Origin: an uncultured Sphingomonadaceae bacterium
GTDB lineage: Bacteria; Pseudomonadota; Alphaproteobacteria; Sphingomonadales; Sphingomonadaceae
DNA: 64,000 nucleotides
Direction of reading: 5' to 3'
Assembly: GCA_947493215.1 (NCBI GenBank)
Contig: CANLQE010000004.1
Location: 124,001-188,000 of the forward strand
The translations under genes and the position numbers were made by a program. Under the pieces are notes generated by a model. That model was given only the letters and a program-made list of their open reading frames with translations. It had not been told where the DNA came from and made no database searches. Of the stretch, positions 1 to 64,000 are shown piece after piece; positions within the stretch are counted from its first letter, which is position 1; each line of letters begins with the position of its first letter.

Positions 1-2
1 CG

Positions 3-749
3 CCGGCTGACCTATCTGGCTTGGCGGAAGGGCCAGAGATCGAAGGCTTTATTTCCGCGCGTAAAGCCGACAGGATGCAAGTCACGAGTGTCGATGGCAC
101 CAACACAGCAATCACTGTTGCTGAAGCCACCGAAATCAAAGCCAGCAAGGGCTTTTTAGGCATAGGTCGCAGCAAACTTGGTGCCGACTCGCTGCTGAAC
201 GGCCTGCCGGTTACCGTCGAGACCGTGCAATGGGGCGATGGCCTGGTAGCTAGCAAGGTCAAATTGCGTAACAATGACCTTAAGACGGCGACTATGATCC
301 GTACGGGCACGAACCAGGGCTTTGCAGAGCAGACGGCGGCGACCGACGCACTCCGCAGCCGCGTAGGTGACATTGATCAGTATAATATCAAAGGCACGAC
401 AAACGTGAATTTCGATACTGGCAAGGCGGTGCTTTCCGCTCAGGACAAAGCCGAGCTTTGCAATACCGCGGCCCAGGCCGAGGCGATGGACAATGCGCTC
501 CTTCTGGTTGTCGGTTATACGGATTCAACTGGAGACTATGAATTTAACCAACGGCTCAGCGAAAAACGAGCCAGTCGCGTTGTCAATTATATGCAACAAG
601 AATGCGGCTGGAAACCCTATCGTATGCTGACCCCCACCGGGATGGCCGAAGCGGATCCGCTGGCGGACAATAGCACACGAGAAGGCAAGGCACAGAACCG
701 CCGCGTTGCAGTGAATATTATGGTCAGCAAGAGCGTTGAAGGCCTGTAA
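3..749 (+). CDS. OmpA-family outer membrane/peptidoglycan-associated protein, 5' partial
   Basis: The reading frame is open at the left edge (codons run from base 3), so the true start is outside the window; a TTG at 21 is only the first possible internal start. The C-terminal half matches the OmpA peptidoglycan-binding domain: an NFDTG strand, a GYTDSTGD turn, an LSEKRASRVVNYM helix and a closing NRRVAVNI strand. OmpA domains anchor the outer membrane to diaminopimelate of peptidoglycan. The N-terminal part carries short beta-type segments with repeated VTVE and ITVAE stretches and looks like a small beta-barrel or OB-like domain, not identified further. A strong hairpin follows the stop. 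Family assignment is firm, the physiological role is not. Confidence 0.85.
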   Translation, partial: PADLSGLAEGPEIEGFISARKADRMQVTSVDGTNTAITVAEATEIKASKGFLGIGRSKLGADSLLNGLPVTVETVQWGDGLVASKVKLRNNDLKTATMIRTGTNQGFAEQTAATDALRSRVGDIDQYNIKGTTNVNFDTGKAVLSAQDKAELCNTAAQAEAMDNALLLVVGYTDSTGDYEFNQRLSEKRASRVVNYMQQECGWKPYRMLTPTGMAEADPLADNSTREGKAQNRRVAVNIMVSKSVEGL

Positions 750-755
750 ATAGCG

Positions 756-783
756 CGGGGTGGGCTTTGTCCACCCCGTGATT
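756..783 (+). terminator. Intrinsic terminator after the OmpA-family gene
   Basis: CGGGGTGG at 756-763 pairs perfectly with CCACCCCG at 771-778 around a 7-nt loop, starting 6 bases after the stop codon. The following T-tract is weak (TGATTTT), so efficiency is uncertain. Confidence 0.7.
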
Positions 784-957
784 TTCGACAGGGAACAGCC
801 AGTCTGGTCCTGCCTTAAAATCCAAACTTAGCGGCATTGATAACGGCATGAATCTGGGTTGGCCAAACACAGCTGCCTATCTCCTTTCTACCCTTTGTGC
901 ATCACAACTGGGTCGAAAAGGAATATCTGACATTCAAAATTTGAACAGGACTAGGGT

Positions 958-989
958 TATGTCTGTTTAATCTCGAAGGCAGACATTGG
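958..989. repeat. Degenerate half-copy of the TGTCCGCTTT palindrome family
   Basis: ATGTCTG at 959-965 pairs with CAGACAT at 981-987 around an AT-rich loop with a recognisable CTCGAA stretch. It lies alone in the 350-base gap between the OmpA-type gene and the M23 peptidase gene; apart from the terminator nothing else is evident in 781-1099. Confidence 0.5.
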
Positions 990-1099
990 GATTAGCTCGC
1001 TTCCACACAAGACATGGTTGGGTATTTAAATCATATTTGTTGTGCTGAAAATCGCGATTTTCGCATATATTTTCCAGCTGGTCACGCATGAGATAGGAG

Positions 1100-2032
1100 T
1101 TACAGGCAGTCTCCACGAGAGAGGTATTTCCCATTGAAACGCATTACAACTGGTTTTCGGTATGTGCGAGTATCATCGGGAGAAATTATCGTTTGGGCAT
1201 TGATGTGAAGATGCGGCTCTTCAGTGTTTCCAGAATTTCCAACTAATCCTATCTGCGCACCAGCTTCAATATTTTGTCCTTCTTCGACCGTTACCGTGCC
1301 CTTTTTTAGATGGGCCAAAACAACATACTTGTTGTCGCACCGAAGTGTCACTTGATTGCTGCCTGATGTATCTCGAAAGCGGTTACCTGCAGGGTGATCC
1401 TCTTTGGTATTTTCCGAGGACACAACAGAGCCAGAACATGGAGCAAACACGGGTTGGTCATAAACCAAATACTCATCTGGTTCTTTGGGTTGAGGGTTAA
1501 ACACCCACGGTGACCTTGTTCTAACACCAAGATCATCTTGACGCGTGAAGTCTATCGAGTGCTTTTCATAGCGGCCTTCTGGCGACAGGGCGAGGAGATA
1601 GTGCAAGTTAAGGGCCAAAGATGCGCCACCGGACATAACACAAACACCATCGCGTTCCTTCATGGGAGATGCCAAGTCGATGTAATCACCAGCAGGGGAA
1701 AATCGTCCGCTTAAGCCCTGCCATAACAAGATGGCACCGAGACAAATACATAGAAGCGTCGGACTGTGCTTCAGCCGAAACAGGCTTAAGGAACCGGTCT
1801 GATCCGATCGATAAATGTGGATGATGGTCGCACCCGCGATTACAAAAGCATAAACCACTTTTCCAATGTTTGGCGGGTAAAACCAAAGTCCGGCTGCGAG
1901 TGTGCCAAAATACACTATCCAAGTTGCGATCAGTCGGGCAACAAGTTCCGACCGCGTTGTCGATTTCGTCAATGCCAAACCAATTATCACTAGAATCAAT
2001 AGCGCATTTTGAATCACAAAAAATGTTGGCAA
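1100..2032 (-). CDS. Membrane-anchored M23-family peptidase (LytM-type)
   Basis: This 310-residue protein starts with about four hydrophobic segments (roughly residues 3-22, 34-52, 57-72 and 90-107) followed by an extracytoplasmic domain. The C-terminal 110 residues have the M23 layout: a HSID motif near residue 152 that fits the HxxxD zinc site, the beta-rich core with HLKKGTVTVEEGQ and GLVGNSGNT, and the terminal PHLHI motif with the catalytic and zinc-binding histidines. M23 enzymes cut peptidoglycan cross-bridges or serve as regulators of amidases. The multi-pass N-terminus is less usual than a single anchor. It stands alone, divergent from the gene at 2438, with a palindromic repeat between. 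The fold is well supported; substrate and whether it is active are inferred. Confidence 0.8.
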   Translation of the reverse strand: MPTFFVIQNALLILVIIGLALTKSTTRSELVARLIATWIVYFGTLAAGLWFYPPNIGKVVYAFVIAGATIIHIYRSDQTGSLSLFRLKHSPTLLCICLGAILLWQGLSGRFSPAGDYIDLASPMKERDGVCVMSGGASLALNLHYLLALSPEGRYEKHSIDFTRQDDLGVRTRSPWVFNPQPKEPDEYLVYDQPVFAPCSGSVVSSENTKEDHPAGNRFRDTSGSNQVTLRCDNKYVVLAHLKKGTVTVEEGQNIEAGAQIGLVGNSGNTEEPHLHINAQTIISPDDTRTYRKPVVMRFNGKYLSRGDCL

Positions 2033-2196
2033 TACCTTCCCCTGTTACAGCGAATTTACCCTAACCATCACAAGACACTTATTCAAAGCCTGTTCTTTCT
2101 TATTTTATGGAGTGCAGTTCAGCGCTGGATTTTGGAGTCGTGCCACTTCTCTATTCTCTATTCTCAGATCGACCGAATTAAGGCAATATATCCAGT

Positions 2197-2271
2197 CTAG
2201 CATAGCGTGCGCTTCTGCGCCCAAAGCAGACACTAGCGTTGTGGCAGCAATATCCCGAAAGCGGACACTAG
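2197..2271 (+). repeat. Complete two-hairpin copy of the TGTCCGCTTT repeat family
   Basis: Two hairpins in tandem: the first with the GCGCCC loop ending AAAGCAGACACTAG (2224-2237), the second with the ATCCCG loop ending AAAGCGGACACTAG (2258-2271). It lies between the divergent starts at 2032 and 2438. Translation of the minus strand here gives a spurious SVRFRDIAATTL peptide, so an open frame at 2105-2572 is repeat-derived and not a gene. The rest of 2033-2437 shows nothing identifiable. Confidence 0.85.
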
Positions 2272-2437
2272 ATTCATCGTAGCACCGCACTTGAGTGAAC
2301 AGCGAACGCAATAGAAAGCTTAAGCACGATTTATACCCATTCCAGATACTTGCAGAAATGCAAAGCTGCGTGTTAATTTGCGACTGAAAAATCAATAGGG
2401 CTCTGGCTGTGGAGTCTTGAATAGCAATGGAACTAAT

Positions 2438-2872
2438 ATGATACTTCCGAAACTTCCTGAAGCCTTGCAAATGTCGGCTTTGCTTATTGATGCTGATAAT
2501 GCGGGCTATATTGGACTTGAGGACACACATGCAGTTCAAAAAATGCAGGTCGATTTCGGATCTGTATGCCAAGCAATCGCTCTCCGCAGTTTACGAGTAT
2601 CCGGCGATCCCATCTCAGCAAAATCGATGATCAAGGCTGAACTTTTACATTTGAAGACAGAGATTGCCAGAAATGAACATACGAATGAAGAGACTCTTCT
2701 TTTTGATCACCTTGAAGAGCACTTATTTAGTGCCTTGGAGCGAGAAGGTTTAAAACAGGAGTGGCAACGCCAACTCTCTCGGTTTATCTTGTTTTTCCCA
2801 ACGCCTTTTCGAGCGCTTATCTTAGTGGTTATGGCAGGTGTGTTAATTTTTGCTGCAATAGAAATTCTATGA
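2438..2872 (+). CDS. Hypothetical protein with a C-terminal membrane anchor
   Basis: I do not recognise this 144-residue protein. The ATG at 2438 is preceded by GGAAC five to nine bases upstream; a TTG at 2417 would add seven residues. The N-terminal part is mixed alpha/beta, the middle (about residues 65-110) is acidic and helical, probably coiled, and the last 25 residues form one hydrophobic helix, so a tail-anchored inner membrane protein is likely. It is flanked on both sides by full palindromic repeats (2197-2271 and 2897-2964) and is AT-richer than the core genes, as expected for an accessory orphan. Confidence 0.55.
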   Translation: MILPKLPEALQMSALLIDADNAGYIGLEDTHAVQKMQVDFGSVCQAIALRSLRVSGDPISAKSMIKAELLHLKTEIARNEHTNEETLLFDHLEEHLFSALEREGLKQEWQRQLSRFILFFPTPFRALILVVMAGVLIFAAIEIL

Positions 2873-2896
2873 ATATTGTGTCTATCCATCTGATCT

Positions 2897-2964
2897 CTTA
2901 CGTCGGCTTTTCAGCCTAAAGCAGACATAAGCCTTGCGTCCGCAATATCCTGAAAGCGGACATC
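2897..2964 (+). repeat. Complete copy of the TGTCCGCTTT repeat family
   Basis: Arms ACGTCGGCTTT and CTAAAGCAGACAT form the first hairpin; GCGTCCGC and GAAAGCGGACAT the second. It sits between the convergent ends of the genes at 2438-2872 and 3001-3183, where a bidirectional terminator would be expected. Confidence 0.8.
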
Positions 2965-3000
2965 ACTTAACACTAAAAAATTAGTTAGATTGACTGGAAA

Positions 3001-3183
3001 TCAGTCAGCGCAAATATAGCAAATGGCCACATCTTCAGTAACCATCCCTTCATCAAAACCAAACGGTTTATCGCAGTGAATGCAGATCGCTATCGGTTCA
3101 GATTTGAAGGCAGTCTCTTCCCGATATTCACGCTTCTGCTTTTCTGTGTGCCAAATTTGGATCTCTTTTTCAGTAAATGCCAT
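3001..3183 (-). CDS. Small zinc-ribbon-like protein
   Basis: This 60-residue protein has two CxxC pairs (CIHC near residue 34 and CYIC near residue 55) separated by about 18 residues, the pattern of a treble-clef or zinc-ribbon knuckle. The N-terminus is a charged helix. The ATG at 3183 has a strong GGAGGAG ribosome binding site seven bases upstream, which decides this start over an upstream one that would add 13 residues. Small proteins of this sort may bind nucleic acid or another protein; no specific function can be given. It is bracketed by two repeat copies. Confidence 0.7.
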   Translation of the reverse strand: MAFTEKEIQIWHTEKQKREYREETAFKSEPIAICIHCDKPFGFDEGMVTEDVAICYICAD

Positions 3184-3267
3184 AGATGATCTCCTCCGCT
3201 TAACGGTAACGGAAAATTCCAAACGGAAAGTAAATCAATAGTTGAGAGTCTCTTGCTTGATGCAACT

Positions 3268-3325
3268 GCGTCCACTCAGCAGACACTGGCCTAATGTCAG
3301 CAATATCGCAAAAGCGGACGTTAGC
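3268..3325 (+). repeat. Shortened, degenerate two-hairpin repeat copy
   Basis: GCGTCCACTC..CAGCAGACACTGG is followed by CTAATGTCAGC and GCAAAAGCGGACGTTAGC. The first loop is shortened. It lies between the divergent starts at 3183 and 3526; otherwise 3184-3525 holds only AT-rich sequence without a recognisable gene. Confidence 0.7.
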
Positions 3326-3525
3326 TAGTGTGATTTGATTGCGCTGGCATATTCCTTGGCATCCTCCCCGAAGGCAAGCTCCTCACTAAAGGCGATAATG
3401 TCATCGATCTGGGCAGAGGGTTGGACGATTTAGTGGTGTTTAACGGCGAATTTGCTACCAGATAAATATTAGGAACTTCCAACAAGCCGAAGGGAAGACA
3501 AATCAATTTCCATGCTGCAGAACAA

Positions 3526-3738
3526 ATGACAAATCCGCGACAGGGTCGTGTTCCGGTTTCAGCTTCAGAAATTGATGATATTCTTGATGGTGCGACAAGC
3601 GTAGTAAAGCGACAAGGCCACCCCTTAGGAGCAACATTAAAGATCGAGAACGGAAATATACCAGGTAAACCGTTTGTGGTAGTTGATGAGGCAAACGGGC
3701 AACGTATTATTAAGGTTGTTAAAAAGAGGGCAAAATAG
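3526..3738 (+). CDS. Small basic hypothetical protein
   Basis: A 70-residue protein, not recognised. It has a predicted helix (SASEIDDILDGATSVVKR) and then a strand-rich half ending in a basic tail (IIKVVKKRAK). The ribosome binding site is not convincing: a GGGAAG lies over 30 bases upstream. The acidic gene at 3743 follows after four bases, so the two are probably co-transcribed. A basic plus acidic small-protein pair would be compatible with a toxin-antitoxin-like or chaperone pair, but no family signature supports that. Confidence 0.5.
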   Translation: MTNPRQGRVPVSASEIDDILDGATSVVKRQGHPLGATLKIENGNIPGKPFVVVDEANGQRIIKVVKKRAK

Positions 3739-3742
3739 CAGG

Positions 3743-3985
3743 ATGGCAGAAAAGATAGAAGAAATGATAAATAAATTCGTGAGCGAGAAAGATATTTCTA
3801 TTATGTTTGCCAATATGATAGGCGTCAAAATTGATGATAAATTTCCGGACGATGATTATCTAGAGTTCACGGTTGAAATGCTTGCTAGATACCGGCCTGA
3901 AGGCGGCGATTTTCTTTATGATACCGATGATATAAAAAAACGCCTCATGGAAACTAAAGACTACCTTAGACGCCTTATGAATTAG
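3743..3985 (+). CDS. Small acidic hypothetical protein
   Basis: An 80-residue, helix-rich, acidic protein (MAEKIEEMINKFVSEKD at the start, DDIKKRLMETKDYLRRL at the end). I do not recognise it. The ATG at 3743 is four bases after the stop of the preceding gene, with AGG just before it; an ATG at 3683 in the same frame would overlap the upstream gene by 56 bases and is less likely. The pair forms a two-gene unit ended by a hairpin at 4028-4046. Its base composition is AT-rich relative to core genes. Confidence 0.5.
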   Translation: MAEKIEEMINKFVSEKDISIMFANMIGVKIDDKFPDDDYLEFTVEMLARYRPEGGDFLYDTDDIKKRLMETKDYLRRLMN

Positions 3986-4027
3986 CGGATTTTTCATTGT
4001 GGAACTACGGAATTACGGTGACAGTTG

Positions 4028-4052
4028 CACCAATCCCCGATTGGTGTCTTTT
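4028..4052 (+). terminator. Candidate intrinsic terminator after the small gene pair
   Basis: CACCAAT at 4028-4034 pairs with ATTGGTG at 4040-4046 around the loop CCCCG, followed by TCTTTT. The seven-base stem is modest. The bases after it (4041-4070) also resemble a heavily decayed half-copy of the dispersed palindrome. Confidence 0.4.
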
Positions 4053-4208
4053 GGCCTAAACTGACAAGCCTGCACATTTTACCGCCCTCGATCACTTTCT
4101 TAACCTTTGTCGATGGCCTGCCTTTCTTGCTTTGTCATCCCCGGTTTACCGCATCACATGACGCAAAGGGGTAATCATGAGAATCTATCGATGTTCGATT
4201 GAAAAGCT

Positions 4209-4241
4209 TGAGTCCGCTTTTGCGCCCATAGCAGACGTTGG
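4209..4241 (+). repeat. Half-copy of the TGTCCGCTTT repeat (GCGCCC loop)
   Basis: AGTCCGCTTTTGCGCCC followed by ATAGCAGACGTT forms one hairpin. It stands in a gene-free stretch just before the methyltransferase fragment. Confidence 0.75.
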
Positions 4242-4462
4242 ATAGCTGGAGAGCGATTTGTTCCATTAAAGGATTTAAACATTTACTGCGCTGTGATTGA
4301 GCTTTGAGTATCCTTACCTAACGGCTGGCATCAAAATATTCAGACCGAAGATTGTCCAAATAGCGCACAGCTTTGACTGATCCACCAACTGGGCGAATAT
4401 GTTATTGCACTAAGCATTACTTGGCGCCATCAATTGAACCTGTGATTGAGACTGACCAAATA

Positions 4463-4660
4463 ACACTTTCGGAACTCATCGAAGAAGCAAAGGAATCTGG
4501 GGGCCCCGAACTAGCCAACTACCAGACATTTGTTTCCGATCTGGCACCCGCCCTTGGCTTGAAGCGCCCAGATATGGCCAAAGAAGAAACCCGGCTTAAC
4601 GATTATGTTTTCGAACGTCGGGTAACTTTTCATCACCCGAACGGCACAACTAGCAATGGC
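4463..4660 (+). pseudogene. N-terminal fragment of a restriction-type DNA methyltransferase
   Basis: An open frame (readable from 4373 to 4786) contains about 65 residues resembling, from memory, the N-terminus of large class I SAM-dependent DNA methyltransferases of restriction systems: GPELANYQTFVSDL, then LKRPD, NDYVFERRVTFHHPNG and TTSNG. In the family this leads into a YKRGCFVLEAKQ-like segment and the catalytic NPPY domain; here the similarity stops at about 4660 and unrelated GC-rich sequence follows. No methylase motif remains, so this is a truncated relic. Homology is by recollection of the motif pattern and should be regarded as probable, not proven. Confidence 0.5.
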
Positions 4661-4796
4661 CTGTTATCAAACTACAATATTCAATGTCCATTTGCGCTTC
4701 CCTGTTCTTGCGGCACATTTGCCCGCTTTGACAATCAGTCCTTACCCACCACTGCCCCGCGTGCAATGGCCGAGACTATCGGCTAACCTGCATTGG

Positions 4797-5007
4797 CGCG
4801 CGCCGCGCTATATGGTGACTCACAATATCCCGATTGATGGACTGCCCCGATCGCGCGCCGCGCTGCTTTGCGTCCCATGCTATCGCTCGCCGTCTCGCAA
4901 CGTCTCATATTATCTCATGCTGTTTCATTGAGCGCCCCGGTATTGCGAGTCGTTGTGCAATGCTTGCTGATAAAGGGTCTCATGTTGTCTCATGTTGTCT
5001 CTTGAGG
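4797..5007. repeat. GC-rich direct repeat and TCTCATGTTG decamer repeats
   Basis: CGCGCGCCGCGCT occurs at 4797-4809 and 4852-4864. Then a 10-bp periodic series begins: TCTCGCAACG, TCTCATATTA, TCTCATGCTG and TTTCATTGAG from 4893 to 4932, and two exact TCTCATGTTG units at 4978-4997 with a third, changed unit TCTCTTGAGG. The regular spacing of one helical turn suggests a protein-binding array such as plasmid iterons or integrase arm sites, or slippage debris. No gene is credible here. Confidence 0.6.
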
Positions 5008-5189
5008 GATCTGGGTCCTTCCCTGAATCGGGGGCGTTCCGGGGGTGGCGCTGAGCGCGGTTTCGGAGTGTTTTCAAATTTTCGCATATAGACACAGGGG
5101 AAAATGAGAAATTGGCATCAATTCGAAGTCTGATTTATCGCGCCGTCGTGATCTTAACGGATAACATATTGAAATATAAGGATATGGAA

Positions 5190-5399
5190 CAGGTGGACAG
5201 CGTTTATAAGAAAATAGTCATCTAGGGGAGAGGGGATTATTGTATTGCATATAACACCTGGATGATGTGCGCGAGAACACGCAAGAGCATTTCTGTATAG
5301 TGGGAAAAGGCTGTCCAGCTCGTCCACCTGGTACAATCTCTTGTTTTTCAGTTATTTAACGTGGCACAGCCTCCAATTCGACCCTGTCCACCTGTCCAA
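5190..5399. repeat. Inverted CAGGTGGACAG repeats
   Basis: CAGGTGGACAG at 5190-5200 is the exact reverse complement of CTGTCCACCTG at 5384-5394. A third copy is split as CTGTCCA and GTCCACCTG at 5311-5330, and a further CTGTCCA at 5392-5398 overlaps the last one. This GTCCACC-rich 210-base stretch has no credible gene. Such arrays occur in replication or integration regions of mobile elements; that reading is an inference. Confidence 0.55.
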
Positions 5400-5550
5400 A
5401 CCTCTGATAAAAAATAATTATTTGGGTTTTGAGATGTCGTGAGACTGAAAGAATAGATTTCGTCACAAAAGCCGATAAACATTGCTCGATCGACCGAGAC
5501 GATATGAATTTCATTCTCAGAATCACAAGTTACAACCGGCAGTGCAAAGA

Positions 5551-5574
5551 TTTGTTGGCTCTTTTGTTGGCTCT
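5551..5574. repeat. 12-bp tandem duplication
   Basis: TTTGTTGGCTCT is present twice without a spacer (5551-5562 and 5563-5574). About 50 bases further, TTCGATTCCCGCAG at 5627-5640 resembles the T-loop and 3' stem strand of a tRNA gene without its partner strand. Together these may mark an old integration boundary. Confidence 0.45.
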
Positions 5575-5828
5575 TCTAGGCAATGAATATAAATATTCTA
5601 TATTTAATAGTACTTTAACTAAGTAATTCGATTCCCGCAGGAGTTATCATGCATTTTATCATTTTAAATCAGTAACTTAAGTGGAATTCGCGTGATGTTT
5701 GCCGGCGCCTTTTCCGAGGGTTAGCCGCCGCCCAATTCACAACTCTGATACAGAGACCGATTTTACCGAGACTTTAGGTCCGAAATCGCGCTCCAGTATC
5801 AAACCGGCAAAAAAGTGTTTTCAAAACG

Positions 5829-5896
5829 AATGTCCGCTTAAGGGATGAAGCAGCCACAAGGCTAATGTCCGCTTTGGGCGCAAAAGCGGACGCTAG
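5829..5896 (-). repeat. Complete copy of the TGTCCGCTTT repeat family, inverted order
   Basis: AATGTCCGCTTA, loop AGGGAT, then GAAGCAGCCACA; followed by CTAATGTCCGCTTTG, loop GGCGC, then AAAAGCGGACGCTAG. It lies 75 bases beyond the 3' end of the propeller lipoprotein gene (stop at 5971, minus strand). Confidence 0.85.
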
Positions 5897-5970
5897 ATTT
5901 CGAAATTTTTTCTATCGATTCAAAAGTGAATTGAATTTCCAGATTGGCTTCATAAACTCGGCAGGAACAC

Positions 5971-7353
5971 TTACTGCAAAGACAATTTGAATATGGCCCC
6001 AGCGCCTCCACGCGCACCCACAGCCCCTATTGTCCCGTTACTAGCCGTCACACCATAAAAGGCGCCATCGTTTGCTTGTATGAAGCCCGCGAGAGGGTCC
6101 GAGGGATTCTCGTTAACCGGCCCAAAAGAAAATAGGACGCTATGGGTGCCAGATGGTGTTAATTTGAAGGCCGTTCCGTTGGAAGCGGATGCATTGGCAC
6201 CACCGCTTTGTGTTGTACCGTAGAAATTCCCGTCTGAAGCTTGGATAATAAAAGGCGATGGACCGTCTCCTTCAGAGCGACCATTTAGTGCGAATGCGTG
6301 TAAGATAGAAACCGTGCCGCCGAACGTAATTCGGAAAACCGTTCCACATCCGAATTGAAATCCGCACGTTCCGCCGCCGCCGGAGGGAGTCGTTCCGTAT
6401 AGTGCACCGTCGCTTCCCTCAATCAATTGACCCTGCGGAGCAATCCCGTCGGTCATCGAAGCACCGAAGGAATGCAAAATTGAAACGCTACCTGTGGGAG
6501 ACATCCGGAATACTGTACCGCAACTGTTCGCTGAGCCACACGTATTTGCACCGCCATTAGCTGTGGTGCCATAAAAATTGCCGTCACTGGCCTGAATTAA
6601 TGAACCATTGGGTTGAACACCGTCTGATAATGTAGCGCCAAATGAATATAGATTGGTCTTCGTGCCATCGGGTGTAATCTTGAAGATTGTACCGCAGTTA
6701 CCGCCGCTCTGTGGAATCTGTACACATTGATTTGAACCTCCCGACACGGTTGTGCCGTAAAAATCACCGTCCATCGCTTGGACTAGTCCGCCAGTCGGAA
6801 CGACGCCATCATCGGGCGTAGCACCGAACGAATGCAAAATTGTATAATTACCGTCCAACGTAATTTTAAAAACCGTTCCACCGTCGAAGTCGCCACCGTT
6901 TGTCGTCATGCCATATAGGGCTCCGTCTTGCCCCTGAATCAAAGGTGCGGTGGCGGTGAAGCCATCGCTTGCCGAACTGCCGAACGAATACAATACAGAT
7001 TCACTTCCATCAGGTGTCATTTTGAAAATAACGCCACAAGGGATATCGTTTGGGCGTCTGCATATATTGGATCCCCCGCTGCGCGTCGTCCCATAAAAAT
7101 TTCCATCGCTGGCCTGGAGAAGCGGGCCATTTGGTTGTGCACCATCAAGTGGATCGATACCAAATATATGCGGGAAAGTCACAGTCACTTGTGCAGGCGT
7201 TGGGGTTGGGGTTGGGGTTGGGGTCGGGGCTGGTGTCGGGGCTGGAGCTGGCAATGTGACTGGAGGGGGGGCATTGTTGCCGCTGTTTCCACCTCCTCCA
7301 CAGGATACTAACACGAGAGACAAAAAGGGCAGGGCCAGTTGATTTCGACGCAT
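5971..7353 (-). CDS. Lipoprotein with seven Gloeo/Verruco-type (TIGR03803-like) repeats
   Basis: The 460-residue protein has a lipoprotein signal (lipobox LVSC, lipidated Cys at residue 18), a glycine-rich stretch, a proline-threonine linker at about residues 29-54 and then seven tandem units of 45-65 residues. Each unit reads roughly QASDGNFYGTT..GG, then GT.FK..P.G and LYSFG or LHSFG. This is the TIGR03803 repeat pattern, and seven units fit a seven-bladed beta-propeller. Several blades carry a pair of cysteines between the GG and the CGT (blades 1, 3, 4 and 5), which may form disulfides in the periplasm or at the surface. Function of this family is unknown; binding of a polymer or a partner protein is a plausible inference. 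It is an isolated transcription unit. The linker DNA is a G-rich array on the plus strand. Confidence 0.85.
   Translation of the reverse strand: MRRNQLALPFLSLVLVSCGGGGNSGNNAPPPVTLPAPAPTPAPTPTPTPTPTPAQVTVTFPHIFGIDPLDGAQPNGPLLQASDGNFYGTTRSGGSNICRRPNDIPCGVIFKMTPDGSESVLYSFGSSASDGFTATAPLIQGQDGALYGMTTNGGDFDGGTVFKITLDGNYTILHSFGATPDDGVVPTGGLVQAMDGDFYGTTVSGGSNQCVQIPQSGGNCGTIFKITPDGTKTNLYSFGATLSDGVQPNGSLIQASDGNFYGTTANGGANTCGSANSCGTVFRMSPTGSVSILHSFGASMTDGIAPQGQLIEGSDGALYGTTPSGGGGTCGFQFGCGTVFRITFGGTVSILHAFALNGRSEGDGPSPFIIQASDGNFYGTTQSGGANASASNGTAFKLTPSGTHSVLFSFGPVNENPSDPLAGFIQANDGAFYGVTASNGTIGAVGARGGAGAIFKLSLQ
7200..7250 (+). repeat. TTGGGG hexamer array, G-quadruplex motif, inside the lipoprotein linker
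   Basis: GGGG tracts occur at 7202-7205, 7208-7211, 7214-7217, 7220-7223 and 7226-7229, separated by TT or TC, followed by further GGGG runs. On the minus strand this encodes the Pro-Thr linker. Five G4 tracts with two-base loops satisfy the usual quadruplex pattern on the template strand. Confidence 0.8.
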
Positions 7354-7491
7354 GTAAATTAGGATCCTTCGATGTTACTATGCCGATTAACTAGAAAAGT
7401 AATTCACGCGATTCAAATTAAATATATTTTTAACATTCAAGTCACCCTTTCTAATTTTGTACACCGATAAGACTAGTACAGTCGGCTCTTA

Positions 7492-7524
7492 CTAATGTCC
7501 GCTTTCGGGATATAGCGGGCATTC
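7492..7524 (-). repeat. Half-copy of the TGTCCGCTTT repeat (CGGGAT loop)
   Basis: CTAATGTCCGCTTT, loop CGGGAT, then ATAGCGGGCATT. It lies about 20 bases past the stop of the minus-strand gene at 7545. Confidence 0.8.
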
Positions 7525-7544
7525 GTGTTAAAGGCTGAAGTTGT

Positions 7545-7862
7545 TTACCCTTCACTCCATTTTAGTTGGCTGGCATCTACCACATCGCCTCCCAAATGTT
7601 TGACGAATGCCGTCCTGATGGCATCCTTATGCTTTTGCCAAATTTCAATATCAGAGTTCGGGTCCATGTTGTCTGCCAAGAAAACCCATTCCACAAATTG
7701 ATCGGCTGTTACCTCTCCAGTTTCGGGTATCAGATCATCGACATGCAATGGCTTGTCATTCTTCACGCAGCCGCAGAAACCCCAATCTACGCAAACACAA
7801 TGCATCAACGCATCATATGCGGCTTTTCTGGAAGTGGCGTTTTCTTGGGATGTATTGGACAT
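7545..7862 (-). CDS. Conserved hypothetical protein
   Basis: A 105-residue soluble protein with an HCVCVDWGFCGC motif near residues 21-32, a GEVTADQFVEWVFLAD segment and a C-terminal helix. Four cysteines in the N-terminal motif could hold a metal or be structural. The pattern resembles small uncharacterised proteins of sphingomonads and other alphaproteobacteria, from memory; no function is known to me. The upstream region has only a weak ribosome binding site. It is flanked by repeat copies at 7492-7524 and 7909-7978. Confidence 0.6.
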   Translation of the reverse strand: MSNTSQENATSRKAAYDALMHCVCVDWGFCGCVKNDKPLHVDDLIPETGEVTADQFVEWVFLADNMDPNSDIEIWQKHKDAIRTAFVKHLGGDVVDASQLKWSEG

Positions 7863-7908
7863 AGACTGGCAATTACCAAAAATCCGCCTGCATTGAAATC
7901 GACAAGTG

Positions 7909-7978
7909 CTAGTGTCCGCTTTCGGGATGAAGCAGACACAACGCTAATGTCTGCTATGGACGCAAAAGCGGACATTAG
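7909..7978 (-). repeat. Complete 70-bp copy of the TGTCCGCTTT repeat family
   Basis: One of the best-preserved copies. CTAGTGTCCGCTTT, loop CGGGAT, GAAGCAGACACAAC; then GCTAATGTCTGCTATG, loop GACGC, AAAAGCGGACATTAG. The outer ends are complementary to each other as well. It lies between the divergent starts at 7862 and 8075. The plus-strand frame reads SVRFRDEADTTLMSAM, so the open frame at 7566-8033 is repeat-derived. Confidence 0.9.
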
Positions 7979-8074
7979 AATGTGGCTTCCGCCATATCTC
8001 GGACAAGCAACGCGAGCGTTTAGAGTCGCTTAGCCAATTGAATTCCGGTCGTCGGGGGGCCATTGTTTAAAAAG

Positions 8075-8620
8075 ATGGATAAAACTAAAAACAAAGAGGA
8101 ACTGGGCCGCCGTACACTTTGGTTGTCTGCGATATCTGATGCTGGAAAGTTGCTAGAGGTTGCTCAAAGAAACAAATTAGAATCGGTGCAGATTTCCAAG
8201 AGTGGAGTAACTGAAACCAACCAAACCAAGTGGCTGGATTTGTTAGAGAGCGATAGAGCTTGTGTCTCTCTCGCAATTATCAGTTTCTGTAAGCTATACA
8301 ATACGGGTGACGGGCATACCAATGCAGCAACGTCGAATTCTCCGGGTGTAACGAAAACTCAACTCGACCAGCTGACAGGCGAAGCCTTTCCTGATGCCGC
8401 TGACTTGGGAAAGTTCAAAGAGCTGCGCGAACAATTGAAATACATTCGAGACAATCTTCTCGCTCACTCTTCTGCCAAAGCGCACGAAGTTGAACACGAC
8501 CAGACCGGAGGCCTTGGTTCCAGGAACCATGGTGCGGGAGCTTGGGGAGATATCGATTTGGAGTTTTTCGAGCATGCGATGGGGCGGTTGCATCACGTGC
8601 TTATGAGAAATCTTAAATGA
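8075..8620 (+). CDS. Hypothetical protein, possible HEPN-like helical domain
   Basis: A 181-residue, mainly helical protein. The segment FKELREQLKYIRDNLLAHS near residues 127-145 has the R-x5-H arrangement that fits the RX4-6H signature of HEPN RNases and of AbiV- or AbiU2-like abortive-infection proteins. No nucleotidyltransferase partner is next to it, and flanking genes are unrelated orphans. ATG at 8075 is taken; a TTG at 8063 in the same frame sits directly behind a GGGGGG run and would add four residues. The HEPN assignment is an inference from one motif, so function is not established. Confidence 0.5.
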   Translation: MDKTKNKEELGRRTLWLSAISDAGKLLEVAQRNKLESVQISKSGVTETNQTKWLDLLESDRACVSLAIISFCKLYNTGDGHTNAATSNSPGVTKTQLDQLTGEAFPDAADLGKFKELREQLKYIRDNLLAHSSAKAHEVEHDQTGGLGSRNHGAGAWGDIDLEFFEHAMGRLHHVLMRNLK

Positions 8621-8669
8621 GTAGATCCATAACGTTATATCAAGTTTCAATTGATTCGAACACGTTTCC

Positions 8670-8726
8670 AGCGTCCGCTTTCGGGATAAAGCAGTCTAAA
8701 CGCTAGTGTCTGTTTTAACCACAAAA
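8670..8726 (-). repeat. Partly decayed two-hairpin repeat copy
   Basis: CAGCGTCCGCTTT, loop CGGGAT, AAAGCAGTCTAAACG is recognisable; the second half, CTAGTGTCTGTTTTAACCAC, is degenerate. It follows the 3' end of the gene ending at 8620. The rest of 8621-8937 is AT-rich and carries only the likely promoter of the next gene. Confidence 0.7.
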
Positions 8727-8937
8727 CCTATCCCGCTATCGACTTAGCTTCATGAGATGTCAGAATAGCTGTTGTCATTGAAGGCCAAAGGGTTTCGAAT
8801 TATTTATAGAGACCAACCGATCTGACAAGTCTATTGCCGTTCAACAAATAACGATAAATCAAGAATAACCTGCGCTGGTGGCAGAATGAGCTACCGTATA
8901 AATCGCCAAATAGTTTTAACTTTCTTCAGGGGTTTAC

Positions 8938-10152
8938 ATGACAGATCAGAAATTCGATATCATCGTTTATGGTGCCAGTAGCTTTGTCGGTCAAATTTTG
9001 ACCCGCTATATGCACGAGCAATTTGCCGATGGGTCAATAAGCTGGACGATCGCCGGGCGTTCCCAGAGCAAACTCGAGAAACTGAGCCATGACATCGGCT
9101 TGTCAGACATTGAAATTCTGTTAGCCGATGCGAGCGACGAGGACGCGCTAAAGGCGATGTGCAGGCGCGGCAAAGTCGTAATTTCGACTGTAGGGCCTTA
9201 TGCGCTTTATGGGGATACACTGGTTAAGGTTTGTGCCGAATCTGGAACCCATTATTGTGACCTCACTGGGGAACCGCAATGGATCCGGAAAATGCAGGAG
9301 CGCTATGCACAAGCTGCGCAGGAGACCGGCGCATTGATCGTGCATTGTTGCGGTTTTGACTCGATCCCATCAGATCTAGGCGTGCATTTCTTACAACAAC
9401 AGGCCTCACAGAAATTTGGTCAAACGTGCAACCATATCAATATGAGGGTAGCGAAACTGAAGGGCGGCGCATCCGGCGGCACGATCGCGAGTATCATCAA
9501 TATGGTCAAGGAAGCTGCGGGCGACGCAGAATTGCGCCGGCAATTGCAGGATCCCTATAGCTTATGCCCGCAAGATCACAGCTTTACTGCACAGCAACGC
9601 GACGTAAAAATGACCTATGATGATGAGTATGACAGTTGGATTGCACCCTTTGTGATGGCAGCCATCAACACCCGCGTGGTGCACCGTTCTAATGCTTTGA
9701 CTCGCAATAGTTACGGCACCGACTTTATGTATGAAGAAGCGATGGTGACGGGCAAGGACGGGCGGGGGAAACGGATGGCCCGGGTAACGGCCTGGGGCAT
9801 GAATCTATTCATGGTCGGTCTGGCCGTGCCACCGGTTCGTTGGCTGCTGGAAAATTATATACTGCCCAAGCCCGGCGAGGGCCCTAGTGAAAAAGACCAA
9901 CTGGAAGGTGAATATAACCTCGTATTTTTGGGCACAACAGCGGCTGGTGATAAGATAAATTGCCGCGTAACTGGTGACCGCGATCCGGGCTATGGGTCGA
10001 CCGCAAAGATGCTGGCGCAGGCCGCCGCTTGTCTGGCGCAAGATGTCCCGGAGGATACAAAGGGTGGTTTCTGGACACCGGCTTCGGTATTGGGCGATAA
10101 ACTCATCGAACGATTGCGTAAGCACGCCGGCCTCACATTTGACCTTGAGTAG
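8938..10152 (+). CDS. Saccharopine dehydrogenase-like NAD(P)-binding oxidoreductase
   Basis: This 404-residue protein begins with a Rossmann fold (IIVYGASSFVGQILTRYM, with GASSFVG at residues 13-19), an AGRS phosphate-binding strand, the VISTVGPYALYG segment and the HYCDLTGEPQW and HCCGFDSIPSDLG motifs of the saccharopine dehydrogenase/trans-acting enoyl reductase family. In mycobacteria related proteins reduce enoyl groups during lipid synthesis; human SCCPDH is a homologue. The actual substrate here is unknown. AGGGG lies nine bases before the ATG. It is convergent with the acylase gene; a decayed repeat lies between them. Confidence 0.85.
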   Translation: MTDQKFDIIVYGASSFVGQILTRYMHEQFADGSISWTIAGRSQSKLEKLSHDIGLSDIEILLADASDEDALKAMCRRGKVVISTVGPYALYGDTLVKVCAESGTHYCDLTGEPQWIRKMQERYAQAAQETGALIVHCCGFDSIPSDLGVHFLQQQASQKFGQTCNHINMRVAKLKGGASGGTIASIINMVKEAAGDAELRRQLQDPYSLCPQDHSFTAQQRDVKMTYDDEYDSWIAPFVMAAINTRVVHRSNALTRNSYGTDFMYEEAMVTGKDGRGKRMARVTAWGMNLFMVGLAVPPVRWLLENYILPKPGEGPSEKDQLEGEYNLVFLGTTAAGDKINCRVTGDRDPGYGSTAKMLAQAAACLAQDVPEDTKGGFWTPASVLGDKLIERLRKHAGLTFDLE

Positions 10153-10267
10153 ATAAGACGACCTTTTCACGTTATTACTCTGTGTAAGCCCGGCGGTCGG
10201 TGCATATTCATTGAGGATGGTGGTTGATCAAAATTTGATTAACTGGCTCGCTATTTATCGCTGAAAT

Positions 10268-10325
10268 ATCATCCGTTTTCGGGATAAAGTAGAGATCAGG
10301 CTAACATCCGCTTTGGAATAGACAA
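10268..10325 (-). repeat. Decayed two-hairpin repeat copy between convergent genes
   Basis: ATCATCCGTTTTCGGGAT followed by AAAGTAGAGATCAGG, then CTAACATCCGCTTTGG and AATAGACA. Both halves carry several changes. It lies between the 3' ends at 10152 and 10427. Confidence 0.6.
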
Positions 10326-10426
10326 TCGAGCGCACATAATCACCTAAAGACGACGTGACCAACCACCATTCAAAATGGCGTATCATTCTGAATGGCTTAC
10401 CTCAAACATGGATATGCTTATCCGCT

Positions 10427-12613
10427 CTATCTTTCACGACCAGGCCTATAACGCCTAGTTGCAACTGCTTCAATCTCACGGCGATCAAACAACGCGGTAC
10501 GCCACTTTTCCGAAGCAAAAAGCTTAGCTTGATCCGCATAATGGGGCGAGTTCCTATCCGATGTGGTATTTCCAAATTGATGGATGACGTTTGCACTCTG
10601 TTTGCCATTTCGGTCCCATTCAACCATCGCAATCCATGTATCACCAGCGATTGCATGTAGTTTTCCATCATCCCTGATTTCAGCAGGGTAGATAGCACGC
10701 AAAGTGTCTGATGCGCCGCTGACCGGCAGATTAAGGTCTCCGCGCACCAGCCGGTTGACCTCTCCCCATTCGGGATCAATACGGCCGTAATGTGTGTTGA
10801 GATATTCCACAGCCTCGCGAAACGCATTTAGTGGTTCGGGAGCCGGTATTTTTGTGAACCTTGCGGTAATTTCGTGGACAACGGTTAGGCCGCCAAGTGC
10901 TGCATGGCGATTTTTAATGTCCATTTGGCGATCCCAGGCAGCCAAATGTTTCGCCGCCGCTGCCAACTCTGGTTCAGCGCTCCAATCATGTTTAAGAACC
11001 GCTGTCACCACCTTGTCGGCCTGAGATCCTTTTGCATATCCCGTATCAAACTTTATCGCGAGCAGGGCAGCGCGATCGATTTTAGAAACCCCGTCCATCA
11101 GTTCCATGATGCGCAATGAGCGATTGGTTTGATCGGTTTGCAATCCCATCGATTTTGGAAAATCTTCTGGTTTCAAATTGTCCGGGCCATCGGTGGCGTC
11201 ATATGGCTGGTTATTTGAGTTGAAGATAAAACCTGATTTTGGATTGAGCAATATCGGTACAGCGTCATAAGGGCGATAGCCGTCCCAAATGAGATCGGAG
11301 CGATCGCCGGGCATGTCCTTCGTCCAATCCCAACCTTCGATGCGATTGGGATATTGCCCGTTATGGATGAATGCGATCGTCCCCTCTCTATCGGCGTAAA
11401 TATAGTTAATGCTAGGCAATGCATTCATCGACATAGCCGCATTAAATTCTTCCCAGTTTTTTGCTTTGTTGAGTTTTAGCCGTTGCTCGCTTTGGCGCAT
11501 TTCGCCCATACCTGCGTAGCGGATCGCAAAACTGCCCTTTTCAGATTGAATCACAGGACCATGCTTGGACCGCAAAACATCTCGCTTTGCTGTATAGGCG
11601 AATGGTCCAAATATTTTGATTCTGATCTTGGCGGTCTTAACTTCGAAGTCCTCCCATTTGCCATCAAGCTTATATTGTTTTTCATTCTCCGGATTGATCA
11701 CAAGTTTATAGACGTCGCTTAGATCAGGATTACTGACCGTGTTCGCCCAGCCAAGATCGCGGTTAAACCCATGCAATACCATAGGTGATCCAGGAAACAT
11801 GCCGCCCTGGATATCCAAACCCTCTTCGGACACCATATGTGCTTCCCACCAGGCAACGGGACCCTCCATCGGTTGATGAGAATTGATCATCAAACGCGTG
11901 GCGCCATCACCTGAGCGTGATGGTGCGACGGCAAATGCGTTTGATCCGCGTGGTGGCGCCCGACGCGGAGAAACCATCCATGCCGTTTCCCCGGTTCCGG
12001 GGTCGAGTGCTATTTCCGCCATCCGATCATCGGAAAACAGTTCCAGCAATGTGCCATCCAAGCCATAGAAGAAGGGCGTTTTAAACAGGGAGCCAGCGAT
12101 GACATCTTTGCTTTTAAAGGGTGCGAGACCAGGCATTATCTTGTCCGGATTTTCAGCCGCGAATAGGTTCAACCCAGCGACATAGGCATCGGCGATTGCT
12201 TTGACCTCAGCAGAAACTTCGCTTTCATATTTGGCATCGACCGTATCCCAAACGTCAAAAAGGGCGACAATGTAATCGGTAGGTGCTCCGTCGCTGCCTT
12301 TATATCTAGCCAACAACCCACGCGTCGCGGCGACACTTTCCTGAATTGTCAGAAAATCATCTTCGGCATGGGCGTAGGCCACACCAAATGTAACGTCTGC
12401 ATCCGTTTTTCCATAGATATGCGGGACGCCATAGTTGTCGCGAATAATCTCCGCATCATATTTATCCGCATCAGCTGATAGAATTTCCGACGAAGGATTA
12501 TCCGGCAGAGGATCCCACAAAAAAACCGCTGCTGCGAATAGGCCAAGGAACAGCAGGACGCCGCTCCATTTTAGTCCGCGCTTCCATTGCATTTTTATTG
12601 ACCCACACTTCAT
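10427..12613 (-). CDS. Penicillin acylase family amidohydrolase (Ntn hydrolase)
   Basis: A 728-residue precursor with an N-terminal membrane or signal segment (residues 17-33), an alpha-chain region with IIRDNYGVPHIYG and GVAYAHAEDD, and the Ntn-hydrolase cleavage site PRGSNAF with the predicted N-terminal nucleophile Ser224. The beta chain shows HQPMEGPVAWWEAHM, GFNRDLGWANTVS and SINYIYADREG, all typical of the family, which includes penicillin G acylase, cephalosporin acylases and acyl-homoserine-lactone acylases. Autocleavage between Gly223 and Ser224 would give the mature heterodimer in the periplasm. Substrate cannot be read from the sequence: quorum-signal hydrolysis or cleavage of an amide in a catabolic route are both possible. 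Length fits the family. Confidence 0.9.
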   Translation of the reverse strand: MKCGSIKMQWKRGLKWSGVLLFLGLFAAAVFLWDPLPDNPSSEILSADADKYDAEIIRDNYGVPHIYGKTDADVTFGVAYAHAEDDFLTIQESVAATRGLLARYKGSDGAPTDYIVALFDVWDTVDAKYESEVSAEVKAIADAYVAGLNLFAAENPDKIMPGLAPFKSKDVIAGSLFKTPFFYGLDGTLLELFSDDRMAEIALDPGTGETAWMVSPRRAPPRGSNAFAVAPSRSGDGATRLMINSHQPMEGPVAWWEAHMVSEEGLDIQGGMFPGSPMVLHGFNRDLGWANTVSNPDLSDVYKLVINPENEKQYKLDGKWEDFEVKTAKIRIKIFGPFAYTAKRDVLRSKHGPVIQSEKGSFAIRYAGMGEMRQSEQRLKLNKAKNWEEFNAAMSMNALPSINYIYADREGTIAFIHNGQYPNRIEGWDWTKDMPGDRSDLIWDGYRPYDAVPILLNPKSGFIFNSNNQPYDATDGPDNLKPEDFPKSMGLQTDQTNRSLRIMELMDGVSKIDRAALLAIKFDTGYAKGSQADKVVTAVLKHDWSAEPELAAAAKHLAAWDRQMDIKNRHAALGGLTVVHEITARFTKIPAPEPLNAFREAVEYLNTHYGRIDPEWGEVNRLVRGDLNLPVSGASDTLRAIYPAEIRDDGKLHAIAGDTWIAMVEWDRNGKQSANVIHQFGNTTSDRNSPHYADQAKLFASEKWRTALFDRREIEAVATRRYRPGRER

Positions 12614-12673
12614 TTATTTTCCAGCTTGCAAAGCATAGTTAGCATGAAGAAAAGTGCAATGCTCAGAGCGGTA

Positions 12674-12740
12674 AATGACTCGCTTTTGCGATGCCGGAGC
12701 CACGAATTCTAATGTTCGCTATGGGCGCAAAAGAGGACAG
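12674..12740 (-). repeat. Repeat copy between divergent acylase and oxygenase genes
   Basis: The right half is clear: CTAATGTTCGCTAT, loop GGGCGC, AAAAGAGGACA (12709-12740). The left half (ATGACTCGCTTTTGCGATG) is strongly decayed. It sits in the divergent promoter region of the genes starting at 12613 and 12892. Confidence 0.65.
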
Positions 12741-12891
12741 GCTGATTTTATCATTTCCGCAGTTTGAAGCCTTCAAATATTGTCCAATAGATGAGGAATT
12801 TCACTGTTTCATTTGCGAGTATACGTTGGTGATCCAAATCGATTAGTTTCTGCCAGAAGATATAAACCCGACTTTAATCTGGAGAATTTTT

Positions 12892-14340
12892 ATGGCTGAA
12901 GCCTTCTTTGAACACCCGTTCTTGACGGGCCACCATACACCAAACCGTATGGAAGTGGATGCACCAGATCTGATTGTTGAGGGTGAACTTCCTGATGACT
13001 TGGAAGGCATTTTTTATCGCAATGGGGCTGAACCGGCTTATCCGCCCCGGGAAGGCGATTACCATTGGTTCGACGGTGATGGGATGGTTTATGCCTTCCA
13101 TATCGTCAATGGACGCGTTTCGTTGCGCAATCGCTGGGTGCGCACAGAGAAGCTCGAAATGGAATTGGAATATGGTAGGCGCCTGTTCGGCCTTTTAGGT
13201 AACCCAATGACTGCTGATCCGTTGGCACAGGGAAAGTTGTACAATACCGGTAACACTAACGTCATACTACACGGCGGTAAATTACTCGCCCTGATGGAAG
13301 GGGCCCCAGCGGTTGAAATGAATCCGACGAGTTTGGCGACCGTGGGGGAAGAGCATTATGGTGGCACTATTACAACTACTTTTAGTGCGCATCCCAAGGT
13401 TGATCAATTTTCGGGGGAAATGATCAACATGGGCGGAATGCTATATGGCCCAGAGGGTAAGCCGCAGCTCCGCTATGACGTTATCAATAGTGATGGCAAG
13501 CCGACTAAAACTGAATTTGTAGATATGCCGCATTCGACATTGATGCACACACATTTAGTAAGCGAAAATTGGGTGGTCTTTCCGGTCATGCCGATTGACT
13601 TAAGCCCCGCCCGTGCTGCGAACGGCGGTCCGATGGTTGCCTGGGTAAACAACCGGCCCAGCAAATTGGCGCTGATGCCGCGAAATGGCACCGCGGATCA
13701 GGTGCGCTGGTTGGAAATGAACCCGCGTCATATGTATCACGAACTTAATGTCTGGGAAGAAGGCGACAAGTTGATCGCGGATGTTGCAACCGCAGCAGGT
13801 ACAGGCCTTTACCCTGATGAAGATGGTAACAAACTAAGCCATGCAGAAAGCAAATTGAGTCTGAGACGCTGGACGATTGATCTAAGCGGCAAGACCGATG
13901 ATGTGAAGGAAGAAGTTTTGAACGGAAGGGACATTCAATTCCCGCGCCCTGATGATCGTCTGATGACCCGGAAAACCCGGCATGGCTATTCAAACGTAAA
14001 TCTCCACTCTATCGATGGCCGGGTAGACGGTATGGATGGAGTGATCCATTTCGATACCGCCACGGGCGAAGAGGATATCTATCATTTCGGCGACGGTGCT
14101 GCTGTGGGAGAATTGATATTTGCTCCGCGGAAGGGGTCGACTGATGAGGCCGATGGCTATGCTATGACAATGGTTCACCGTCCTAACAGCGTGACCAGCG
14201 AGCTCGCGATCTTTGCGGCGAAGGATATATCGGCAGGCCCCATTGCGACTGTTCTCATTCCCTTTCGCGTACCTTCGGGATTTCACTGCAATTATTATGC
14301 GTCGGATAGCGCGCTTTATCAGCAAGCTATTGGGGGTTAG
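12892..14340 (+). CDS. Carotenoid/lignostilbene-type dioxygenase (RPE65 family)
   Basis: A 482-residue non-haem iron oxygenase that cleaves a conjugated C=C bond to two carbonyl products. The four iron-binding histidines are visible: His167 in SAHPKVD, His219 in LMHTHL, His283 in MYHELN and His465 in GFHCNYY. The N-terminal GIFYRNG and WFDGDGMVYAFHI motifs are standard for the family. In sphingomonads relatives include lignostilbene dioxygenases (stilbene to two aromatic aldehydes) and apocarotenoid oxygenases; WVRTEKLEME lines up with the lysine-containing segment of lignostilbene dioxygenases, which slightly favours a phenolic stilbene substrate. GGAG precedes the ATG. The stop overlaps the convergent aldehyde dehydrogenase by four bases, consistent with oxidation of the aldehyde product. 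Confidence 0.9.
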   Translation: MAEAFFEHPFLTGHHTPNRMEVDAPDLIVEGELPDDLEGIFYRNGAEPAYPPREGDYHWFDGDGMVYAFHIVNGRVSLRNRWVRTEKLEMELEYGRRLFGLLGNPMTADPLAQGKLYNTGNTNVILHGGKLLALMEGAPAVEMNPTSLATVGEEHYGGTITTTFSAHPKVDQFSGEMINMGGMLYGPEGKPQLRYDVINSDGKPTKTEFVDMPHSTLMHTHLVSENWVVFPVMPIDLSPARAANGGPMVAWVNNRPSKLALMPRNGTADQVRWLEMNPRHMYHELNVWEEGDKLIADVATAAGTGLYPDEDGNKLSHAESKLSLRRWTIDLSGKTDDVKEEVLNGRDIQFPRPDDRLMTRKTRHGYSNVNLHSIDGRVDGMDGVIHFDTATGEEDIYHFGDGAAVGELIFAPRKGSTDEADGYAMTMVHRPNSVTSELAIFAAKDISAGPIATVLIPFRVPSGFHCNYYASDSALYQQAIGG

Positions 14341-15770
14341 TCGGCAAGTCCGCTCATCAACGAATATTTGACTTCAAGATATTCATCGATGCCATAATGT
14401 GAACCTTCACGGCCGATGCCGGATTCCTTTATACCGCCAAAAGGGGCCAACTCGCTGGACAAAATCCCATCATTGGCCGCGACCATGCCATATTCCAGCT
14501 TTTCTGTAACGCGCCATACACGTCCCAAGTCACGGGCATAAAAATAAGCAGCCAACCCATAAGGAGTGTCATTGGCAATTTTAATGGCCTCTTCTTCGTC
14601 GGTAAAGCGGATCACCGACACAATCGGACCGAAGACTTCTTTCTGTGCAATTTCCATATCTTGCGTAACATCGGTCAACACGGTTGGGGAATAATATAGC
14701 TTGCCAAGGTCATGCGGCTTGCCGCCGACGATGGGTTTTGCTCCTTCTGCAAGTGCATTATGGACCAATGCAGACACCCCTCTCATCGCCTTTTCCGAAA
14801 TAAGTGGTCCAATCTGCGTTCCTTCGGCGGCGCCATCACCGACTTTCAATGCAGCAGTTCGTGCTACGATCCGTTCCAAAAATGCGTCATAAACACCGTC
14901 TTGGATGAGGACGCGGTTGGCACAGACACAGGTTTGACCAGCATTGCGGAATTTGCTCGCCATCAACCCTTCGATGGCGGCATCAAGGTCCGCGTCGTCG
15001 AACACGATGAATGGTGCATTGCCGCCCAATTCAAGGCTGAGCCGCTTTAGCGTGCTCGCAGATTGCGACATCAGCAACTTACCTACTGCAGTAGAGCCGG
15101 TGAAGCTTAATTTGCGAATGGTTTTACTCTCGCAGAACAATCGTCCCATGGCTTCGGGATCGGTGGTGGGGACAACGCGGAAAAGGCCGTCAGGCAATCC
15201 TGCCTGTTTAGACATATCCTCGAGAACCAGAGCCGATAATGGCGTCAGTTCGGCCGGCTTTAAGATTATTGAGCAGCCCGCTGCAAGAGCCGGGGCCACT
15301 TTGCGCGTTATCATTGCAACTGGGAAGTTCCATGGAGTAATAGCTGCACAGGTTCCGACCGGCTGCTTCAGGACCAATATGCGCTTACCGTCCGCAAAAC
15401 TCGGAATAACGTCACCATATGTGCGCTTCCCTTCTTCTGCGAACCATTCAACAAAGTTCGCGCCATACGCGACTTCACCCATAGATTCAGCAACTGGTTT
15501 GCCGCATTCAGCGGTTATGATTTGTGCCAGTTCTTGTTGATGAGACATTATGAGATCAAACCAACAACGCAATATTTTGGCTCGCTCCTTTGCTGGACGC
15601 GCCGCCCAAGCGTGGCGAGCAATATCCGCTTCATCAATGATTGCGGCAACAGTCTCCGGATTGAAACTCCGGACATTGCCGATCAGTGATCCATCGGCGG
15701 GATTAGTTACAGCCAATTGACATAGAGCGTTGTCCGATGTGAGAAGGTGAGGTTTTAGAAGCGATTCCAT
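14337..15770 (-). CDS. NAD(P)-dependent aldehyde dehydrogenase, succinate-semialdehyde dehydrogenase-like
   Basis: A 477-residue member of the aldehyde dehydrogenase superfamily, closest in pattern to GabD/SSADH: TPWNFP, LSFTGSTAVGK, catalytic Glu247 in LELGG, catalytic Cys281 in GQTCVCANR, and the C-terminal PFGGIKESGIGREGS. It oxidises an aldehyde to the acid. The frame stays open upstream to 16052, but the family starts at MESLLKPH (15770); the upstream 94 residues belong to an unrelated lipoprotein signal and repeat sequence. Next to the dioxygenase it is a good candidate to oxidise the aldehyde formed there, although SSADH-like enzymes have broad substrates. Confidence 0.9.
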   Translation of the reverse strand: MESLLKPHLLTSDNALCQLAVTNPADGSLIGNVRSFNPETVAAIIDEADIARHAWAARPAKERAKILRCWFDLIMSHQQELAQIITAECGKPVAESMGEVAYGANFVEWFAEEGKRTYGDVIPSFADGKRILVLKQPVGTCAAITPWNFPVAMITRKVAPALAAGCSIILKPAELTPLSALVLEDMSKQAGLPDGLFRVVPTTDPEAMGRLFCESKTIRKLSFTGSTAVGKLLMSQSASTLKRLSLELGGNAPFIVFDDADLDAAIEGLMASKFRNAGQTCVCANRVLIQDGVYDAFLERIVARTAALKVGDGAAEGTQIGPLISEKAMRGVSALVHNALAEGAKPIVGGKPHDLGKLYYSPTVLTDVTQDMEIAQKEVFGPIVSVIRFTDEEEAIKIANDTPYGLAAYFYARDLGRVWRVTEKLEYGMVAANDGILSSELAPFGGIKESGIGREGSHYGIDEYLEVKYSLMSGLAD

Positions 15771-15892
15771 GGTGTCCAATCCAACGCCGCTCAGATGGTT
15801 AAAATAATGTAAATTTTGGAAGCAGCCTATGGGAGACCATACATGAAGAGCCTCTATCCAATCACTCGCCAATTTGAATAGGGGCGTAATCT

Positions 15893-15925
15893 CTAATGTC
15901 CACTTTCGGACAGCAGAGCAGACAG
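15893..15925 (+). repeat. Degenerate half-copy of the TGTCCGCTTT repeat
   Basis: CTAATGTCCACTTTCGG followed by ACAGCAGAGCAGACAG. It lies at the 3' side of a lipoprotein remnant and 120 bases upstream of the aldehyde dehydrogenase start. Confidence 0.6.
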
Positions 15926-16052
15926 CTCCACACTTTCCTTCGGTAGTGACCAATTTCATTGTATCATCAGGAGATATTATTTGTGATTGGTATTGTAAAT
16001 CCGAACACCCTACCAAACCAAAAGCCAAAAGAAGACTGAATCTCCTTACCAT
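15926..16052 (-). pseudogene. Truncated lipoprotein remnant
   Basis: From 16052 downwards the minus strand encodes MVRRFSLLLAFGLVGCSD, a clear lipoprotein signal peptide with lipobox LVGC, followed by about 22 polar residues. The frame then enters the half-repeat at 15893-15925 and runs, without a stop, into the aldehyde dehydrogenase. No mature domain is recognisable. It looks like the 5' stub of a lipoprotein gene cut off at the repeat. An intact short lipoprotein fused in frame by chance cannot be excluded, but the downstream 50 residues show no domain. Confidence 0.45.
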
Positions 16053-16192
16053 CTCAATGATTGCTTATTCCGATTGTCAGCAACGAAGTTTCGGCCAACC
16101 CGTGACATCAAGGTTTCATAAGCTATTCGCTAAATTTTTTCTGCGATCATTTTTACTTTGTATCGCAGCACCCTGAGCAATCATAGTCACTT

Positions 16193-16262
16193 TTAATGTC
16201 CGCTTTTGCGCCCAAAGCAGACACTAGCCTTACGTCTGCTTTATCCAGAAAGCGGACATTAG
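16193..16262 (+). repeat. Complete 70-bp copy of the TGTCCGCTTT repeat family
   Basis: Best-preserved copy in this orientation: TTAATGTCCGCTTTTG, CGCCC, AAAGCAGACACTAG; then CCTTACGTCTGCTTT, ATCCAG, AAAGCGGACATTAG. It lies about 90 bases past the stop of the SDR gene (minus strand, stop at 16352) and would be transcribed as two successive hairpins. Confidence 0.9.
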
Positions 16263-16351
16263 CAATCTACGAATTAGACTAGCCAGTAGCAAATATTTTT
16301 GCATTTCTTTTCCTTTCATTCAGGCGGCGCGAAACTGAAGTGCAAACAACC

Positions 16352-17146
16352 TCAGAAAATTGAGTTATGCTGACCACCGTCAATAACGATATTCTGACCA
16401 ACGATGAAGCGCGCTAACTCGCTGCACAGGAACGCTGCCATCGGCGCAAGATCATCAGCTTGACCAGAAAATCCAGCCGGAATTTTATTGTTCGCTACAA
16501 AATGCTCCCGGACGATTTCGGGTTCAGGTTCGAGCCCGAATGCTTCTGCGTAATGTCCCATAATTTCTGAAGCACCTTCGGTCTGGAACATGCCGGGGAG
16601 CAGGTTATTCATGATAACGCCGTGCGGCGCGACTTCTCGTGAAACACTAGCGGTATAGTTGAGAAGTGCGGACCGTGCGGGCCCGGACATCAGACGCCAG
16701 ATCATAGGGTTCTTGGCTGAGAAAGTGGCTATGTTGACAATCCTCCCCCAGCCTTTTTCTTTCATGACCGGGATGTAGTTGCGCATAATCTCCATCGGAC
16801 CAATTAAAGCTGTTTCGATAGATTCTCGCCACATTTCAGGGGTGACTTTCAGGAAATCTCCGTTGGGAGGCGGCGGCTTGATGGTAATGGAAAGAATGTC
16901 AGGATCTGAACAAGCGGCAAACAATGCCGCGCGGCCTTCTTCTTTCGAAGAATCGGCAACCACTGGGGTCACCTTCGTGCCGTATTTCTCAGAGATCTCC
17001 TTGGCAGCCTGAACCAGTCGCTCCTCGCGCCTCGCCGTGATGTAAAGCTCGGCACCAGCCTCAGCTAAACGTTCCGCTGTTGCCCGGCCCATTCCGGCGC
17101 TTCCGCCAGCCATGATCGCTTTCTTTCCTTTGATCTGAAGGTCCAT
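16352..17146 (-). CDS. Atypical short-chain dehydrogenase/reductase lacking the canonical catalytic residues
   Basis: A 264-residue SDR fold: glycine motif GGSAGMG near residues 14-20, ITARREERL, GWGRIVNIAT, a SREVAPHGVIMNNLLPG segment and the terminal NIVIDGGQ. The catalytic residues depart from the classical set: the NNAG motif is replaced by ITIKPPPP, the catalytic Ser position reads Thr, and the YxxxK pair reads S..xR (MSGPARS). Related FabG-like subgroups also lose YxxxK, so this may be an inherited variant. It may bind NAD(P) without classic dehydrogenase chemistry. It is followed (upstream in the operon) by the isomerase-like and GMC genes with gaps of 47 and 57 bases, indicating one operon transcribed leftwards from the TetR-controlled region. 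Confidence 0.8.
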   Translation of the reverse strand: MDLQIKGKKAIMAGGSAGMGRATAERLAEAGAELYITARREERLVQAAKEISEKYGTKVTPVVADSSKEEGRAALFAACSDPDILSITIKPPPPNGDFLKVTPEMWRESIETALIGPMEIMRNYIPVMKEKGWGRIVNIATFSAKNPMIWRLMSGPARSALLNYTASVSREVAPHGVIMNNLLPGMFQTEGASEIMGHYAEAFGLEPEPEIVREHFVANNKIPAGFSGQADDLAPMAAFLCSELARFIVGQNIVIDGGQHNSIF

Positions 17147-17193
17147 CTACAGTCTCCTCTTGTTGGTTTAATTGGGTCAAATAGGTTTGTTGT

Positions 17194-17847
17194 TCATTTG
17201 GCTGAGCTAAGCCGCAATCCTGCTTCATCGAGACGCCAGCGCAGCGTATCAATCCGGTCTTGACCGAAAAATGGCTCTCCGTTGAACACCATCGTCGGCA
17301 CGCCCCAGTGTCCAGCTTGTTCCAAAAGCTCATGGTTTTTCGCGATCTCGGCTTTGCCGTCATATCGTTCGACAGCGGCTTCCATGTCGGCGAGGTCCAG
17401 ACCGGCTTTAGCGGTGGCACGCGCCAAATGATCACTTTCGTGCCAATCAACTGTTCCACCCCACAGCAGTAGCGCCACCTGATAGGCAAAATCGATGCCC
17501 TTGCCGCGTCGTTCGGCCTCGATGCCAAGTGTTGATAGTCGCCAGATATAGGGTTGCTCTTCCGGAACTTCGAAGGTTTCCCTGTCTTGAATTACGGGAT
17601 CTGGTTTGGGCCATGACATCGGAAGTCCAAGGAACTTCCCGCGCCGATATGAATCCATCACAATATATTGCGGGCGTTTTTTGTCGTTTGCATCAAACAC
17701 CGCTGCTTTAGCGCGCAAGGCGATAGGCAACACAGGCCGCAATGCCACCGAAACGTCATAATCCTCACGCAATCGCAAAAGGTCTGGCGTAACCAGATAG
17801 GAATAGGGGCTTCTGAAGGACCAGAAGACGTCAATATTGTGCGGCAT
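17194..17847 (-). CDS. DsbA-family/2-hydroxychromene-2-carboxylate isomerase-like protein
   Basis: A 217-residue thioredoxin-fold protein of the kappa-class GST/HCCA isomerase group. The N-terminal WSFRSPYSYL motif carries the catalytic Ser that binds glutathione, and GHWGVPTMVFNGEPFFGQDRI near residues 180-200 is the conserved cis-Pro and ligand-binding region. Known members isomerise hydroxychromene carboxylate in naphthalene degradation using glutathione, or act as kappa GSTs. Here it lies in an operon with an SDR and a GMC oxidoreductase, so a glutathione-dependent isomerisation in an aromatic or polyene route is a reasonable inference; the substrate is not known. Confidence 0.85.
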   Translation of the reverse strand: MPHNIDVFWSFRSPYSYLVTPDLLRLREDYDVSVALRPVLPIALRAKAAVFDANDKKRPQYIVMDSYRRGKFLGLPMSWPKPDPVIQDRETFEVPEEQPYIWRLSTLGIEAERRGKGIDFAYQVALLLWGGTVDWHESDHLARATAKAGLDLADMEAAVERYDGKAEIAKNHELLEQAGHWGVPTMVFNGEPFFGQDRIDTLRWRLDEAGLRLSSAK

Positions 17848-17904
17848 GATTCTTTCTCCTCGACATTATTTCCGGGCTTGCTCGATTCCAATTGAGAGTG
17901 CGGT

Positions 17905-19380
17905 TCATGACTGCGCTGTCGCCGTCATTTTGCGCGCAACCCGTTCAGCAATCATCACGCAACCAAGATAAGTGTTGCCGGAAGGGATGGTGGGCATCAC
18001 AGAAGCGTCCACGACCCGGAGACCTTCAATTCCCCGGACGCGGCAATCTGCATCCAGCACCGAGCCCATCGGGCAGGTTCCGGCCATATGTCCGTAGCTA
18101 ACTGTGTTTCGCTCAAACGCCACAGCAACTGCATCCTCTGCTCTGAGATCGTGAGGGGTCTCTGGTTGGCAACCTAAAGCTAGCGCAGCGCTAGAAGTTT
18201 CCCACGCAGCCAGGCGTTCAAATGCGTGACCCAAGCGCGCAACATCGTCACTGGGTAGTGTCGGTGCGGTGACAACTGGCTCGGTCTCTGAGGGACCGCC
18301 AAGTCTTACCTTGCCGTTCCCGGACGAGCGCAGAAGAAAAACACCCATTGTGAATGTGGTCGGCCCATCTTTGCTGGAAGGCGCAACCGGGAAAAGATGA
18401 TAGTCAACATCCCGACCATTCGACGCGCCGATATACAGGGATTGCGCTGGTCCTGCGATGCCCTCACGCGGACTTTCATGCCGGTAGCGTATGCCCGGAC
18501 CGAGATGGTCGCTAAGCGTTTCACCAACCGGCAAGTTAGCCTGTACAGCAATGTCGTGACCCGCCAAATGATCAGCCGGACCAATGCCAGATCGCATCAG
18601 CAAGATCGGAGACCACAAAGCGCCAGCCGAGATCACAACCTCATCAGCTTCAACCTCTTCGCCGTCTTCGAGCGTGATTCCGGTGGCCCGCCCAGCGTCA
18701 ATATTGATTCCAATGACCTTACAACCGCTGCGTATTTCAAGGTTTTCCCGCTGACGCACATCGGCGGTGAGATATGCACGGCTGGTTGTCAGTCGATTGG
18801 TATCGGCATCAATTGTTACTGGGAATATTCCAATGCCGGGTAATTGCGTAGAGTCATTTATATCGTCGACGATCGGACTATCTGTCTCCACCATACCATC
18901 ATAGAAGGCGGTCTGTGCGCGGGACATTTCGTCTCGCTGCCAGCGACGAACGGTGAGAGGGCCGCTGTCGCCATGTATAGGGCTCGATCCGAAATCCAGA
19001 TCATTTTCTGCCGCAATGAAGGTATCTACAACATCGTTCCAGCCCCAACCTTCAAGCCCCGAAGCTGCCCAGCCATCATAGTCTTCTGGCAAGCCGCGCA
19101 ATGTGGCCAATCCATTGACAGCTGAGGTTCCGCCCATCACGCGTCCCTGAAGCGCTGGAATAATACCTGCTTCACCCTGCATCCCAACCATCGCTACGGG
19201 TGAAGCACCCTGCCAAGCCTCCGGAGCGCGCGAAGGATCCAACACTGAAGACCCATAGACATCGTCATCCGGCCCCGCTTCAAGCAGCGTTACAGAGATA
19301 TCAGATGCTTCACTGAGACGCGCCGCCAGCACTGTTCCAGCCGTTCCGCCGCCAACTATGATGATATGCTTCTGTTTCAT
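17905..19380 (-). CDS. GMC family FAD-dependent oxidoreductase
   Basis: A 491-residue FAD enzyme. The N-terminal dinucleotide motif VGGGTAGTVLAARLSE, the GMC signature GRVMGGTSAVNGLATLRG, the second signature GALWSPILLMRSGIGP and the C-terminal GHMAGTCPMG (catalytic His) and PTIPSGNTYLGCVMIAE (Asn at the second active-site position) are all present. GMC enzymes oxidise primary alcohols to aldehydes, with choline dehydrogenase and aryl-alcohol oxidase as examples; in sphingomonad lignin-dimer catabolism, related enzymes oxidise a hydroxymethyl side chain. It is the first gene of the leftward operon and divergent from tetR, with the operator between. Confidence 0.9.
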   Translation of the reverse strand: MKQKHIIIVGGGTAGTVLAARLSEASDISVTLLEAGPDDDVYGSSVLDPSRAPEAWQGASPVAMVGMQGEAGIIPALQGRVMGGTSAVNGLATLRGLPEDYDGWAASGLEGWGWNDVVDTFIAAENDLDFGSSPIHGDSGPLTVRRWQRDEMSRAQTAFYDGMVETDSPIVDDINDSTQLPGIGIFPVTIDADTNRLTTSRAYLTADVRQRENLEIRSGCKVIGINIDAGRATGITLEDGEEVEADEVVISAGALWSPILLMRSGIGPADHLAGHDIAVQANLPVGETLSDHLGPGIRYRHESPREGIAGPAQSLYIGASNGRDVDYHLFPVAPSSKDGPTTFTMGVFLLRSSGNGKVRLGGPSETEPVVTAPTLPSDDVARLGHAFERLAAWETSSAALALGCQPETPHDLRAEDAVAVAFERNTVSYGHMAGTCPMGSVLDADCRVRGIEGLRVVDASVMPTIPSGNTYLGCVMIAERVARKMTATAQS

Positions 19381-19429
19381 TTACCGTTCCGCCATCTCTC
19401 TATTTCCTGCTTGCAGAATCGCGAGTAAT

Positions 19430-19456
19430 TAGGTAGTGATACCTAGAGTTAGGTAA
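19430..19456. promoter_or_regulatory. Candidate TetR operator in the divergent promoter
   Basis: TAGGTA (19430-19435) and TACCTA (19440-19445) form a perfect palindrome with a four-base spacer, followed by a third half-site TTAGGTAA at 19449-19456. It lies midway between the divergent starts at 19380 and 19508, so one bound regulator could control both the GMC operon and tetR-gst. Confidence 0.7.
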
Positions 19457-19507
19457 AACATGCTAATTTAGCAACCCTTTTTTGAATTTCAGGAAGAGTA
19501 AGCTCTG

Positions 19508-20251
19508 ATGAAAACACGTTCGGCCACAGCCATTCGGATACTTGAAGCCAGCCGTAAGCTTTTTAATGCCAAGGGATATGCAGCGACTTCAGTGACCGAG
19601 ATCGCGGCATCCTTAGGCATTTCTCAAGGTAATTTGACCTATCATTTCAAGACCAAGCGCGACCTAGCGATGCAGCTAGAGGCGGATGTCCTGCAAGTGA
19701 TGAAAGCCCGCCGTGCGAACCTCAATCCCGGAACTCTGGCCGACGATTATGTTGAGCATTTGCTGTTTGGAATGGAGCTAACATGGAACAATCGGTTTCT
19801 GATGCGAGACCGTATGCAATATGCGGGTGCTCCAATTGGTCGGCGTCCCGACTCCGAGTTAATGGCCGATTTTTACGAGCTCACATCGTTGCTGGTGCGG
19901 ATCAGGGAGCAGAATATGTTCACCAAGGACACCGCACCGGATATTGATGTGCTTGCCAGATCACTCTGGATAGTGAGCCGCTACTGGATTGATTATCTGC
20001 GTGAACTTGAAGGATTGACTGAGATCAGCTGGGCGGATCAAGAACGCGGGATACAGCACCATTTCGCGATCCTGCTTCCCAGTTTGAAACTATCGGCCAG
20101 ACGTGAGTTCAAAGCAGCACTGGACCAAGCATCTAGTCATTCGAAAATTCGTGAAGTCGGCAGTCATCGAAAGGCCGCGACCGGGCCGCTCTTGCATGAG
20201 CAGTCTGTGTCGCACCCAATAGATCAACAAGGAGTGGAAAATGCAGAATGA
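19508..20251 (+). CDS. TetR/AcrR family transcriptional regulator
   Basis: A 247-residue regulator with a TetR helix-turn-helix at about residues 28-47 (TSVTEIAASLGISQGNLTYHF). The C-terminal ligand-binding domain is helical and poorly conserved; the last 30 residues are a polar tail beyond the usual domain end. The gene is divergent from the GMC operon and overlaps the GST-like gene by 11 bases, so it is co-transcribed with it. The palindrome at 19430-19445 is the obvious candidate binding site. It is probably a ligand-responsive repressor of the catabolic operon and of itself. Confidence 0.9.
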   Translation: MKTRSATAIRILEASRKLFNAKGYAATSVTEIAASLGISQGNLTYHFKTKRDLAMQLEADVLQVMKARRANLNPGTLADDYVEHLLFGMELTWNNRFLMRDRMQYAGAPIGRRPDSELMADFYELTSLLVRIREQNMFTKDTAPDIDVLARSLWIVSRYWIDYLRELEGLTEISWADQERGIQHHFAILLPSLKLSARREFKAALDQASSHSKIREVGSHRKAATGPLLHEQSVSHPIDQQGVENAE

Positions 20252-21488
20252 TATTGTGCAGGATGGCCAGTATACCATCCATGGGATGTTCTGTTCCTAC
20301 TTCACCAAGAAGCTGGAAACCTATTTCCGGGTAAAGGGAATTCCCTATAAGTTTGTCGAGATGGATGCGCCGGGATTTGCGCAATCTTCGCAAAAAGTGG
20401 GCGTGATGCAACTTCCTTTGGTCGAGTGTCCAGACGGCAGCTGGATTTGCGATACCACTCCTATTATCCAAGAGTTTGAAGCCGACCCTTCTTTGATATT
20501 GCTTCGACCCAAAGACCCGTTAGCAGCATTTTGCAGCTACTTTCTGGAAGACTGTTTCGATGAATGGCTCTGGGCACCTGCACTCTATTATCGTTGGGCA
20601 TTCCCAATGGACGAAATCCGGCGGAGCGAAGAGTTTACTTATACAATCGCGGCCAACGGGTTCAAATTTCCTCGCTTCATTTTGCGACGCATTTTGACCT
20701 TTCGCCAAAAGGCCGTGCACCTAAAAGCAAACGGTATCAACAGCCCCGCCCATGCTCGGCACATTGAAGAGCTATATCTTGAACTGCTCGACTTGTTGCA
20801 GCCGATACTGAAAAAGCGCCCGTTTCTTTTCGGGGATCGTCCGTGTGAGGCAGATATTGGTCTGCAAGGTCCGGTATTCCCGCACTTCGCCAATGACCCG
20901 ACTTCGCAAGAAATCATGCAGGTGCGCGCGCCTCATGTATTCCGGTGGGTTGCCCGGCTCTGGTCAACGCGGCCAGAAGAACTGACCGCTACAGATGAGA
21001 TCGCTTCCGTACCGGACGACCTCAAGCCTCTTATGCAAAAGTTCGCAGGTGAATATCTTCCCTATCTAGTCGCGAATAGACAAGCGTTTCAGACAGGCGA
21101 AGAGCGCACACAATACAAGCTAGGCGGCCTCAATTGGGATGTGGTGACAGCTCCTTACCGCGTCTATTGTCTGGCGCAGCTGCAACAACGCTTTCAGGCG
21201 TTGAGCAATGATGAACAAATGAAGTGCAGCGAGTTTGTTGGGGAAGAAGCTATCTCCATTTTAAGCGGAGAGATTTTCTGCCCACCAGAAATGCAAAACG
21301 TCACCGCAGCTAAGCCTGCCAAACTAGCGGCAGACAATGTAGTTTCCCGGCATTGGCAAAAGAAGTCATGGTTTGAAAGCTATCTCGAATCTTCAAGAAT
21401 GGATAGCGAATTGAAGCGCCTTCCCGAGATCAAGGAAGAAGGCTCAGACTGGTTGCCAATCTATTTCAAACATCATCGAGCGAAGTAA
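20241..21488 (+). CDS. Glutathione S-transferase-like protein with extended C-terminus
   Basis: A 415-residue protein with an N-terminal thioredoxin/GST domain (YTIHGMFCSYFTKKLETYFRVKGIPY, then MQLPLVECPDGSWICDTTPIIQEF with the cis-Pro and the glutathione-binding D-T/S pair) and a GST-type helical domain (RPFLFGDRPCEADIGLQGPVFPHF). About 150 residues follow that are not part of a normal 210-230-residue GST; the segment around residues 290-360 is unassigned. GST-like enzymes in sphingomonads can cleave aryl ethers or isomerise intermediates. GGAGTGG lies directly upstream of the ATG, which overlaps the tetR stop. A strong half-repeat follows the gene. Confidence 0.8.
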   Translation: MQNDIVQDGQYTIHGMFCSYFTKKLETYFRVKGIPYKFVEMDAPGFAQSSQKVGVMQLPLVECPDGSWICDTTPIIQEFEADPSLILLRPKDPLAAFCSYFLEDCFDEWLWAPALYYRWAFPMDEIRRSEEFTYTIAANGFKFPRFILRRILTFRQKAVHLKANGINSPAHARHIEELYLELLDLLQPILKKRPFLFGDRPCEADIGLQGPVFPHFANDPTSQEIMQVRAPHVFRWVARLWSTRPEELTATDEIASVPDDLKPLMQKFAGEYLPYLVANRQAFQTGEERTQYKLGGLNWDVVTAPYRVYCLAQLQQRFQALSNDEQMKCSEFVGEEAISILSGEIFCPPEMQNVTAAKPAKLAADNVVSRHWQKKSWFESYLESSRMDSELKRLPEIKEEGSDWLPIYFKHHRAK

Positions 21489-21517
21489 GTTCAGTTGGCG
21501 TGGGCTAGCAAGAGATT

Positions 21518-21552
21518 CTAGTGTCCGCTTTTGCGCCCATAGCGGACATTAG
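21518..21552 (+). repeat. Perfect half-copy of the repeat between convergent genes
   Basis: CTAGTGTCCGCTTTTG, loop CGCCC, ATAGCGGACATTAG: a 35-base near-perfect hairpin between the 3' ends at 21488 and 21580. It could serve as a bidirectional terminator. Confidence 0.85.
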
Positions 21553-21579
21553 AAGTGGCACAGCTTCTAACCTATAGCT

Positions 21580-22179
21580 TCACCGTAATCTCTTTTTTGC
21601 AACAGCATAGACATGTGTTTCAGGGTATTGATCAAGCTCCAAATGCATAAGCGATAGCCCGTTATCCAGCAGAATTTGGACATTTTCAGTTATCCCAATC
21701 GTGCTGTGATAAAAGCTATCACCACGCCATTCGCTTGTGTCGCCGCCTGATCCATCTCCAAAAGTATAAATTAGAACGCCATCGTCATCCAGTAGCTGGC
21801 ATAGTTTTGTGACAACTGGCTTGTGCATGTCGAGTGGCAGATGAAAGATGCTGTCCCATGCCACAATAAAGTTGAACTTCTTTGACGTTTCCCACGAACA
21901 AATATCTTGATGAATGAAATTTTCTTTAGGGTGATTGAACATAGCCAATCGGACCATCTCCTCAGATACATCCAGGCCAGTAATTTTATACCCTTTAGAC
22001 TGCAATATGCGAACAAACCGTCCGCCTGCGCCGCATCCTACATCAAGCGCCGTTCCGCCCTCTGAAGCGTAACTGACTGCCTTTTCGAACTGTTCAACTC
22101 CATAGCTGGAATTAATGTGGCGATCATTCCACCATTGCGCGATTTTATCATATTTCTTGCCAAGAACTCGCGGATCCAT
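21580..22179 (-). CDS. Class I SAM-dependent methyltransferase
   Basis: A 199-residue enzyme with the Rossmann methyltransferase fold: motif I ALDVGCGAGGRF at residues 44-55, motif II with ITGLDVSEEMV, and IVAWDSIFHLP and LLDDDGVLIYTFGDGSGG as motifs IV-V. It transfers a methyl group from S-adenosylmethionine to an unknown small molecule; no substrate domain is visible. The gene stands alone and convergent with the GST-like gene. Confidence 0.85.
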   Translation of the reverse strand: MDPRVLGKKYDKIAQWWNDRHINSSYGVEQFEKAVSYASEGGTALDVGCGAGGRFVRILQSKGYKITGLDVSEEMVRLAMFNHPKENFIHQDICSWETSKKFNFIVAWDSIFHLPLDMHKPVVTKLCQLLDDDGVLIYTFGDGSGGDTSEWRGDSFYHSTIGITENVQILLDNGLSLMHLELDQYPETHVYAVAKKRLR

Positions 22180-22284
22180 AGTTTGGCCTTTTCATATAGA
22201 AAATGAGCTATGAATCTGGATACCAGCTTCTATTGAATGTTGAAGCGCAAACTTAACATCGTGGAACGACGGTGCCAATGTCCT

Positions 22285-22581
22285 TCAATCGGGATAGCCC
22301 GGCTCTCCACGGCAATCATCGTCTAGCTCGCCATCGTCATTATAGCCGTCGCAATTATCGTCCTTGTCGATGAAATAGCCCGCTGCGGCTCCGGCCGCAG
22401 CACCAATGGCGGCTCCTTTCAGGGCGTCATCTGTGTCACCGGTTACTGCGCCGATAATTGCGCCGGTTGCCGCGCCGGCTGCAGCACCTTCGCCGGCATA
22501 GTTTCCCGCACAGGCCGATAGCGATAGGGTCGACACAGCCGCAACCGAAAGGATGGATAGTTTTTTCGCAAATGGTCGCAT
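22285..22581 (-). CDS. Glycine-zipper outer membrane lipoprotein
   Basis: A 98-residue lipoprotein: signal peptide with lipobox LSAC, then a GxxxG-rich glycine-zipper stretch (GAAAGAATGAIIGAVTGD and GAAIGAAAGAAAGYF) and an acidic, cysteine-containing tail (CDGYNDDGELDDDCRGE). AGGAG with a seven-base spacing selects the ATG at 22581 over the ATG two codons earlier. Glycine-zipper proteins embed in or stabilise the envelope; the specific role is unknown. The acidic tail, resembling a calcium-binding loop, is notable. Confidence 0.75.
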   Translation of the reverse strand: MRPFAKKLSILSVAAVSTLSLSACAGNYAGEGAAAGAATGAIIGAVTGDTDDALKGAAIGAAAGAAAGYFIDKDDNCDGYNDDGELDDDCRGEPGYPD

Positions 22582-22897
22582 GAACATACTCCTGAGATTA
22601 TCTGCCCCCGTAATATAGCCCATAAGCCCGGTGGCCGCGGTCTGGTTGCTGAACAGCTGCAGTTTTTCAGATGAACGGTATTGCCATTGCGATGACCGCC
22701 AACATTTTCTCATTTTGAGATGAATGACCCCCTATCGATAAGCCAAAGGGGCTGCGCAAAAATTCTAAACGTCTGCTGAAGCGGATCTTGTTGTTAGACC
22801 GTCGATTCAAGAAAATGCGGCTCCCCTCTAAAATGATCCTTGCCGCCGCTTCCTTTCCTCTGCCAATAGACGCTCAGGACATAGGGGACCAAGGCGC
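22582..22897. other. Intergenic region between lipoprotein and GntP permease
   Basis: About 315 bases with no credible gene. It must contain the divergent promoters of the flanking genes; a GGGGACC lies eight bases before the GntP start. A short GTCTGCT/AGCGGAT pair near 22770 may be a relic of the repeat family but is too short to call. Confidence 0.4.
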
Positions 22898-24253
22898 ATG
22901 ATATCAGCAATCGGATTAATCGGCGGGCTCGCGCTGCTCATCTATATGACGGTGAAAGGCGTAAACATATTGATCGCCGGGCCGATTGCCGCCGCGATTG
23001 TTGCGATGACCAGCGGGCTGGCATGGTTGCCGCCTTTGGCCGCCGAGGGCGCGCCGGATTTCGCCACCGCCTATATGGATGGCTTTGTCAGCTTCTTCAA
23101 AAGCTGGTTCTTCATGTTCCTGCTCGGCGCGATTTTTGGAGAAATCATGGGCGCCTCGGGCGCTGCGGCCAGCGTTGCCCACTGGGTTATCGAGAAAATC
23201 GGGATCAAACATGCGGTGCTCGCCGTTGTCGCGGCCTGCGCTATCTTAACCTATGGCGGGGTTAGCGTTTTTATCGTCGCTTTCTCGGTTTATTCACTGG
23301 CAGTGCACCTGTTCCGTGAAGCCAATTTACCCAGGCGTTTCATTCCCGCCGCGCTCGCGTTTGGATCGGTCACCTTTACGATGACGACAGCAGGAAGCCC
23401 GGAAATCCAGAATTTGATCCCGATGGAATTTCTCGGCACCACAGCTTATGCGGGTTGGGAAGTCAGCTTGGTGGTCGCCATCTTCATGGCTGTTTCCGGT
23501 CATTTCTGGCTCAATTGGATGGTCAAACGCGCCGTCGCCAATGGCGAGACTTTTGTCGGACGAGAAACTGACGACACCAATACGGACTATGGCAACCTGC
23601 CCGCGCCGATTATTTGTTTATTGCCGCTTGTGGCGGTGCTCGGCATTTTCCTGATCTTCCAATATCCTCAAGACATGGGGCCATTATCCGCGATCTTGCC
23701 GCAAAACTCGCTTGATAAATGGGCGTTAGTCGCGGCCTTGGGTTCCGGCGCGATTGTCGCTTTGATCGTGGGTTACCGAAAATTGCGAGCCATGCCAGAA
23801 GCCTTCTCTCGCGGAGCCACCAGCGCGGTCGTGGCCATTACCAATACCTGCGCCGTGGTCGGTTTTGGAGCAGTCGCAAAGCTGTCCCCGGCGTTTCAAG
23901 AAGCCTTGATCATGGTACAGAATATCCCGGGAAGCCCGTTGATCGGAGCTGCCGTTGCTGTCACCGTCATTGCGGGGCTTACCGGGTCAGCCTCAGGCGG
24001 GCAGACCATCGCCCTGCCCTTGATTGCTCCGCATTACATGGACGTTGGCGCGCAGCCGGACGAACTCCACAGGGTCGTTGCAATATCTTCTGGCGCGCTC
24101 GATAGCTTGCCCCATAATGGTTATGTCGTGACCACCATCCGCGCTGTTTGCGGAGAAACGCATAAGGATGCCTATGGAGCGGTCGGCGCGCTGACGGTGA
24201 TTATACCAGTTATCGGCACGATTATAGCGGTGGCGCTATTCACGATGTTCTAA
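22898..24253 (+). CDS. GntP family permease
   Basis: A 451-residue integral membrane transporter with about 12 hydrophobic segments. The pattern fits the GntP/gluconate symporter group: a glycine-rich first half (FMFLLGAIFGEIMGASGAAASVA, with LTYGGVSVFIVAF) and the second half GLTGSASGGQTIALPL and SSGALDSLPHNGYVVTT. Members move gluconate, related sugar acids or short carboxylates with protons. The substrate here cannot be assigned from sequence. A GNAT gene follows 13 bases later and is likely co-transcribed. Confidence 0.85.
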   Translation: MISAIGLIGGLALLIYMTVKGVNILIAGPIAAAIVAMTSGLAWLPPLAAEGAPDFATAYMDGFVSFFKSWFFMFLLGAIFGEIMGASGAAASVAHWVIEKIGIKHAVLAVVAACAILTYGGVSVFIVAFSVYSLAVHLFREANLPRRFIPAALAFGSVTFTMTTAGSPEIQNLIPMEFLGTTAYAGWEVSLVVAIFMAVSGHFWLNWMVKRAVANGETFVGRETDDTNTDYGNLPAPIICLLPLVAVLGIFLIFQYPQDMGPLSAILPQNSLDKWALVAALGSGAIVALIVGYRKLRAMPEAFSRGATSAVVAITNTCAVVGFGAVAKLSPAFQEALIMVQNIPGSPLIGAAVAVTVIAGLTGSASGGQTIALPLIAPHYMDVGAQPDELHRVVAISSGALDSLPHNGYVVTTIRAVCGETHKDAYGAVGALTVIIPVIGTIIAVALFTMF

Positions 24254-24266
24254 TAGAAAAGACCAG

Positions 24267-24752
24267 ATGACCGTTACAATTCGCCAATATACTACCGCAG
24301 ACAAGCAGGCCTATATCGCCCTCAATCTGGACTGGATTGAGGAATCCTTTACGGTGGAAAGCAGTGACCGGGACCAATTGGAAGAACTAGAAACCACCAT
24401 TCTTGGAACCGGCGGACAGATCATCGTCGCCGAACTGGACGGCAATATCGTCGGCACTGGCGCGATTTTACCGCCCCATCATGATCCACAAGATGGCCGC
24501 AAATGGCTGGAGATCGTGAAAATGGCGGCTCAGAAAAATCTACGCGGACAAGGCATTGGTCGTGCCGTTCTGGAAGCATTGATTGCCGAAGGGCGAGCGA
24601 TGGCCGCCGATGCTATCTGGCTGGAGACCAATAACGACCTGAAAGCCGCCATCCGTCTTTATGAACGGTGCGGCTTTCAGCATTTATCCGGCGATGAACT
24701 GTGGCCCACGCCTTATGCGCGCTGCAATGTACAAATGGTTTTGGAGCTATGA
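24267..24752 (+). CDS. GNAT family N-acetyltransferase
   Basis: A 161-residue acetyl-CoA-dependent N-acetyltransferase. The acetyl-CoA binding motif A is visible as NLRGQGIGRAVLEALI near residues 91-106, preceded by the beta4 strand LEIVKMAAQ and followed by IWLETNNDLKAAIRLYERCGF (motif B). It acetylates an amine or peptide N-terminus of unknown identity. It lies 13 bases after the GntP permease gene and is convergent with padR three bases away. Confidence 0.85.
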   Translation: MTVTIRQYTTADKQAYIALNLDWIEESFTVESSDRDQLEELETTILGTGGQIIVAELDGNIVGTGAILPPHHDPQDGRKWLEIVKMAAQKNLRGQGIGRAVLEALIAEGRAMAADAIWLETNNDLKAAIRLYERCGFQHLSGDELWPTPYARCNVQMVLEL

Positions 24753-24755
24753 CCG

Positions 24756-25349
24756 CTATTTGAGCCGCTCGATTTTGCCGGCTGCTTCATCGATAATCGC
24801 CGCGACATCGAGGATCTTCTCTGACCCCTTTTCCTCATCAGCCAGCCGAATACGGATCGCGCTTTTCAGATTGCCAACGGCGCGGCGGATGGATGCGCCG
24901 TCCACAGCTTGATCCATTTGCGCTATGCTCTCTAACCGAGCAAGAATATCAGCAACATGCTTTTCCTCTTCAGCCAGTAAAGTCGTTCCAGCATCAGCAA
25001 TCGAATAGATTTTCTTGCCGCTATCGTCGACCTTCTCGTTGATAAGATCCATATCGGCCATCAACGTCAGCGTCGGATAGACAATGCCGGGACTGGGCGC
25101 ATAATGCCCGCCAGTGAGCTCTTCAATCTGCTGAATCAGATCATAGCCATGGCGCGGTTCTTGCGAAACAAGATGAAGCAAAACCAGCCGCAGCTCTCCC
25201 CGCCGAAAAACCCGCGCACGGCGTTTGGCTTTGGCACCTTCAAAGGCAGCAGCGGCAAAGGCGCGAGCAAATTTTTGTCCATTCATAGCACCCCAACGCT
25301 TACCGCGCCGAGAACCAGAACCGCAATCACTATAGTTTGAATATCGCAT
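24756..25349 (-). CDS. PadR family transcriptional regulator
   Basis: A 197-residue regulator with the PadR winged helix at about residues 48-125 (LRLVLLHLVSQEPRHGYDLIQQIEELTGG, then SPGIVYPTLTLMADMDLI and KKIYSIADAG) and a C-terminal helical dimerisation region. The 45-residue basic N-terminal extension (SRRGKRWGAM, AKAKRRARVFRRG) is longer than in the minimal family. AAGGAAA precedes the ATG. PadR proteins respond to phenolic acids or other small ligands, usually as autoregulated repressors; a matching palindrome lies upstream. Confidence 0.9.
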   Translation of the reverse strand: MRYSNYSDCGSGSRRGKRWGAMNGQKFARAFAAAAFEGAKAKRRARVFRRGELRLVLLHLVSQEPRHGYDLIQQIEELTGGHYAPSPGIVYPTLTLMADMDLINEKVDDSGKKIYSIADAGTTLLAEEEKHVADILARLESIAQMDQAVDGASIRRAVGNLKSAIRIRLADEEKGSEKILDVAAIIDEAAGKIERLK

Positions 25350-25366
25350 AAAATTTCCTTCTTTTT

Positions 25367-25407
25367 ATATCTAAGCTGTGTCTAAGATATATCTTTAAAA
25401 TAGATAT
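25367..25407. promoter_or_regulatory. Candidate PadR autoregulatory operator
   Basis: The palindrome AAGATATATCTT at 25384-25395 is flanked by ATATCT at 25367-25372 and AGATAT at 25402-25407, giving repeated dyads directly upstream of the padR start at 25349. The arrangement suits binding of one or two PadR dimers. Confidence 0.55.
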
Positions 25408-25480
25408 GCAACAGCTGCCCGTGCGAAAAGTCGCTAACAAGTTAAGATAAAAAGGAACTTTCAGAGAATGCGAGAGATAT

Positions 25481-26092
25481 TTACTCAGGCTTCTTCGCGA
25501 CACCCACAAAGGCTGGCCGCAACAAGCGGTCCTTGATCACATAACCGGCCTGCATCTCCTGCACGACGGTTCCCGGCTCATGCTCGTCGGTTGGAATTTC
25601 GACCATCGCCTGATGCTGGTTTGGATCGAGCGGCAAGCCCACAGAGGCAACCCGCTTGATGCCGTTTTTCTCAAACACGGTTTCCAATTCGCGGCCCGTC
25701 GCTTCAATGCCGTTGATCAGGCCTTTCCACTTTTCTTCGTCTTTCACTTCAGCGGGAATGGCTGCCAGGGCGCGCTGGAGATTATCGGATACGCTCAGAA
25801 TATCGCGAGCAAAGCCGGTGGCGGCATAGGCTTTGGCATCCTGCGCGTCTTTTTCTAGCCGGCGACGAACATTCTGGGTTTCAGCCTGTGCATAGAGAGC
25901 CTGTTGCTTCGCTTCCGCCAGTTCATTTTCAAGGCCTGCGATACGCTCTTCCAAAGACGGTTCATCAGACGCGTCGTCGCCGCCTTCTTTCAGGCCCTCG
26001 GGCACGCCCTCCAACTCCGCTGCTGCGGCTTCGTCCAGTTTCGCTTCTTCATTTTCTTGCGGGTTCGTATCGCTCATTATTTCGTCACTCAT
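25481..26092 (-). CDS. grpE: Nucleotide exchange factor GrpE
   Basis: A 203-residue GrpE, the exchange factor that drives ADP release from DnaK. An acidic disordered N-terminus is followed by the long coiled-coil (about residues 45-95, ERIAGLENELAEAKQQ and ETQNVRRRLEKDAQDAKAYA) and the C-terminal beta domain with LDPNQHQAMVEIP, GTVVQEMQAGYVIKDRLLRPAFVGVA, the family signature. It overlaps hrcA by four bases (ATGA), so translation is coupled. Confidence 0.97.
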   Translation of the reverse strand: MSDEIMSDTNPQENEEAKLDEAAAAELEGVPEGLKEGGDDASDEPSLEERIAGLENELAEAKQQALYAQAETQNVRRRLEKDAQDAKAYAATGFARDILSVSDNLQRALAAIPAEVKDEEKWKGLINGIEATGRELETVFEKNGIKRVASVGLPLDPNQHQAMVEIPTDEHEPGTVVQEMQAGYVIKDRLLRPAFVGVAKKPE

Positions 26093-27132
26093 TTCAATAA
26101 TCTAGATAGGGTTTGGGCTGTAAAGTCTACCATGGGTACGACGCGGGCATAGTTCAAGCGGGTGGGGCCAATAACCCCAACCACGCCGACCACCTGTCCG
26201 TCGCCATCTTTATAGGGCGCCGCTATCACAGATGAGCCGGAAAGCGAGAATAATTTATTCTCCGCACCAATAAATATTTTCGCTGCCTCAGCGTCGCGGG
26301 CATTATCGAGCAAGCGGGCGATTTCCTGTTTGCCCTCCAGCTCGTCGAGCAATTGCCGTACCCGGTCGAGATCTTCCAGCGCACTGTCCTCGAGCAAGTT
26401 AGCCTGCCCGCGGACGATGAGCACTGGCCGTTTCGAAGGGTCCTGCGTCCACGTTACAAAACCGCGCTGCACGAGGTCTTCCGACGCCTTGTCAATCGCC
26501 ATGTGTCCGGCTTGAATATCTTTATCTATCCGCAACAAGGCATCAGACAGAGTCATCCCGCCAAATTGCGCGGTGAGGTAATTACTCGCCTCTATCAGCG
26601 CGGATTCCGATATACCGATGGGCAGATCCAGAACCCGGTTTTCCACGCCCCCATCCTGACCAACGAGGATAGCCAACCCCTGCCCTTCAGATAATTTCAC
26701 GAAACTGAACTGTTTGAGCAAAGGTTCGCGCTTAGGCACCATCACCAGACCAGCACAGGCAGACAAGCCGGACAAAATGGCCGTGGTTGCAGACAGAGCT
26801 TCTTCAATCGGTCCTTGGTCATTGATTTGCGATTCAATCGCCTCGCGCTCTTGCCGCGAGGGCTCCGCCGCCTGCATCATCCCGTCAACAAACAGGCGCA
26901 ATCCCATTTCCGTCGGTATACGCCCTGCGCTGGTATGCGGGGCAGCTAACAAGCCAAATTCTTCAAGATCCTGCATGACATTGCGGATCGAGGCGGGAGA
27001 TAGTTCTAAACCGGGAGCTTTGGAGATAGTACGCGAGCCGACCGGTGAACCATTGTCGAGATAAGACTCTACCACCACGCGGAAAATATCCTGCGCGCGC
27101 GTCGTCATTTCGGTGATGGGTGTGGTTGTCAT
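26089..27132 (-). CDS. hrcA: Heat-inducible transcription repressor HrcA
   Basis: A 347-residue HrcA: winged helix near residues 10-75 (FRVVVESYLDNGSPVGSRTISK, SPASIRNVMQDLEEFGLL, PHTSAGRIPTE), GAF-like middle domain, and C-terminal YKDGDGQVVGVVGVIGPTRLNYARVVPMVDF. HrcA binds CIRCE inverted repeats and represses chaperone operons. No CIRCE is visible upstream of this unit, so regulation of hrcA itself may differ. The start overlaps the stop of an upstream lipoprotein gene by four bases, and its stop overlaps grpE. Confidence 0.97.
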   Translation of the reverse strand: MTTTPITEMTTRAQDIFRVVVESYLDNGSPVGSRTISKAPGLELSPASIRNVMQDLEEFGLLAAPHTSAGRIPTEMGLRLFVDGMMQAAEPSRQEREAIESQINDQGPIEEALSATTAILSGLSACAGLVMVPKREPLLKQFSFVKLSEGQGLAILVGQDGGVENRVLDLPIGISESALIEASNYLTAQFGGMTLSDALLRIDKDIQAGHMAIDKASEDLVQRGFVTWTQDPSKRPVLIVRGQANLLEDSALEDLDRVRQLLDELEGKQEIARLLDNARDAEAAKIFIGAENKLFSLSGSSVIAAPYKDGDGQVVGVVGVIGPTRLNYARVVPMVDFTAQTLSRLLK

Positions 27133-27689
27133 TGTTTATCTACGCCATCCCTTGACTCTGATTTGAACCATTCATCGTCTGCAATTCCTTGCTTCAATTC
27201 ACTCACATATTTGAAATAGGATGATCTTAGTTTTTTTGTGACGGAGTTTTGGCAACCGGTATCGTAGAAGGCATGGCGTTCTTTGCCATCGGAATATTTC
27301 CACGTCACAAACATTGCTGTGTGATCCGTTATTCGATGTTTGCAGTCAAAGCCCATAGTGAAATCACCCAAAATCTCATTTTCTATTTGGTTTTCGGGAA
27401 ATGCCCTTATTTCAAGTAAGCGAAGACTTTGCTCTACAAAGGCGAAATCTTCAGATCCGCTTTTGATCATAGCTCGTCTTCCTATTCCAAAAGGCTTATC
27501 AGGTTCACTGCTGTCCTCAAAAATACTGCTTTTACCGGGTGATTTTGACAACTCTAACTCGCCACCACCTCCCCAAATGGAACCTTCGGAAACAAATATG
27601 TGCTCTGCTTCACCCAAGTAAGGATTGTAAACAGAATCAGCACAAGAAGAGACCGCCATCAAAACAAGAATCATTATCCCAATTCTCAT
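27129..27689 (-). CDS. Putative lipoprotein leading the hrcA-grpE operon
   Basis: A 186-residue protein with a short signal peptide and lipobox VSSC (Cys16), then a soluble domain without a recognised family. Two further cysteines (FDCKH, DTGCQ) may form a disulfide in the periplasm. It is AT-richer than hrcA and grpE and sits between hrcA and the divergent rph, which are direct neighbours in many alphaproteobacteria. Its stop overlaps the hrcA start by four bases, implying translational coupling. Function unknown. Confidence 0.75.
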   Translation of the reverse strand: MRIGIMILVLMAVSSCADSVYNPYLGEAEHIFVSEGSIWGGGGELELSKSPGKSSIFEDSSEPDKPFGIGRRAMIKSGSEDFAFVEQSLRLLEIRAFPENQIENEILGDFTMGFDCKHRITDHTAMFVTWKYSDGKERHAFYDTGCQNSVTKKLRSSYFKYVSELKQGIADDEWFKSESRDGVDKQ

Positions 27690-27773
27690 GGAGCTATTAT
27701 CCGAGTTAAATTCATTTGGCTCATCTACACAACCTAGCTACGAGACCCCTTCAAAGCCACAGGAGAATCACAT

Positions 27774-28487
27774 ATGCGCCCATCAGGACGCGCGCTCGAC
27801 GAGATGCGCGCTATTAGTATCGAGACCCAATTCACCAAACATGCAGAGGGGTCTTGCCTGATCAGCTTTGGTGATACCAAGGTCATTTGCACCGCCAGTA
27901 TCGAAGAGCGCATTCCACCTTGGCTTCGCGGCAAAGGTGAAGGCTGGGTCACGGGTGAATATTCGATGTTGCCCCGCGCAACAAATACCCGCAATTCCCG
28001 CGAAGCCGCGCGCGGCAAACAATCTGGCAGGACACAGGAAATTCAACGTCTTATTGGACGTTCTCTGCGTGCCGTGGTGGACATGAAGAAACTCGGCGAG
28101 CGCCAGATCACGGTCGATTGCGATGTTATTCAGGCCGATGGCGGCACACGGACGGCTTCGATCAGCGGCGCGTGGGTAGCCTTGCGACTGGCTGTCAACG
28201 GACTGCTTGATGAGAAACTGATCAGCGAAGATCCGATCGAACAGAAAATCGCAGCGATTAGCTGTGGAATCTATAACGGCAATCCGGTGCTCGACCTCGA
28301 CTATGATGAGGACAGTAATGCCGGGGCTGACGCCAATTTCGTGCTGACCGGCGATGGCAATATCGCCGAAGCGCAGGCAACGGCGGAAGGCGAGACCTTT
28401 GATGACGAAGGTCTGATGCGCTTGATGCGGCTTGCCAAAATCGGCTGCAGCCAAATTTTCGAGGCGCAGGATAAAGCGGTCTCCTAA
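27774..28487 (+). CDS. rph: Ribonuclease PH
   Basis: A 237-residue phosphorolytic 3'-5' exoribonuclease that trims tRNA 3' ends. Family motifs: [12 protein letters not shown] at the start, [57 protein letters not shown] and [23 protein letters not shown]. Length is typical. AGGAG lies eight bases before the ATG. rdgB follows after eight bases, a common pairing in this group. Confidence 0.97.
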
Positions 28488-28495
28488 GAACGCCG

Positions 28496-29128
28496 ATGAC
28501 CAAGCACCGTAAACTCTCTCCGGGCAAGCTGATCATTGCCAGCCATAATCAGGGCAAGGTGCGAGAAATTCGCGCCTTGCTGGCTCCTTTTGGCATCGAA
28601 CCGGTGTCGGCCGGAGAGTTGAACTTGCCGGAGCCGGAAGAGACCGGAACGACCTTTGCCGAAAACGCGCTACTTAAGGCACGCGCCAGTGCGAAGAGCA
28701 GCAATTGCGTCGCGCTATCCGACGACAGCGGGCTCTGCGTTACCGCTCTCAATGGCGCGCCGGGCGTCTATACTGCCGATTGGGCCGAAGCCGACACCTA
28801 TGAAGGTGGACCGGGTCGCGACTGGTATATGGCAATGGGCAAGGTCGAAGGAAAGCTGGCAGAATTAGGCCCGGATACGGACCGCAGCGCTTATTTTGTC
28901 TGTACCCTCGCCCTCGCCTGGCCCGACGGACATTCCGAAATTTTCGAAGGCCGCGTGCAAGGCAATCTGGTTTGGCCACCGCGCGGCACATTGGGTTTTG
29001 GCTATGATCCAGTCTTCCAACCTGTTGGTTTTGAGCAAACCTTCGCAGAGCTTGATCCACAGCAGAAACATGACATGAGCCACCGCGCCGATGCGTTCGA
29101 CAAGCTCGTCAAAGCCTGTTTCGACTGA
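28496..29128 (+). CDS. rdgB: XTP/dITP diphosphatase (RdgB/HAM1)
   Basis: A 210-residue house-cleaning enzyme that hydrolyses dITP and XTP to monophosphates, preventing incorporation of deaminated purines. The [10 protein letters not shown] phosphate-binding motif, [34 protein letters not shown] and the C-terminal [13 protein letters not shown] and HRADAF motifs are all present. It is the second gene of the rph-rdgB unit and convergent with the CAP-domain gene nine bases away. Confidence 0.96.
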
Positions 29129-29137
29129 ACCCGTTTA

Positions 29138-29833
29138 TCAGGGAACCGTTCGGCCAATGAAATTGCCCGGCGGACTATAGCGGCACACCAAAACATCCCG
29201 TTGGCTGTTACTGGCAAGGCCGCAACCTATCTTGGTCGTGCTTCGCCAGATGATCTGGGTATAGTGACCGACATCCTGCCAACGGCCTGTTGTACTAACG
29301 TCGGGGAAAGTCCCGGCGACGAAAAAGCGCTTTTCGTCAATCCATCCGTCAACCATATCCTGAAAGGTAAAGGCACTGGCTGTTCCGGCCCATAGATTTT
29401 CGCCCTGATTGGGTCGCGCAGAGCCCGGGCTATGTTCAAATCGACCATTGGCGATCAATGTTTCTGCATAGTCCAAGGCCGCCGCGTTAAGCGCAGCATC
29501 AAGTTCGACCGGAGGAACGCCAACTTCGGCGCGGGCGGCGTTGTGAGAAGCCAGCATGACGTCCAGCATCGTACTGCCCGGTGGTGATGGGGTGGGCGTC
29601 GGCGTTGGTGTGGGGGTCGGAGTGGGCGTCGGTGCTGGAGTTGGCGCGGGCGTTGGCGCAGGGGTCGGAGCAGGCGCTGGGGTTGGAGCCGGGCTAGGCG
29701 CTGGGCTCGGAGAGCCGGGAAGCGTGACCTGCGAATTGCTGCTGCCGCTTTCGCCGCCGCAACCAACCAGCAAAACCAGCATTGCAGCTTGCACGACTGT
29801 TCTGGGATACCTACTAACACGCCGATGTTTCAC
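29138..29833 (-). CDS. CAP-domain (SCP/PR-1-like) lipoprotein with Pro-Thr linker
   Basis: A 231-residue lipoprotein: signal peptide with lipobox LVGC (Cys25), a proline-threonine/alanine linker at about residues 41-86, then a CAP domain. The domain shows LASHNAARAEVGVPP (first His), ENLWAGTAS, GRWQDVGHYTQIIWRSTTKIGCG (second His/Glu region) and VLVCRYSPPGNF, the standard CAP signatures. Bacterial CAP proteins are secreted and poorly understood. The start is a GTG with GGAGG seven bases upstream. Its 5' end overlaps the hemW start on the opposite strand. The linker closely resembles that of the propeller lipoprotein at 5971-7353. Confidence 0.88.
   Translation of the reverse strand: MKHRRVSRYPRTVVQAAMLVLLVGCGGESGSSNSQVTLPGSPSPAPSPAPTPAPAPTPAPTPAPTPAPTPTPTPTPTPTPTPSPPGSTMLDVMLASHNAARAEVGVPPVELDAALNAAALDYAETLIANGRFEHSPGSARPNQGENLWAGTASAFTFQDMVDGWIDEKRFFVAGTFPDVSTTGRWQDVGHYTQIIWRSTTKIGCGLASNSQRDVLVCRYSPPGNFIGRTVP
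29585..29710 (+). repeat. G-rich hexamer-type array coding the CAP lipoprotein linker
   Basis: Tandem GGTGTN/GGCGTN-type hexamers (GGCGTTGGTGTGGGGGTCGG and similar) run over about 125 bases. On the minus strand they encode repeated Pro-Thr and Pro-Ala pairs. In-frame gain or loss of six bases would alter linker length only. Confidence 0.75.
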
Positions 29834-31021
29834 GCTTCATCCTCCACTGTTTCTGCAAAGCCGACGGACCGGAATGGACTGGCCCTCTATATTCATTGGC
29901 CATTTTGCATCGCCAAATGTCCCTATTGCGACTTTAACAGCCATGTCCGCGATCAAGTGGACCACGATGCATGGCAGACAGCCCTCCTTCTTGATCTCAG
30001 GCATGAATATAAAGTTAATGGGAACAGGCAGATAAGCTCGATTTTCTTCGGCGGTGGCACTCCGTCGCTGATGGACCCTCGGCTCGTCGCTATGCTGATA
30101 GAAGAGGCCAGCGCTCTATGGGGTCTGGTCAACCATTGCGAGATCACTCTAGAGGCCAATCCATCCTCGGTTGAAGCCAGTCGGTTTGCCGACCTTGCCC
30201 TTGCAGGTGTGAACCGGGTTTCATTGGGAATACAATCACTTGATGACGAAACATTGGAATTTCTGGGCCGCGCCCATGATGTCCAGGAAGGGCTGGCTGC
30301 GCTCCAAACCGCACAACAGAATTTCGCCCGCGTCAGCTTTGACCTGATTTATGCACGGCCCAACCAATCTCTCGAAAATTGGCAGTCAGAATTGGAAGAA
30401 GCGCTGCGCTTTGGCACCGATCATCTGTCACTTTATCAACTCACCATTGAACCCGGGACCCGTTTTGAAACATTGGTTCGCACCGGCGCGCTGATCCCTG
30501 CCGATGATGATCATTGCGCCGATATGTTTGAACTGACGCAGCAACTCACCAACTCCGCCGGCCTGCCCGCTTATGAGATAAGCAACCATGCAAGACCCGG
30601 TCAGGAAAGCCGCCACAATCTGACCTATTGGCGCTATGACGACTATGTCGGCATCGGCCCCGGCGCGCACGGACGACGGCTGAACACGGCGACGGAACGG
30701 CATAAGAAGCCAGAGAATTTCCTCTCCGCTGTCGAGCGCAACGGCAATGGCTTGAAAGTCGAGCAGGCTTTGTCGCCACAGGTGCGGGCGATGGAAGCTT
30801 TGATGATGGGACTGCGTTTGGCGGAGGGCGTTGATCTGGCAGCGTTGGAGGACAAGACTGGGCTGGCGGTTAAGGAGATGATCGAGCTACCGCAGATCCA
30901 GAAACTAGCTGAAATTGGATTTATTGAATCGTCCGCTGACCGACTGGTGATAACGCCAAAGGGCATGCCTCTGCTCGATGCCATATTGCCAAAGGTTATT
31001 TCTGATGGGCTCCGCATTTGA
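29825..31021 (+). CDS. hemW: Radical SAM heme chaperone HemW
   Basis: A 398-residue radical SAM protein with the iron-sulfur motif CxxxCxxC in HWPFCIAKCPYCDFNSHV, the SIFFGGGTPSLM and ITLEANPSSVE motifs, NRVSLGIQSLDD and the C-terminal HNLTYWRYDDYVGIGPGAHG. The HemW type (heme chaperone) rather than true HemN oxidase is indicated by length and by CDFNSH. The ATG at 29825 is chosen as it leaves 20 residues before the core; a ribosome binding site is not obvious. It overlaps the divergent CAP gene start by nine bases. Confidence 0.92.
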   Translation: MFHASSSTVSAKPTDRNGLALYIHWPFCIAKCPYCDFNSHVRDQVDHDAWQTALLLDLRHEYKVNGNRQISSIFFGGGTPSLMDPRLVAMLIEEASALWGLVNHCEITLEANPSSVEASRFADLALAGVNRVSLGIQSLDDETLEFLGRAHDVQEGLAALQTAQQNFARVSFDLIYARPNQSLENWQSELEEALRFGTDHLSLYQLTIEPGTRFETLVRTGALIPADDDHCADMFELTQQLTNSAGLPAYEISNHARPGQESRHNLTYWRYDDYVGIGPGAHGRRLNTATERHKKPENFLSAVERNGNGLKVEQALSPQVRAMEALMMGLRLAEGVDLAALEDKTGLAVKEMIELPQIQKLAEIGFIESSADRLVITPKGMPLLDAILPKVISDGLRI

Positions 31022-31035
31022 TGCGGCTTCTATCT
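31012..31035 (+). terminator. Possible terminator overlapping the hemW stop
   Basis: CCGCAT at 31012-31017 pairs with ATGCGG at 31021-31026 with the three-base loop TTG that contains the stop codon, followed by a pyrimidine-rich stretch. Weak support. Confidence 0.35.
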
Positions 31036-31151
31036 TCTTACTCCAGTACAGAAACAAGTGGCGCGTTTTCTTTTACTTCTAGCCTCACGCAATCTGATTG
31101 TCGAATCGCTCGCCGGCAACAATGTGTTACAATCAGCTGGAACGCAAACCG

Positions 31152-31478
31152 CTATTGTTCAGATATTTGTGCAAAATTGACGGTGCAATCCGTAGAGACA
31201 TCGTAACTTGCTGTGTGTAGGCCGGGCACCTCAGATCGATAAACCAGCGTGACTTCGATCTTCCCTTCACGCTGTAGAAAAGTTTGATTGGCCTTCTCGA
31301 AATCCCCTCCTTGCATTATTGAATGATGAAACTGCACCGCAGCTACTAATGCTTCGGCGTTGGTATTGCATGAACTTGGACTATATTCCCGCGCATGCCC
31401 TGCGAAAAACATAACTACACCAAGAACAAAAAGCCCCCCGAAGAAAGCAATTATTAGATTTTCTGCAACTCTACTCAT
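31152..31478 (-). CDS. Hypothetical membrane-anchored protein
   Basis: A 108-residue protein with one N-terminal transmembrane helix (ENLIIAFFGGLFVLGVVMFFAG) and a soluble domain of about 75 residues with two cysteines, likely periplasmic. The fold resembles small NTF2- or DUF4864-like domains by the HHSIMQGGDFEKANQTFL pattern, but this is not certain. No clear ribosome binding site; an ATG 21 bases upstream is the alternative. AT-richer than its neighbours. Confidence 0.5.
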   Translation of the reverse strand: MSRVAENLIIAFFGGLFVLGVVMFFAGHAREYSPSSCNTNAEALVAAVQFHHSIMQGGDFEKANQTFLQREGKIEVTLVYRSEVPGLHTASYDVSTDCTVNFAQISEQ

Positions 31479-31840
31479 ATTGGTACAATAGCACAGCAAG
31501 TTTATATAATGTTACATCAATTTACATTAATTTAGGTGCCCTCAATCAGAGATCAGCAAGTATTTGAAAATCTACGATTTCGTTCGGCAGATTATCGCAA
31601 TTTTTTGTTTCACCAATGTTAGAGAAGAGGTTCATCAAGATCATTCAGTGCTTTCTTGTTACTGTAAGAAACGAGTTTTGGGCCCTAATCTAATCAAACG
31701 ACCGAGTGGCTTTCCCATGGAGTCGTCCAGGTCGTGAGGCTTGGTCTAGCCGATATCCTCAGACCCGTGCCGATCATCGTGAGCGCAACACGATAGTCTG
31801 CATTTGGACTTTATCAATAAGCGCTGCTAGATTCAGTGAG
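31479..31840. other. Gene-free region upstream of xerC
   Basis: About 360 bases without a credible gene. The left 150 bases are AT-rich, the right half GC-richer; the xerC frame remains open upstream to 31706, but those 45 codons do not resemble the family. No repeat copy, terminator or RNA gene was recognised. Confidence 0.4.
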
Positions 31841-32740
31841 ATGAAAACCACAACCGCTCTCATCCAGGACTTTTCCCGCCATTTGCGCGAAGGGCGGCGG
31901 CGTTCGCAGCATACGGTGCGGGCCTATGTCACGACGGCAGAGCGCTTTTGCGCCTTTCTGACGGACCATCTTGGCGGCGCAATAGGTGCCACCCAAATCA
32001 AAGCGCTCAAGCAAACGGATATTCGCTCCTATCTCGCCTTTCGCCGCGGCGATGACTTATCCAACAATAGCGCAGCGCGGGAATTATCCGCCATCCGCGC
32101 CTTCCTGAAATTTGTCGGTGGTGACGACTCGCAAATACCAAAAATCAAAGGTCCCAAAGTAACACGCGGCGTGCCCCGACCTGCCTCACCCGACGACATC
32201 GTGGCAATGGCCCAAGATATTGCCGAAAGTGCCAGCGATGATTGGGTTGGCGCGCGCGATTGGGCGGTTCTTCTGTTGCTATACGGCTCTGGCCTTCGGA
32301 TTAGCGAAGCACTCGATCTGACCGCCGAAGAGCTGCCGCTTTCCCAGACACTCCGTGTAACCGGCAAGCGCGGCAAGACGCGGATTGTGCCGTTACTCCC
32401 GCAGGTTCGCGAGGCAATAGAGCATTATATAGATTTATGTCCGCATGTGATGACACCGGACAAAACCATATTCCGCGGCAAACGCGGCGGACCGCTGTCG
32501 CCCAATCTCATTAGACGCGTGGTGCAGCAGGCGCGCGGAAAACTTGGCATATCGGACAAAACCACGCCTCATGCTCTGCGCCACAGCTTTGCGACGCATC
32601 TCTTGGCTGGCGGCGCTGATTTGCGGAGCCTGCAAGAATTGCTGGGTCATGCGAGTTTAAGCTCGACGCAAGTTTATACAGCGGTCGATGCGGCGCATTT
32701 GCTTGATGTGTATCAAAATGCACATCCTCGGGCAGGTTGA
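31841..32740 (+). CDS. xerC: Tyrosine recombinase XerC
   Basis: A 299-residue tyrosine recombinase that with XerD resolves chromosome dimers at dif. The N-terminal SAM-like domain (SQHTVRAYVTTAERFCAFL) is followed by the catalytic domain: Arg in LYGSGLRISEAL, Lys in VTGKRGKTR, His244 and Arg247 in HALRHSFATHLL, His270 in LLGHASLSSTQ and nucleophile Tyr279 in VYTAVD. The start at 31841 gives a family-like N-terminus. XerC rather than a phage integrase is supported by length and the HLLDVYQNAHPRA tail. Confidence 0.92.
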   Translation: MKTTTALIQDFSRHLREGRRRSQHTVRAYVTTAERFCAFLTDHLGGAIGATQIKALKQTDIRSYLAFRRGDDLSNNSAARELSAIRAFLKFVGGDDSQIPKIKGPKVTRGVPRPASPDDIVAMAQDIAESASDDWVGARDWAVLLLLYGSGLRISEALDLTAEELPLSQTLRVTGKRGKTRIVPLLPQVREAIEHYIDLCPHVMTPDKTIFRGKRGGPLSPNLIRRVVQQARGKLGISDKTTPHALRHSFATHLLAGGADLRSLQELLGHASLSSTQVYTAVDAAHLLDVYQNAHPRAG

Positions 32741-32754
32741 GCTTTTCTTCATAC

Positions 32755-32784
32755 AATGCCCGCTTTGGGCGCAAAAGCGGACAT
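32755..32784 (-). repeat. Half-copy of the repeat after xerC
   Basis: AATGCCCGCTTTG, loop GGCGC, AAAAGCGGACAT, 15 bases past the xerC stop. The rest of 32741-33042 contains the palindrome at 32905 and no gene. Confidence 0.75.
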
Positions 32785-32904
32785 ATGGATTAGTTGATGC
32801 GGCCAGCAGTCAACCTTCATTTGGAATTGACGATTGGATTCCCTTTGAAATTATACGACGGGCTGCATCGAGCTGCTTTTCAACAGTCAAGATAATCCAA
32901 GATA

Positions 32905-32918
32905 TTTGTCCGGACAAA
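32905..32918. promoter_or_regulatory. TTTGTCCGGACAAA palindrome
   Basis: A perfect 14-base palindrome within an almost symmetric ATATTTGTCC/GGACAAAATAT block, 125 bases upstream of the hydrolase-like gene. It could be an operator; no regulator gene is adjacent. Confidence 0.4.
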
Positions 32919-33042
32919 ATATTCTGGACCTTCCGAAAACACTGCCATAGGTGTTAGATTCAGTTCAACAGCCGCTCAGACGGCGTCTGTGATCTGCATT
33001 TGCGGTCTATCAAACGAAATGCCGGCCCTGAGAGGATATTTT

Positions 33043-33966
33043 GTGCGCCCATCACTACTTTTAATTTTTTCGTTTCTAACGCTGATCTGTCTGGCTTCTT
33101 ATTCGGCAGCTCAATCTCAGACAATCCACGATAAGCCGGTGCAATCCGATATCACAATCACACGTGATTTCGTGTCAGGCACGTTTGGCCAGGTCCATGT
33201 ACGGATAGCAAAACCGACAGTGCAAACCAGCCAGCCACCGCTGATATTGTTTCACCCAACCCCTTATTCCGGGGATTATTTTGTCAAATATATGCGGCTG
33301 ATGGCACAGGACCGAATTGTGGTGGCGATAGACACACCGGGATATGGGGATTCTGACAGGCCCAAGGAACTGCCATCAATCAACGATTACGCGACGTCTG
33401 CTGGGGCAGCAATTGATGCGATGGGTTTTGGCAAGGAACAGATTGATCTTCTTGGCTATCATACTGGAGGATTGATAGCCGTTGAGCTAGCTGCGACACG
33501 TCCAGACACGGTGCGCCGATTGGTTTTACCCGGATTTCCTTTCTTTGCCGGAGACGATAGGGAAAAGGCATATGAGGAAAATGTAAAGCCGGACCCGGTG
33601 GAAACCGATGGCTCGCATTTGTCGAAAAAATGGGAATTCTCAAATATGGCTGCGCCAGCTGGTCTGAGTCTGGAGCGTGGGCAAGAGCATTTCAACGATT
33701 CCGTCCAATGCTATCCCCATTGCTGGCAGGCCTATCACGCGGTCTTTTCGTATGAGACGGAAAAACAACTCCAGAAGATTGCACAACCTGTGTTGCTCAT
33801 CACCATCAATGGCAGCCTGAAAAAAGAAACGGAAACGGCCCGTAAATATATTTCCGATGCGAAGCTGGTTCATATTCCGGAAATAACTTTGGGCGGCTTT
33901 GACCTGTTTCCTGAGAAATATGCGAAGCTGTCCAGAGATTTTCTAAAGAACAGAGAAATCAAATAA
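33043..33966 (+). CDS. Secreted alpha/beta-hydrolase fold protein without the nucleophile serine
   Basis: A 307-residue protein with an N-terminal signal peptide (RPSLLLIFSFLTLICLASYSAAQS) and an alpha/beta hydrolase core: LILFHPTPYSGDYF (oxyanion-type loop), VAIDTPGYGDSDRP and the nucleophile elbow LLGYHTGGLIA. The elbow reads G138-Y-H140-T-G142, so His replaces the Ser of GxSxG; the usual C-terminal His also seems missing (LGGFDLFPEKYA). The GTG at 33043 has AGAGGA six bases upstream and gives a clean signal peptide; an ATG at 33019 is the alternative. Whether it is a pseudoenzyme or a variant enzyme cannot be told. It is convergent with the methyltransferase gene, with a repeat hairpin between. 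Confidence 0.75.
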   Translation: MRPSLLLIFSFLTLICLASYSAAQSQTIHDKPVQSDITITRDFVSGTFGQVHVRIAKPTVQTSQPPLILFHPTPYSGDYFVKYMRLMAQDRIVVAIDTPGYGDSDRPKELPSINDYATSAGAAIDAMGFGKEQIDLLGYHTGGLIAVELAATRPDTVRRLVLPGFPFFAGDDREKAYEENVKPDPVETDGSHLSKKWEFSNMAAPAGLSLERGQEHFNDSVQCYPHCWQAYHAVFSYETEKQLQKIAQPVLLITINGSLKKETETARKYISDAKLVHIPEITLGGFDLFPEKYAKLSRDFLKNREIK

Positions 33967-33988
33967 TGGCGGCACAAAAACATCAGAG

Positions 33989-34023
33989 CCAGTGTCCGTT
34001 TTCGGGATTAAAGCAGACACTGG
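33989..34023 (-). repeat. Half-copy of the repeat between convergent genes
   Basis: CCAGTGTCCGTTTTC, loop GGGAT, TAAAGCAGACACTGG: a 35-base hairpin whose outer six bases have changed in a compensating way (CCAGTG/CACTGG instead of CTAATG/CATTAG). It lies between 3' ends at 33966 and 34033. Confidence 0.85.
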
Positions 34024-34032
34024 TCAGGACTG

Positions 34033-35094
34033 CTAGCCAGTTACTTCTAGCACCATATTGGTCGGTGTTTCCGTTGCGCGGCTGACATTCGAAAAGCCTG
34101 CTTGATTGAGTACTTCGGTCAACCGCCTTTGACCGGCCTGTGCACCCAAACCTAGGCCAACTTCCTGAGCTACCGAAGTGGGCGTACAAATAGTGGTTGA
34201 GAAAGCATAAAAAATTTGACCTAGCGGATGGAGGTTTTCACTCATGCTATCTCCTGCAAGTGGTTCGACAAGCATGAAAGTACCATTCGGGCGCAACGCT
34301 TTTTTGATATGAGATGCAGCCCCAACCGGGTCTCCCATATCATGCAGTGCATCAAATATGCATGCGAAGTCGAAATTATCTCCTTCAAAATCTTGAGCCC
34401 GGGCAACCTGAAACTCTATGTTGCTGACTCCTGCTTTTTGGGCCTTGGCTTTTGCTTCCTCGATAGACGGTCCGTGAAAATCAATCCCGACAATTGTAGA
34501 ATTTGGATAGGCTTCGGCCATCAGGATTGTGGATGATCCATGCCCGCAAGCAATGTCCACGACCATTGCCCCTGCCTTGAGTTTTTCTTCTACCCCGCCG
34601 AGCGATGGTATCCAATTGTCGATCAGGTTTGCAGCATAGCCCGGGCGGAAGAAACGATCTGTCCCGCAGAAGCAACACTCACTATGATCGCCCCAAGGCC
34701 GTCCTTCACCCGACTTGAAAGTCTCGACTGCTTTGGCTTGCGTTTCATATTGCGATACAACTGACTGGAAAAAACCCTGCATACATGCAGGTTGTCCTTC
34801 TCTTGCAAAAATCAGAGCTTGTTCTTCTGACAATGAAAACCGGTCGTCATCGGCATGATAAGTCACATAACCAGCCGCAGCATTTGAACCCAACCACTGC
34901 AAAAGATATTTTGAGTTAAGTCCGGTTTTCGCAGCAAGTTCATCCAACGTTAGCGCACCAGCGCCATCCATCGCATCATATACCCCAGTCTGATCACCTA
35001 TATAGGACATAAAAAGGCTCATCGCCCCGGCTATATCGCCGATTACTTTGCCGGCTAGTGCTTCTAGTTTGGCTTCGTCAACTTGCTTCGTCAT
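34033..35094 (-). CDS. Two-domain SAM-dependent methyltransferase (Rv2258c-like)
   Basis: A 353-residue protein with an N-terminal winged-helix-like dimerisation domain (residues about 15-100, GVYDAMDGAGALTLDELAAKTGL, YLLQWLGSNAAAGYV) and a C-terminal methyltransferase domain with motif I VVDIACGHGSSTI, IVGIDFHGPSIEEA, FDFACIFDALHDMGDP and LRPNGTFMLVEPLAGD. The layout is that of the Rv2258c-like family and of plant-type O-methyltransferases. Substrate unknown. A conspicuous ECCFCGTDRFFRPGYA segment follows the first domain. It is a single-gene unit ended by a repeat hairpin. Confidence 0.85.
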   Translation of the reverse strand: MTKQVDEAKLEALAGKVIGDIAGAMSLFMSYIGDQTGVYDAMDGAGALTLDELAAKTGLNSKYLLQWLGSNAAAGYVTYHADDDRFSLSEEQALIFAREGQPACMQGFFQSVVSQYETQAKAVETFKSGEGRPWGDHSECCFCGTDRFFRPGYAANLIDNWIPSLGGVEEKLKAGAMVVDIACGHGSSTILMAEAYPNSTIVGIDFHGPSIEEAKAKAQKAGVSNIEFQVARAQDFEGDNFDFACIFDALHDMGDPVGAASHIKKALRPNGTFMLVEPLAGDSMSENLHPLGQIFYAFSTTICTPTSVAQEVGLGLGAQAGQRRLTEVLNQAGFSNVSRATETPTNMVLEVTG

Positions 35095-35218
35095 TTCGCT
35101 GTCTCCCGATCAGCGACCCGTAAACCGATTACCATGTTTTCCTACAGACCGATATATAGGATTTTCATCATCACGTTTTATGCTCGGATTACTGACGGTT
35201 GATTGAATCATGCTATAC

Positions 35219-35252
35219 CTAATGTCCGCTTTCGGGATAAAGCAGACATCCT
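35219..35252 (-). repeat. Half-copy of the repeat after gshB
   Basis: CTAATGTCCGCTTT, loop CGGGAT, AAAGCAGACAT, five bases past the gshB stop (minus strand). It is the rightmost copy found in the window and could terminate the rsmI-yraN-gshB unit. Confidence 0.85.
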
Positions 35253-35256
35253 ATAT

Positions 35257-36204
35257 TCACGCCAACCGCCGCTCAATCGCATCCCAAATCATAGCTGACG
35301 TATCGGTGCCATTAAACTTGTCGATCGCCACAATCCCCGTCGGCGACGTCACGTTAATTTCGGTCAGCCATTTGCCGCCGATCACATCAATGCCGACAAA
35401 GAGCAGCCCTAGCCGTTTCAGGTCAGGCCCCATGGCCGCGCAAATTTCTTTCTCGCGGTCGGTTAGTCCCGCCGCTTCGGCATAGCCGCCTTGCGCCAGG
35501 TTGGAGCGGAACTCGCCTTTGCCAGGTTTGCGATTGATTGCGCCCGCCACTTCACCGTCGACCAAGACGATGCGTTTATCGCCTTCCTGCACTTCGGGAA
35601 GAAAGGGCTGGACCATGTGAGGCTCTGGCCAAGTCTGGTTAAAAACTTCGATTAAAGCACTTAAATTGCTGCCATCTTCTGGAACCAGAAAGATCGCCTT
35701 GCCGCCATTGCCGTGTAGCGGTTTGACGACAATGCCACCATGTTCCGCCTGAAAGGCACGGATCTCATCGATGTTTCGGCTGACCAATGTCGGCGGCATA
35801 TATTTCGCATAGTCGAGCACATAGACTTTCTCTGGCGCATTGCGCACGGATACCGGATTGTTGACCACCAACGTCTCGCCCTCAATCCGTTCCAGCAAAT
35901 GAGTCGCGGTGATATAGCCGACATCAAAGGGCGGGTCCTGCCGCATCAGCACGACATCAATATCGCTGCCTAGGTCCAGCCGCACCTGCTCGCCAAATTC
36001 ATAATGATCGCCTTCGACCTGCTGCACATGCACTGGATGCGCGAGTGTGGTCAGGCGGCCCGCTAGATAGGTCAGGTCTTTGACATCATAATGGTAAAGC
36101 CGGTGGCCGCGCTTCTGCGCCGCGATCATAAGCGCGAAACTGCTGTCCCCTGCAATATTTACAGTTTCCATCGGGTCCATTTGCATGGCAATTTTCAGGG
36201 TCAT
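35257..36204 (-). CDS. gshB: Glutathione synthetase
   Basis: A 315-residue ATP-grasp enzyme that joins glycine to gamma-glutamylcysteine. It has the N-terminal MQMDPMETVNIAGDSSFALM, VLMRQDPPFDVGYITATHLLE and ATP-grasp motifs KPLHGNGGKAIF, GEFRSNLAQGG and LTEINVTSPTG. Length is typical of the proteobacterial GshB family. It follows yraN after 35 bases in the same direction, an arrangement common in alphaproteobacteria. Glutathione made here would serve the GST-like and isomerase-like proteins of the catabolic cluster. Confidence 0.97.
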   Translation of the reverse strand: MTLKIAMQMDPMETVNIAGDSSFALMIAAQKRGHRLYHYDVKDLTYLAGRLTTLAHPVHVQQVEGDHYEFGEQVRLDLGSDIDVVLMRQDPPFDVGYITATHLLERIEGETLVVNNPVSVRNAPEKVYVLDYAKYMPPTLVSRNIDEIRAFQAEHGGIVVKPLHGNGGKAIFLVPEDGSNLSALIEVFNQTWPEPHMVQPFLPEVQEGDKRIVLVDGEVAGAINRKPGKGEFRSNLAQGGYAEAAGLTDREKEICAAMGPDLKRLGLLFVGIDVIGGKWLTEINVTSPTGIVAIDKFNGTDTSAMIWDAIERRLA

Positions 36205-36239
36205 AGAGGCGCTTTCTTACGTGGTTGGGATTGGCTGGA

Positions 36240-36593
36240 TTAAAACCCATGCCAGACATTGGTTAAATGGGTTGGCAGGCGGCGCGGTGCAACTAAAATT
36301 ACGTCGATCCGCGCATCTTCGCCATTTTGGCAATATTTTGGATAGAGAATTTCGGCAGCTGCAGCGACCCGCTTCAATCGATGAAGGTCAATGGCTGTCT
36401 CTAAATCCTTTGTCTTCGTGCGTGCCTTGACTTCTACAAAGGCAACAAGATTGCGTCGTTTGGCGACCAAGTCCACCTCTCCGCGCGCCGTTCGGACGCG
36501 CTGCGCCAATATGCGCCAGCCATGCAGTCGCAGCCACCCTGCCGCCATGCTCTCTGCACGCCGTCCTTGCTGTTCGGCGCGCTCCCTTTTCAC
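36240..36593 (-). CDS. YraN family (UPF0102) endonuclease-like protein
   Basis: A 117-residue UPF0102 protein with RRAESMAAGWLRLHGWRILAQRVRT and the nuclease-like core GEVDLVAKRRNLVAFVEVKART (the E..D..ExK pattern of restriction-endonuclease-like folds). Role unknown; members are thought to process DNA or Holliday junctions. The start is GTG and overlaps the rsmI stop by four bases (GTGA). Confidence 0.9.
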   Translation of the reverse strand: MKRERAEQQGRRAESMAAGWLRLHGWRILAQRVRTARGEVDLVAKRRNLVAFVEVKARTKTKDLETAIDLHRLKRVAAAAEILYPKYCQNGEDARIDVILVAPRRLPTHLTNVWHGF

Positions 36594-37435
36594 TGCTGGC
36601 CTTCCGCTTTCCAGCGATTGGCCAGTTCATATAACTCTTTGCGGTCGGCCCCGTGAGAGCGCGCCACTTCCCCCGCAGCCTTGGACGCTGGAAGCCGTTG
36701 CAATGCCTCACGCAACGCATCCTCAATATCGGCGCTGCTCGCTGGTTCCGCTGCGCCCGGCGGTCCAATGACGACGACAATCTCGCCCTTTGGCTTTTCA
36801 TCAGCATAGCGGCTTGCCAATTCGGCCAGACTGCCGGTCACCGTTTCTTCGAACTTCTTGGTGATTTCGCGAATGACGGCGGCTGGACGATCGCCCAAAT
36901 TGGCGAATGCATCAGCGAGCATCCCCCCGAGCCGCGAACCATTTTCATAGAAAATCAACGTCGCTTTGATCGCTTTTAACTCCGCCAACGCCTCACCCCG
37001 CGCTTTCATTTTGCTTGGCAGGAACCCCTCGAACAAAAATCTATCGCTAGGCAATCCGGACAAGGTCAGTGCGGCAATCACAGCGCTTGGCCCCGGTATG
37101 GTCGTGACATAGGCACCATGCGCTTGTGCGTCGCGAACCAGCTTATAACCGGGGTCAGAGATAAGCGGGGTGCCAGCATCGCTGACCAGTGCGACAATTT
37201 TACATCCTATGGCCGCTAAAATTTCTTGCCGCTCCTGCTCGCCCTTGTGGTCATTGTAAACCTTCATCCTACCCTTTTTGCCGATATAATTCAAAAGCTT
37301 GCCAGTCACTCTTGAATCTTCGACTAAAATGAGATCGGCGATTCCCAAGATTTCTTCGGCGCGGCGCGACAAATCTCCAAGGTTGCCGATTGGTGTGGCG
37401 ACGATATACAGGCCATGTTCAACGGGAGCAGACAT
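36590..37435 (-). CDS. rsmI: 16S rRNA (cytidine-2'-O)-methyltransferase RsmI
   Basis: A 281-residue tetrapyrrole-methylase-fold enzyme that methylates C1402 of 16S rRNA. The family motifs GLYIVATPIGNLGDLSRRA, LILVEDSRVTGKLL, VSDAGTPLISDPGYKLVRDA and PGPSAVIAALTLSGLP are present. The open frame runs further upstream, but the start at 37435 fits the family; it lies one base from the lppC start on the other strand. The C-terminal 60 residues (from EPASSADIEDALREAL) match the RsmI helical tail. It overlaps yraN. Confidence 0.95.
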   Translation of the reverse strand: MSAPVEHGLYIVATPIGNLGDLSRRAEEILGIADLILVEDSRVTGKLLNYIGKKGRMKVYNDHKGEQERQEILAAIGCKIVALVSDAGTPLISDPGYKLVRDAQAHGAYVTTIPGPSAVIAALTLSGLPSDRFLFEGFLPSKMKARGEALAELKAIKATLIFYENGSRLGGMLADAFANLGDRPAAVIREITKKFEETVTGSLAELASRYADEKPKGEIVVVIGPPGAAEPASSADIEDALREALQRLPASKAAGEVARSHGADRKELYELANRWKAEGQQ

Positions 37436-37436
37436 A

Positions 37437-38666
37437 ATGAACGCCATGACAGATAATTCGCATGTAGGACAGGATGAAAAAACATCTGTCCCCACACCAT
37501 GTGCACCTGCGCAATCAGGACGTCGGAGCTTGCTGAAATATGCCGGGCTAGCAGGAATCATTTTCCTCGCCGGTTGTGAATCAGTGGTGCCCCGTGGAGG
37601 AGAACGGCCAACCCGGCCAACGCCGACACCGCCGCCTGTGACCGGCAACTTGCCCACCGATCAGAAACATCACCGCATTGCTTTGCTGGTGCCCCTGTCT
37701 GGCAAAAATGCTGGCGTCGGGCAATCGCTTGCCAATGCGACAACGATGGCACTGCTCGATACCAAGGCGCAGAATATCCGCATGACCAGCTATGACACAG
37801 CCAAAGGCATCACCGCTGCTGCAAGCAAAGCGATTTCCGATGGCAACAAGCTGATCATCGGGCCCCTGCTCAGCGACAATGTTGTAGCTACAGCGAATAT
37901 TGCACGGCCGGCTGGCGTGCCAATCCTTAGCTTCTCTAATGATGCCGGAGTTGCCGGCAATAACGTTTTCCTGCTGGGCCATATTCCTTCGCAGTCGATT
38001 GACCGGGTGATTGGCTATGCCAAGTCTAAGGGTATGAGCCGCTTTGCCGCGCTAGTGCCCAATGGCGTCTATGGACAACGGGCATCTTCAACCCTGCTTC
38101 GCTCCGTAAAGGATGCTGGCGGGACGGTAATCTCAATCCAGAATTTCAACCGGGATTCCAAATCCATCGAAGCAGCGACCAAAAAGCTCTCGCAAAATGG
38201 CGACTTTGACGCAGTGCTGCTCGCGGACAATGGCACTATGGCTATCAAAGCTGCGCCCTACATTCGGAAAAATGCAAGTGGCAGCGCCAAAATTCTTGGC
38301 ACGGACTTGTGGAATACCAGCAGCAATCTTGCTGGGTCACCGGCCATGCGCGGGGCTTGGTTTGCCAGTGTTTCAGACGGGCTTTACCGGCAATATGCCG
38401 ACAAATATCGTAGCCGCTATGGCCGCGCGCCGTTCCGGCTATCAAGCTTGGGATATGACTCGGTTCTGTTGACCGTAAAAGTCGCGCAAAACTGGAAAGT
38501 TGGCTCGCCCTTCCCGATCAGGCAACTCACCGATTCCGGTGGGTTTATCGGGTTAGACGGCGTCTTCCGTTTCCGCCGTAGTGGCATTTCCGAACGCGCT
38601 CTGGAGGTGCAAGAGATCAAAAGCGGAAGCTTCGGCGTCGTCGATCCGGCACCTAAAGGCTTTTAG
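37437..38666 (+). CDS. Penicillin-binding protein activator, LppC/LpoA-type lipoprotein
   Basis: A 409-residue lipoprotein of the LppC family with a type 1 periplasmic-binding-like fold. An extended cytoplasmic start leads into the signal GRRSLLKYAGLAGIIFLAGCES (lipobox LAGC), a proline-rich linker and the binding domain (HHRIALLVPLSGKNAGVGQSLANATTMALLD, IIGPLLSDNVVATA, PILSFSNDAGV). In gammaproteobacteria LpoA activates PBP1A. GGGAG lies eight bases before the ATG. Divergent from rsmI with one base between the start codons; convergent with transaldolase through a terminator hairpin. Confidence 0.9.
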   Translation: MNAMTDNSHVGQDEKTSVPTPCAPAQSGRRSLLKYAGLAGIIFLAGCESVVPRGGERPTRPTPTPPPVTGNLPTDQKHHRIALLVPLSGKNAGVGQSLANATTMALLDTKAQNIRMTSYDTAKGITAAASKAISDGNKLIIGPLLSDNVVATANIARPAGVPILSFSNDAGVAGNNVFLLGHIPSQSIDRVIGYAKSKGMSRFAALVPNGVYGQRASSTLLRSVKDAGGTVISIQNFNRDSKSIEAATKKLSQNGDFDAVLLADNGTMAIKAAPYIRKNASGSAKILGTDLWNTSSNLAGSPAMRGAWFASVSDGLYRQYADKYRSRYGRAPFRLSSLGYDSVLLTVKVAQNWKVGSPFPIRQLTDSGGFIGLDGVFRFRRSGISERALEVQEIKSGSFGVVDPAPKGF

Positions 38667-38672
38667 CCTTGG

Positions 38673-38702
38673 TTGTCATTCCAGCTGTCACTGGAATGAC
38701 AA
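38673..38702. terminator. Bidirectional terminator between lppC and transaldolase
   Basis: TTGTCATTCCAG at 38673-38684 pairs perfectly over 12 bases with CTGGAATGACAA at 38691-38702 around the loop CTGTCA. It starts seven bases after the lppC stop and ends 12 bases before the transaldolase 3' end. U-tracts are short on both strands. Confidence 0.75.
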
Positions 38703-38713
38703 GATGCTATTGA

Positions 38714-39367
38714 TTACCCGATATTCTGGCCGGTATCTGCCCAATCCTTAAGGAATCCTTCGATACCCTTGTCGGTTAGCACATGCTTGAACAGGCCACG
38801 AATGACGTTGGGCGGCATTGTGCCGACATCGGCACCAATGCGTGCGGATTCCAGAACATGGATCGGGTGGCGGATAGAGGCGACCAGAATTTCGGTATCA
38901 AAAGCATAATTATCATAAATCAGCCGGATATCATCGATCAGCTTCATGCCATCGAAACCATTATCATCATGGCGACCGACAAAGGGGGAGATGAAGCTCG
39001 CGCCTGCTTTTGCCGCCAATAATGCTTGATTGGCAGAGAAGCAAAGCGTGACATTGACCATCGTGCCTTCGTTAGTTAGCGCCTTGCAAGTTTTCAGGCC
39101 ATCGATGGTGAGCGGCACTTTGATGCAGACGTTATCCGCAATTTTGCGCAAGATTTCGGCTTCTTTCATCATCGTTTCATGGTCCAGCGCGACGACTTCG
39201 GCAGAGACCGGTCCATCGGTCAGACCGCAAATTTCCTTTGTCACTTCCATGATATCACGCCCGGATTTTTTGATCAGCGAGGGGTTGGTGGTCACGCCAT
39301 CAACCATTCCCGTGGCGGCAAGATCGGCAATTTCGGCAGTATCAGCGGTGTCTACAAAAAATTTCAT
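38714..39367 (-). CDS. Transaldolase / fructose-6-phosphate aldolase family
   Basis: A 217-residue single-domain TIM barrel of the short transaldolase (TalC/FSA) group. The start [32 protein letters not shown], the Schiff-base lysine in CIKVPLT and the [14 protein letters not shown] segment are diagnostic. It transfers dihydroxyacetone units between sugar phosphates in the non-oxidative pentose phosphate pathway; aldolase versus transaldolase activity cannot be decided from sequence alone. Monocistronic, ended by the shared hairpin. Confidence 0.93.
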
Positions 39368-39499
39368 GCGGTCTGGGCTCCTGATGCGGGTGCGTTAATA
39401 GATATTGCAAGATACCTACCGTCTTTTCCGGCAACACGAAACACAGCACCGGGAAAAGCTGTGCAGAAAACTGTGGATAGCTTGGGGGCTATTTGGGGA

Positions 39500-40174
39500 T
39501 TAGGTCAGACCGAACACGCCTATCAGCAGCGGATCATTGGTCGCCTGCGGGTTGGCCCTGATCTTGGCTTCTTGCGCGCCGATGGACCGGTAGATCGCAT
39601 CGCTCACCGCGTTCGTTACATCGCCGCTGATATCCGCAAAATCGATGTCGCTGACTTGCGACAATACCAGATTGATAATCTCGTTGTCGAACAGGTTCAG
39701 GCCCTCGCTGACCCCAGGCAATATCCGGGTCGCCAGCGATGTGCCAAGCTGACCTTGCAAGAGGTCGGTCGCGGCACGGTCGCCGCCGTTGATGATCGCC
39801 GCGGCATCGGATATGCTCATCCCGCGGATTGTGTCAGCAATGACCGGAGCAGCCAGTTCCGCGCCTTTTTCGGCCGCACGATTAACTTGCTTAAGCAGAC
39901 GCTTCTGGATTGGTTTGGATCGCAGCATCGCTGTTGCAATATTTGTCACACGCGTGCCGCCTAACCTGTCAGGAACGGATATCCGGGCAACCTGGCTGTC
40001 AAAAAATCCGTTAGGTTGCATCAGCTCGGCAAACGCATTTTGCGAAGATAGCGTCAGCAAGCGTTTAACCGCCTCGGTCAGGCTCAATGTTGGCAGACTA
40101 GCGCAACCCGGCAGTGATAGCATGGCGGCGGCACCGCCTGCAGCCAGAAAATTCCGGCGATTGATGTTTTCCAT
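39500..40174 (-). CDS. DUF4197 family exported lipoprotein
   Basis: A 224-residue DUF4197 protein. An RR-containing export signal (NRRNFLAAGGAAAMLSLPGCAS) ends in a lipobox-like PGC, suggesting a Tat-type lipoprotein, and is followed by a helical domain with the family pattern GFFDSQVARISVP, MLRSKPIQKRLLKQVNRAAEKGAELAAP and INGGDRAATDLLQGQLGTSLATRILP. Function unknown; DUF4197 is widespread in the periplasm of proteobacteria. GGGGAG lies eight bases before the ATG at 40174, which is preferred to a start 75 bases further up. Confidence 0.88.
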   Translation of the reverse strand: MENINRRNFLAAGGAAAMLSLPGCASLPTLSLTEAVKRLLTLSSQNAFAELMQPNGFFDSQVARISVPDRLGGTRVTNIATAMLRSKPIQKRLLKQVNRAAEKGAELAAPVIADTIRGMSISDAAAIINGGDRAATDLLQGQLGTSLATRILPGVSEGLNLFDNEIINLVLSQVSDIDFADISGDVTNAVSDAIYRSIGAQEAKIRANPQATNDPLLIGVFGLT

Positions 40175-40249
40175 GTTCTTACTCCCCTGGCCCCTAGAAC
40201 CGTCATAGCAGTTGGTGACGCGATCCCAAAGCATGCTTATAGAAGGCAA

Positions 40250-42439
40250 ATGAATCGCACCAAAGATAGCGCCAAAGACAGGGCAAGAGTGCTTTTGCTC
40301 AATGCTGCTCTCGGGCCGCTCGATTACCGGGTGCCCGAAGATATGGACGCGCGTCCAGGTTCGATCGTGATGGCTCCGCTGGGACCACGCAAGGTACCGG
40401 GTGTCGTATGGGAAGCCGAGAGCTTTCCAGTCGATGAAATTGATGCAAAAAAATTGCGCCCCTTGTTGGAACTCCGCGATGTACCTCCATTATCTGCGCC
40501 GCTGCGCCGTTTGATTGAATGGACCGCGCGTTACTATTTCGCGTCCCCTGCCTCGGTGCTGCGTATGGTGTTATCGAGCGGTGCGGCCTTTGCGGACAAC
40601 CGCCCGATCATCGAATATCAGTTAAATGGCAATGTCCCTGACCGGATGACGCCACAGCGCGAACAGGCGCTCCAAAAACTGGCCGATGTGCAAGGCACCA
40701 TCAGCGAATTGGCGTTCAAGGCCGATGTATCTGTTGCCGTCATCCGGGGTTTGGAGAAAGCGGGCGCATTGGATCGCAGCGAAGTGTCGCCTTTCGCCGA
40801 CATCCGGCAACCGGAGCCAGATTTTGCCAAGGTTGATTTAAGCGAGGATCAAAACCGGGTCAGTGATACACTTATTCGTGCAGTTCAGGATGCGGCCTTC
40901 CAACCCTATTTGCTCGATGGTGTGACCGGGTCCGGCAAGACCGAAGTCTATTTTGAGGCCGTCGCAGAGGCACTACGCCAGAATAAGCAGACTTTGGTCC
41001 TGCTGCCGGAAATTGCTCTGACAGAGCCGTTTTTGGACCGGTTCAAGGCGCGCTTTGGCACTGAACCTGTCGCTTGGCATAGCGGTCTCAAGCAGTCGGA
41101 ACGCAAGAAAAACTGGCGCGCTCTCGCCGATGGCGATGCCAAGGTAGTTGTTGGCGCGCGGTCCGCGTTATTCCTGCCCTATAAAGCTCTCGGCCTGATC
41201 ATCGTCGATGAGGCGCACGAGGTAAGCTTCAAGCAGGAAGATGGTGTGCGCTATCATGCCCGCGATGTCGCTGTGATGCGCGGATTACATGAAAAAATTC
41301 CCGTTGTGCTAGCTTCAGCGACACCAGCGATTGAAAGCCGCCATCAGGTGGAACAGGGCAATTATGAGCTGCTCGAACTCCCTGCTCGTTTTGGCGCGGC
41401 AACCCTACCAGAGATTGAGGCATTGGACCTCACACAGAATATTCCAGCGCGCGGGTCATGGCTCGCCCCCACCCTAATCAACGCGCTCGAAGAAAATCTC
41501 GACAAGGGCGAGCAGTCGCTATTGTTCCTCAATCGTCGAGGTTTTGCGCCTTTGACCCTCTGCCGCACTTGTGGTCACCGTATCAACTGCCCCAATTGCA
41601 CAGCATGGATGGTAGAACATCGGTTGACCAAAAGGCTTGCCTGCCACCATTGCGGTCATGTCATGCCGCAACCGGAGAAATGCCCGGAATGTAGTGACGA
41701 GGACTCGCTGGTTGCCTGTGGCCCCGGAGTTGAGCGCATCTGCGACGAAGTCAAAATGCTGTTTCCGCAAGCACGAACCGCCATCGTGACGTCTGACACA
41801 ATCTGGTCACCGGCCAAAGCTGGCGAATTTGTTGCACAGATGGAGGCCGGTGCAATTGATATCGTCGTCGGGACGCAGCTTGTGACCAAGGGCTATCACT
41901 TTCCGAACCTGACTTTGGTTGGTGTGGTGGACGCGGATATCGGCCTGGAAGGCGGCGACCTGCGCGCAGCTGAACGCAGCTTTCAACAAATCGCCCAAGT
42001 TGCCGGACGCGCGGGTCGCGCCGAGAAACCCGGCCACGTCTATGTCCAAACACGCATGCCGGGGGCTGCAGTCATACAAGCGTTGATCAAGGGCGACCGC
42101 GAGGGCTTTTATGCCGCCGAAACGGAATCCAGACGCGAGGCCGCAGCGCCGCCCTTCTCAAGGCTGGCCGCGATTATTGTATCGTCTGAAGACAATAAGG
42201 AAGCGATGGAAACGGCAAGGTTGATCGGCCAAACAGCCCCTAAGGTCGAAGGTTTCGCAGTCTATGGCCCGGCCCCTGCCCCGCTCGCCATGCTGCGCGG
42301 ACGCCATCGCCACCGTTTGCTGGTCCACGCCCATCGGGCCGTCGACTTGCAGGAGATTATGCGCGAATGGCTCGAAAAGCTGGAATGGCCAAGAGCAGTT
42401 CGGGTTGGTGTGGATGTCGACCCCTACAGCTTTGTTTAA
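40250..42439 (+). CDS. priA: Primosomal protein N' (replication restart helicase PriA)
   Basis: A 729-residue 3'-5' superfamily 2 helicase that reloads the replisome at collapsed forks. The N-terminal DNA-binding domain precedes the helicase core with Walker A VTGSGKTEVYF, LLPEIALTEPFL, Walker B VDEAHEVSFKQEDG and motif III ASATPAIES; the zinc-binding cysteines appear as CRTCGHRINCPNC and CHHCG/CPEC; GTQLVTKGYHFPNLTLVGVVDAD and QVAGRAGRA complete the core. Length is typical. Confidence 0.97.
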   Translation: MNRTKDSAKDRARVLLLNAALGPLDYRVPEDMDARPGSIVMAPLGPRKVPGVVWEAESFPVDEIDAKKLRPLLELRDVPPLSAPLRRLIEWTARYYFASPASVLRMVLSSGAAFADNRPIIEYQLNGNVPDRMTPQREQALQKLADVQGTISELAFKADVSVAVIRGLEKAGALDRSEVSPFADIRQPEPDFAKVDLSEDQNRVSDTLIRAVQDAAFQPYLLDGVTGSGKTEVYFEAVAEALRQNKQTLVLLPEIALTEPFLDRFKARFGTEPVAWHSGLKQSERKKNWRALADGDAKVVVGARSALFLPYKALGLIIVDEAHEVSFKQEDGVRYHARDVAVMRGLHEKIPVVLASATPAIESRHQVEQGNYELLELPARFGAATLPEIEALDLTQNIPARGSWLAPTLINALEENLDKGEQSLLFLNRRGFAPLTLCRTCGHRINCPNCTAWMVEHRLTKRLACHHCGHVMPQPEKCPECSDEDSLVACGPGVERICDEVKMLFPQARTAIVTSDTIWSPAKAGEFVAQMEAGAIDIVVGTQLVTKGYHFPNLTLVGVVDADIGLEGGDLRAAERSFQQIAQVAGRAGRAEKPGHVYVQTRMPGAAVIQALIKGDREGFYAAETESRREAAAPPFSRLAAIIVSSEDNKEAMETARLIGQTAPKVEGFAVYGPAPAPLAMLRGRHRHRLLVHAHRAVDLQEIMREWLEKLEWPRAVRVGVDVDPYSFV

Positions 42440-42560
42440 TTCACAGAAAATGTAACTTAGGGGTGCTGCACACTTGATGCGGAGATACAGGTAATGGTAG
42501 CGCTGCATCTAATCTTGGTTCCGTATGAAATGCGGAGCACAAAATATTAAAGGCTCATCG

Positions 42561-44108
42561 ATGAACCGCTTTTTTGCTTTCCTGGCTCTTGCCCTGACCA
42601 TATTGCTTGCTGGCCCGGCTCATGCTGATCCCGCCGATATTGCGGCTGCCAGCCGTTCGGTCGTCCGTGTTGTTCTGGCTGCAACAGACGGCGACAAGGT
42701 CGCTTTTGTTGGCCATGGCAGCGGCTTTGCGGTTGCGCCTGACAAAATCGTAACCAACGCGCATGTCGTCGAAATTGCGCGGCAGGAAAAATCGGTCGTT
42801 ATCGGCATTGTGCCATCGCAAGGCGGCAAGAGCTATGGCGGCAAGGTTATCGCATATTCTCCCGGCAATGATCTAGCGCTTATTCAATTACAAGACGGCG
42901 GGCGTTTGCCGCCGATGACGGTTTTCAGCGGCCCGGTCGGCGACGGCGCCAATGTGGTTGCTATCGGCTATCCGGGCTCGGTCGACCGCGCGCAGGGCCT
43001 TAATCTTGACGATCTGATCAACCCTATGTCACCTATTAAAACCCGTGGCTCTGTTTCTGGCGGACGCACCACCAAGCAATTTGATACAATTCTCCACACC
43101 GCACCTATCGCCAGCGGCAATAGCGGCGGGCCGCTGATCGACAATTGCGGACGGATATTGGGCGCGAACAGTTTTGGATCGCTATCCGACGGCAATGACG
43201 CGGAATTTGGCTTTGCCGTTTCCAGTCGCGAGATTTTATCCTTCCTGCGCAAAGCCGGCGTGAAAGCTGGGCTGACGGCGACGCCTTGCCGCTCTGCCGC
43301 CGACATCAGTCTTCAAGAGCAGCGGCGCGAGGCCGCCGCCCGCGCCAAGATAGAAGCAGCCAATAAGGCGGAAGCTGCTGCGCGACAAAAAACCGAGACT
43401 AAACTGCGCACCACCATCTCGCAGGACATTATTACCGAGCGCGAAAACCAGATGGCAATTGCAGCATTGATGCTGGTGCTGTCGCTGGTGTCGGTTGGCG
43501 GCGCAGGCTATTTGATGATCCAGAATAAACGGACCCCCGCTATCGGAACCGCGGGCGGTGCGGCACTGCTGCTGGTCGGTGCCATTCTGGTATTTCTGTC
43601 TCGGCCTGCCTTTACGGAAATTGATGACCGTGTTGCGGCAGCGCTGAAGGAACAGGGACTTGAAAAAGATGATGGAAATGGTGCGCCGACACTGGCGTCC
43701 AGCGGCAAATATCAATGCCGCATCAACCCGGAACGCAGCAGGATCACGGTATCACAAGTCGATACTCTGGACATTGACTGGGCAGAAGGCGGCTGCGTGA
43801 ACGGTCGCACCCAATATGGCCGTGATGGAGCAAAATGGTCTCGTATCTTCGTCCCCAATGAAGAGCAAACCGTGACCATCAGCAGCTTTGACCCCAGCCG
43901 CTTAGAATTTACGACCGAACGCTATCTTCTAGGCCTGTCCGCGATGACCAAGGCGCGGGAGATCCGAAAGCAATATGGCAACCGCGCTTGTACAACTGAT
44001 GAGCAAGCGCTGTCTGATATCGATGAGATGGTCAAAGCAATTCGAACTGAATTGCCGATGCAGACGAACGAAAGACTGGTTTATGAATGCGAACAATCAT
44101 CGCAATGA
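42561..44108 (+). CDS. Membrane-associated trypsin-like serine protease
   Basis: A 515-residue protein with a signal peptide (residues 1-22, ending AHA), a trypsin-like protease domain with the triad His68 (TNAHVV), Asp104 (GNDLALI) and Ser188 (GNSGGPL), a charged coiled-coil at about 240-285, two hydrophobic segments (about 300-322 and 330-350) and a C-terminal domain of about 160 residues with paired cysteines. No PDZ domain is visible, which separates it from DegP. The topology implies a periplasmic protease tethered to the membrane. The ATG at 42561 gives a clean signal peptide. The MFS gene follows after 13 bases. Confidence 0.85.
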   Translation: MNRFFAFLALALTILLAGPAHADPADIAAASRSVVRVVLAATDGDKVAFVGHGSGFAVAPDKIVTNAHVVEIARQEKSVVIGIVPSQGGKSYGGKVIAYSPGNDLALIQLQDGGRLPPMTVFSGPVGDGANVVAIGYPGSVDRAQGLNLDDLINPMSPIKTRGSVSGGRTTKQFDTILHTAPIASGNSGGPLIDNCGRILGANSFGSLSDGNDAEFGFAVSSREILSFLRKAGVKAGLTATPCRSAADISLQEQRREAAARAKIEAANKAEAAARQKTETKLRTTISQDIITERENQMAIAALMLVLSLVSVGGAGYLMIQNKRTPAIGTAGGAALLLVGAILVFLSRPAFTEIDDRVAAALKEQGLEKDDGNGAPTLASSGKYQCRINPERSRITVSQVDTLDIDWAEGGCVNGRTQYGRDGAKWSRIFVPNEEQTVTISSFDPSRLEFTTERYLLGLSAMTKAREIRKQYGNRACTTDEQALSDIDEMVKAIRTELPMQTNERLVYECEQSSQ

Positions 44109-44121
44109 TCGCTAGCTTCCT

Positions 44122-45348
44122 ATGATCGAAGACAAGCAGCGCCAAGCGGCTATGCGCTTCGTACTGCTGACCGTGTTCATCTATTCTGTTGGCTTTGGCA
44201 TCATCATGCCAGTGCTTCCCAAACTTATTCAGGAACTGGAAGGCATCAGCCTATCCGAAGCGACCATGATTGGAGGCTTTATCAGCGCTTCTTATGCGCT
44301 GTTTCAATTTTTGATGGGGCCGCTGGTTGGCAATCTAGGAGATCGCTTTGGTCGCCGCCCGGTATTTTTGGTCTCCTTGCTCGCGTTCGGAATTGATTTC
44401 GCGCTCATGGGTTTTGCTACCTCGATCATCTGGTTATTTATTGGCCGTTCGATTGCAGGTGGTCTCGGCGCGATATTCGGACCCGCCAATGCTGCAATGG
44501 CCGATATGTCGAGCGATGAAGATCGGGCCAAAAGCTTTGGCCTTGTTGGGGCAGCCTTTGGAATTGGTTTCATCGTCGGTCCGGCCTTGGGAGGCTTTTT
44601 GGGCGATTTTGGTACACGCATTCCGTTTTTCGTGGCTGGCGGATTGGCTTTTCTCAACTTCATCTATGGCTGGTTTGCTTTTCCAGAGACCATGGCTCCG
44701 GATGAGAAGCGCAGTTTTGAATGGAAACGCGCCAATCCTTTGGGCGCCTTGCTCAATCTTGGCAAATTACCAAATCTGCTTAGCGTCGCTGTAATCTATT
44801 TCCTTTGGATGCTCAGCAGTTCGATCTACCCAGCCAGCTGGGCCTTTTTCGCACCCGCGCAATATGGCTGGGATAGCAAGATGGTGGGATTATCGCTGAC
44901 CTGTGTGGGCCTGTCCATGGCATTGGTACAAGCCTTTCTGATCGGCCGTTTTGTCAGCGCCGTTGGCGAGCGCAAAACCGCCATATTTGGAATATTCGTC
45001 GCCGTCATTATTTTCGCTGTCTACGTGCTGGTCGATGTTGGCTGGGTTGCGCTGTCCATGTGCTTGCTCGTTGGACTGCAGGGCATGGTTATGCCCAGCA
45101 TAAATGCGATGATGTCGCGCCGCACGCCCAGCAATATGCAAGGAGAATTGCAAGGTTTTAACGGCAGCATGGCCGCCCTGGCTGCGATGATCGCGCCACT
45201 CCTCTATAATGGCTCTCTGTCCTACTTCACCAGCGACGCGGCGCCCTTCCGATTTGTCGGGGCGCCTTTTGCCATCGCGGCGGTCGTAGGGATAATTCCG
45301 CTAATTTTGCTGATGATCATCAAGCCATCGCCGGACCATAAGGGGTAA
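44122..45348 (+). CDS. MFS transporter, TetA-like drug:H+ antiporter group
   Basis: A 408-residue protein with 12 predicted transmembrane helices. The MFS motif A appears as [14 protein letters not shown] after TM2, and the first helix reads [24 protein letters not shown] with the GIIMPVLP pattern of Tet-type antiporters. The middle loop [18 protein letters not shown] is also typical of TetA-like sequences. It probably exports a small hydrophobic compound; tetracycline resistance should not be assumed. It lies 13 bases after the protease gene and is convergent with the isocitrate-lyase-like gene. Confidence 0.88.
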
Positions 45349-45359
45349 GGCGGCAAGTC

Positions 45360-46103
45360 TTAGCTCCCGAGTATTTTAAGCGCCTCCGCTTCAAGGGCTG
45401 ACATGGCCGCCATCCATGGACCGGGACCATAGCTGATACGCGCAACGCCCAGTTCCGCCAATCGGGAAATTGACGGGCTATCGGGCATCATCATTACGTT
45501 AATCGGCAAACCTGCTTTCTCGCAAACCTCACCGATCAGCTTTTCATCGATCGCGAAGGGGATGAAAAAGCTGCTGGCGCCTGCATCCGCATAAGCCTGA
45601 CATCGCTCCAGCGCCTTTTGCGCAAGAGCATCGTCATGATCAGCTATCGGCGTCTGGATGAATACATCCGTTCGGGCATTGATAAACAGCCCGGTTTCGG
45701 CCGCCGCCTTGATGCGGTCGGCCTGCGCTGAAACATCGCGCAGCCCACCTGCGGACAAATTCTGGTCTTCCAGATTGAGGCCAGCGACGCCGGCTTCTCT
45801 CATCCGCTGCGCATTGACGCCTACCGCTGGGGCGTCATCACCATAGCCTGTTTCCAGATCGATAGTCACGGGAACATCCACTGCTGAAACGATATGTTTT
45901 GCGTTGGTTAGCGCGAAATCAAACGGCAATTTCTCGCCATCCTCGAAACCCTGCGCGCCTGCTACGGACAGGCTACCCGTGGCAACGGCCTTGGCACCCG
46001 CACGAACCGCAACTTGGGCGCTACCCGCGTCCCAGATGTTATATAGTAAGAGCGGCTTTCCAGGTTCATGGAATTCGGTAAATTGCTTGATCATATCTGT
46101 CAT
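45360..46103 (-). CDS. Isocitrate lyase/PEP mutase family protein
   Basis: A 247-residue TIM-barrel protein of the ICL/PEPM superfamily: LLLYNIWDAGSAQVAVRAGAKAVATGS, DVPVTIDLETGYGD (metal-binding acidic residues), GVAGLNLEDQ and INARTDVF. The KKCGH-type lyase motif of true isocitrate lyase is missing, as in the shorter 2-methylisocitrate-lyase-like and oxaloacetate-hydrolase-like groups. The reaction is not known. Its start overlaps the ada stop by four bases, so it is translationally coupled to ada. Confidence 0.85.
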   Translation of the reverse strand: MTDMIKQFTEFHEPGKPLLLYNIWDAGSAQVAVRAGAKAVATGSLSVAGAQGFEDGEKLPFDFALTNAKHIVSAVDVPVTIDLETGYGDDAPAVGVNAQRMREAGVAGLNLEDQNLSAGGLRDVSAQADRIKAAAETGLFINARTDVFIQTPIADHDDALAQKALERCQAYADAGASSFFIPFAIDEKLIGEVCEKAGLPINVMMMPDSPSISRLAELGVARISYGPGPWMAAMSALEAEALKILGS

Positions 46104-47140
46104 TTCGAGCTTTCCTTTTCGAGCAGACGCTCTTTGATTTCCAAGCCATAGGCATAGCCACCCATGGTGCCATCGCTGCGCACCACTCGGTGGCAGGGGA
46201 TCAACACCGCGACATTATTGGCACCATTGGCACTACCTACTGCTCGCACGGCTTTGGGTTTGCCAATCGCCATAGCTATATCAGCATAGCTGCGGGTTTC
46301 GCCCAGCGGGATTTTCTGAAGCTCTTGCCAGACGGCTTCCTGAAATGCCGTTCCCTGAACATCCAGCGGGATATGGCTAAAGTCGCCGGGCTTCTCCACA
46401 GAAGCGGTGACTTGGCTAACCAAAGCCTGGAACGCATCATCGCCCGCTTGCAAGTCGGCTTTCGGGAAACGAGCGCTTAATTCTTCTTCACCTTCGTTAA
46501 ACGAGAGACAGCAGACACCTTTATCCGTCGCGGCCACCATCATGGTACCAAGTGATGTTTCAACATTCGTCCATTGGATAGAAACCCCTGCACCGCCATT
46601 TTTCCAAGCACTTGGCTTCATGCCTAACCTCTTTCCATTATCTGCATAAAATCGCGATGCAGATCCATAGCCCGCATCATATATTGCTTCTGTCACCGAC
46701 GCGCCGCTTTCCAGCGCTTCCTTGACCCGTTCTGACCGAAGCGCACGCGCATAAGCTGCGGGAGACAATCCCATCTCCCGTTTAAAAATACGCTGCAGAT
46801 GGGTTGGCGAATAGCCGGTGATAGCACCCAATTCTTCCAGTGTCGGCGCCGTTTCGGCCATTCGGATCGCGTCAATGACCGCCTTTACGGCCGCATCATC
46901 ACGCGCGACATCCTTTGGCAGGCAGCGCAAACAAGCCCGCAACCCTGCGGCTTCCGCCTGCTCCGGCTTGGCAAAGAAACGTACATTCTCTCGCTTGGGA
47001 TGGCGCGCGGCGCAAGATGGGCGACAATAGATGCCCGTGGTCAGCACGCCGGTAACAAACTTGCCGTCAAAAGACCGATCACGATCAGCCACAGCCTTCC
47101 ATGCCATATTGTCATCAATTAAGGATTCGTGCTTGCTCAT
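46100..47140 (-). CDS. ada: Ada: methylphosphotriester/O6-methylguanine-DNA methyltransferase and regulator
   Basis: A 346-residue three-part protein. The N-terminal domain has the four zinc cysteines Cys39, Cys43, Cys70 and Cys73 (GIYCRPSC and CLRC), of which the first accepts methyl from phosphotriesters. An AraC-type helix-turn-helix follows (YSPTHLQRIFKREMGLSPAAYARALR). The C-terminal O6-methylguanine methyltransferase ends with the acceptor Cys316 in IPCHRVVRSDG. Methylated Ada activates alkylation-repair genes. The upstream open frame extends to 47347 but only the start at 47140 fits the family. It heads a two-gene unit with the ICL-like gene. Confidence 0.95.
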   Translation of the reverse strand: MSKHESLIDDNMAWKAVADRDRSFDGKFVTGVLTTGIYCRPSCAARHPKRENVRFFAKPEQAEAAGLRACLRCLPKDVARDDAAVKAVIDAIRMAETAPTLEELGAITGYSPTHLQRIFKREMGLSPAAYARALRSERVKEALESGASVTEAIYDAGYGSASRFYADNGKRLGMKPSAWKNGGAGVSIQWTNVETSLGTMMVAATDKGVCCLSFNEGEEELSARFPKADLQAGDDAFQALVSQVTASVEKPGDFSHIPLDVQGTAFQEAVWQELQKIPLGETRSYADIAMAIGKPKAVRAVGSANGANNVAVLIPCHRVVRSDGTMGGYAYGLEIKERLLEKESSK

Positions 47141-47419
47141 GCCATTCTTTTGCCAGCCTTTCCGATCCCCTGCATCCCGTATCTTGCGATCAAAGCAAAA
47201 TCTTACCTCAGACATAATCAGACAGCCTGAAAATCTGCCTTTTTTGGCATTCTTAAAAAAGCCATCGAGTGCCATCTTGCATCGCAGCAAAATGGTTGCT
47301 AGACGCCGCCCAACTAAAGGCGAGATACAGTGTATTTCACCTGCCAACGGGCACCAATCACTTACCAGTTTTTTGATCCGGTTATCAGGTCAATAATACA
47401 GGCACGGAGTAACGAACGC

Positions 47420-51859
<4,440 letters not shown>

Positions 51860-51866
51860 TCCATTC

Positions 51867-51886
51867 CCCCTCCCTCACGGGAGGGG
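51867..51886 (+). terminator. Intra-operon hairpin between atpD and atpC
   Basis: CCCCTCCC (51867-51874) pairs with GGGAGGGG (51879-51886) around the loop TCAC. No U-tract follows and atpC starts 18 bases further on, so an RNA-processing or 3'-protecting role that sets the beta:epsilon ratio is more likely than full termination. Confidence 0.6.
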
Positions 51887-51903
51887 AATAGGGACATAGA
51901 TTG

Positions 51904-52161
51904 ATGGCAAACCTACATTTTGAACTCGTAACCCCTGAAAAGCTCGTCCGGTCGGATGATGTTTATATGGTTGTAGTGCCCGGCGCAGAAGGCGACTTTG
52001 GTGTGTTGGCAGGCCATGCGCCGTTTATGTCCACCATCCGGGATGCAGAGCTGTCCATCTACGCCAGCGAAGGTGCAGAAGCCGAAGTCATTACCGTTCA
52101 AGGCGGCTTTGCCGAAGTGAATGAAAAAGGCCTGACCGTGCTGGCTGAGGCTGTTTCCTAA
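51904..52161 (+). CDS. atpC: F1 ATP synthase subunit epsilon, short form
   Basis: An 85-residue epsilon subunit. It contains only the N-terminal beta-sandwich ([47 protein letters not shown]); the C-terminal helical hairpin that inhibits ATP hydrolysis in the usual 130-residue protein is absent. Short epsilons are common in sphingomonads, to my recollection. ATG at 51904 follows a TTG at 51901. The gene end overlaps the convergent transporter gene by four bases. Confidence 0.93.
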
Positions 52162-53093
52162 GCTTCCAGCACCGTTGTCGCTTTGCGCTCACTGCGCCAC
52201 AGAAACAATCCGCTCAATAAGATCAGACCGCCGCCTACCAGCGCGAGGGGATCAATCGCATCCCCGAATATAAAGACGCTGATCAACGAAGCGATGATCA
52301 GCTGGATATAGACAATCGGCGCAATCGCCGCTGCTGTGGTCCGCATAGTCGCCATATAGAGCAAGAAATGGCAACTCGTCGCGGTGACAGCCACAATCAT
52401 GCAACGCAGGATAACGCCCCAGTCCGGCGCACCAGGGATGTACATCACCGGCAGCACGAAATGCCCGATGCCAGCTGCAATTGACAAAAATATGGCGGCC
52501 CAGAAAGCGATATAAAATTGCGCTGCAAATATTGATCGCTGGCTTGATACCATGCGGTTAAGGATCAACATCGCTGCCATCGCCACCGCAGTGATTAACG
52601 GTAGTATGGCGATCCAGCCAAAGGCCGCCACATTGGGGCGTAGCATGATCAGCACACCGCCAAAGGCCACTATTGTCGCCACCCATGTCGCGGGGCGCAT
52701 CTTCTCGTTCAAGAACCACCCGGAGAACAGAGCCGTCAGGATCGGGTTCACAAATGATATCGCCACCGCATCGGCCAATGGCATGATATAAATAGCCGAA
52801 AAAAAAGTAAGGGTCCCAACCGTCAAAGCAAGGCCGCGTGCGGCATGCAACCAAGGACGGCTAATCTGGAAACCAGTTCTGCCCTCTCGCCAAAAGAGAA
52901 TGGCAGCCAAAGCGATGGCGCCTATCGTAAAGCGTAGAGCTGCAACCGCAGGGGCCGGCCAGTCGCCTGCCATAGATTTGATGAAAGCATCGCCAATCGG
53001 AAAACCGGAAAAAGCAATCAGCGCCAGCAAAATACCGCTGCCTGCCACCGTCTTTCCAATATTTTTATCTACCTGCAAAATCTGTCCGATCAC
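52158..53093 (-). CDS. EamA/DMT superfamily transporter
   Basis: A 311-residue protein with ten predicted transmembrane helices arranged as two EamA repeats (first ending near [31 protein letters not shown], second ending near [28 protein letters not shown]). DMT proteins export metabolites or import S-adenosylmethionine and others; no specific substrate is indicated. A second DMT gene of similar pattern lies at 62103. Convergent with atpC. Confidence 0.88.
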
Positions 53094-53265
53094 CGTTGCT
53101 TATGTCCGTCGATTGCAGCCTACGAACCAAGAAACAACCTTCATTTTCAATGAGAACGGGATTTATAAATCCAAAACTGTCCCACTACCATTATCCAAAC
53201 ATTAACCATTTTCCTTGAAAGAGGTGTTTGACGATTAGGGAACAAACTATTTCCGGCGGAGAGAC

Positions 53266-54804
53266 ATGAGCGCATTTGGCAAGAAAAATGGATTGGGTGG
53301 CGGCAGACCGTCATTTGGCGTTGCGAAACCGATGTCTGGTGGCGGAGGATCAAAATCCGGTGCCGATCAGGAAGATCTCGACAAGCCAGCGGGCGGTGGA
53401 CAATTTCCACCGATCGACGCCGTTCCACTCCCTGGCGAACAGAAATCCGCTGATGCTGCCGCTCCGGACGAAGGCGATGCGATGTCGCGCCTTGCCGATC
53501 GTTCAAATGCTGCACCAGAAGATACAAACAAAGATGAAGGCTTCGGTGCCTCTGTCCACAAGATTAAAGAACAGGTTCTTCCACGCCTGCTGGAACGGGT
53601 TGATCCCGAGGCCGCAGCAACGCTCAACAAAGAAGAACTGACCGAAGAATTCCGTCCGATCATCATGGAAGTGCTGACGGAGCTGAAACTGACACTGAAC
53701 CGGCGCGAGCAATTTGCACTGGAAAAAGTGTTGGTCGACGAGCTGCTTGGCTTTGGTCCTCTAGAGGAACTACTTCAGAACCCCGATATTTCGGATATCA
53801 TGGTCAATGGTCCTGAACAGACTTATATTGAGATCAAGGGTAAGCTTGAAATCGCGCCAATCCAATTCCGCGATGAAGAACATCTTTTCCAGATAGCGCA
53901 GCGTATCGTGAATCAAGTTGGTCGCCGGGTCGACCAAACCACACCGCTTGCCGATGCGCGTCTTGCCGATGGTTCTCGTGTGAACGTTATCGTTCCGCCG
54001 CTAAGCCTCAAAGGCACCGCGATCTCCATTCGTAAATTCTCCGAGAAACCGATTACGCTCGACATGATGAAGGGCTTTGGCTCCATGTCGGATGATATGT
54101 GTACTGCGCTTAAAATTGCTGGTGCATGCCGGTTTAACGTCGTTATCTCTGGCGGTACGGGTTCTGGTAAAACGACCATGCTCAACGCGATGTCGAAAAT
54201 GATCGATCCGGGTGAGCGCGTGCTAACCATCGAGGATGCGGCCGAGCTTCGCTTGCAGCAACCGCACTGGTTGCCGCTGGAAACCCGTCCACCAAACTTG
54301 GAAGGCGAAGGCGCTATCACCATCGGCGATCTCGTGAAAAACGCTCTGCGTATGCGACCTGACCGGATCATTCTTGGTGAGATTCGTGGCGCGGAATGTT
54401 TCGATCTTCTCGCTGCCATGAACACGGGTCATGATGGCTCCATGTGTACGCTTCACGCCAACTCTCCTCGCGAGTGTCTTGGCCGTATGGAAAACATGAT
54501 TTTGATGGGTGACATCAAGATCCCTAAAGAGGCTATTTCACGCCAGATTGCAGAATCAGTTGATCTGATTGTTCAGGTGAAACGTCTGCGCGATGGCTCT
54601 CGTCGTACCACCAACATCACCGAAGTGATCGGAATGGAAGGTGACGTAATCGTGACGCAAGAATTGTTCAAATATCAATATCTGGACGAGGATGCCGACG
54701 GCAAGATTATCGGTGAATATCAGTCATCCGGCCTGCGTCCTTATACGCTTGAAAAAGCGCGGCAATATGGCTTTGAACAGCCATTGCTTGAAGCTTGTCT
54801 CTAA
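53266..54804 (+). CDS. cpaF: CpaF-type secretion/pilus ATPase
   Basis: A 512-residue VirB11/GspE superfamily ATPase of the CpaF/TadA type, which powers Tad pilus assembly. A 95-residue glycine- and proline-rich disordered N-terminus precedes the N-domain (LVDELLGFGPLEELLQNPDISDIMVNGP) and the ATPase domain: Walker A GGTGSGKTT (296-304), the Asp box TIEDAAELRL, Walker B LRMRPDRIILGEIRG and GHDGSMCTLHANS. GGAGAG lies just upstream of the ATG. No other tad or cpa genes are in the window; they may lie elsewhere. The gene end overlaps the convergent regulator by four bases. Confidence 0.93.
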   Translation: MSAFGKKNGLGGGRPSFGVAKPMSGGGGSKSGADQEDLDKPAGGGQFPPIDAVPLPGEQKSADAAAPDEGDAMSRLADRSNAAPEDTNKDEGFGASVHKIKEQVLPRLLERVDPEAAATLNKEELTEEFRPIIMEVLTELKLTLNRREQFALEKVLVDELLGFGPLEELLQNPDISDIMVNGPEQTYIEIKGKLEIAPIQFRDEEHLFQIAQRIVNQVGRRVDQTTPLADARLADGSRVNVIVPPLSLKGTAISIRKFSEKPITLDMMKGFGSMSDDMCTALKIAGACRFNVVISGGTGSGKTTMLNAMSKMIDPGERVLTIEDAAELRLQQPHWLPLETRPPNLEGEGAITIGDLVKNALRMRPDRIILGEIRGAECFDLLAAMNTGHDGSMCTLHANSPRECLGRMENMILMGDIKIPKEAISRQIAESVDLIVQVKRLRDGSRRTTNITEVIGMEGDVIVTQELFKYQYLDEDADGKIIGEYQSSGLRPYTLEKARQYGFEQPLLEACL

Positions 54805-55340
54805 GAGATTTCTAACGCTTCGGCGAGATATCTGCCGTTTCTCGCGAGAAGATATTCAGTCGTTGGCGGGAACCCATCCAGCACCTTTCTCTTGGCCAGT
54901 TGCTGCATAACGGTTGCCTTGAGACCCATCGAAACTGCTCGCGGTGATGCCTCAGGCAGCGCTCTCTCTATTGCATTGAAACGATGATGACCGTCGGCAA
55001 GGACGTGGACCAGCGGGAGCGTCCATCGGCTCATATCCTGCACAGGGATTTCCAAACGATTTTGTGCCGCGATGACAGAATCGGCTGTTCTTGCGAGCGC
55101 CTTCCCTGTTTCCGTCAACAGATATTCTGGGCGCAGCGGATGACCATGTCCGGGGTTACGGATTACCCAGCCAGCATCAATAAGTTGTTTCAGAGCACGG
55201 GACAGGCTGTCGCGCGACAGGCCAACGCCCTTCAATATCTCGACAAAACGTGCTCCACCGCCAGATAGCGCCGCCAATATCGCAATCGACCAGCGATACC
55301 GGCTGAGCATCAGGACAGTAGATAACGGCAAAATTGACAT
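54801..55340 (-). CDS. HxlR/MarR-like winged-helix regulator with two winged helices
   Basis: A 179-residue protein with a winged-helix domain in residues 10-80 (RYRWSIAILAALSGGGARFVEILKGVGLSRDSLSRALKQLIDAGWVIR) and a second similar segment in residues 105-175 (RWTLPLVHVLADGHHRFNAIERALPEASPRAVSMGLKATVMQQL). The internal similarity suggests a duplicated HxlR-like domain. It is divergent from the VOC gene pair at 55410 and is the likely regulator of it; the ligand is unknown. Confidence 0.8.
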   Translation of the reverse strand: MSILPLSTVLMLSRYRWSIAILAALSGGGARFVEILKGVGLSRDSLSRALKQLIDAGWVIRNPGHGHPLRPEYLLTETGKALARTADSVIAAQNRLEIPVQDMSRWTLPLVHVLADGHHRFNAIERALPEASPRAVSMGLKATVMQQLAKRKVLDGFPPTTEYLLARNGRYLAEALEIS

Positions 55341-55409
55341 AATATTTAATCTACTATACTTTTCTGACCATAAATCAACTGCGACTCGAAAAAGGTAGGA
55401 GTGTTCAGC

Positions 55410-55781
55410 ATGAATATTGATTATGACGGTGATCTCACCGTTTCTATGGGCGTCAGCGACATCGATGCTGCGATCGAGTGGTATGCGAATATCCTTAACT
55501 TTGAACTATTGTACAAGAACGAGGATATTGCCTGGGGCGAAATGTCCACCGGACTGACGAACGTGAATCTTGGCCTCAGTCAGGTTGAAACTGTTCAGCA
55601 GGGCGGTGGCGCAACTCCAGTCTGGGGTGTGAAGAATATCGTTGATGCAAAGGCCAGTCTGGATGCTGCCAAAGTCAAACAGGACGGTGATATCCAGCAT
55701 ATTCCTGGAATGGTTAAACTGCTGACCTTTTACGATCCTGATGACAATGCCATGATGCTGTTCGAAAATGATAGTCAATGA
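55410..55781 (+). CDS. VOC superfamily (glyoxalase/dioxygenase fold) protein
   Basis: A 123-residue VOC-fold protein: TVSMGVSDIDAAIEWYANILNFELLY and LLTFYDPDDNAMMLFEN are the first and last strands with the family pattern. The final Glu of MMLFEN is a possible metal ligand; other ligands are not obvious. ATG at 55410 with AGGAG eight bases upstream; a GTG nine bases earlier is the alternative. It overlaps the next gene by four bases. Reaction unknown. Confidence 0.8.
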   Translation: MNIDYDGDLTVSMGVSDIDAAIEWYANILNFELLYKNEDIAWGEMSTGLTNVNLGLSQVETVQQGGGATPVWGVKNIVDAKASLDAAKVKQDGDIQHIPGMVKLLTFYDPDDNAMMLFENDSQ

Positions 55782-56296
55782 TAGCTGCGTTTCTGTGGAT
55801 GCCTTTGATGCTGGTGATGGAAGTTCAAACGCCTAGCGATGGCCATGACACTCCGGATTGGCTGGTTGGCAACTGGTCCGGCCAAGGCTTATTGTTCGGG
55901 GAACCTGCCAGAATGAGGCTCTCCGTTTGCCCTTTGGTCGGGCACCGGGGGCTTACGCTCGACTACCAAGTCGAGGGAGAAAGCAATCCGGCAATGCGAT
56001 TTTCCGGGCATGCGGATTACCTCCCGGACAGCGGCAATCGCTGGCGCGGCCGCTGGATCGGCAGCAATAATGTAGATCATGATCTGACAGCCATCACCTC
56101 AGATCAGGCATTCCTTGCCACGTGGCACAATGCGGCAGTTGAAACGGGTCAGACGCAGTACCGATTAATCGCGCCAGGGCATTTGAAAGTCACGGATTAT
56201 GTGCAGCGAGACGGCGGAGGTTTGGAATCATTTGCCAGCGCTGATTATCGTCACAAAACTGCTTGTCCCAGTTTGCCAGATGATGGCGATCAATAG
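55778..56296 (+). CDS. Hypothetical protein, possibly lipocalin- or nitrobindin-like
   Basis: A 172-residue protein starting with a weak hydrophobic export signal (MIAAFLWMPLMLVMEV). The mature part is strand-rich: PDWLVGNWSGQGLLFGE, GHRGLTLDYQVEGE and TQYRLIAPGHLKVTDYVQRDGG, a pattern seen in beta-barrel binding proteins (DUF1579- or THAP4-like), which I cannot assign more precisely. It overlaps the VOC gene by four bases (ATGA) and so belongs to a two-gene unit, and overlaps the convergent small membrane gene by seven. Confidence 0.6.
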   Translation: MIAAFLWMPLMLVMEVQTPSDGHDTPDWLVGNWSGQGLLFGEPARMRLSVCPLVGHRGLTLDYQVEGESNPAMRFSGHADYLPDSGNRWRGRWIGSNNVDHDLTAITSDQAFLATWHNAAVETGQTQYRLIAPGHLKVTDYVQRDGGGLESFASADYRHKTACPSLPDDGDQ

Positions 56297-56493
56297 CCCT
56301 TGAAAGCCAAACCGACACTAATCGCCGCGAAGAGCAGCGCCATCAGCATGACAAATGGCCAGGGCATGAAGCCAACTTTCTCGATATTCTTGCGATTGTT
56401 ACGGCGGCGTTCAGCAATGGCGGCAGTAGCAGCAACGACAACAGCTATACCGCCTGCAATAGCCCAGCCGCTTAAATTCGAAAACTGGCTCAA
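56290..56493 (-). CDS. Small two-helix membrane protein at the end of the valine operon
   Basis: A 67-residue protein with two hydrophobic segments (GWAIAGGIAVVVAATAAIA and PFVMLMALLFAAISVGLAF) separated by a basic loop (ERRRNNRKNIEK). Six bases after mmsB in the same direction, so probably co-transcribed. Function unknown. Confidence 0.65.
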   Translation of the reverse strand: MSQFSNLSGWAIAGGIAVVVAATAAIAERRRNNRKNIEKVGFMPWPFVMLMALLFAAISVGLAFKGY

Positions 56494-56499
56494 GACCGG

Positions 56500-57378
56500 T
56501 CAGCTATCAAGCATCTTGATGATGCCGGAAAAGTCCATGCCACCTTGTTCCTCGCCTTCGGCATATTGCTCATAAAGCGCGGCGGCCTTTTCACCCATCG
56601 GCACCTGAGCGCCGGCGCTTTCTGCGGCTTCCATCGCCAAGCGCAAATCTTTCAGCATCAGGGCTGCTGCAAAACCGCCTTCATAGCCATTATCCGCCGG
56701 ACTTTGCGGTCCAACGCCGGGAACCGGACAATAGCTGGTCATCGACCAGTTCTGGCCCGAAGCCTTGGATGAAATGTCGTAAAAATTTTGAAGATCAAGA
56801 CCCAATTTCTCGGCCATTTTAAACGTCTCGCAAGTGGCAATCATCGATGCGCCAAGTAGCATATTGTTACAGATTTTTGCCGCCTGCCCTGCACCATTGT
56901 CACCGGCATGGATCACTGCCTTGCCCATATCGGACAGGATCGGTTCGGCACGCTTGAAGGCTTCCTCGCTGCCCCCAACCATGAAAGTCAGCGTGCCGCC
57001 ATTGGCTGCTGCGATACCGCCGGAAACAGGAGCGTCCACGGGCAATATGCCCTTGGCTTTAGCCATTTCCGCCACATCGCGCGCGCTATCAACGTCAATC
57101 GTGGAACAATCCAGAACCAGCATTCCCGGTCCAGCGTTGATCACCACATCATTGGCATAGACGGACCGCACATGTTTGCCAGCCGGTAGCATGGTAACGA
57201 CAGCTTCCATGCCCCGGACCGCATCGGCCGCGTCGCTGACCGGATGGCATCCTGCCTCTCCGGCCTTTGCCAGTGCTTCGCCAGACAGGTCAAAGGCGTG
57301 AACCTCATGGCCTGCTTTCGCCAGATTGGCCGCCATGCCGCCGCCCATATTGCCGAGACCGATAAATCCGATTTTCAT
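56500..57378 (-). CDS. mmsB: 3-hydroxyisobutyrate dehydrogenase
   Basis: A 292-residue beta-hydroxyacid dehydrogenase. The Rossmann start MKIGFIGLGNMGGGMAANLAKAGHEVHAFDLS, the substrate motif PVDAPVSGGIAAANGGTLTFMVGG, the catalytic lysine region GAGQAAKICNNMLLG and AASLM-type helix are present. It oxidises 3-hydroxyisobutyrate to methylmalonate semialdehyde in valine breakdown. Two bases after the hydratase gene, in the operon acd-hibch-ech-mmsB. Confidence 0.95.
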   Translation of the reverse strand: MKIGFIGLGNMGGGMAANLAKAGHEVHAFDLSGEALAKAGEAGCHPVSDAADAVRGMEAVVTMLPAGKHVRSVYANDVVINAGPGMLVLDCSTIDVDSARDVAEMAKAKGILPVDAPVSGGIAAANGGTLTFMVGGSEEAFKRAEPILSDMGKAVIHAGDNGAGQAAKICNNMLLGASMIATCETFKMAEKLGLDLQNFYDISSKASGQNWSMTSYCPVPGVGPQSPADNGYEGGFAAALMLKDLRLAMEAAESAGAQVPMGEKAAALYEQYAEGEEQGGMDFSGIIKMLDS

Positions 57379-57380
57379 GA

Positions 57381-58157
57381 TTATTTCCCTGTCCAGTTGC
57401 CAGGGCGTTTCTCAATGAAGGCTTTCATGCCCTCTTTTTGATCTTCACTGCCGAAAAGTCCGTGGAACAAACGGCGTTCAAAGACTACGCCTTGCTGCAG
57501 GTTCATCTCAAAGGCGGCATTGACCATTTCTTTCGTGGCAATAGTTGCCAGTGGTGCCATGCCAGCAATCTCAGTCGCTGATTTAATGGCTTCGTCAATC
57601 AGATCTGCAGCAGGCACAACGCGTGCGACAAGGCCGGAGCGCTCTGCTTCCTCGGCTTTCATCATCCGGCCAGTCAGGCACATTTCCATCGACTTCGCTT
57701 TACCGACGGCACGCGTCATCCGTTGCGATCCGCCCATTCCAGGGGTCACAGCGAGCTTGATTTCTGGCTGGCCAAAATTGGCATTATCACCGGCAATGAT
57801 GAAATCTGCCATCATCGCTAACTCACAACCACCGCCCAGCGCATAGCCTGCAACCGCTGCAATCCATGGCTTGCGGGTAGCAACGACATCGTCATAGCCC
57901 GCGAAGAAATTGTCGCCATACATATCGGCAAAGCTCTGCTCGGCCATTTCCTTGATATCGGCACCAGCCGCAAAAGCTTTTTCCGAACCCGTAATCACGG
58001 CGCAGCGCTGACTATCATCAGCATCATAAGCGGCAAAAGCCGCTTTCAAATCTGCGAGCACTTGACTGTTCAGAGCATTAAGCGCCTTTGGCCGGTTGAG
58101 CGTAATCAGCGTAACGGCATCACGCTGTTCGACCAATATTGTTTCATAATCTGCCAT
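57381..58157 (-). CDS. Enoyl-CoA hydratase
   Basis: A 258-residue crotonase. [13 protein letters not shown], the oxyanion motif [12 protein letters not shown], the catalytic glutamates in [18 protein letters not shown] and [34 protein letters not shown] are classic hydratase signatures. In this operon it would hydrate methacrylyl-CoA to 3-hydroxyisobutyryl-CoA; it may also serve general beta-oxidation. Confidence 0.95.
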
Positions 58158-58170
58158 GTGTATTTCCTTG

Positions 58171-59217
58171 TTAAGCCAGTGGCACCCATTCTTCGTCCGC
58201 AGGCAGCGGAGCGAAGATGGCGTCGATCAGTTCATCACTAGTGTCTTCCGGTGTCGCGGGATCCCATTTGGGATCATTGTCCTTGTCGACAATCAAGGCG
58301 CGCACGCCCTCGATGAAATCATGCCGAACGAGCACGCGCGACCCGATGCGATATTCATTGCGCATTTCATCAGCAAATGTTTCCATCGCCGCGCCTTCTT
58401 TCAGCTGACGCAGCGCTACCTTACAGGTTTGCGGGCTTTTCGTGCCCAACGTGTCGCGCTCTTTCAAAGCCCAATCGCTGCTGTCTGCATCCAGCGCGGC
58501 GAGAATTTCCTCATAGACATCCGAGGCAAAAAACTTGTCGATCTTATTGAGGTTATCAGCAATCCGCGCTGCTGGAACTATATCCGACAGCTGCCCCAGT
58601 ATACCGTCAATCCGGTCGGGATTTTCGCTGATCCGCTGTTTGGCTTCGTCGAGGTTTTCGGATGGAACATAGTGGGTCGCCAACCCCACTTCCTTACATT
58701 CTGCGCCGTCTAAACGTGCACCGGTAAGTGCAAGAAACTGACCCAAACGCCCTGCAAGCCGAGACAAATACCAGCCTCCGCCGACATCGGGGAACAGGCC
58801 AATACCCGTTTCCGGCATCGCAAAGCGGGTATTTTCAGTCGCAACGCGATATTTGGCCGGTTGAGATATACCAACACCGCCACCCATCGTGATGCCGTCC
58901 ATGAAGGCTACAACAGGCTTTGAATATTCGAACAGCAGGTGGTTGAGCTGATATTCCTTGTAGAAAAACTCGCGGCCCTCTTTTCCGTCTTTTTTGCCGG
59001 AAGCTTGCAGCATCGCAATATCGCCACCAGCACAGAAACCGCGCCCTTCACTATGGTCGATAATCACAGCTTCGACACTGTCATCGTCACGCCATTCAAT
59101 AAGCGTGTCACGCATGGCTTCGCACATCGCGAGATTCAGCGAGTGGATGACTTTTGGACGGTTCAGGCTGATGTGCCCGACACGGCCGGTTTTCTTGATG
59201 ATAAGATCTTCGGTCAT
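58171..59217 (-). CDS. 3-hydroxyisobutyryl-CoA hydrolase
   Basis: A 348-residue crotonase-fold hydrolase of the HIBCH type: [64 protein letters not shown], and the C-terminal [23 protein letters not shown] that separates hydrolases from hydratases. It releases 3-hydroxyisobutyrate from CoA in valine catabolism. Gaps of 13 and 26 bases to its neighbours support one operon. Confidence 0.94.
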
Positions 59218-59243
59218 TTTATCTTTCTAATCTTGGGATCGGC

Positions 59244-60389
59244 CTATTGCCTGAGCATTTCGCGCGATACAATCATCCGCATGACCTGATTGGTACCTTC
59301 AAGGATCGAATGCACCCGCAAATCACGCCAAAAGCGCTCGATCGGATAGTCCTGCAAATAACCATAACCGCCAAAGAGCTGCAGCGCATCATTGACGATT
59401 TTCGAGCCATTATCGGTCGCCAAGCGTTTGGCCATGGCGGCGAATTTGGTCTTGTCCGGTGCGCCCTGGGTCACCTTGACTGCCGCCATATAGAGCAGCG
59501 CGCGGGAGGCTTCCAGATCAGTTGCCATGTCGGCCAGCATGAACTGGGTATTCTGAAAGTCGCTGATACTCTTGCCAAATTGCTTACGCTCTTTGGTATA
59601 AGCGACCGCTTCATCGAGACACCGTTGCGCGCCGCCAAGGGAACAGGCGCCAATGTTCAAGCGTCCACCGTCAAGACCCGCCATAGCAATGCGAAAGCCT
59701 TCACCTTCTCCACCGACACGGTTTTCAACCGGTACCCGGACATTATCAAAATTGACCTGCGCCGTCGGCTGCGAATGCCAGCCGAGCTTTTTCTCGTTCG
59801 CGCCGAAACTGACGCCTTCCATATCCTTTTCGATCACCAGACAGGTAACACCGCTGGCGCCGTCATCCGAAGTCCGCGTCATCGTGACATAGAGTTCATT
59901 CTCGCCACCGCCGGAGATAAATGCTTTGGAACCGCTGACAACATAATGATCGCCGTCTAACACCGCTTTGGTTTTAAGCGAGGCCGCGTCCGAACCTGCG
60001 CCCGGTTCTGTCAGACAGTAGCTAGAGATTTTCTCCATGCTGATCAGGTCTGGCAGATATTTATCCTTCACCGCCTGTGCGCCGAATGTATCAATCATCC
60101 ACGCCGCCATATTGTGGATAGAGATGAACGCAGAGGTCGAGGGACAGCCATAAGCCATGGCCTCCATGATAATCGCACTCTCTAGCCGGCCAAGCCCGAT
60201 GCCACCGGATTCCTCTGACACATAAATCCCGCCAAAACCAAGATCTGCGCTCTGTTTAATCACATCACGCGGAAAAATATGCTCGTCATCCCATTTACTT
60301 GCGTGCGGCGTAATCGCATCAGCCGTAAACTTCTGGGCCATATCTTGAATGGCCAGCTGATCTTCGGTCAGGGAGAATTGATCGGTCAT
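59244..60389 (-). CDS. Acyl-CoA dehydrogenase (probable isobutyryl-CoA dehydrogenase)
   Basis: A 381-residue FAD enzyme: YCLTEPGAGSDAASLKTKA (FAD/substrate motif), catalytic Glu in LFGGYGYLQDYPIERFWRDLRVHSILEGTNQVMRMIV, and the usual three-domain layout. The position as first gene of acd-hibch-ech-mmsB supports isobutyryl-CoA dehydrogenase. GGAG lies 6-9 bases before the ATG, directly behind the U-tract of a terminator hairpin. Confidence 0.95.
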   Translation of the reverse strand: MTDQFSLTEDQLAIQDMAQKFTADAITPHASKWDDEHIFPRDVIKQSADLGFGGIYVSEESGGIGLGRLESAIIMEAMAYGCPSTSAFISIHNMAAWMIDTFGAQAVKDKYLPDLISMEKISSYCLTEPGAGSDAASLKTKAVLDGDHYVVSGSKAFISGGGENELYVTMTRTSDDGASGVTCLVIEKDMEGVSFGANEKKLGWHSQPTAQVNFDNVRVPVENRVGGEGEGFRIAMAGLDGGRLNIGACSLGGAQRCLDEAVAYTKERKQFGKSISDFQNTQFMLADMATDLEASRALLYMAAVKVTQGAPDKTKFAAMAKRLATDNGSKIVNDALQLFGGYGYLQDYPIERFWRDLRVHSILEGTNQVMRMIVSREMLRQ

Positions 60390-60400
60390 TGTGACTCCAT

Positions 60401-60432
60401 TAAAAAGGGCGGCGGAGAATGTTCCGCCGCCC
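60401..60432 (-). terminator. Strong intrinsic terminator between the aldehyde dehydrogenase and acyl-CoA dehydrogenase genes
   Basis: Read on the minus strand, GGGCGGCGGA pairs with TCCGCCGCCC over ten GC-rich bases with a six-base loop and is followed by TTTTTA. It begins 20 bases after the stop at 60453 and ends 12 bases before the acyl-CoA dehydrogenase ATG, leaving no room for a promoter in between. Confidence 0.85.
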
Positions 60433-60452
60433 GTGATTTCATCATGCGCGTG

Positions 60453-61871
60453 TTACGCCAATTTCCGCATCACATCGCCGAACAGATCTTCATCCGAAGG
60501 CAGTTTTTTGGACACCGCTAGCGGTTTGGAAACCCAGGTTTCGTTGATCAGGTCGCGCCAAGTAATATTGTTATTGGTTCCATTGCCCCCCCAACTGCCG
60601 CAACCCAGCGAGAATGTCTGGCGCATACCGTTCCACAGGTTACCGCTGTTTGATGCGGATTGTGGCTGGTTGACCATCACGCGCGATGTGCGGGTTGCAT
60701 TGGCAAGCTTCATGATATTCGCGTCCGATTGCGAATAAAGGCCACAGCTATGCCCCTGCCCCTGATAGGCTTGAATGCTGTTGGTCAGATCAATGGCTTC
60801 ATCAATATCGGCCGCGCGATAGAGCGCCATGATAACAGTAAGTTTTTCGCCAGAGAAGGGGAAGTCAGGACCGAAACCGGTTTCTGGTACCATAAAGAAA
60901 GTGCGGCCTTCGGGCAGATTGAAGCCCGCCATGCCAGCTATCTTTTCCGCTGGTTGCGCAACAATCGCGGTGTTAAAATGACCATCGGGCCACAAAGCGT
61001 CCTGCAATTTCTGTTTCTCTTCTTCATTACACAGATAGCCGCCCTGATGCTTCAGTTTTTCGACCATCTCGTCATAAATCGCATCGACGAGGATCACGCT
61101 ATTGTCCGAAGAACAGCTCGCGGCAAGGTCGAGCGTCTTGGAGATACGGATTTTTTCAGCCGCATCGTCCAGATCAGCGCTTTCATCCACTGTAATGACG
61201 GCATTGCCGACACCCACACCCAAAGCCGGTGTGCCGCTGGAATATGCTGCCGTCACCATAGCGCCGCCGCCCGTGGCAAGCACCCGGTCACATTGCCGCA
61301 TCAATTCGTTGGTTTTTTCAACCGATGGCACATCAATACTCAGCACCAGATCAGCGGGCGCGCCCATTTTGACGATCGCATCACGCATCAGGTCACAAAT
61401 CAGTTTGTTTGTCAGCTTGGCCCGCGGATGAGGCGCAACAATGATCGAGTTACGCCCTTTAACAGCGGAAATCGCCTTGATCACAGGCGTCGCTTCCGGA
61501 TTGGTCGACGGCGACAAAGCACCGATCACACCAACAGGCTTAGCGATTTTTACAATGTTCCGCTCATGGTCTTCTTCAATGATGCCGACGGATTTATCAT
61601 CAATAATGTCAAACAGGGTGGCCCGCGTCTTACGGAAAATTTTCAGATATTTGCCGTCATAATTACCAAGCTGCGTTTCTTCGACTGTATGCTGTGCAAT
61701 CTTTTCGGCAACGGATTCCTCGGCAACCGCCCAGACCATCGCGCGGATAAGATCATCGACCTGTTCCTGCGTGTAATTTTCAATCTGCTGCTGCGCTGCA
61801 CGCGACCGCGCAACCAGTTCGGCAACTTCTTCCACGATGGGATCCTGTGGGTTGGTGGTCGTGTCCAGCAT
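60453..61871 (-). CDS. CoA-acylating aldehyde dehydrogenase (SauS/EutE/AdhE-N-type)
   Basis: A 472-residue acylating aldehyde dehydrogenase. Catalytic Cys253 lies in LDLAASCSSDNSVI, with NAVITVDESADL and ATGGGAMVTAAYSSGTPALGVGVGN before it, and PEATPVIKAISAVKGRNSIIVAPHPRA as the CoA/NAD-binding region. The pattern is that of sulfoacetaldehyde and acetaldehyde dehydrogenases (acylating), not of MmsA. It converts an aldehyde to its CoA thioester with NAD(P). It precedes the valine genes but is separated from them by a terminator. Substrate: short-chain aldehyde, methylmalonate semialdehyde not excluded. Confidence 0.85.
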   Translation of the reverse strand: MLDTTTNPQDPIVEEVAELVARSRAAQQQIENYTQEQVDDLIRAMVWAVAEESVAEKIAQHTVEETQLGNYDGKYLKIFRKTRATLFDIIDDKSVGIIEEDHERNIVKIAKPVGVIGALSPSTNPEATPVIKAISAVKGRNSIIVAPHPRAKLTNKLICDLMRDAIVKMGAPADLVLSIDVPSVEKTNELMRQCDRVLATGGGAMVTAAYSSGTPALGVGVGNAVITVDESADLDDAAEKIRISKTLDLAASCSSDNSVILVDAIYDEMVEKLKHQGGYLCNEEEKQKLQDALWPDGHFNTAIVAQPAEKIAGMAGFNLPEGRTFFMVPETGFGPDFPFSGEKLTVIMALYRAADIDEAIDLTNSIQAYQGQGHSCGLYSQSDANIMKLANATRTSRVMVNQPQSASNSGNLWNGMRQTFSLGCGSWGGNGTNNNITWRDLINETWVSKPLAVSKKLPSDEDLFGDVMRKLA

Positions 61872-62102
61872 ATAAAGCTCCTGAAATTATGTTTTTGCCG
61901 AAAATCAACGCAAAAGGACTCGTTGAACCGGCATTTTTCTTACCAATCTATATAATTCACCGCCGATAGGCTTGCAATGGCTGCCAACGGCACCGGCGCA
62001 ACTAAATTACAAAAGCAATAGTGTCGTGCCGCAATGCGCAATTGCATTGCCCGTCATATTGCGCCTATCACGGCCTCAATTACAGAGGTTTACCACCATT
62101 CA

Positions 62103-63050
62103 ATGCGTCCCATGACAACTGATGTTTTAGATAGAGCGCCCAAAGAAGAACCAGTTCTAGGGCAAAATCGGCCCATGGCTGGCATCCTGACACGGCTCGC
62201 GGCGATGTTGTCGCTCGCGATCATGTTCGCCTTTGTGAAATTGGCAGGACAGGATGGCGTACATGTCACCGAAAGCCTCTTTTACCGGCAACTGACGGCG
62301 ATGCCGCTGATATGCTTCTTGATTTGGCGTAGCGAAGCGGGATGGCCAGCCATCAAATCGAACAAGCATGTGCTACACATATTGCGGTCGATATTGGGCA
62401 TTTTCGCCATGGGTCTCAATTTCTGGGCGATGACGCTCTTACCTCTGGCCGATGCCACAACGATTAGCTTCACTGTCCCGATTTTCGCAACGCTGTTCGC
62501 CGCGATCGTCTTGCGCGAAAAGGTAGGTATCCGGCGCTGGTCGGCCATTCTCATCGGCTTTATCGGCGTACTCATTGTCATCCAGCCGGGTGGTAGTTTG
62601 ATCCCGGCCTTTGGCGCAACCGTGGCGCTTATCGGCGCCTTGGTAACCGCTTCGGTCACGCTGGTCATACGAATGTTGGGCCGGACAGAAACCAGCATCG
62701 TCACGATTTTCTGGTTCTCGGTCTATACCTTACCAGCCCTAGCGGTCTGCGCTTATGTCTACGGCGGCGGGCATGATGCTAGAACTTGGGGCTATCTGCT
62801 CGGCGTCGGCATATTCGGCGCGATCGGGCAATTGACCATTACACAATCGCTGCGTCTGGCTCCTGTCTCCACCGTCATGCCGATGGATTATAGCGCTCTT
62901 GTCTGGGCGACGATCATCGGCATTTTGGTCTTCAGCCAATGGCCCGGCTTGTCGATCCTGCTGGGTGCGCCGATCATTATCGGGTCCGGCCTGTTCATTG
63001 CGTGGCGAGAACATGTGAAGGCTGTTAGGGATTCCGCCGAGACGCCTTAA
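62103..63050 (+). CDS. EamA/DMT superfamily transporter
   Basis: A 315-residue protein with ten transmembrane helices in two EamA units. The MFAFVKLAGQDGVHVTESLFYRQL, FWAMTLLPLADATTISFTVPIFATLFAAIVLREKVG and LRLAPVSTVMPMDYSALVWATIIG segments fit the DMT pattern. The ATG at 62103 is chosen since AGAGG lies about 13 bases upstream; another ATG nine bases later is possible. Substrate unknown. Its stop overlaps the next, convergent gene by four bases. Confidence 0.88.
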   Translation: MRPMTTDVLDRAPKEEPVLGQNRPMAGILTRLAAMLSLAIMFAFVKLAGQDGVHVTESLFYRQLTAMPLICFLIWRSEAGWPAIKSNKHVLHILRSILGIFAMGLNFWAMTLLPLADATTISFTVPIFATLFAAIVLREKVGIRRWSAILIGFIGVLIVIQPGGSLIPAFGATVALIGALVTASVTLVIRMLGRTETSIVTIFWFSVYTLPALAVCAYVYGGGHDARTWGYLLGVGIFGAIGQLTITQSLRLAPVSTVMPMDYSALVWATIIGILVFSQWPGLSILLGAPIIIGSGLFIAWREHVKAVRDSAETP

Positions 63051-63529
63051 CCGCCAAAACGCTTCCGGATGGTTTCGCACTCGGCATAATGGTCACGCAC
63101 AAAACTGGGCACCTGCCCCTTATCCATCGCCGCATCATGCTCGTCATTCATGAATCTGCGGCGGTAATCCGTGTCACCCTCGCTAAATTCAATCGCCCGG
63201 CCATTTCTGTCGGCCCGAACATAGACAGCCCCGTTGATCGAACCCCAGAAACGCATAGCCGGCATGGCGGATTGGTTGACACCACCAACGCCAGCGCCGT
63301 CTTGCATGATGTAAGATGCCGAACTCAAGCAATCACGGGCCAGTTGTGCCACGGTCGGCCGATCACCGTTCTTCAGGGTCATGTTGCCCATCTTCGAGAC
63401 AATGCGCTGCGCCCTGCTCTGCGGCATCACAAAAGGCTCCGACACATATTGCATTTGTTCTGCCTGACCGCCGGCGGGCAACCCCATAGCGAGTGATCCC
63501 AACGCCAGTTTTATCAGTGCATATTTCAT
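63047..63529 (-). CDS. Hypothetical exported protein
   Basis: A 160-residue protein with an N-terminal signal peptide (MKYALIKLALGSLAMGLPAGGQAEQ), then a domain with RPTVAQLARDCLSSASYIMQDGAG and SFVRDHYAECETIRKRFGG. Two cysteines could be disulfide-bonded in the periplasm. The frame runs 17 residues further upstream to a TTG, but the ATG at 63529 gives a proper signal peptide. No known family recognised. Confidence 0.65.
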   Translation of the reverse strand: MKYALIKLALGSLAMGLPAGGQAEQMQYVSEPFVMPQSRAQRIVSKMGNMTLKNGDRPTVAQLARDCLSSASYIMQDGAGVGGVNQSAMPAMRFWGSINGAVYVRADRNGRAIEFSEGDTDYRRRFMNDEHDAAMDKGQVPSFVRDHYAECETIRKRFGG

Positions 63530-63623
63530 AGAATCGGGCGCCTTTTCAAATAGGCTAGCATGCAAATAGCGCTTGCCCAACCCGTCATCAGAGGCTTAGT
63601 CTTTGAAAAAAGGGGAGGTTCTA

Positions 63624-64000
63624 GTGAAGATGTTCTTTCGTGGCGTCATCGCCATCGCAGCGGCTATCGGGTTCAGCGTATCGGTTAGCGCTTCAGAACC
63701 CTCGGAAACCGTTACATATCCTGAAGTCACGGTCTACGAAGCCGCCAAGATCATAACCATGGAACCGGGCTATCCTGAAGCGCGCTTTGTCGCGACTTCG
63801 GAAGGAATCATCCTCGGCCTTGGTCAATCGCTCGAGGATCTGGACGCCTGGACCAATGGCCGTGATGTCAACATCGACCAGCGCTTTGCCAAGAACATCC
63901 TGATGCCCGGTTTTGTCGAACCGCATATTCACCCAATGCAGACGATCATGATGCTGCCCATCCCGTTTATCAGCCCTGAAGACTGGGCACTTCCCGGCAA
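63624..64000 (+). CDS. Exported amidohydrolase family protein, 3' partial
   Basis: The frame starts at GTG 63624 (GGGGAGG six bases upstream; ATG at 63630 possible) and is open at the right edge. It begins with a signal peptide (FFRGVIAIAAAIGFSVSVSAS) and continues with an amidohydrolase start: VYEAAKIITMEPG, SEGIILGLG, NILMPGFVEPHIHPMQT with the metal-binding HxH pair. The pattern is that of the YtcJ-like amidohydrolase 3 group. The rest of the enzyme lies outside the window. Confidence 0.8.
   Translation, partial: MKMFFRGVIAIAAAIGFSVSVSASEPSETVTYPEVTVYEAAKIITMEPGYPEARFVATSEGIILGLGQSLEDLDAWTNGRDVNIDQRFAKNILMPGFVEPHIHPMQTIMMLPIPFISPEDWALPG

Follow-up and report, generated by a model that had tools for sequence, protein, structure and literature searches.

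The window is a stretch of 64,000 nucleotides from an uncultured Sphingomonadaceae bacterium. Copies of a palindromic element lie between the genes of its left part, as single sites, pairs of sites and decayed remains of both (Table 1). The original prediction listed 17 coordinates for this family, and by eye there is a copy or a decayed copy at all 17. A position-weight (PWM) scan at 16 bits or more calls a site at 16 of them, all except 15893; at 12674 and 3268 the half that it calls is the one whose limits are given in the table. The prediction also placed no copies from 35.3 to 64 kb, and the scan agrees, calling no site right of 35252. The covariance model R1, with 12 training rows of which 7 are window elements, gives one weak match there, at 58771-58835 (14.4 bits, E 0.38), which is probably chance.

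Table 1. Sites, cassettes and neighbouring genes in the window
Position	Strand	Feature	Basis
958..989	-	single A-type site, degenerate	PWM 25.6 bits; R1 18 bits
2202..2271	-	composite (B 2202-2236, A 2240-2271)	R1 75.6 bits; PWM
2897..2966	-	composite (B 2897-2931, A 2935-2966)	R1 74.5 bits; PWM
3265..3324	-	element, good A (3293-3324), B half decayed	R1 42.6 bits; PWM
4207..4241	-	single B site, last minus site left of the polarity flip	PWM 46.3 bits
5827..5896	+	composite (A 5827-5858, B 5862-5896), first plus element right of the flip	R1 84.2 bits; PWM
7492..7523	+	single A site at the left end of the duplicated 447-bp cassette	PWM 48.4 bits; HSP start
7492..7938	+	447-bp cassette with an A site at either end	blastn, junction alignment
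7545..7862	-	105-aa ORF within the duplicated cassette, without a Pfam match at E 0.01	
7909..7978	+	composite (A 7909-7940, B 7944-7978); A is the right boundary of the duplicated cassette	R1 90.2 bits; PWM
8668..8737	+	element, good A, B half decayed	R1 59.6 bits
10266..10335	+	degenerate composite	R1 55.3 bits (R1 training row); PWM A half 21.5 bits
10427..12613	-	penicillin-amidase gene with an element on either side	80% identical homologue adjoins G020 element C1:919855-919924
12674..12743	+	element, A half decayed (by eye), B site 12709-12743	PWM 34.8 bits for B
15893..15924	+	decayed A-type site scoring under the threshold	by eye; uncalled by PWM
16193..16262	-	composite (B 16193-16227, A 16231-16262)	R1 89.6 bits; PWM
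21518..21552	-	single B site	PWM 59.6 bits; R1 33.3 bits
31706..32740	+	XerC/D-type recombinase gene, conserved neighbour left of the cassette locus, not counted with the system	Pfam Phage_integrase 3.5e-37 and SAM-like N domain
32753..32787	+	single B site at the left end of the variable cassette locus	PWM 42.7 bits
32989..33966	+	cassette gene, alpha/beta hydrolase	
33989..34023	+	site of B-like length whose spacer is A-like (CGGGATT)	PWM 19.9 bits
34033..35094	-	cassette gene for a methyltransferase with winged HTH	elsewhere in G017, G019, G011, G020
35219..35250	+	single A site at the right end of the variable locus	PWM 50.8 bits

Core sites between genes

The 70-bp element is a pair of inverted core sites resembling dif and lox, of two types, A and B, and single sites occur too. 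Each core site has two inverted half-sites of about 10-14 bp around a spacer; one half-site is strongly conserved and the other is weak. The spacer is 6 bp in A (CGGGAT, in a 10+6+10 layout) and 7 bp in B (GGGCGCA). In the composite, which is a common arrangement, A and B stand back to back with their strong half-sites outward, and the composite has an orientation.

The density of the family had been claimed to be far above chance, and it is. Five mononucleotide shuffles of the window give no hits, reversed matrices give none in 1.10 Mb, and a 26-base pattern with 58 matches in the genome has 0 when the same pattern is read backwards. The PWM and covariance scores are not independent of the window copies, because the matrices started from consensus strings and were then refined on these stretches, and because R1 has window elements among its training rows. 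The intergenic location holds as well: none of 355 sites overlaps a gene call by more than half where random placement in the same stretches would give 257, with genes called by a simple codon-score script, with stretches (from G000, G007, G011, G017, G019 and G020) picked mostly for site richness, and with stop triplets in the CTAA/CTAG site ends that lower the overlap in some frames.

The window's genome carries the family at 109 places or more, and 31 sister species have 0 to 129 matches each, counts that are lower bounds (the best 126-150 candidates were scored) and include some both-strand hits of one place. Presence in relatives is thus borne out. Similar TGTCCGC-type elements had been suggested to be common in alphaproteobacterial genomes; in this sequence form the family is not general there, since none of 16 genomes belonging to other genera of the order has a match. 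The 70-bp consensus matched one of 72,556 plasmid records, at 78%.

The arms of these palindromes do not covary. In 82 composites, mean pairing on gap-free sites equals that of shuffled sequences for hairpin and attC-like pairing alike. We reject an RNA or hairpin function on this result. Paired changes do exceed shuffles on one structure-fitted alignment, though it holds both-strand copies of the same palindromes. No Rfam match reaches the gathering score in the window.

Segments that end in sites

The duplicated cassette of Table 1 is 99.55% identical to C1:1811621-1812067, on another contig of the same genome, and both of its ends fall at A sites. It is bounded on one or both sides by single sites of about 30 bp. 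The fetched stretches share ten segments of at least 95% identity and at least 130 bp. These have 19 free ends, of which 12 are no more than 10 bp from a site in both copies, whereas not one end was so placed in any of 500 random placements; at 88% identity or more it is 22 of 47 ends, against a random maximum of 2 (placement was anywhere in the stretch, not anywhere intergenic). The remaining 7 of the 19 are off sites, and three short G017/G011 segments account for six of these. Segments ending in sites are shared between species too: 5148 bp at 99.5% between G017 and G011, and 8285 bp at 98.0% and 4767 bp at 97.7% between G000 and G017, where baseline identity, taken at one core locus only, is 85.0% and 81.3% over 2.9-3.7 kb.

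The window also holds a variable locus. Between the genes at 31706-32740 and 35257-36204, the genes that stand beside sites differ among the genomes G000, G019 and G020. The cassette at 33988-35248 occurs elsewhere in four species (G017, G019, G011 and G020), and in the first three of these it runs from site to site. At the orthologous intergenic position G047 has no site; by eye, no target-site duplication was identified at this single empty/occupied locus. Gene orientation is not fixed in single-gene intervals (32 against 21), and 75 of 145 intervals of 100-2500 bp have no gene call. The Pfam search took in 84 of the 91 listed cassette proteins.

Could the elements be bidirectional terminators or RNA hairpins kept for expression, with gene shuffling merely ending in intergenic DNA? 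The sites are intergenic, and neighbouring genes point toward an element more than away from it (213 against 129), as this would have it. The missing covariation and the lack of an Rfam match speak against it, as do the 12 of 19 segment ends, even with a control that was not restricted to intergenic DNA. We think it very improbable.

Another reading is that of REP/BIME sequences spread by a RAYT (Y1) transposase. The elements are intergenic palindromic pairs with a CTA(A/G) foot, and G000, G011 and G017 have a Y1_Tnp gene. However, a Y1_Tnp gene is missing from G019 (81 matches) and G020 (101 matches), and likewise from G007, G013, G014, G023, G045, G046 and G047, which have 26-41. Of the two Y1_Tnp genes whose surroundings were scanned, that of G000 is on a contig without a clear element (best 8.8 bits, E 0.85) and that of G011 has one element about 1 kb away. 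We reject this explanation because copy number and Y1_Tnp do not go together; the arms without covariation count against it too, and REPs would leave unexplained the near-identical 5-8 kb segments that end in elements. It is extremely improbable.

Spacer type is the same at 18 of 22 matched ends, and at the other 4 one copy has A and the other B. When 15 junctions were viewed base by base, five changed at the spacer or the spacer/arm edge, four were identical to the outer site edge and six were not assignable by eye. Mismatches in outer and inner arms do not differ (26/208 against 28/206) and are uninformative for placing the crossover.

A small recombinase at the polarity centre

Where site polarity flips lies the gene of a 208-aa tyrosine recombinase, itself bracketed by inverted B sites. 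In fetched stretches from five species, one with a split gene, the sites left of it number 34 minus and 2 plus, and those right of it 27 plus and 0 minus. Neighbouring elements less than 3 kb apart have the same orientation in 141 of 158 cases and differ in 17. Another lineage, L171, has sites reading + + + left of the recombinase and - right of it, and some relatives in other Proteobacteria are likewise flanked by inverted sites (the flank test covered 48 of 79 recombinase loci, its control 33 of those).

The protein matches Pfam Phage_integrase (PF00589) at 2.9e-20. Its structure model (pLDDT 83.7) matches XerA, XerH and Cre; an earlier model was poor, with a pLDDT of 52.2, and was set aside. 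R59, K87, H156, R159, H182 and Y191 are invariant in 30 sequences, and we take them to be the catalytic residues. The family is found in 436 of 72,556 plasmid records and, among the matches listed, in 531 of 593 pattern-matched bacterial genome stretches, so the question reaches beyond the sphingomonads. Records examined label it only as tyrosine-type recombinase/integrase or integrase.

Of the 5 genomes that have 80 matches or more, 4 have an intact recombinase, and none of the 27 others does; the Fisher p of 1.4e-4 is without phylogenetic correction for five rich genomes that may be one clade and so not independent. Six genomes (G007, G045, G046, G013, G014 and G023) have 28-41 matches each and no clade-1 recombinase gene. 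The clade-2 recombinases, about 57% identical, were considered as the enzyme of this site family and rejected, since they do not track it; G005 has one open copy and 1 match.

The window shows the same polarity, four minus orientations and then six plus from 2.2 to 12.7 kb; elsewhere 958, 16193 and 21518 are minus and 32753, 33989 and 35219 plus. Neither DNA comparison nor tblastn finds a trace of the recombinase at the centre, 4242-5826. This genome has only a broken remnant of the gene and no intact clade-1 copy, so present activity in it is doubtful.

That last point would suit a reading in which homology alone moves the DNA, through RecA-dependent exchange or gene conversion between repeats of 30-70 bp, with no dedicated enzyme. 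The sites are repeated and alike, and four of the displayed junctions are identical to the outer site edge. However, single sites of about 30 bp, which is short for RecA, bound the 447-bp segment, and homology alone would not lead us to expect the polarity around the recombinase, its co-occurrence with high copy number or the inverted sites at some relatives in other Proteobacteria. We hold this reading to be improbable. We judge it about as improbable that host XerC/XerD uses the sites, as with dif modules, and that the 208-aa protein is not involved. A 6-bp spacer between two half-sites is found in dif too, and the genomes have XerC/D-type genes, but Xer-type genes, 28-34% identical to the query, are also present in most of the genomes where the site family has 0 or 1 match, and it is the 208-aa gene that is bracketed by the sites at the polarity centre.

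A further possibility is that a small tyrosine-recombinase insertion element has the 70-bp element as its MITE, and that pairs of such MITEs mobilise DNA like a composite transposon, with cassettes as a by-product. The composite does look like the recombinase unit minus its gene, strong arms outward; the unit itself is duplicated in G019, ending at B sites, and G047 lacks a site where others have one. However, the recombinase unit has B on both sides while the composite has A and B, the change falls inside the site and not at its outer edge in 5 of the 9 resolved junctions, and the one locus inspected by eye gave no target duplication. We consider this account possible, though on the unlikely side.

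Proposed mechanism and known systems

The original prediction of a dispersed, intergenic, palindromic family far above chance stands, while the ordinary dispersed repeat that it implied does not: the arms do not covary, G019 and G020 have no Y1 transposase, near-identical segments end in sites, and site polarity is centred on a recombinase gene. From the DNA itself, the family is best read as recombination sites that would bound mobile gene cassettes, not as REP-like hairpins.

We put at about 80% the probability that the palindromes are double-stranded core sites of a dedicated 208-aa tyrosine recombinase and that the genes between them are mobile as cassettes. The enzyme, with little beyond its catalytic domain, would pair two sites of the same spacer type and exchange strands there. 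From two sites in the same orientation the intervening DNA, one to several genes long, would come free in circular form, and this circle would integrate at another site of the same type; it is because excised circles would reintegrate in this way that the genes would act as cassettes. Arrays growing away from the recombinase gene on both sides would give the outward polarity. The window's genome would then have kept its sites and cassettes and its enzyme gene only as a broken remnant. We infer the action of the enzyme on A and B sites, the circular intermediate and the spacer rule.

If this is right, accessory genes move in small units by a site-specific system that annotation, as far as we know, misses. 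It would predict places of gene gain and loss and explain why several assemblies end near sites, and a small recombinase with two spacer types is directly testable. Somewhat better than even, in our opinion, are the chances of the broader idea that this is a third cassette-capture route besides integrons and dif modules. By this idea a widespread recombinase family of about 208 aa, with inverted double-stranded core sites on either side, would found polar cassette arrays in both directions and move ordinary metabolic genes around, inside one species of Proteobacteria as well as from one to another. Neither the sites nor the system appears in titles or abstract beginnings among the matches listed, in a search that left subscription literature mostly outside and so does not imply absence from print, and no name for the sites was found in the records and literature searched.

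REP/BIME elements with RAYT are also intergenic palindrome pairs in about 100 copies. Here two rich genomes lack the Y1 transposase, the DNA between elements moves, and there is no covariation. Cre/lox, Xer/dif and the minimal FimB-type recombinases act at one or two sites, in dimer resolution or phase switching. The likeness to them is in the inverted half-sites with a 6-8-bp spacer, in the fold match to XerA, XerH and Cre, and in a length close to the 200 positions of NF007370, a model of tyrosine-type DNA invertases on which the two proteins score 27.8 and 22.8 bits; but here about 100 sites bound many genes.

In integrons a tyrosine recombinase gene heads arrays of cassettes with palindromic sites of common polarity, and enzyme-less arrays (CALINs) exist, according to PMC8618304. 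The arrays described here are also of one polarity and headed by a recombinase, and can lack the enzyme, as in the window's genome; as for a separate attI site, B sites do flank the enzyme gene but resemble the cassette B sites. We reject integron membership on the integrase score and the core motif. Enzymes of the 208-aa type score 19.2 and 23.6 bits on the integrase model TIGR02249, whose cut-off is 265, and GTTRRRY, the attC core motif of integrons, is found in 0 of 82 composites on either strand. Nor is there a sign of the conserved pairing of folded single-strand sites, and our arrays lie on both sides of the enzyme, without fixed gene orientation, with sites scattered over the genome.

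Chromosomal dif modules have reportedly been described in a 2026 paper (PMC12907356). In Acinetobacter, as given in PMC13141974, dif (pdif) modules are genes bounded by two half-sites around a 6-bp spacer, which shuffle between contexts, mostly on Rep_3 plasmids, with inversely oriented flanking sites and the host XerC/XerD. The likeness is that gene modules lie between sites with two half-sites and, in A, a 6-bp spacer (B has 7). The difference is that here neighbours share an orientation and a dedicated 208-aa recombinase is linked to the sites.

The repeat family and its sites

The original prediction placed 17 palindromes between 958 and 35252 of the window, and all of them can be read directly in the sequence. 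We also scanned the window with a covariance model and weight matrices. Sixteen of the 17 lie above the weight-matrix threshold, and the copy at 15893 is decayed and falls below it. The stretch from 35.3 to 64 kb, said to be free of copies, has no weight-matrix match right of 35252 and a weak covariance-model match (E 0.38). In the window's own genome (G000; 3.69 Mb, 11 contigs, with the window at C4:124001-188000) the covariance model gives at least 147 matches with E no higher than 1 among the best 150 candidates scored, some of them both strands of one place, and at least 109 distinct places at E below 0.01. The predicted density above chance is borne out across this genome: 34 of 104 gaps between neighbouring places are shorter than 2 kb, where uniform placement would give 6.3. 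Neither the reversed pattern in the genome nor the reversed matrices in 60 sources (1.10 Mb) gave any match. The family was also thought possible in relatives. It occurs in several sister species, but the exact sphingomonad site is found in none of 16 genomes of other genera.

The 60 sources, picked mostly for site richness, hold 182 A and 173 B sites by weight matrices. The A site reads CTA(A/G)TGTCCGCTTT-CGGGAT-(A/G)(A/T)(A/T)GC(A/G)G(A/C/T)CA, with the left arm and spacer strongly conserved and the right arm loose. The B site mirrors it, with a loose left arm, the spacer GGGCGCA and a strong right arm AAAGCGGACA. There are 82 A-B composites of one geometry, 76 of them with an identical gap, whose strong arms are directed outward; 100 A and 91 B sites are single. 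The sites had been described as intergenic, and indeed none of the 355 lies more than half inside a gene call, against 257 expected. Because the composites show no covariation for hairpin pairing or for attC-like pairing, the palindromes fit double-stranded half-site pairs of the dif or lox kind better than hairpins of RNA or of a single DNA strand. One covariation count has the opposite sign; its alignment was structure-fitted and held both strands of the same palindromes.

Polarity and the recombinase

Neighbouring elements share an orientation in 141 cases and differ in 17, and in G000 the orientation is the same for 61 of 66 neighbours less than 10 kb apart. The polarity flips in the sister species G020 and G019 at a 208-aa tyrosine recombinase gene lying between inverted B sites, and the same arrangement is seen in G017, in G011 and at a split gene in G047. 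To the left of the recombinase in these five genomes, 34 sites are minus and 2 plus, and to its right 27 are plus and none minus; a second recombinase unit in G019 accounts for one exception, through its right-hand B site. The protein is a Phage_integrase by Pfam, and its structure model (30 sequences, mean pLDDT 83.7) matches XerA, XerH and Cre. Among the 32 genomes searched, five have 80 or more matches, and four of these (G011, G017, G019 and G020) carry an intact gene (at least 90% identity); the 27 genomes with fewer matches have none. The fifth rich genome, G000, retains a remnant beside an element, and the genome with the split gene has 26 matches. The association of recombinase and richness has a Fisher p of 1.4e-4 with kinship ignored. 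We infer that this recombinase acts on the A and B sites. A REP/RAYT reading would assign the palindromes to a transposase instead; it is not supported because that transposase is missing from two rich genomes.

The window repeats the polarity pattern, with minus sites at 2.2-4.2 kb and plus sites at 5.8-12.7 kb; minus elements at 16193 and 21518 break from the plus run. Since the pattern is present with no recombinase trace between the minus and plus sites, the window looks like an array that has lost its enzyme.

Probable cassettes and the places where they end

Elements are separated by 100-2500 bp in 145 intervals (median 741 bp), with one gene call in 54, two or more in 16 and none in 75. 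Pfam searches of 84 cassette proteins gave 125 families. Ordinary functions dominate the 25 commonest, in which LysR regulators, alpha/beta hydrolases, methyltransferases and short-chain dehydrogenases account for 3-5 proteins each.

Window segment 7492-7938 is 99.55% identical to C1:1811621-1812067, on another contig of the same genome. It starts with the first base of an A site and stops where the A palindrome of the next element ends. Of the 2 mismatches one falls in the left site's outer arm, and the sequences past both outer edges are unrelated. An all-versus-all comparison of the fetched stretches gave further cases of this kind: 5148 bp at 99.5% for G017/G011, and 8285 bp at 98.0% plus 4767 bp at 97.7% for G000/G017; one core locus, aligned over 2.9-3.7 kb, gives 85.0% and 81.3% for these pairs. 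At identity of at least 95%, both copies have a site no more than 10 bp away at 12 of 19 free ends, against 0 in each of 500 random placements. Three G017/G011 segments (157-556 bp), none of them near a site, contribute six of the seven remaining ends. Among 15 junctions displayed, 5 switch at the spacer or spacer/arm edge, 4 stay identical as far as the outer edge and 6 give no clear position. The spacer type is the same at 18 of 22 matched ends.

The locus between the XerC/D-type and glutathione synthetase genes varies among species. The order in G000 is B site, hydrolase, site, methyltransferase, A site. Homologues of the two genes are close together in G019, G020 and G007, and they adjoin in G047, where 38 bp and no called site separate the matches; a site may never have been present there or may have been lost. 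In G020 about 0.8 kb of other DNA stands between a B site and an A site; in G019 a different reading frame is followed on the right by an A site and preceded on the left by a partial site, judged by eye; and the 1.4 kb of other DNA in G007 contains no called sites. A B site follows the XerC/D-type gene in G017, whose glutathione synthetase gene is on another contig, and in G011 the two genes are 23 kb apart with no called sites. The methyltransferase unit is found at other places in G017, G019, G011 and G020, the match extending from site to site in the first three. For four genes in the left part of the window, G007 or G020 carries homologues of 80-85% identity at unrelated positions, and no clear site was seen in the three G007 stretches holding such homologues.

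Several contigs have an element no further than about 1.3 kb from an end, namely at the G017 C3 end and C1 start, the G019 C1 and C2 ends, the G011 C2 and C4 starts and the G000 C1, C4 and C5 ends, and two G017 contig ends share, in reverse complement, a stretch that breaks off inside an element. Recently duplicated cassettes would fit both observations.

Features of the window, its genome and sister species (C, contig; L, fetched stretch)
Feature	Position	Remarks
XerC/D-type recombinase gene	window 31706-32740	directly borders variable cassette locus
Glutathione synthetase gene	window 35257-36204	
Methyltransferase unit	window 33988-35248	
Methyltransferase unit in G011	C3:205990-207249 = L085:15991-17250	site hits 15953-16020 and 17218-17252
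Recombinase remnant in G000	C1:668545-668676	
Conserved 200-bp repeat	window 5625-5826	no gene call; ends at element 5827; copies at G000 C1:1172090 and 1185930, in G017 (two, 99.6% alike), G011, G007 and G046
Reading frame between two elements	window 5971-7353	internal repeats of ~62 nt; no Pfam match
Low-complexity repeats, 6-12 nt, GGGGTT/GGCGTT type	window 7190-7260 and 29570-29710	
Same gene in two places, by eye resembling an acetyltransferase	L062 9540-9879; L066 13915-14589	after element; L062 copy lacks an internal part
RAYT-like Y1 transposase gene	L067 (G000 C6) 11060-11725	81% identical in G017; adjoins genes that by eye resemble a general secretion operon; its contig carries no clear element
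Clade-2 recombinases	L154 1710-2342 (G007); L155 2448-3080 (G005)	proteins identical by eye, species differ; no A or B sites called nearby

Relatives and known systems

At least 593 bacterial-genome stretches match the recombinase peptide pattern, and a relative is encoded in 531 of these. Except for one record labelled Phycisphaerae and some that name only Proteobacteria, the 79 loci retained are alpha-, beta- or gammaproteobacterial. Among plasmid records 436 of 72,556 match the family, as do 3 of 50,697 among phage records. A flanking inverted repeat scores above all 30 shuffles in 22 of 48 loci tested (margin above 8 in 16), three of the 22 being from the sphingomonad genus itself; the other 26 have none above shuffles. 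About six of the 22 repeats are of GTCCGC type and about twelve of GGCCGGTTAGCG type; the Pseudomonas-type repeat of these relatives is GCTTTTGGCCGGTTAGCGAC. A shifted-position control gave 7/132 against 15/33 at the real positions, and 0/132 against 10/33 for a margin above 8. At one locus (L171) a 74-bp composite has three copies of one orientation left of the gene and a single inverted copy on the right.

The likeness to integrons and to dif modules is one of way of working. The system described here has neither an integrase-model match nor an attC core, unlike integrons, and it does not have the inversely oriented flanking sites that part of PMC13141974 describes for dif modules. As defining features of both fail, we file the sites and their putative enzyme as a separate variant of recombinase-driven gene-cassette systems.
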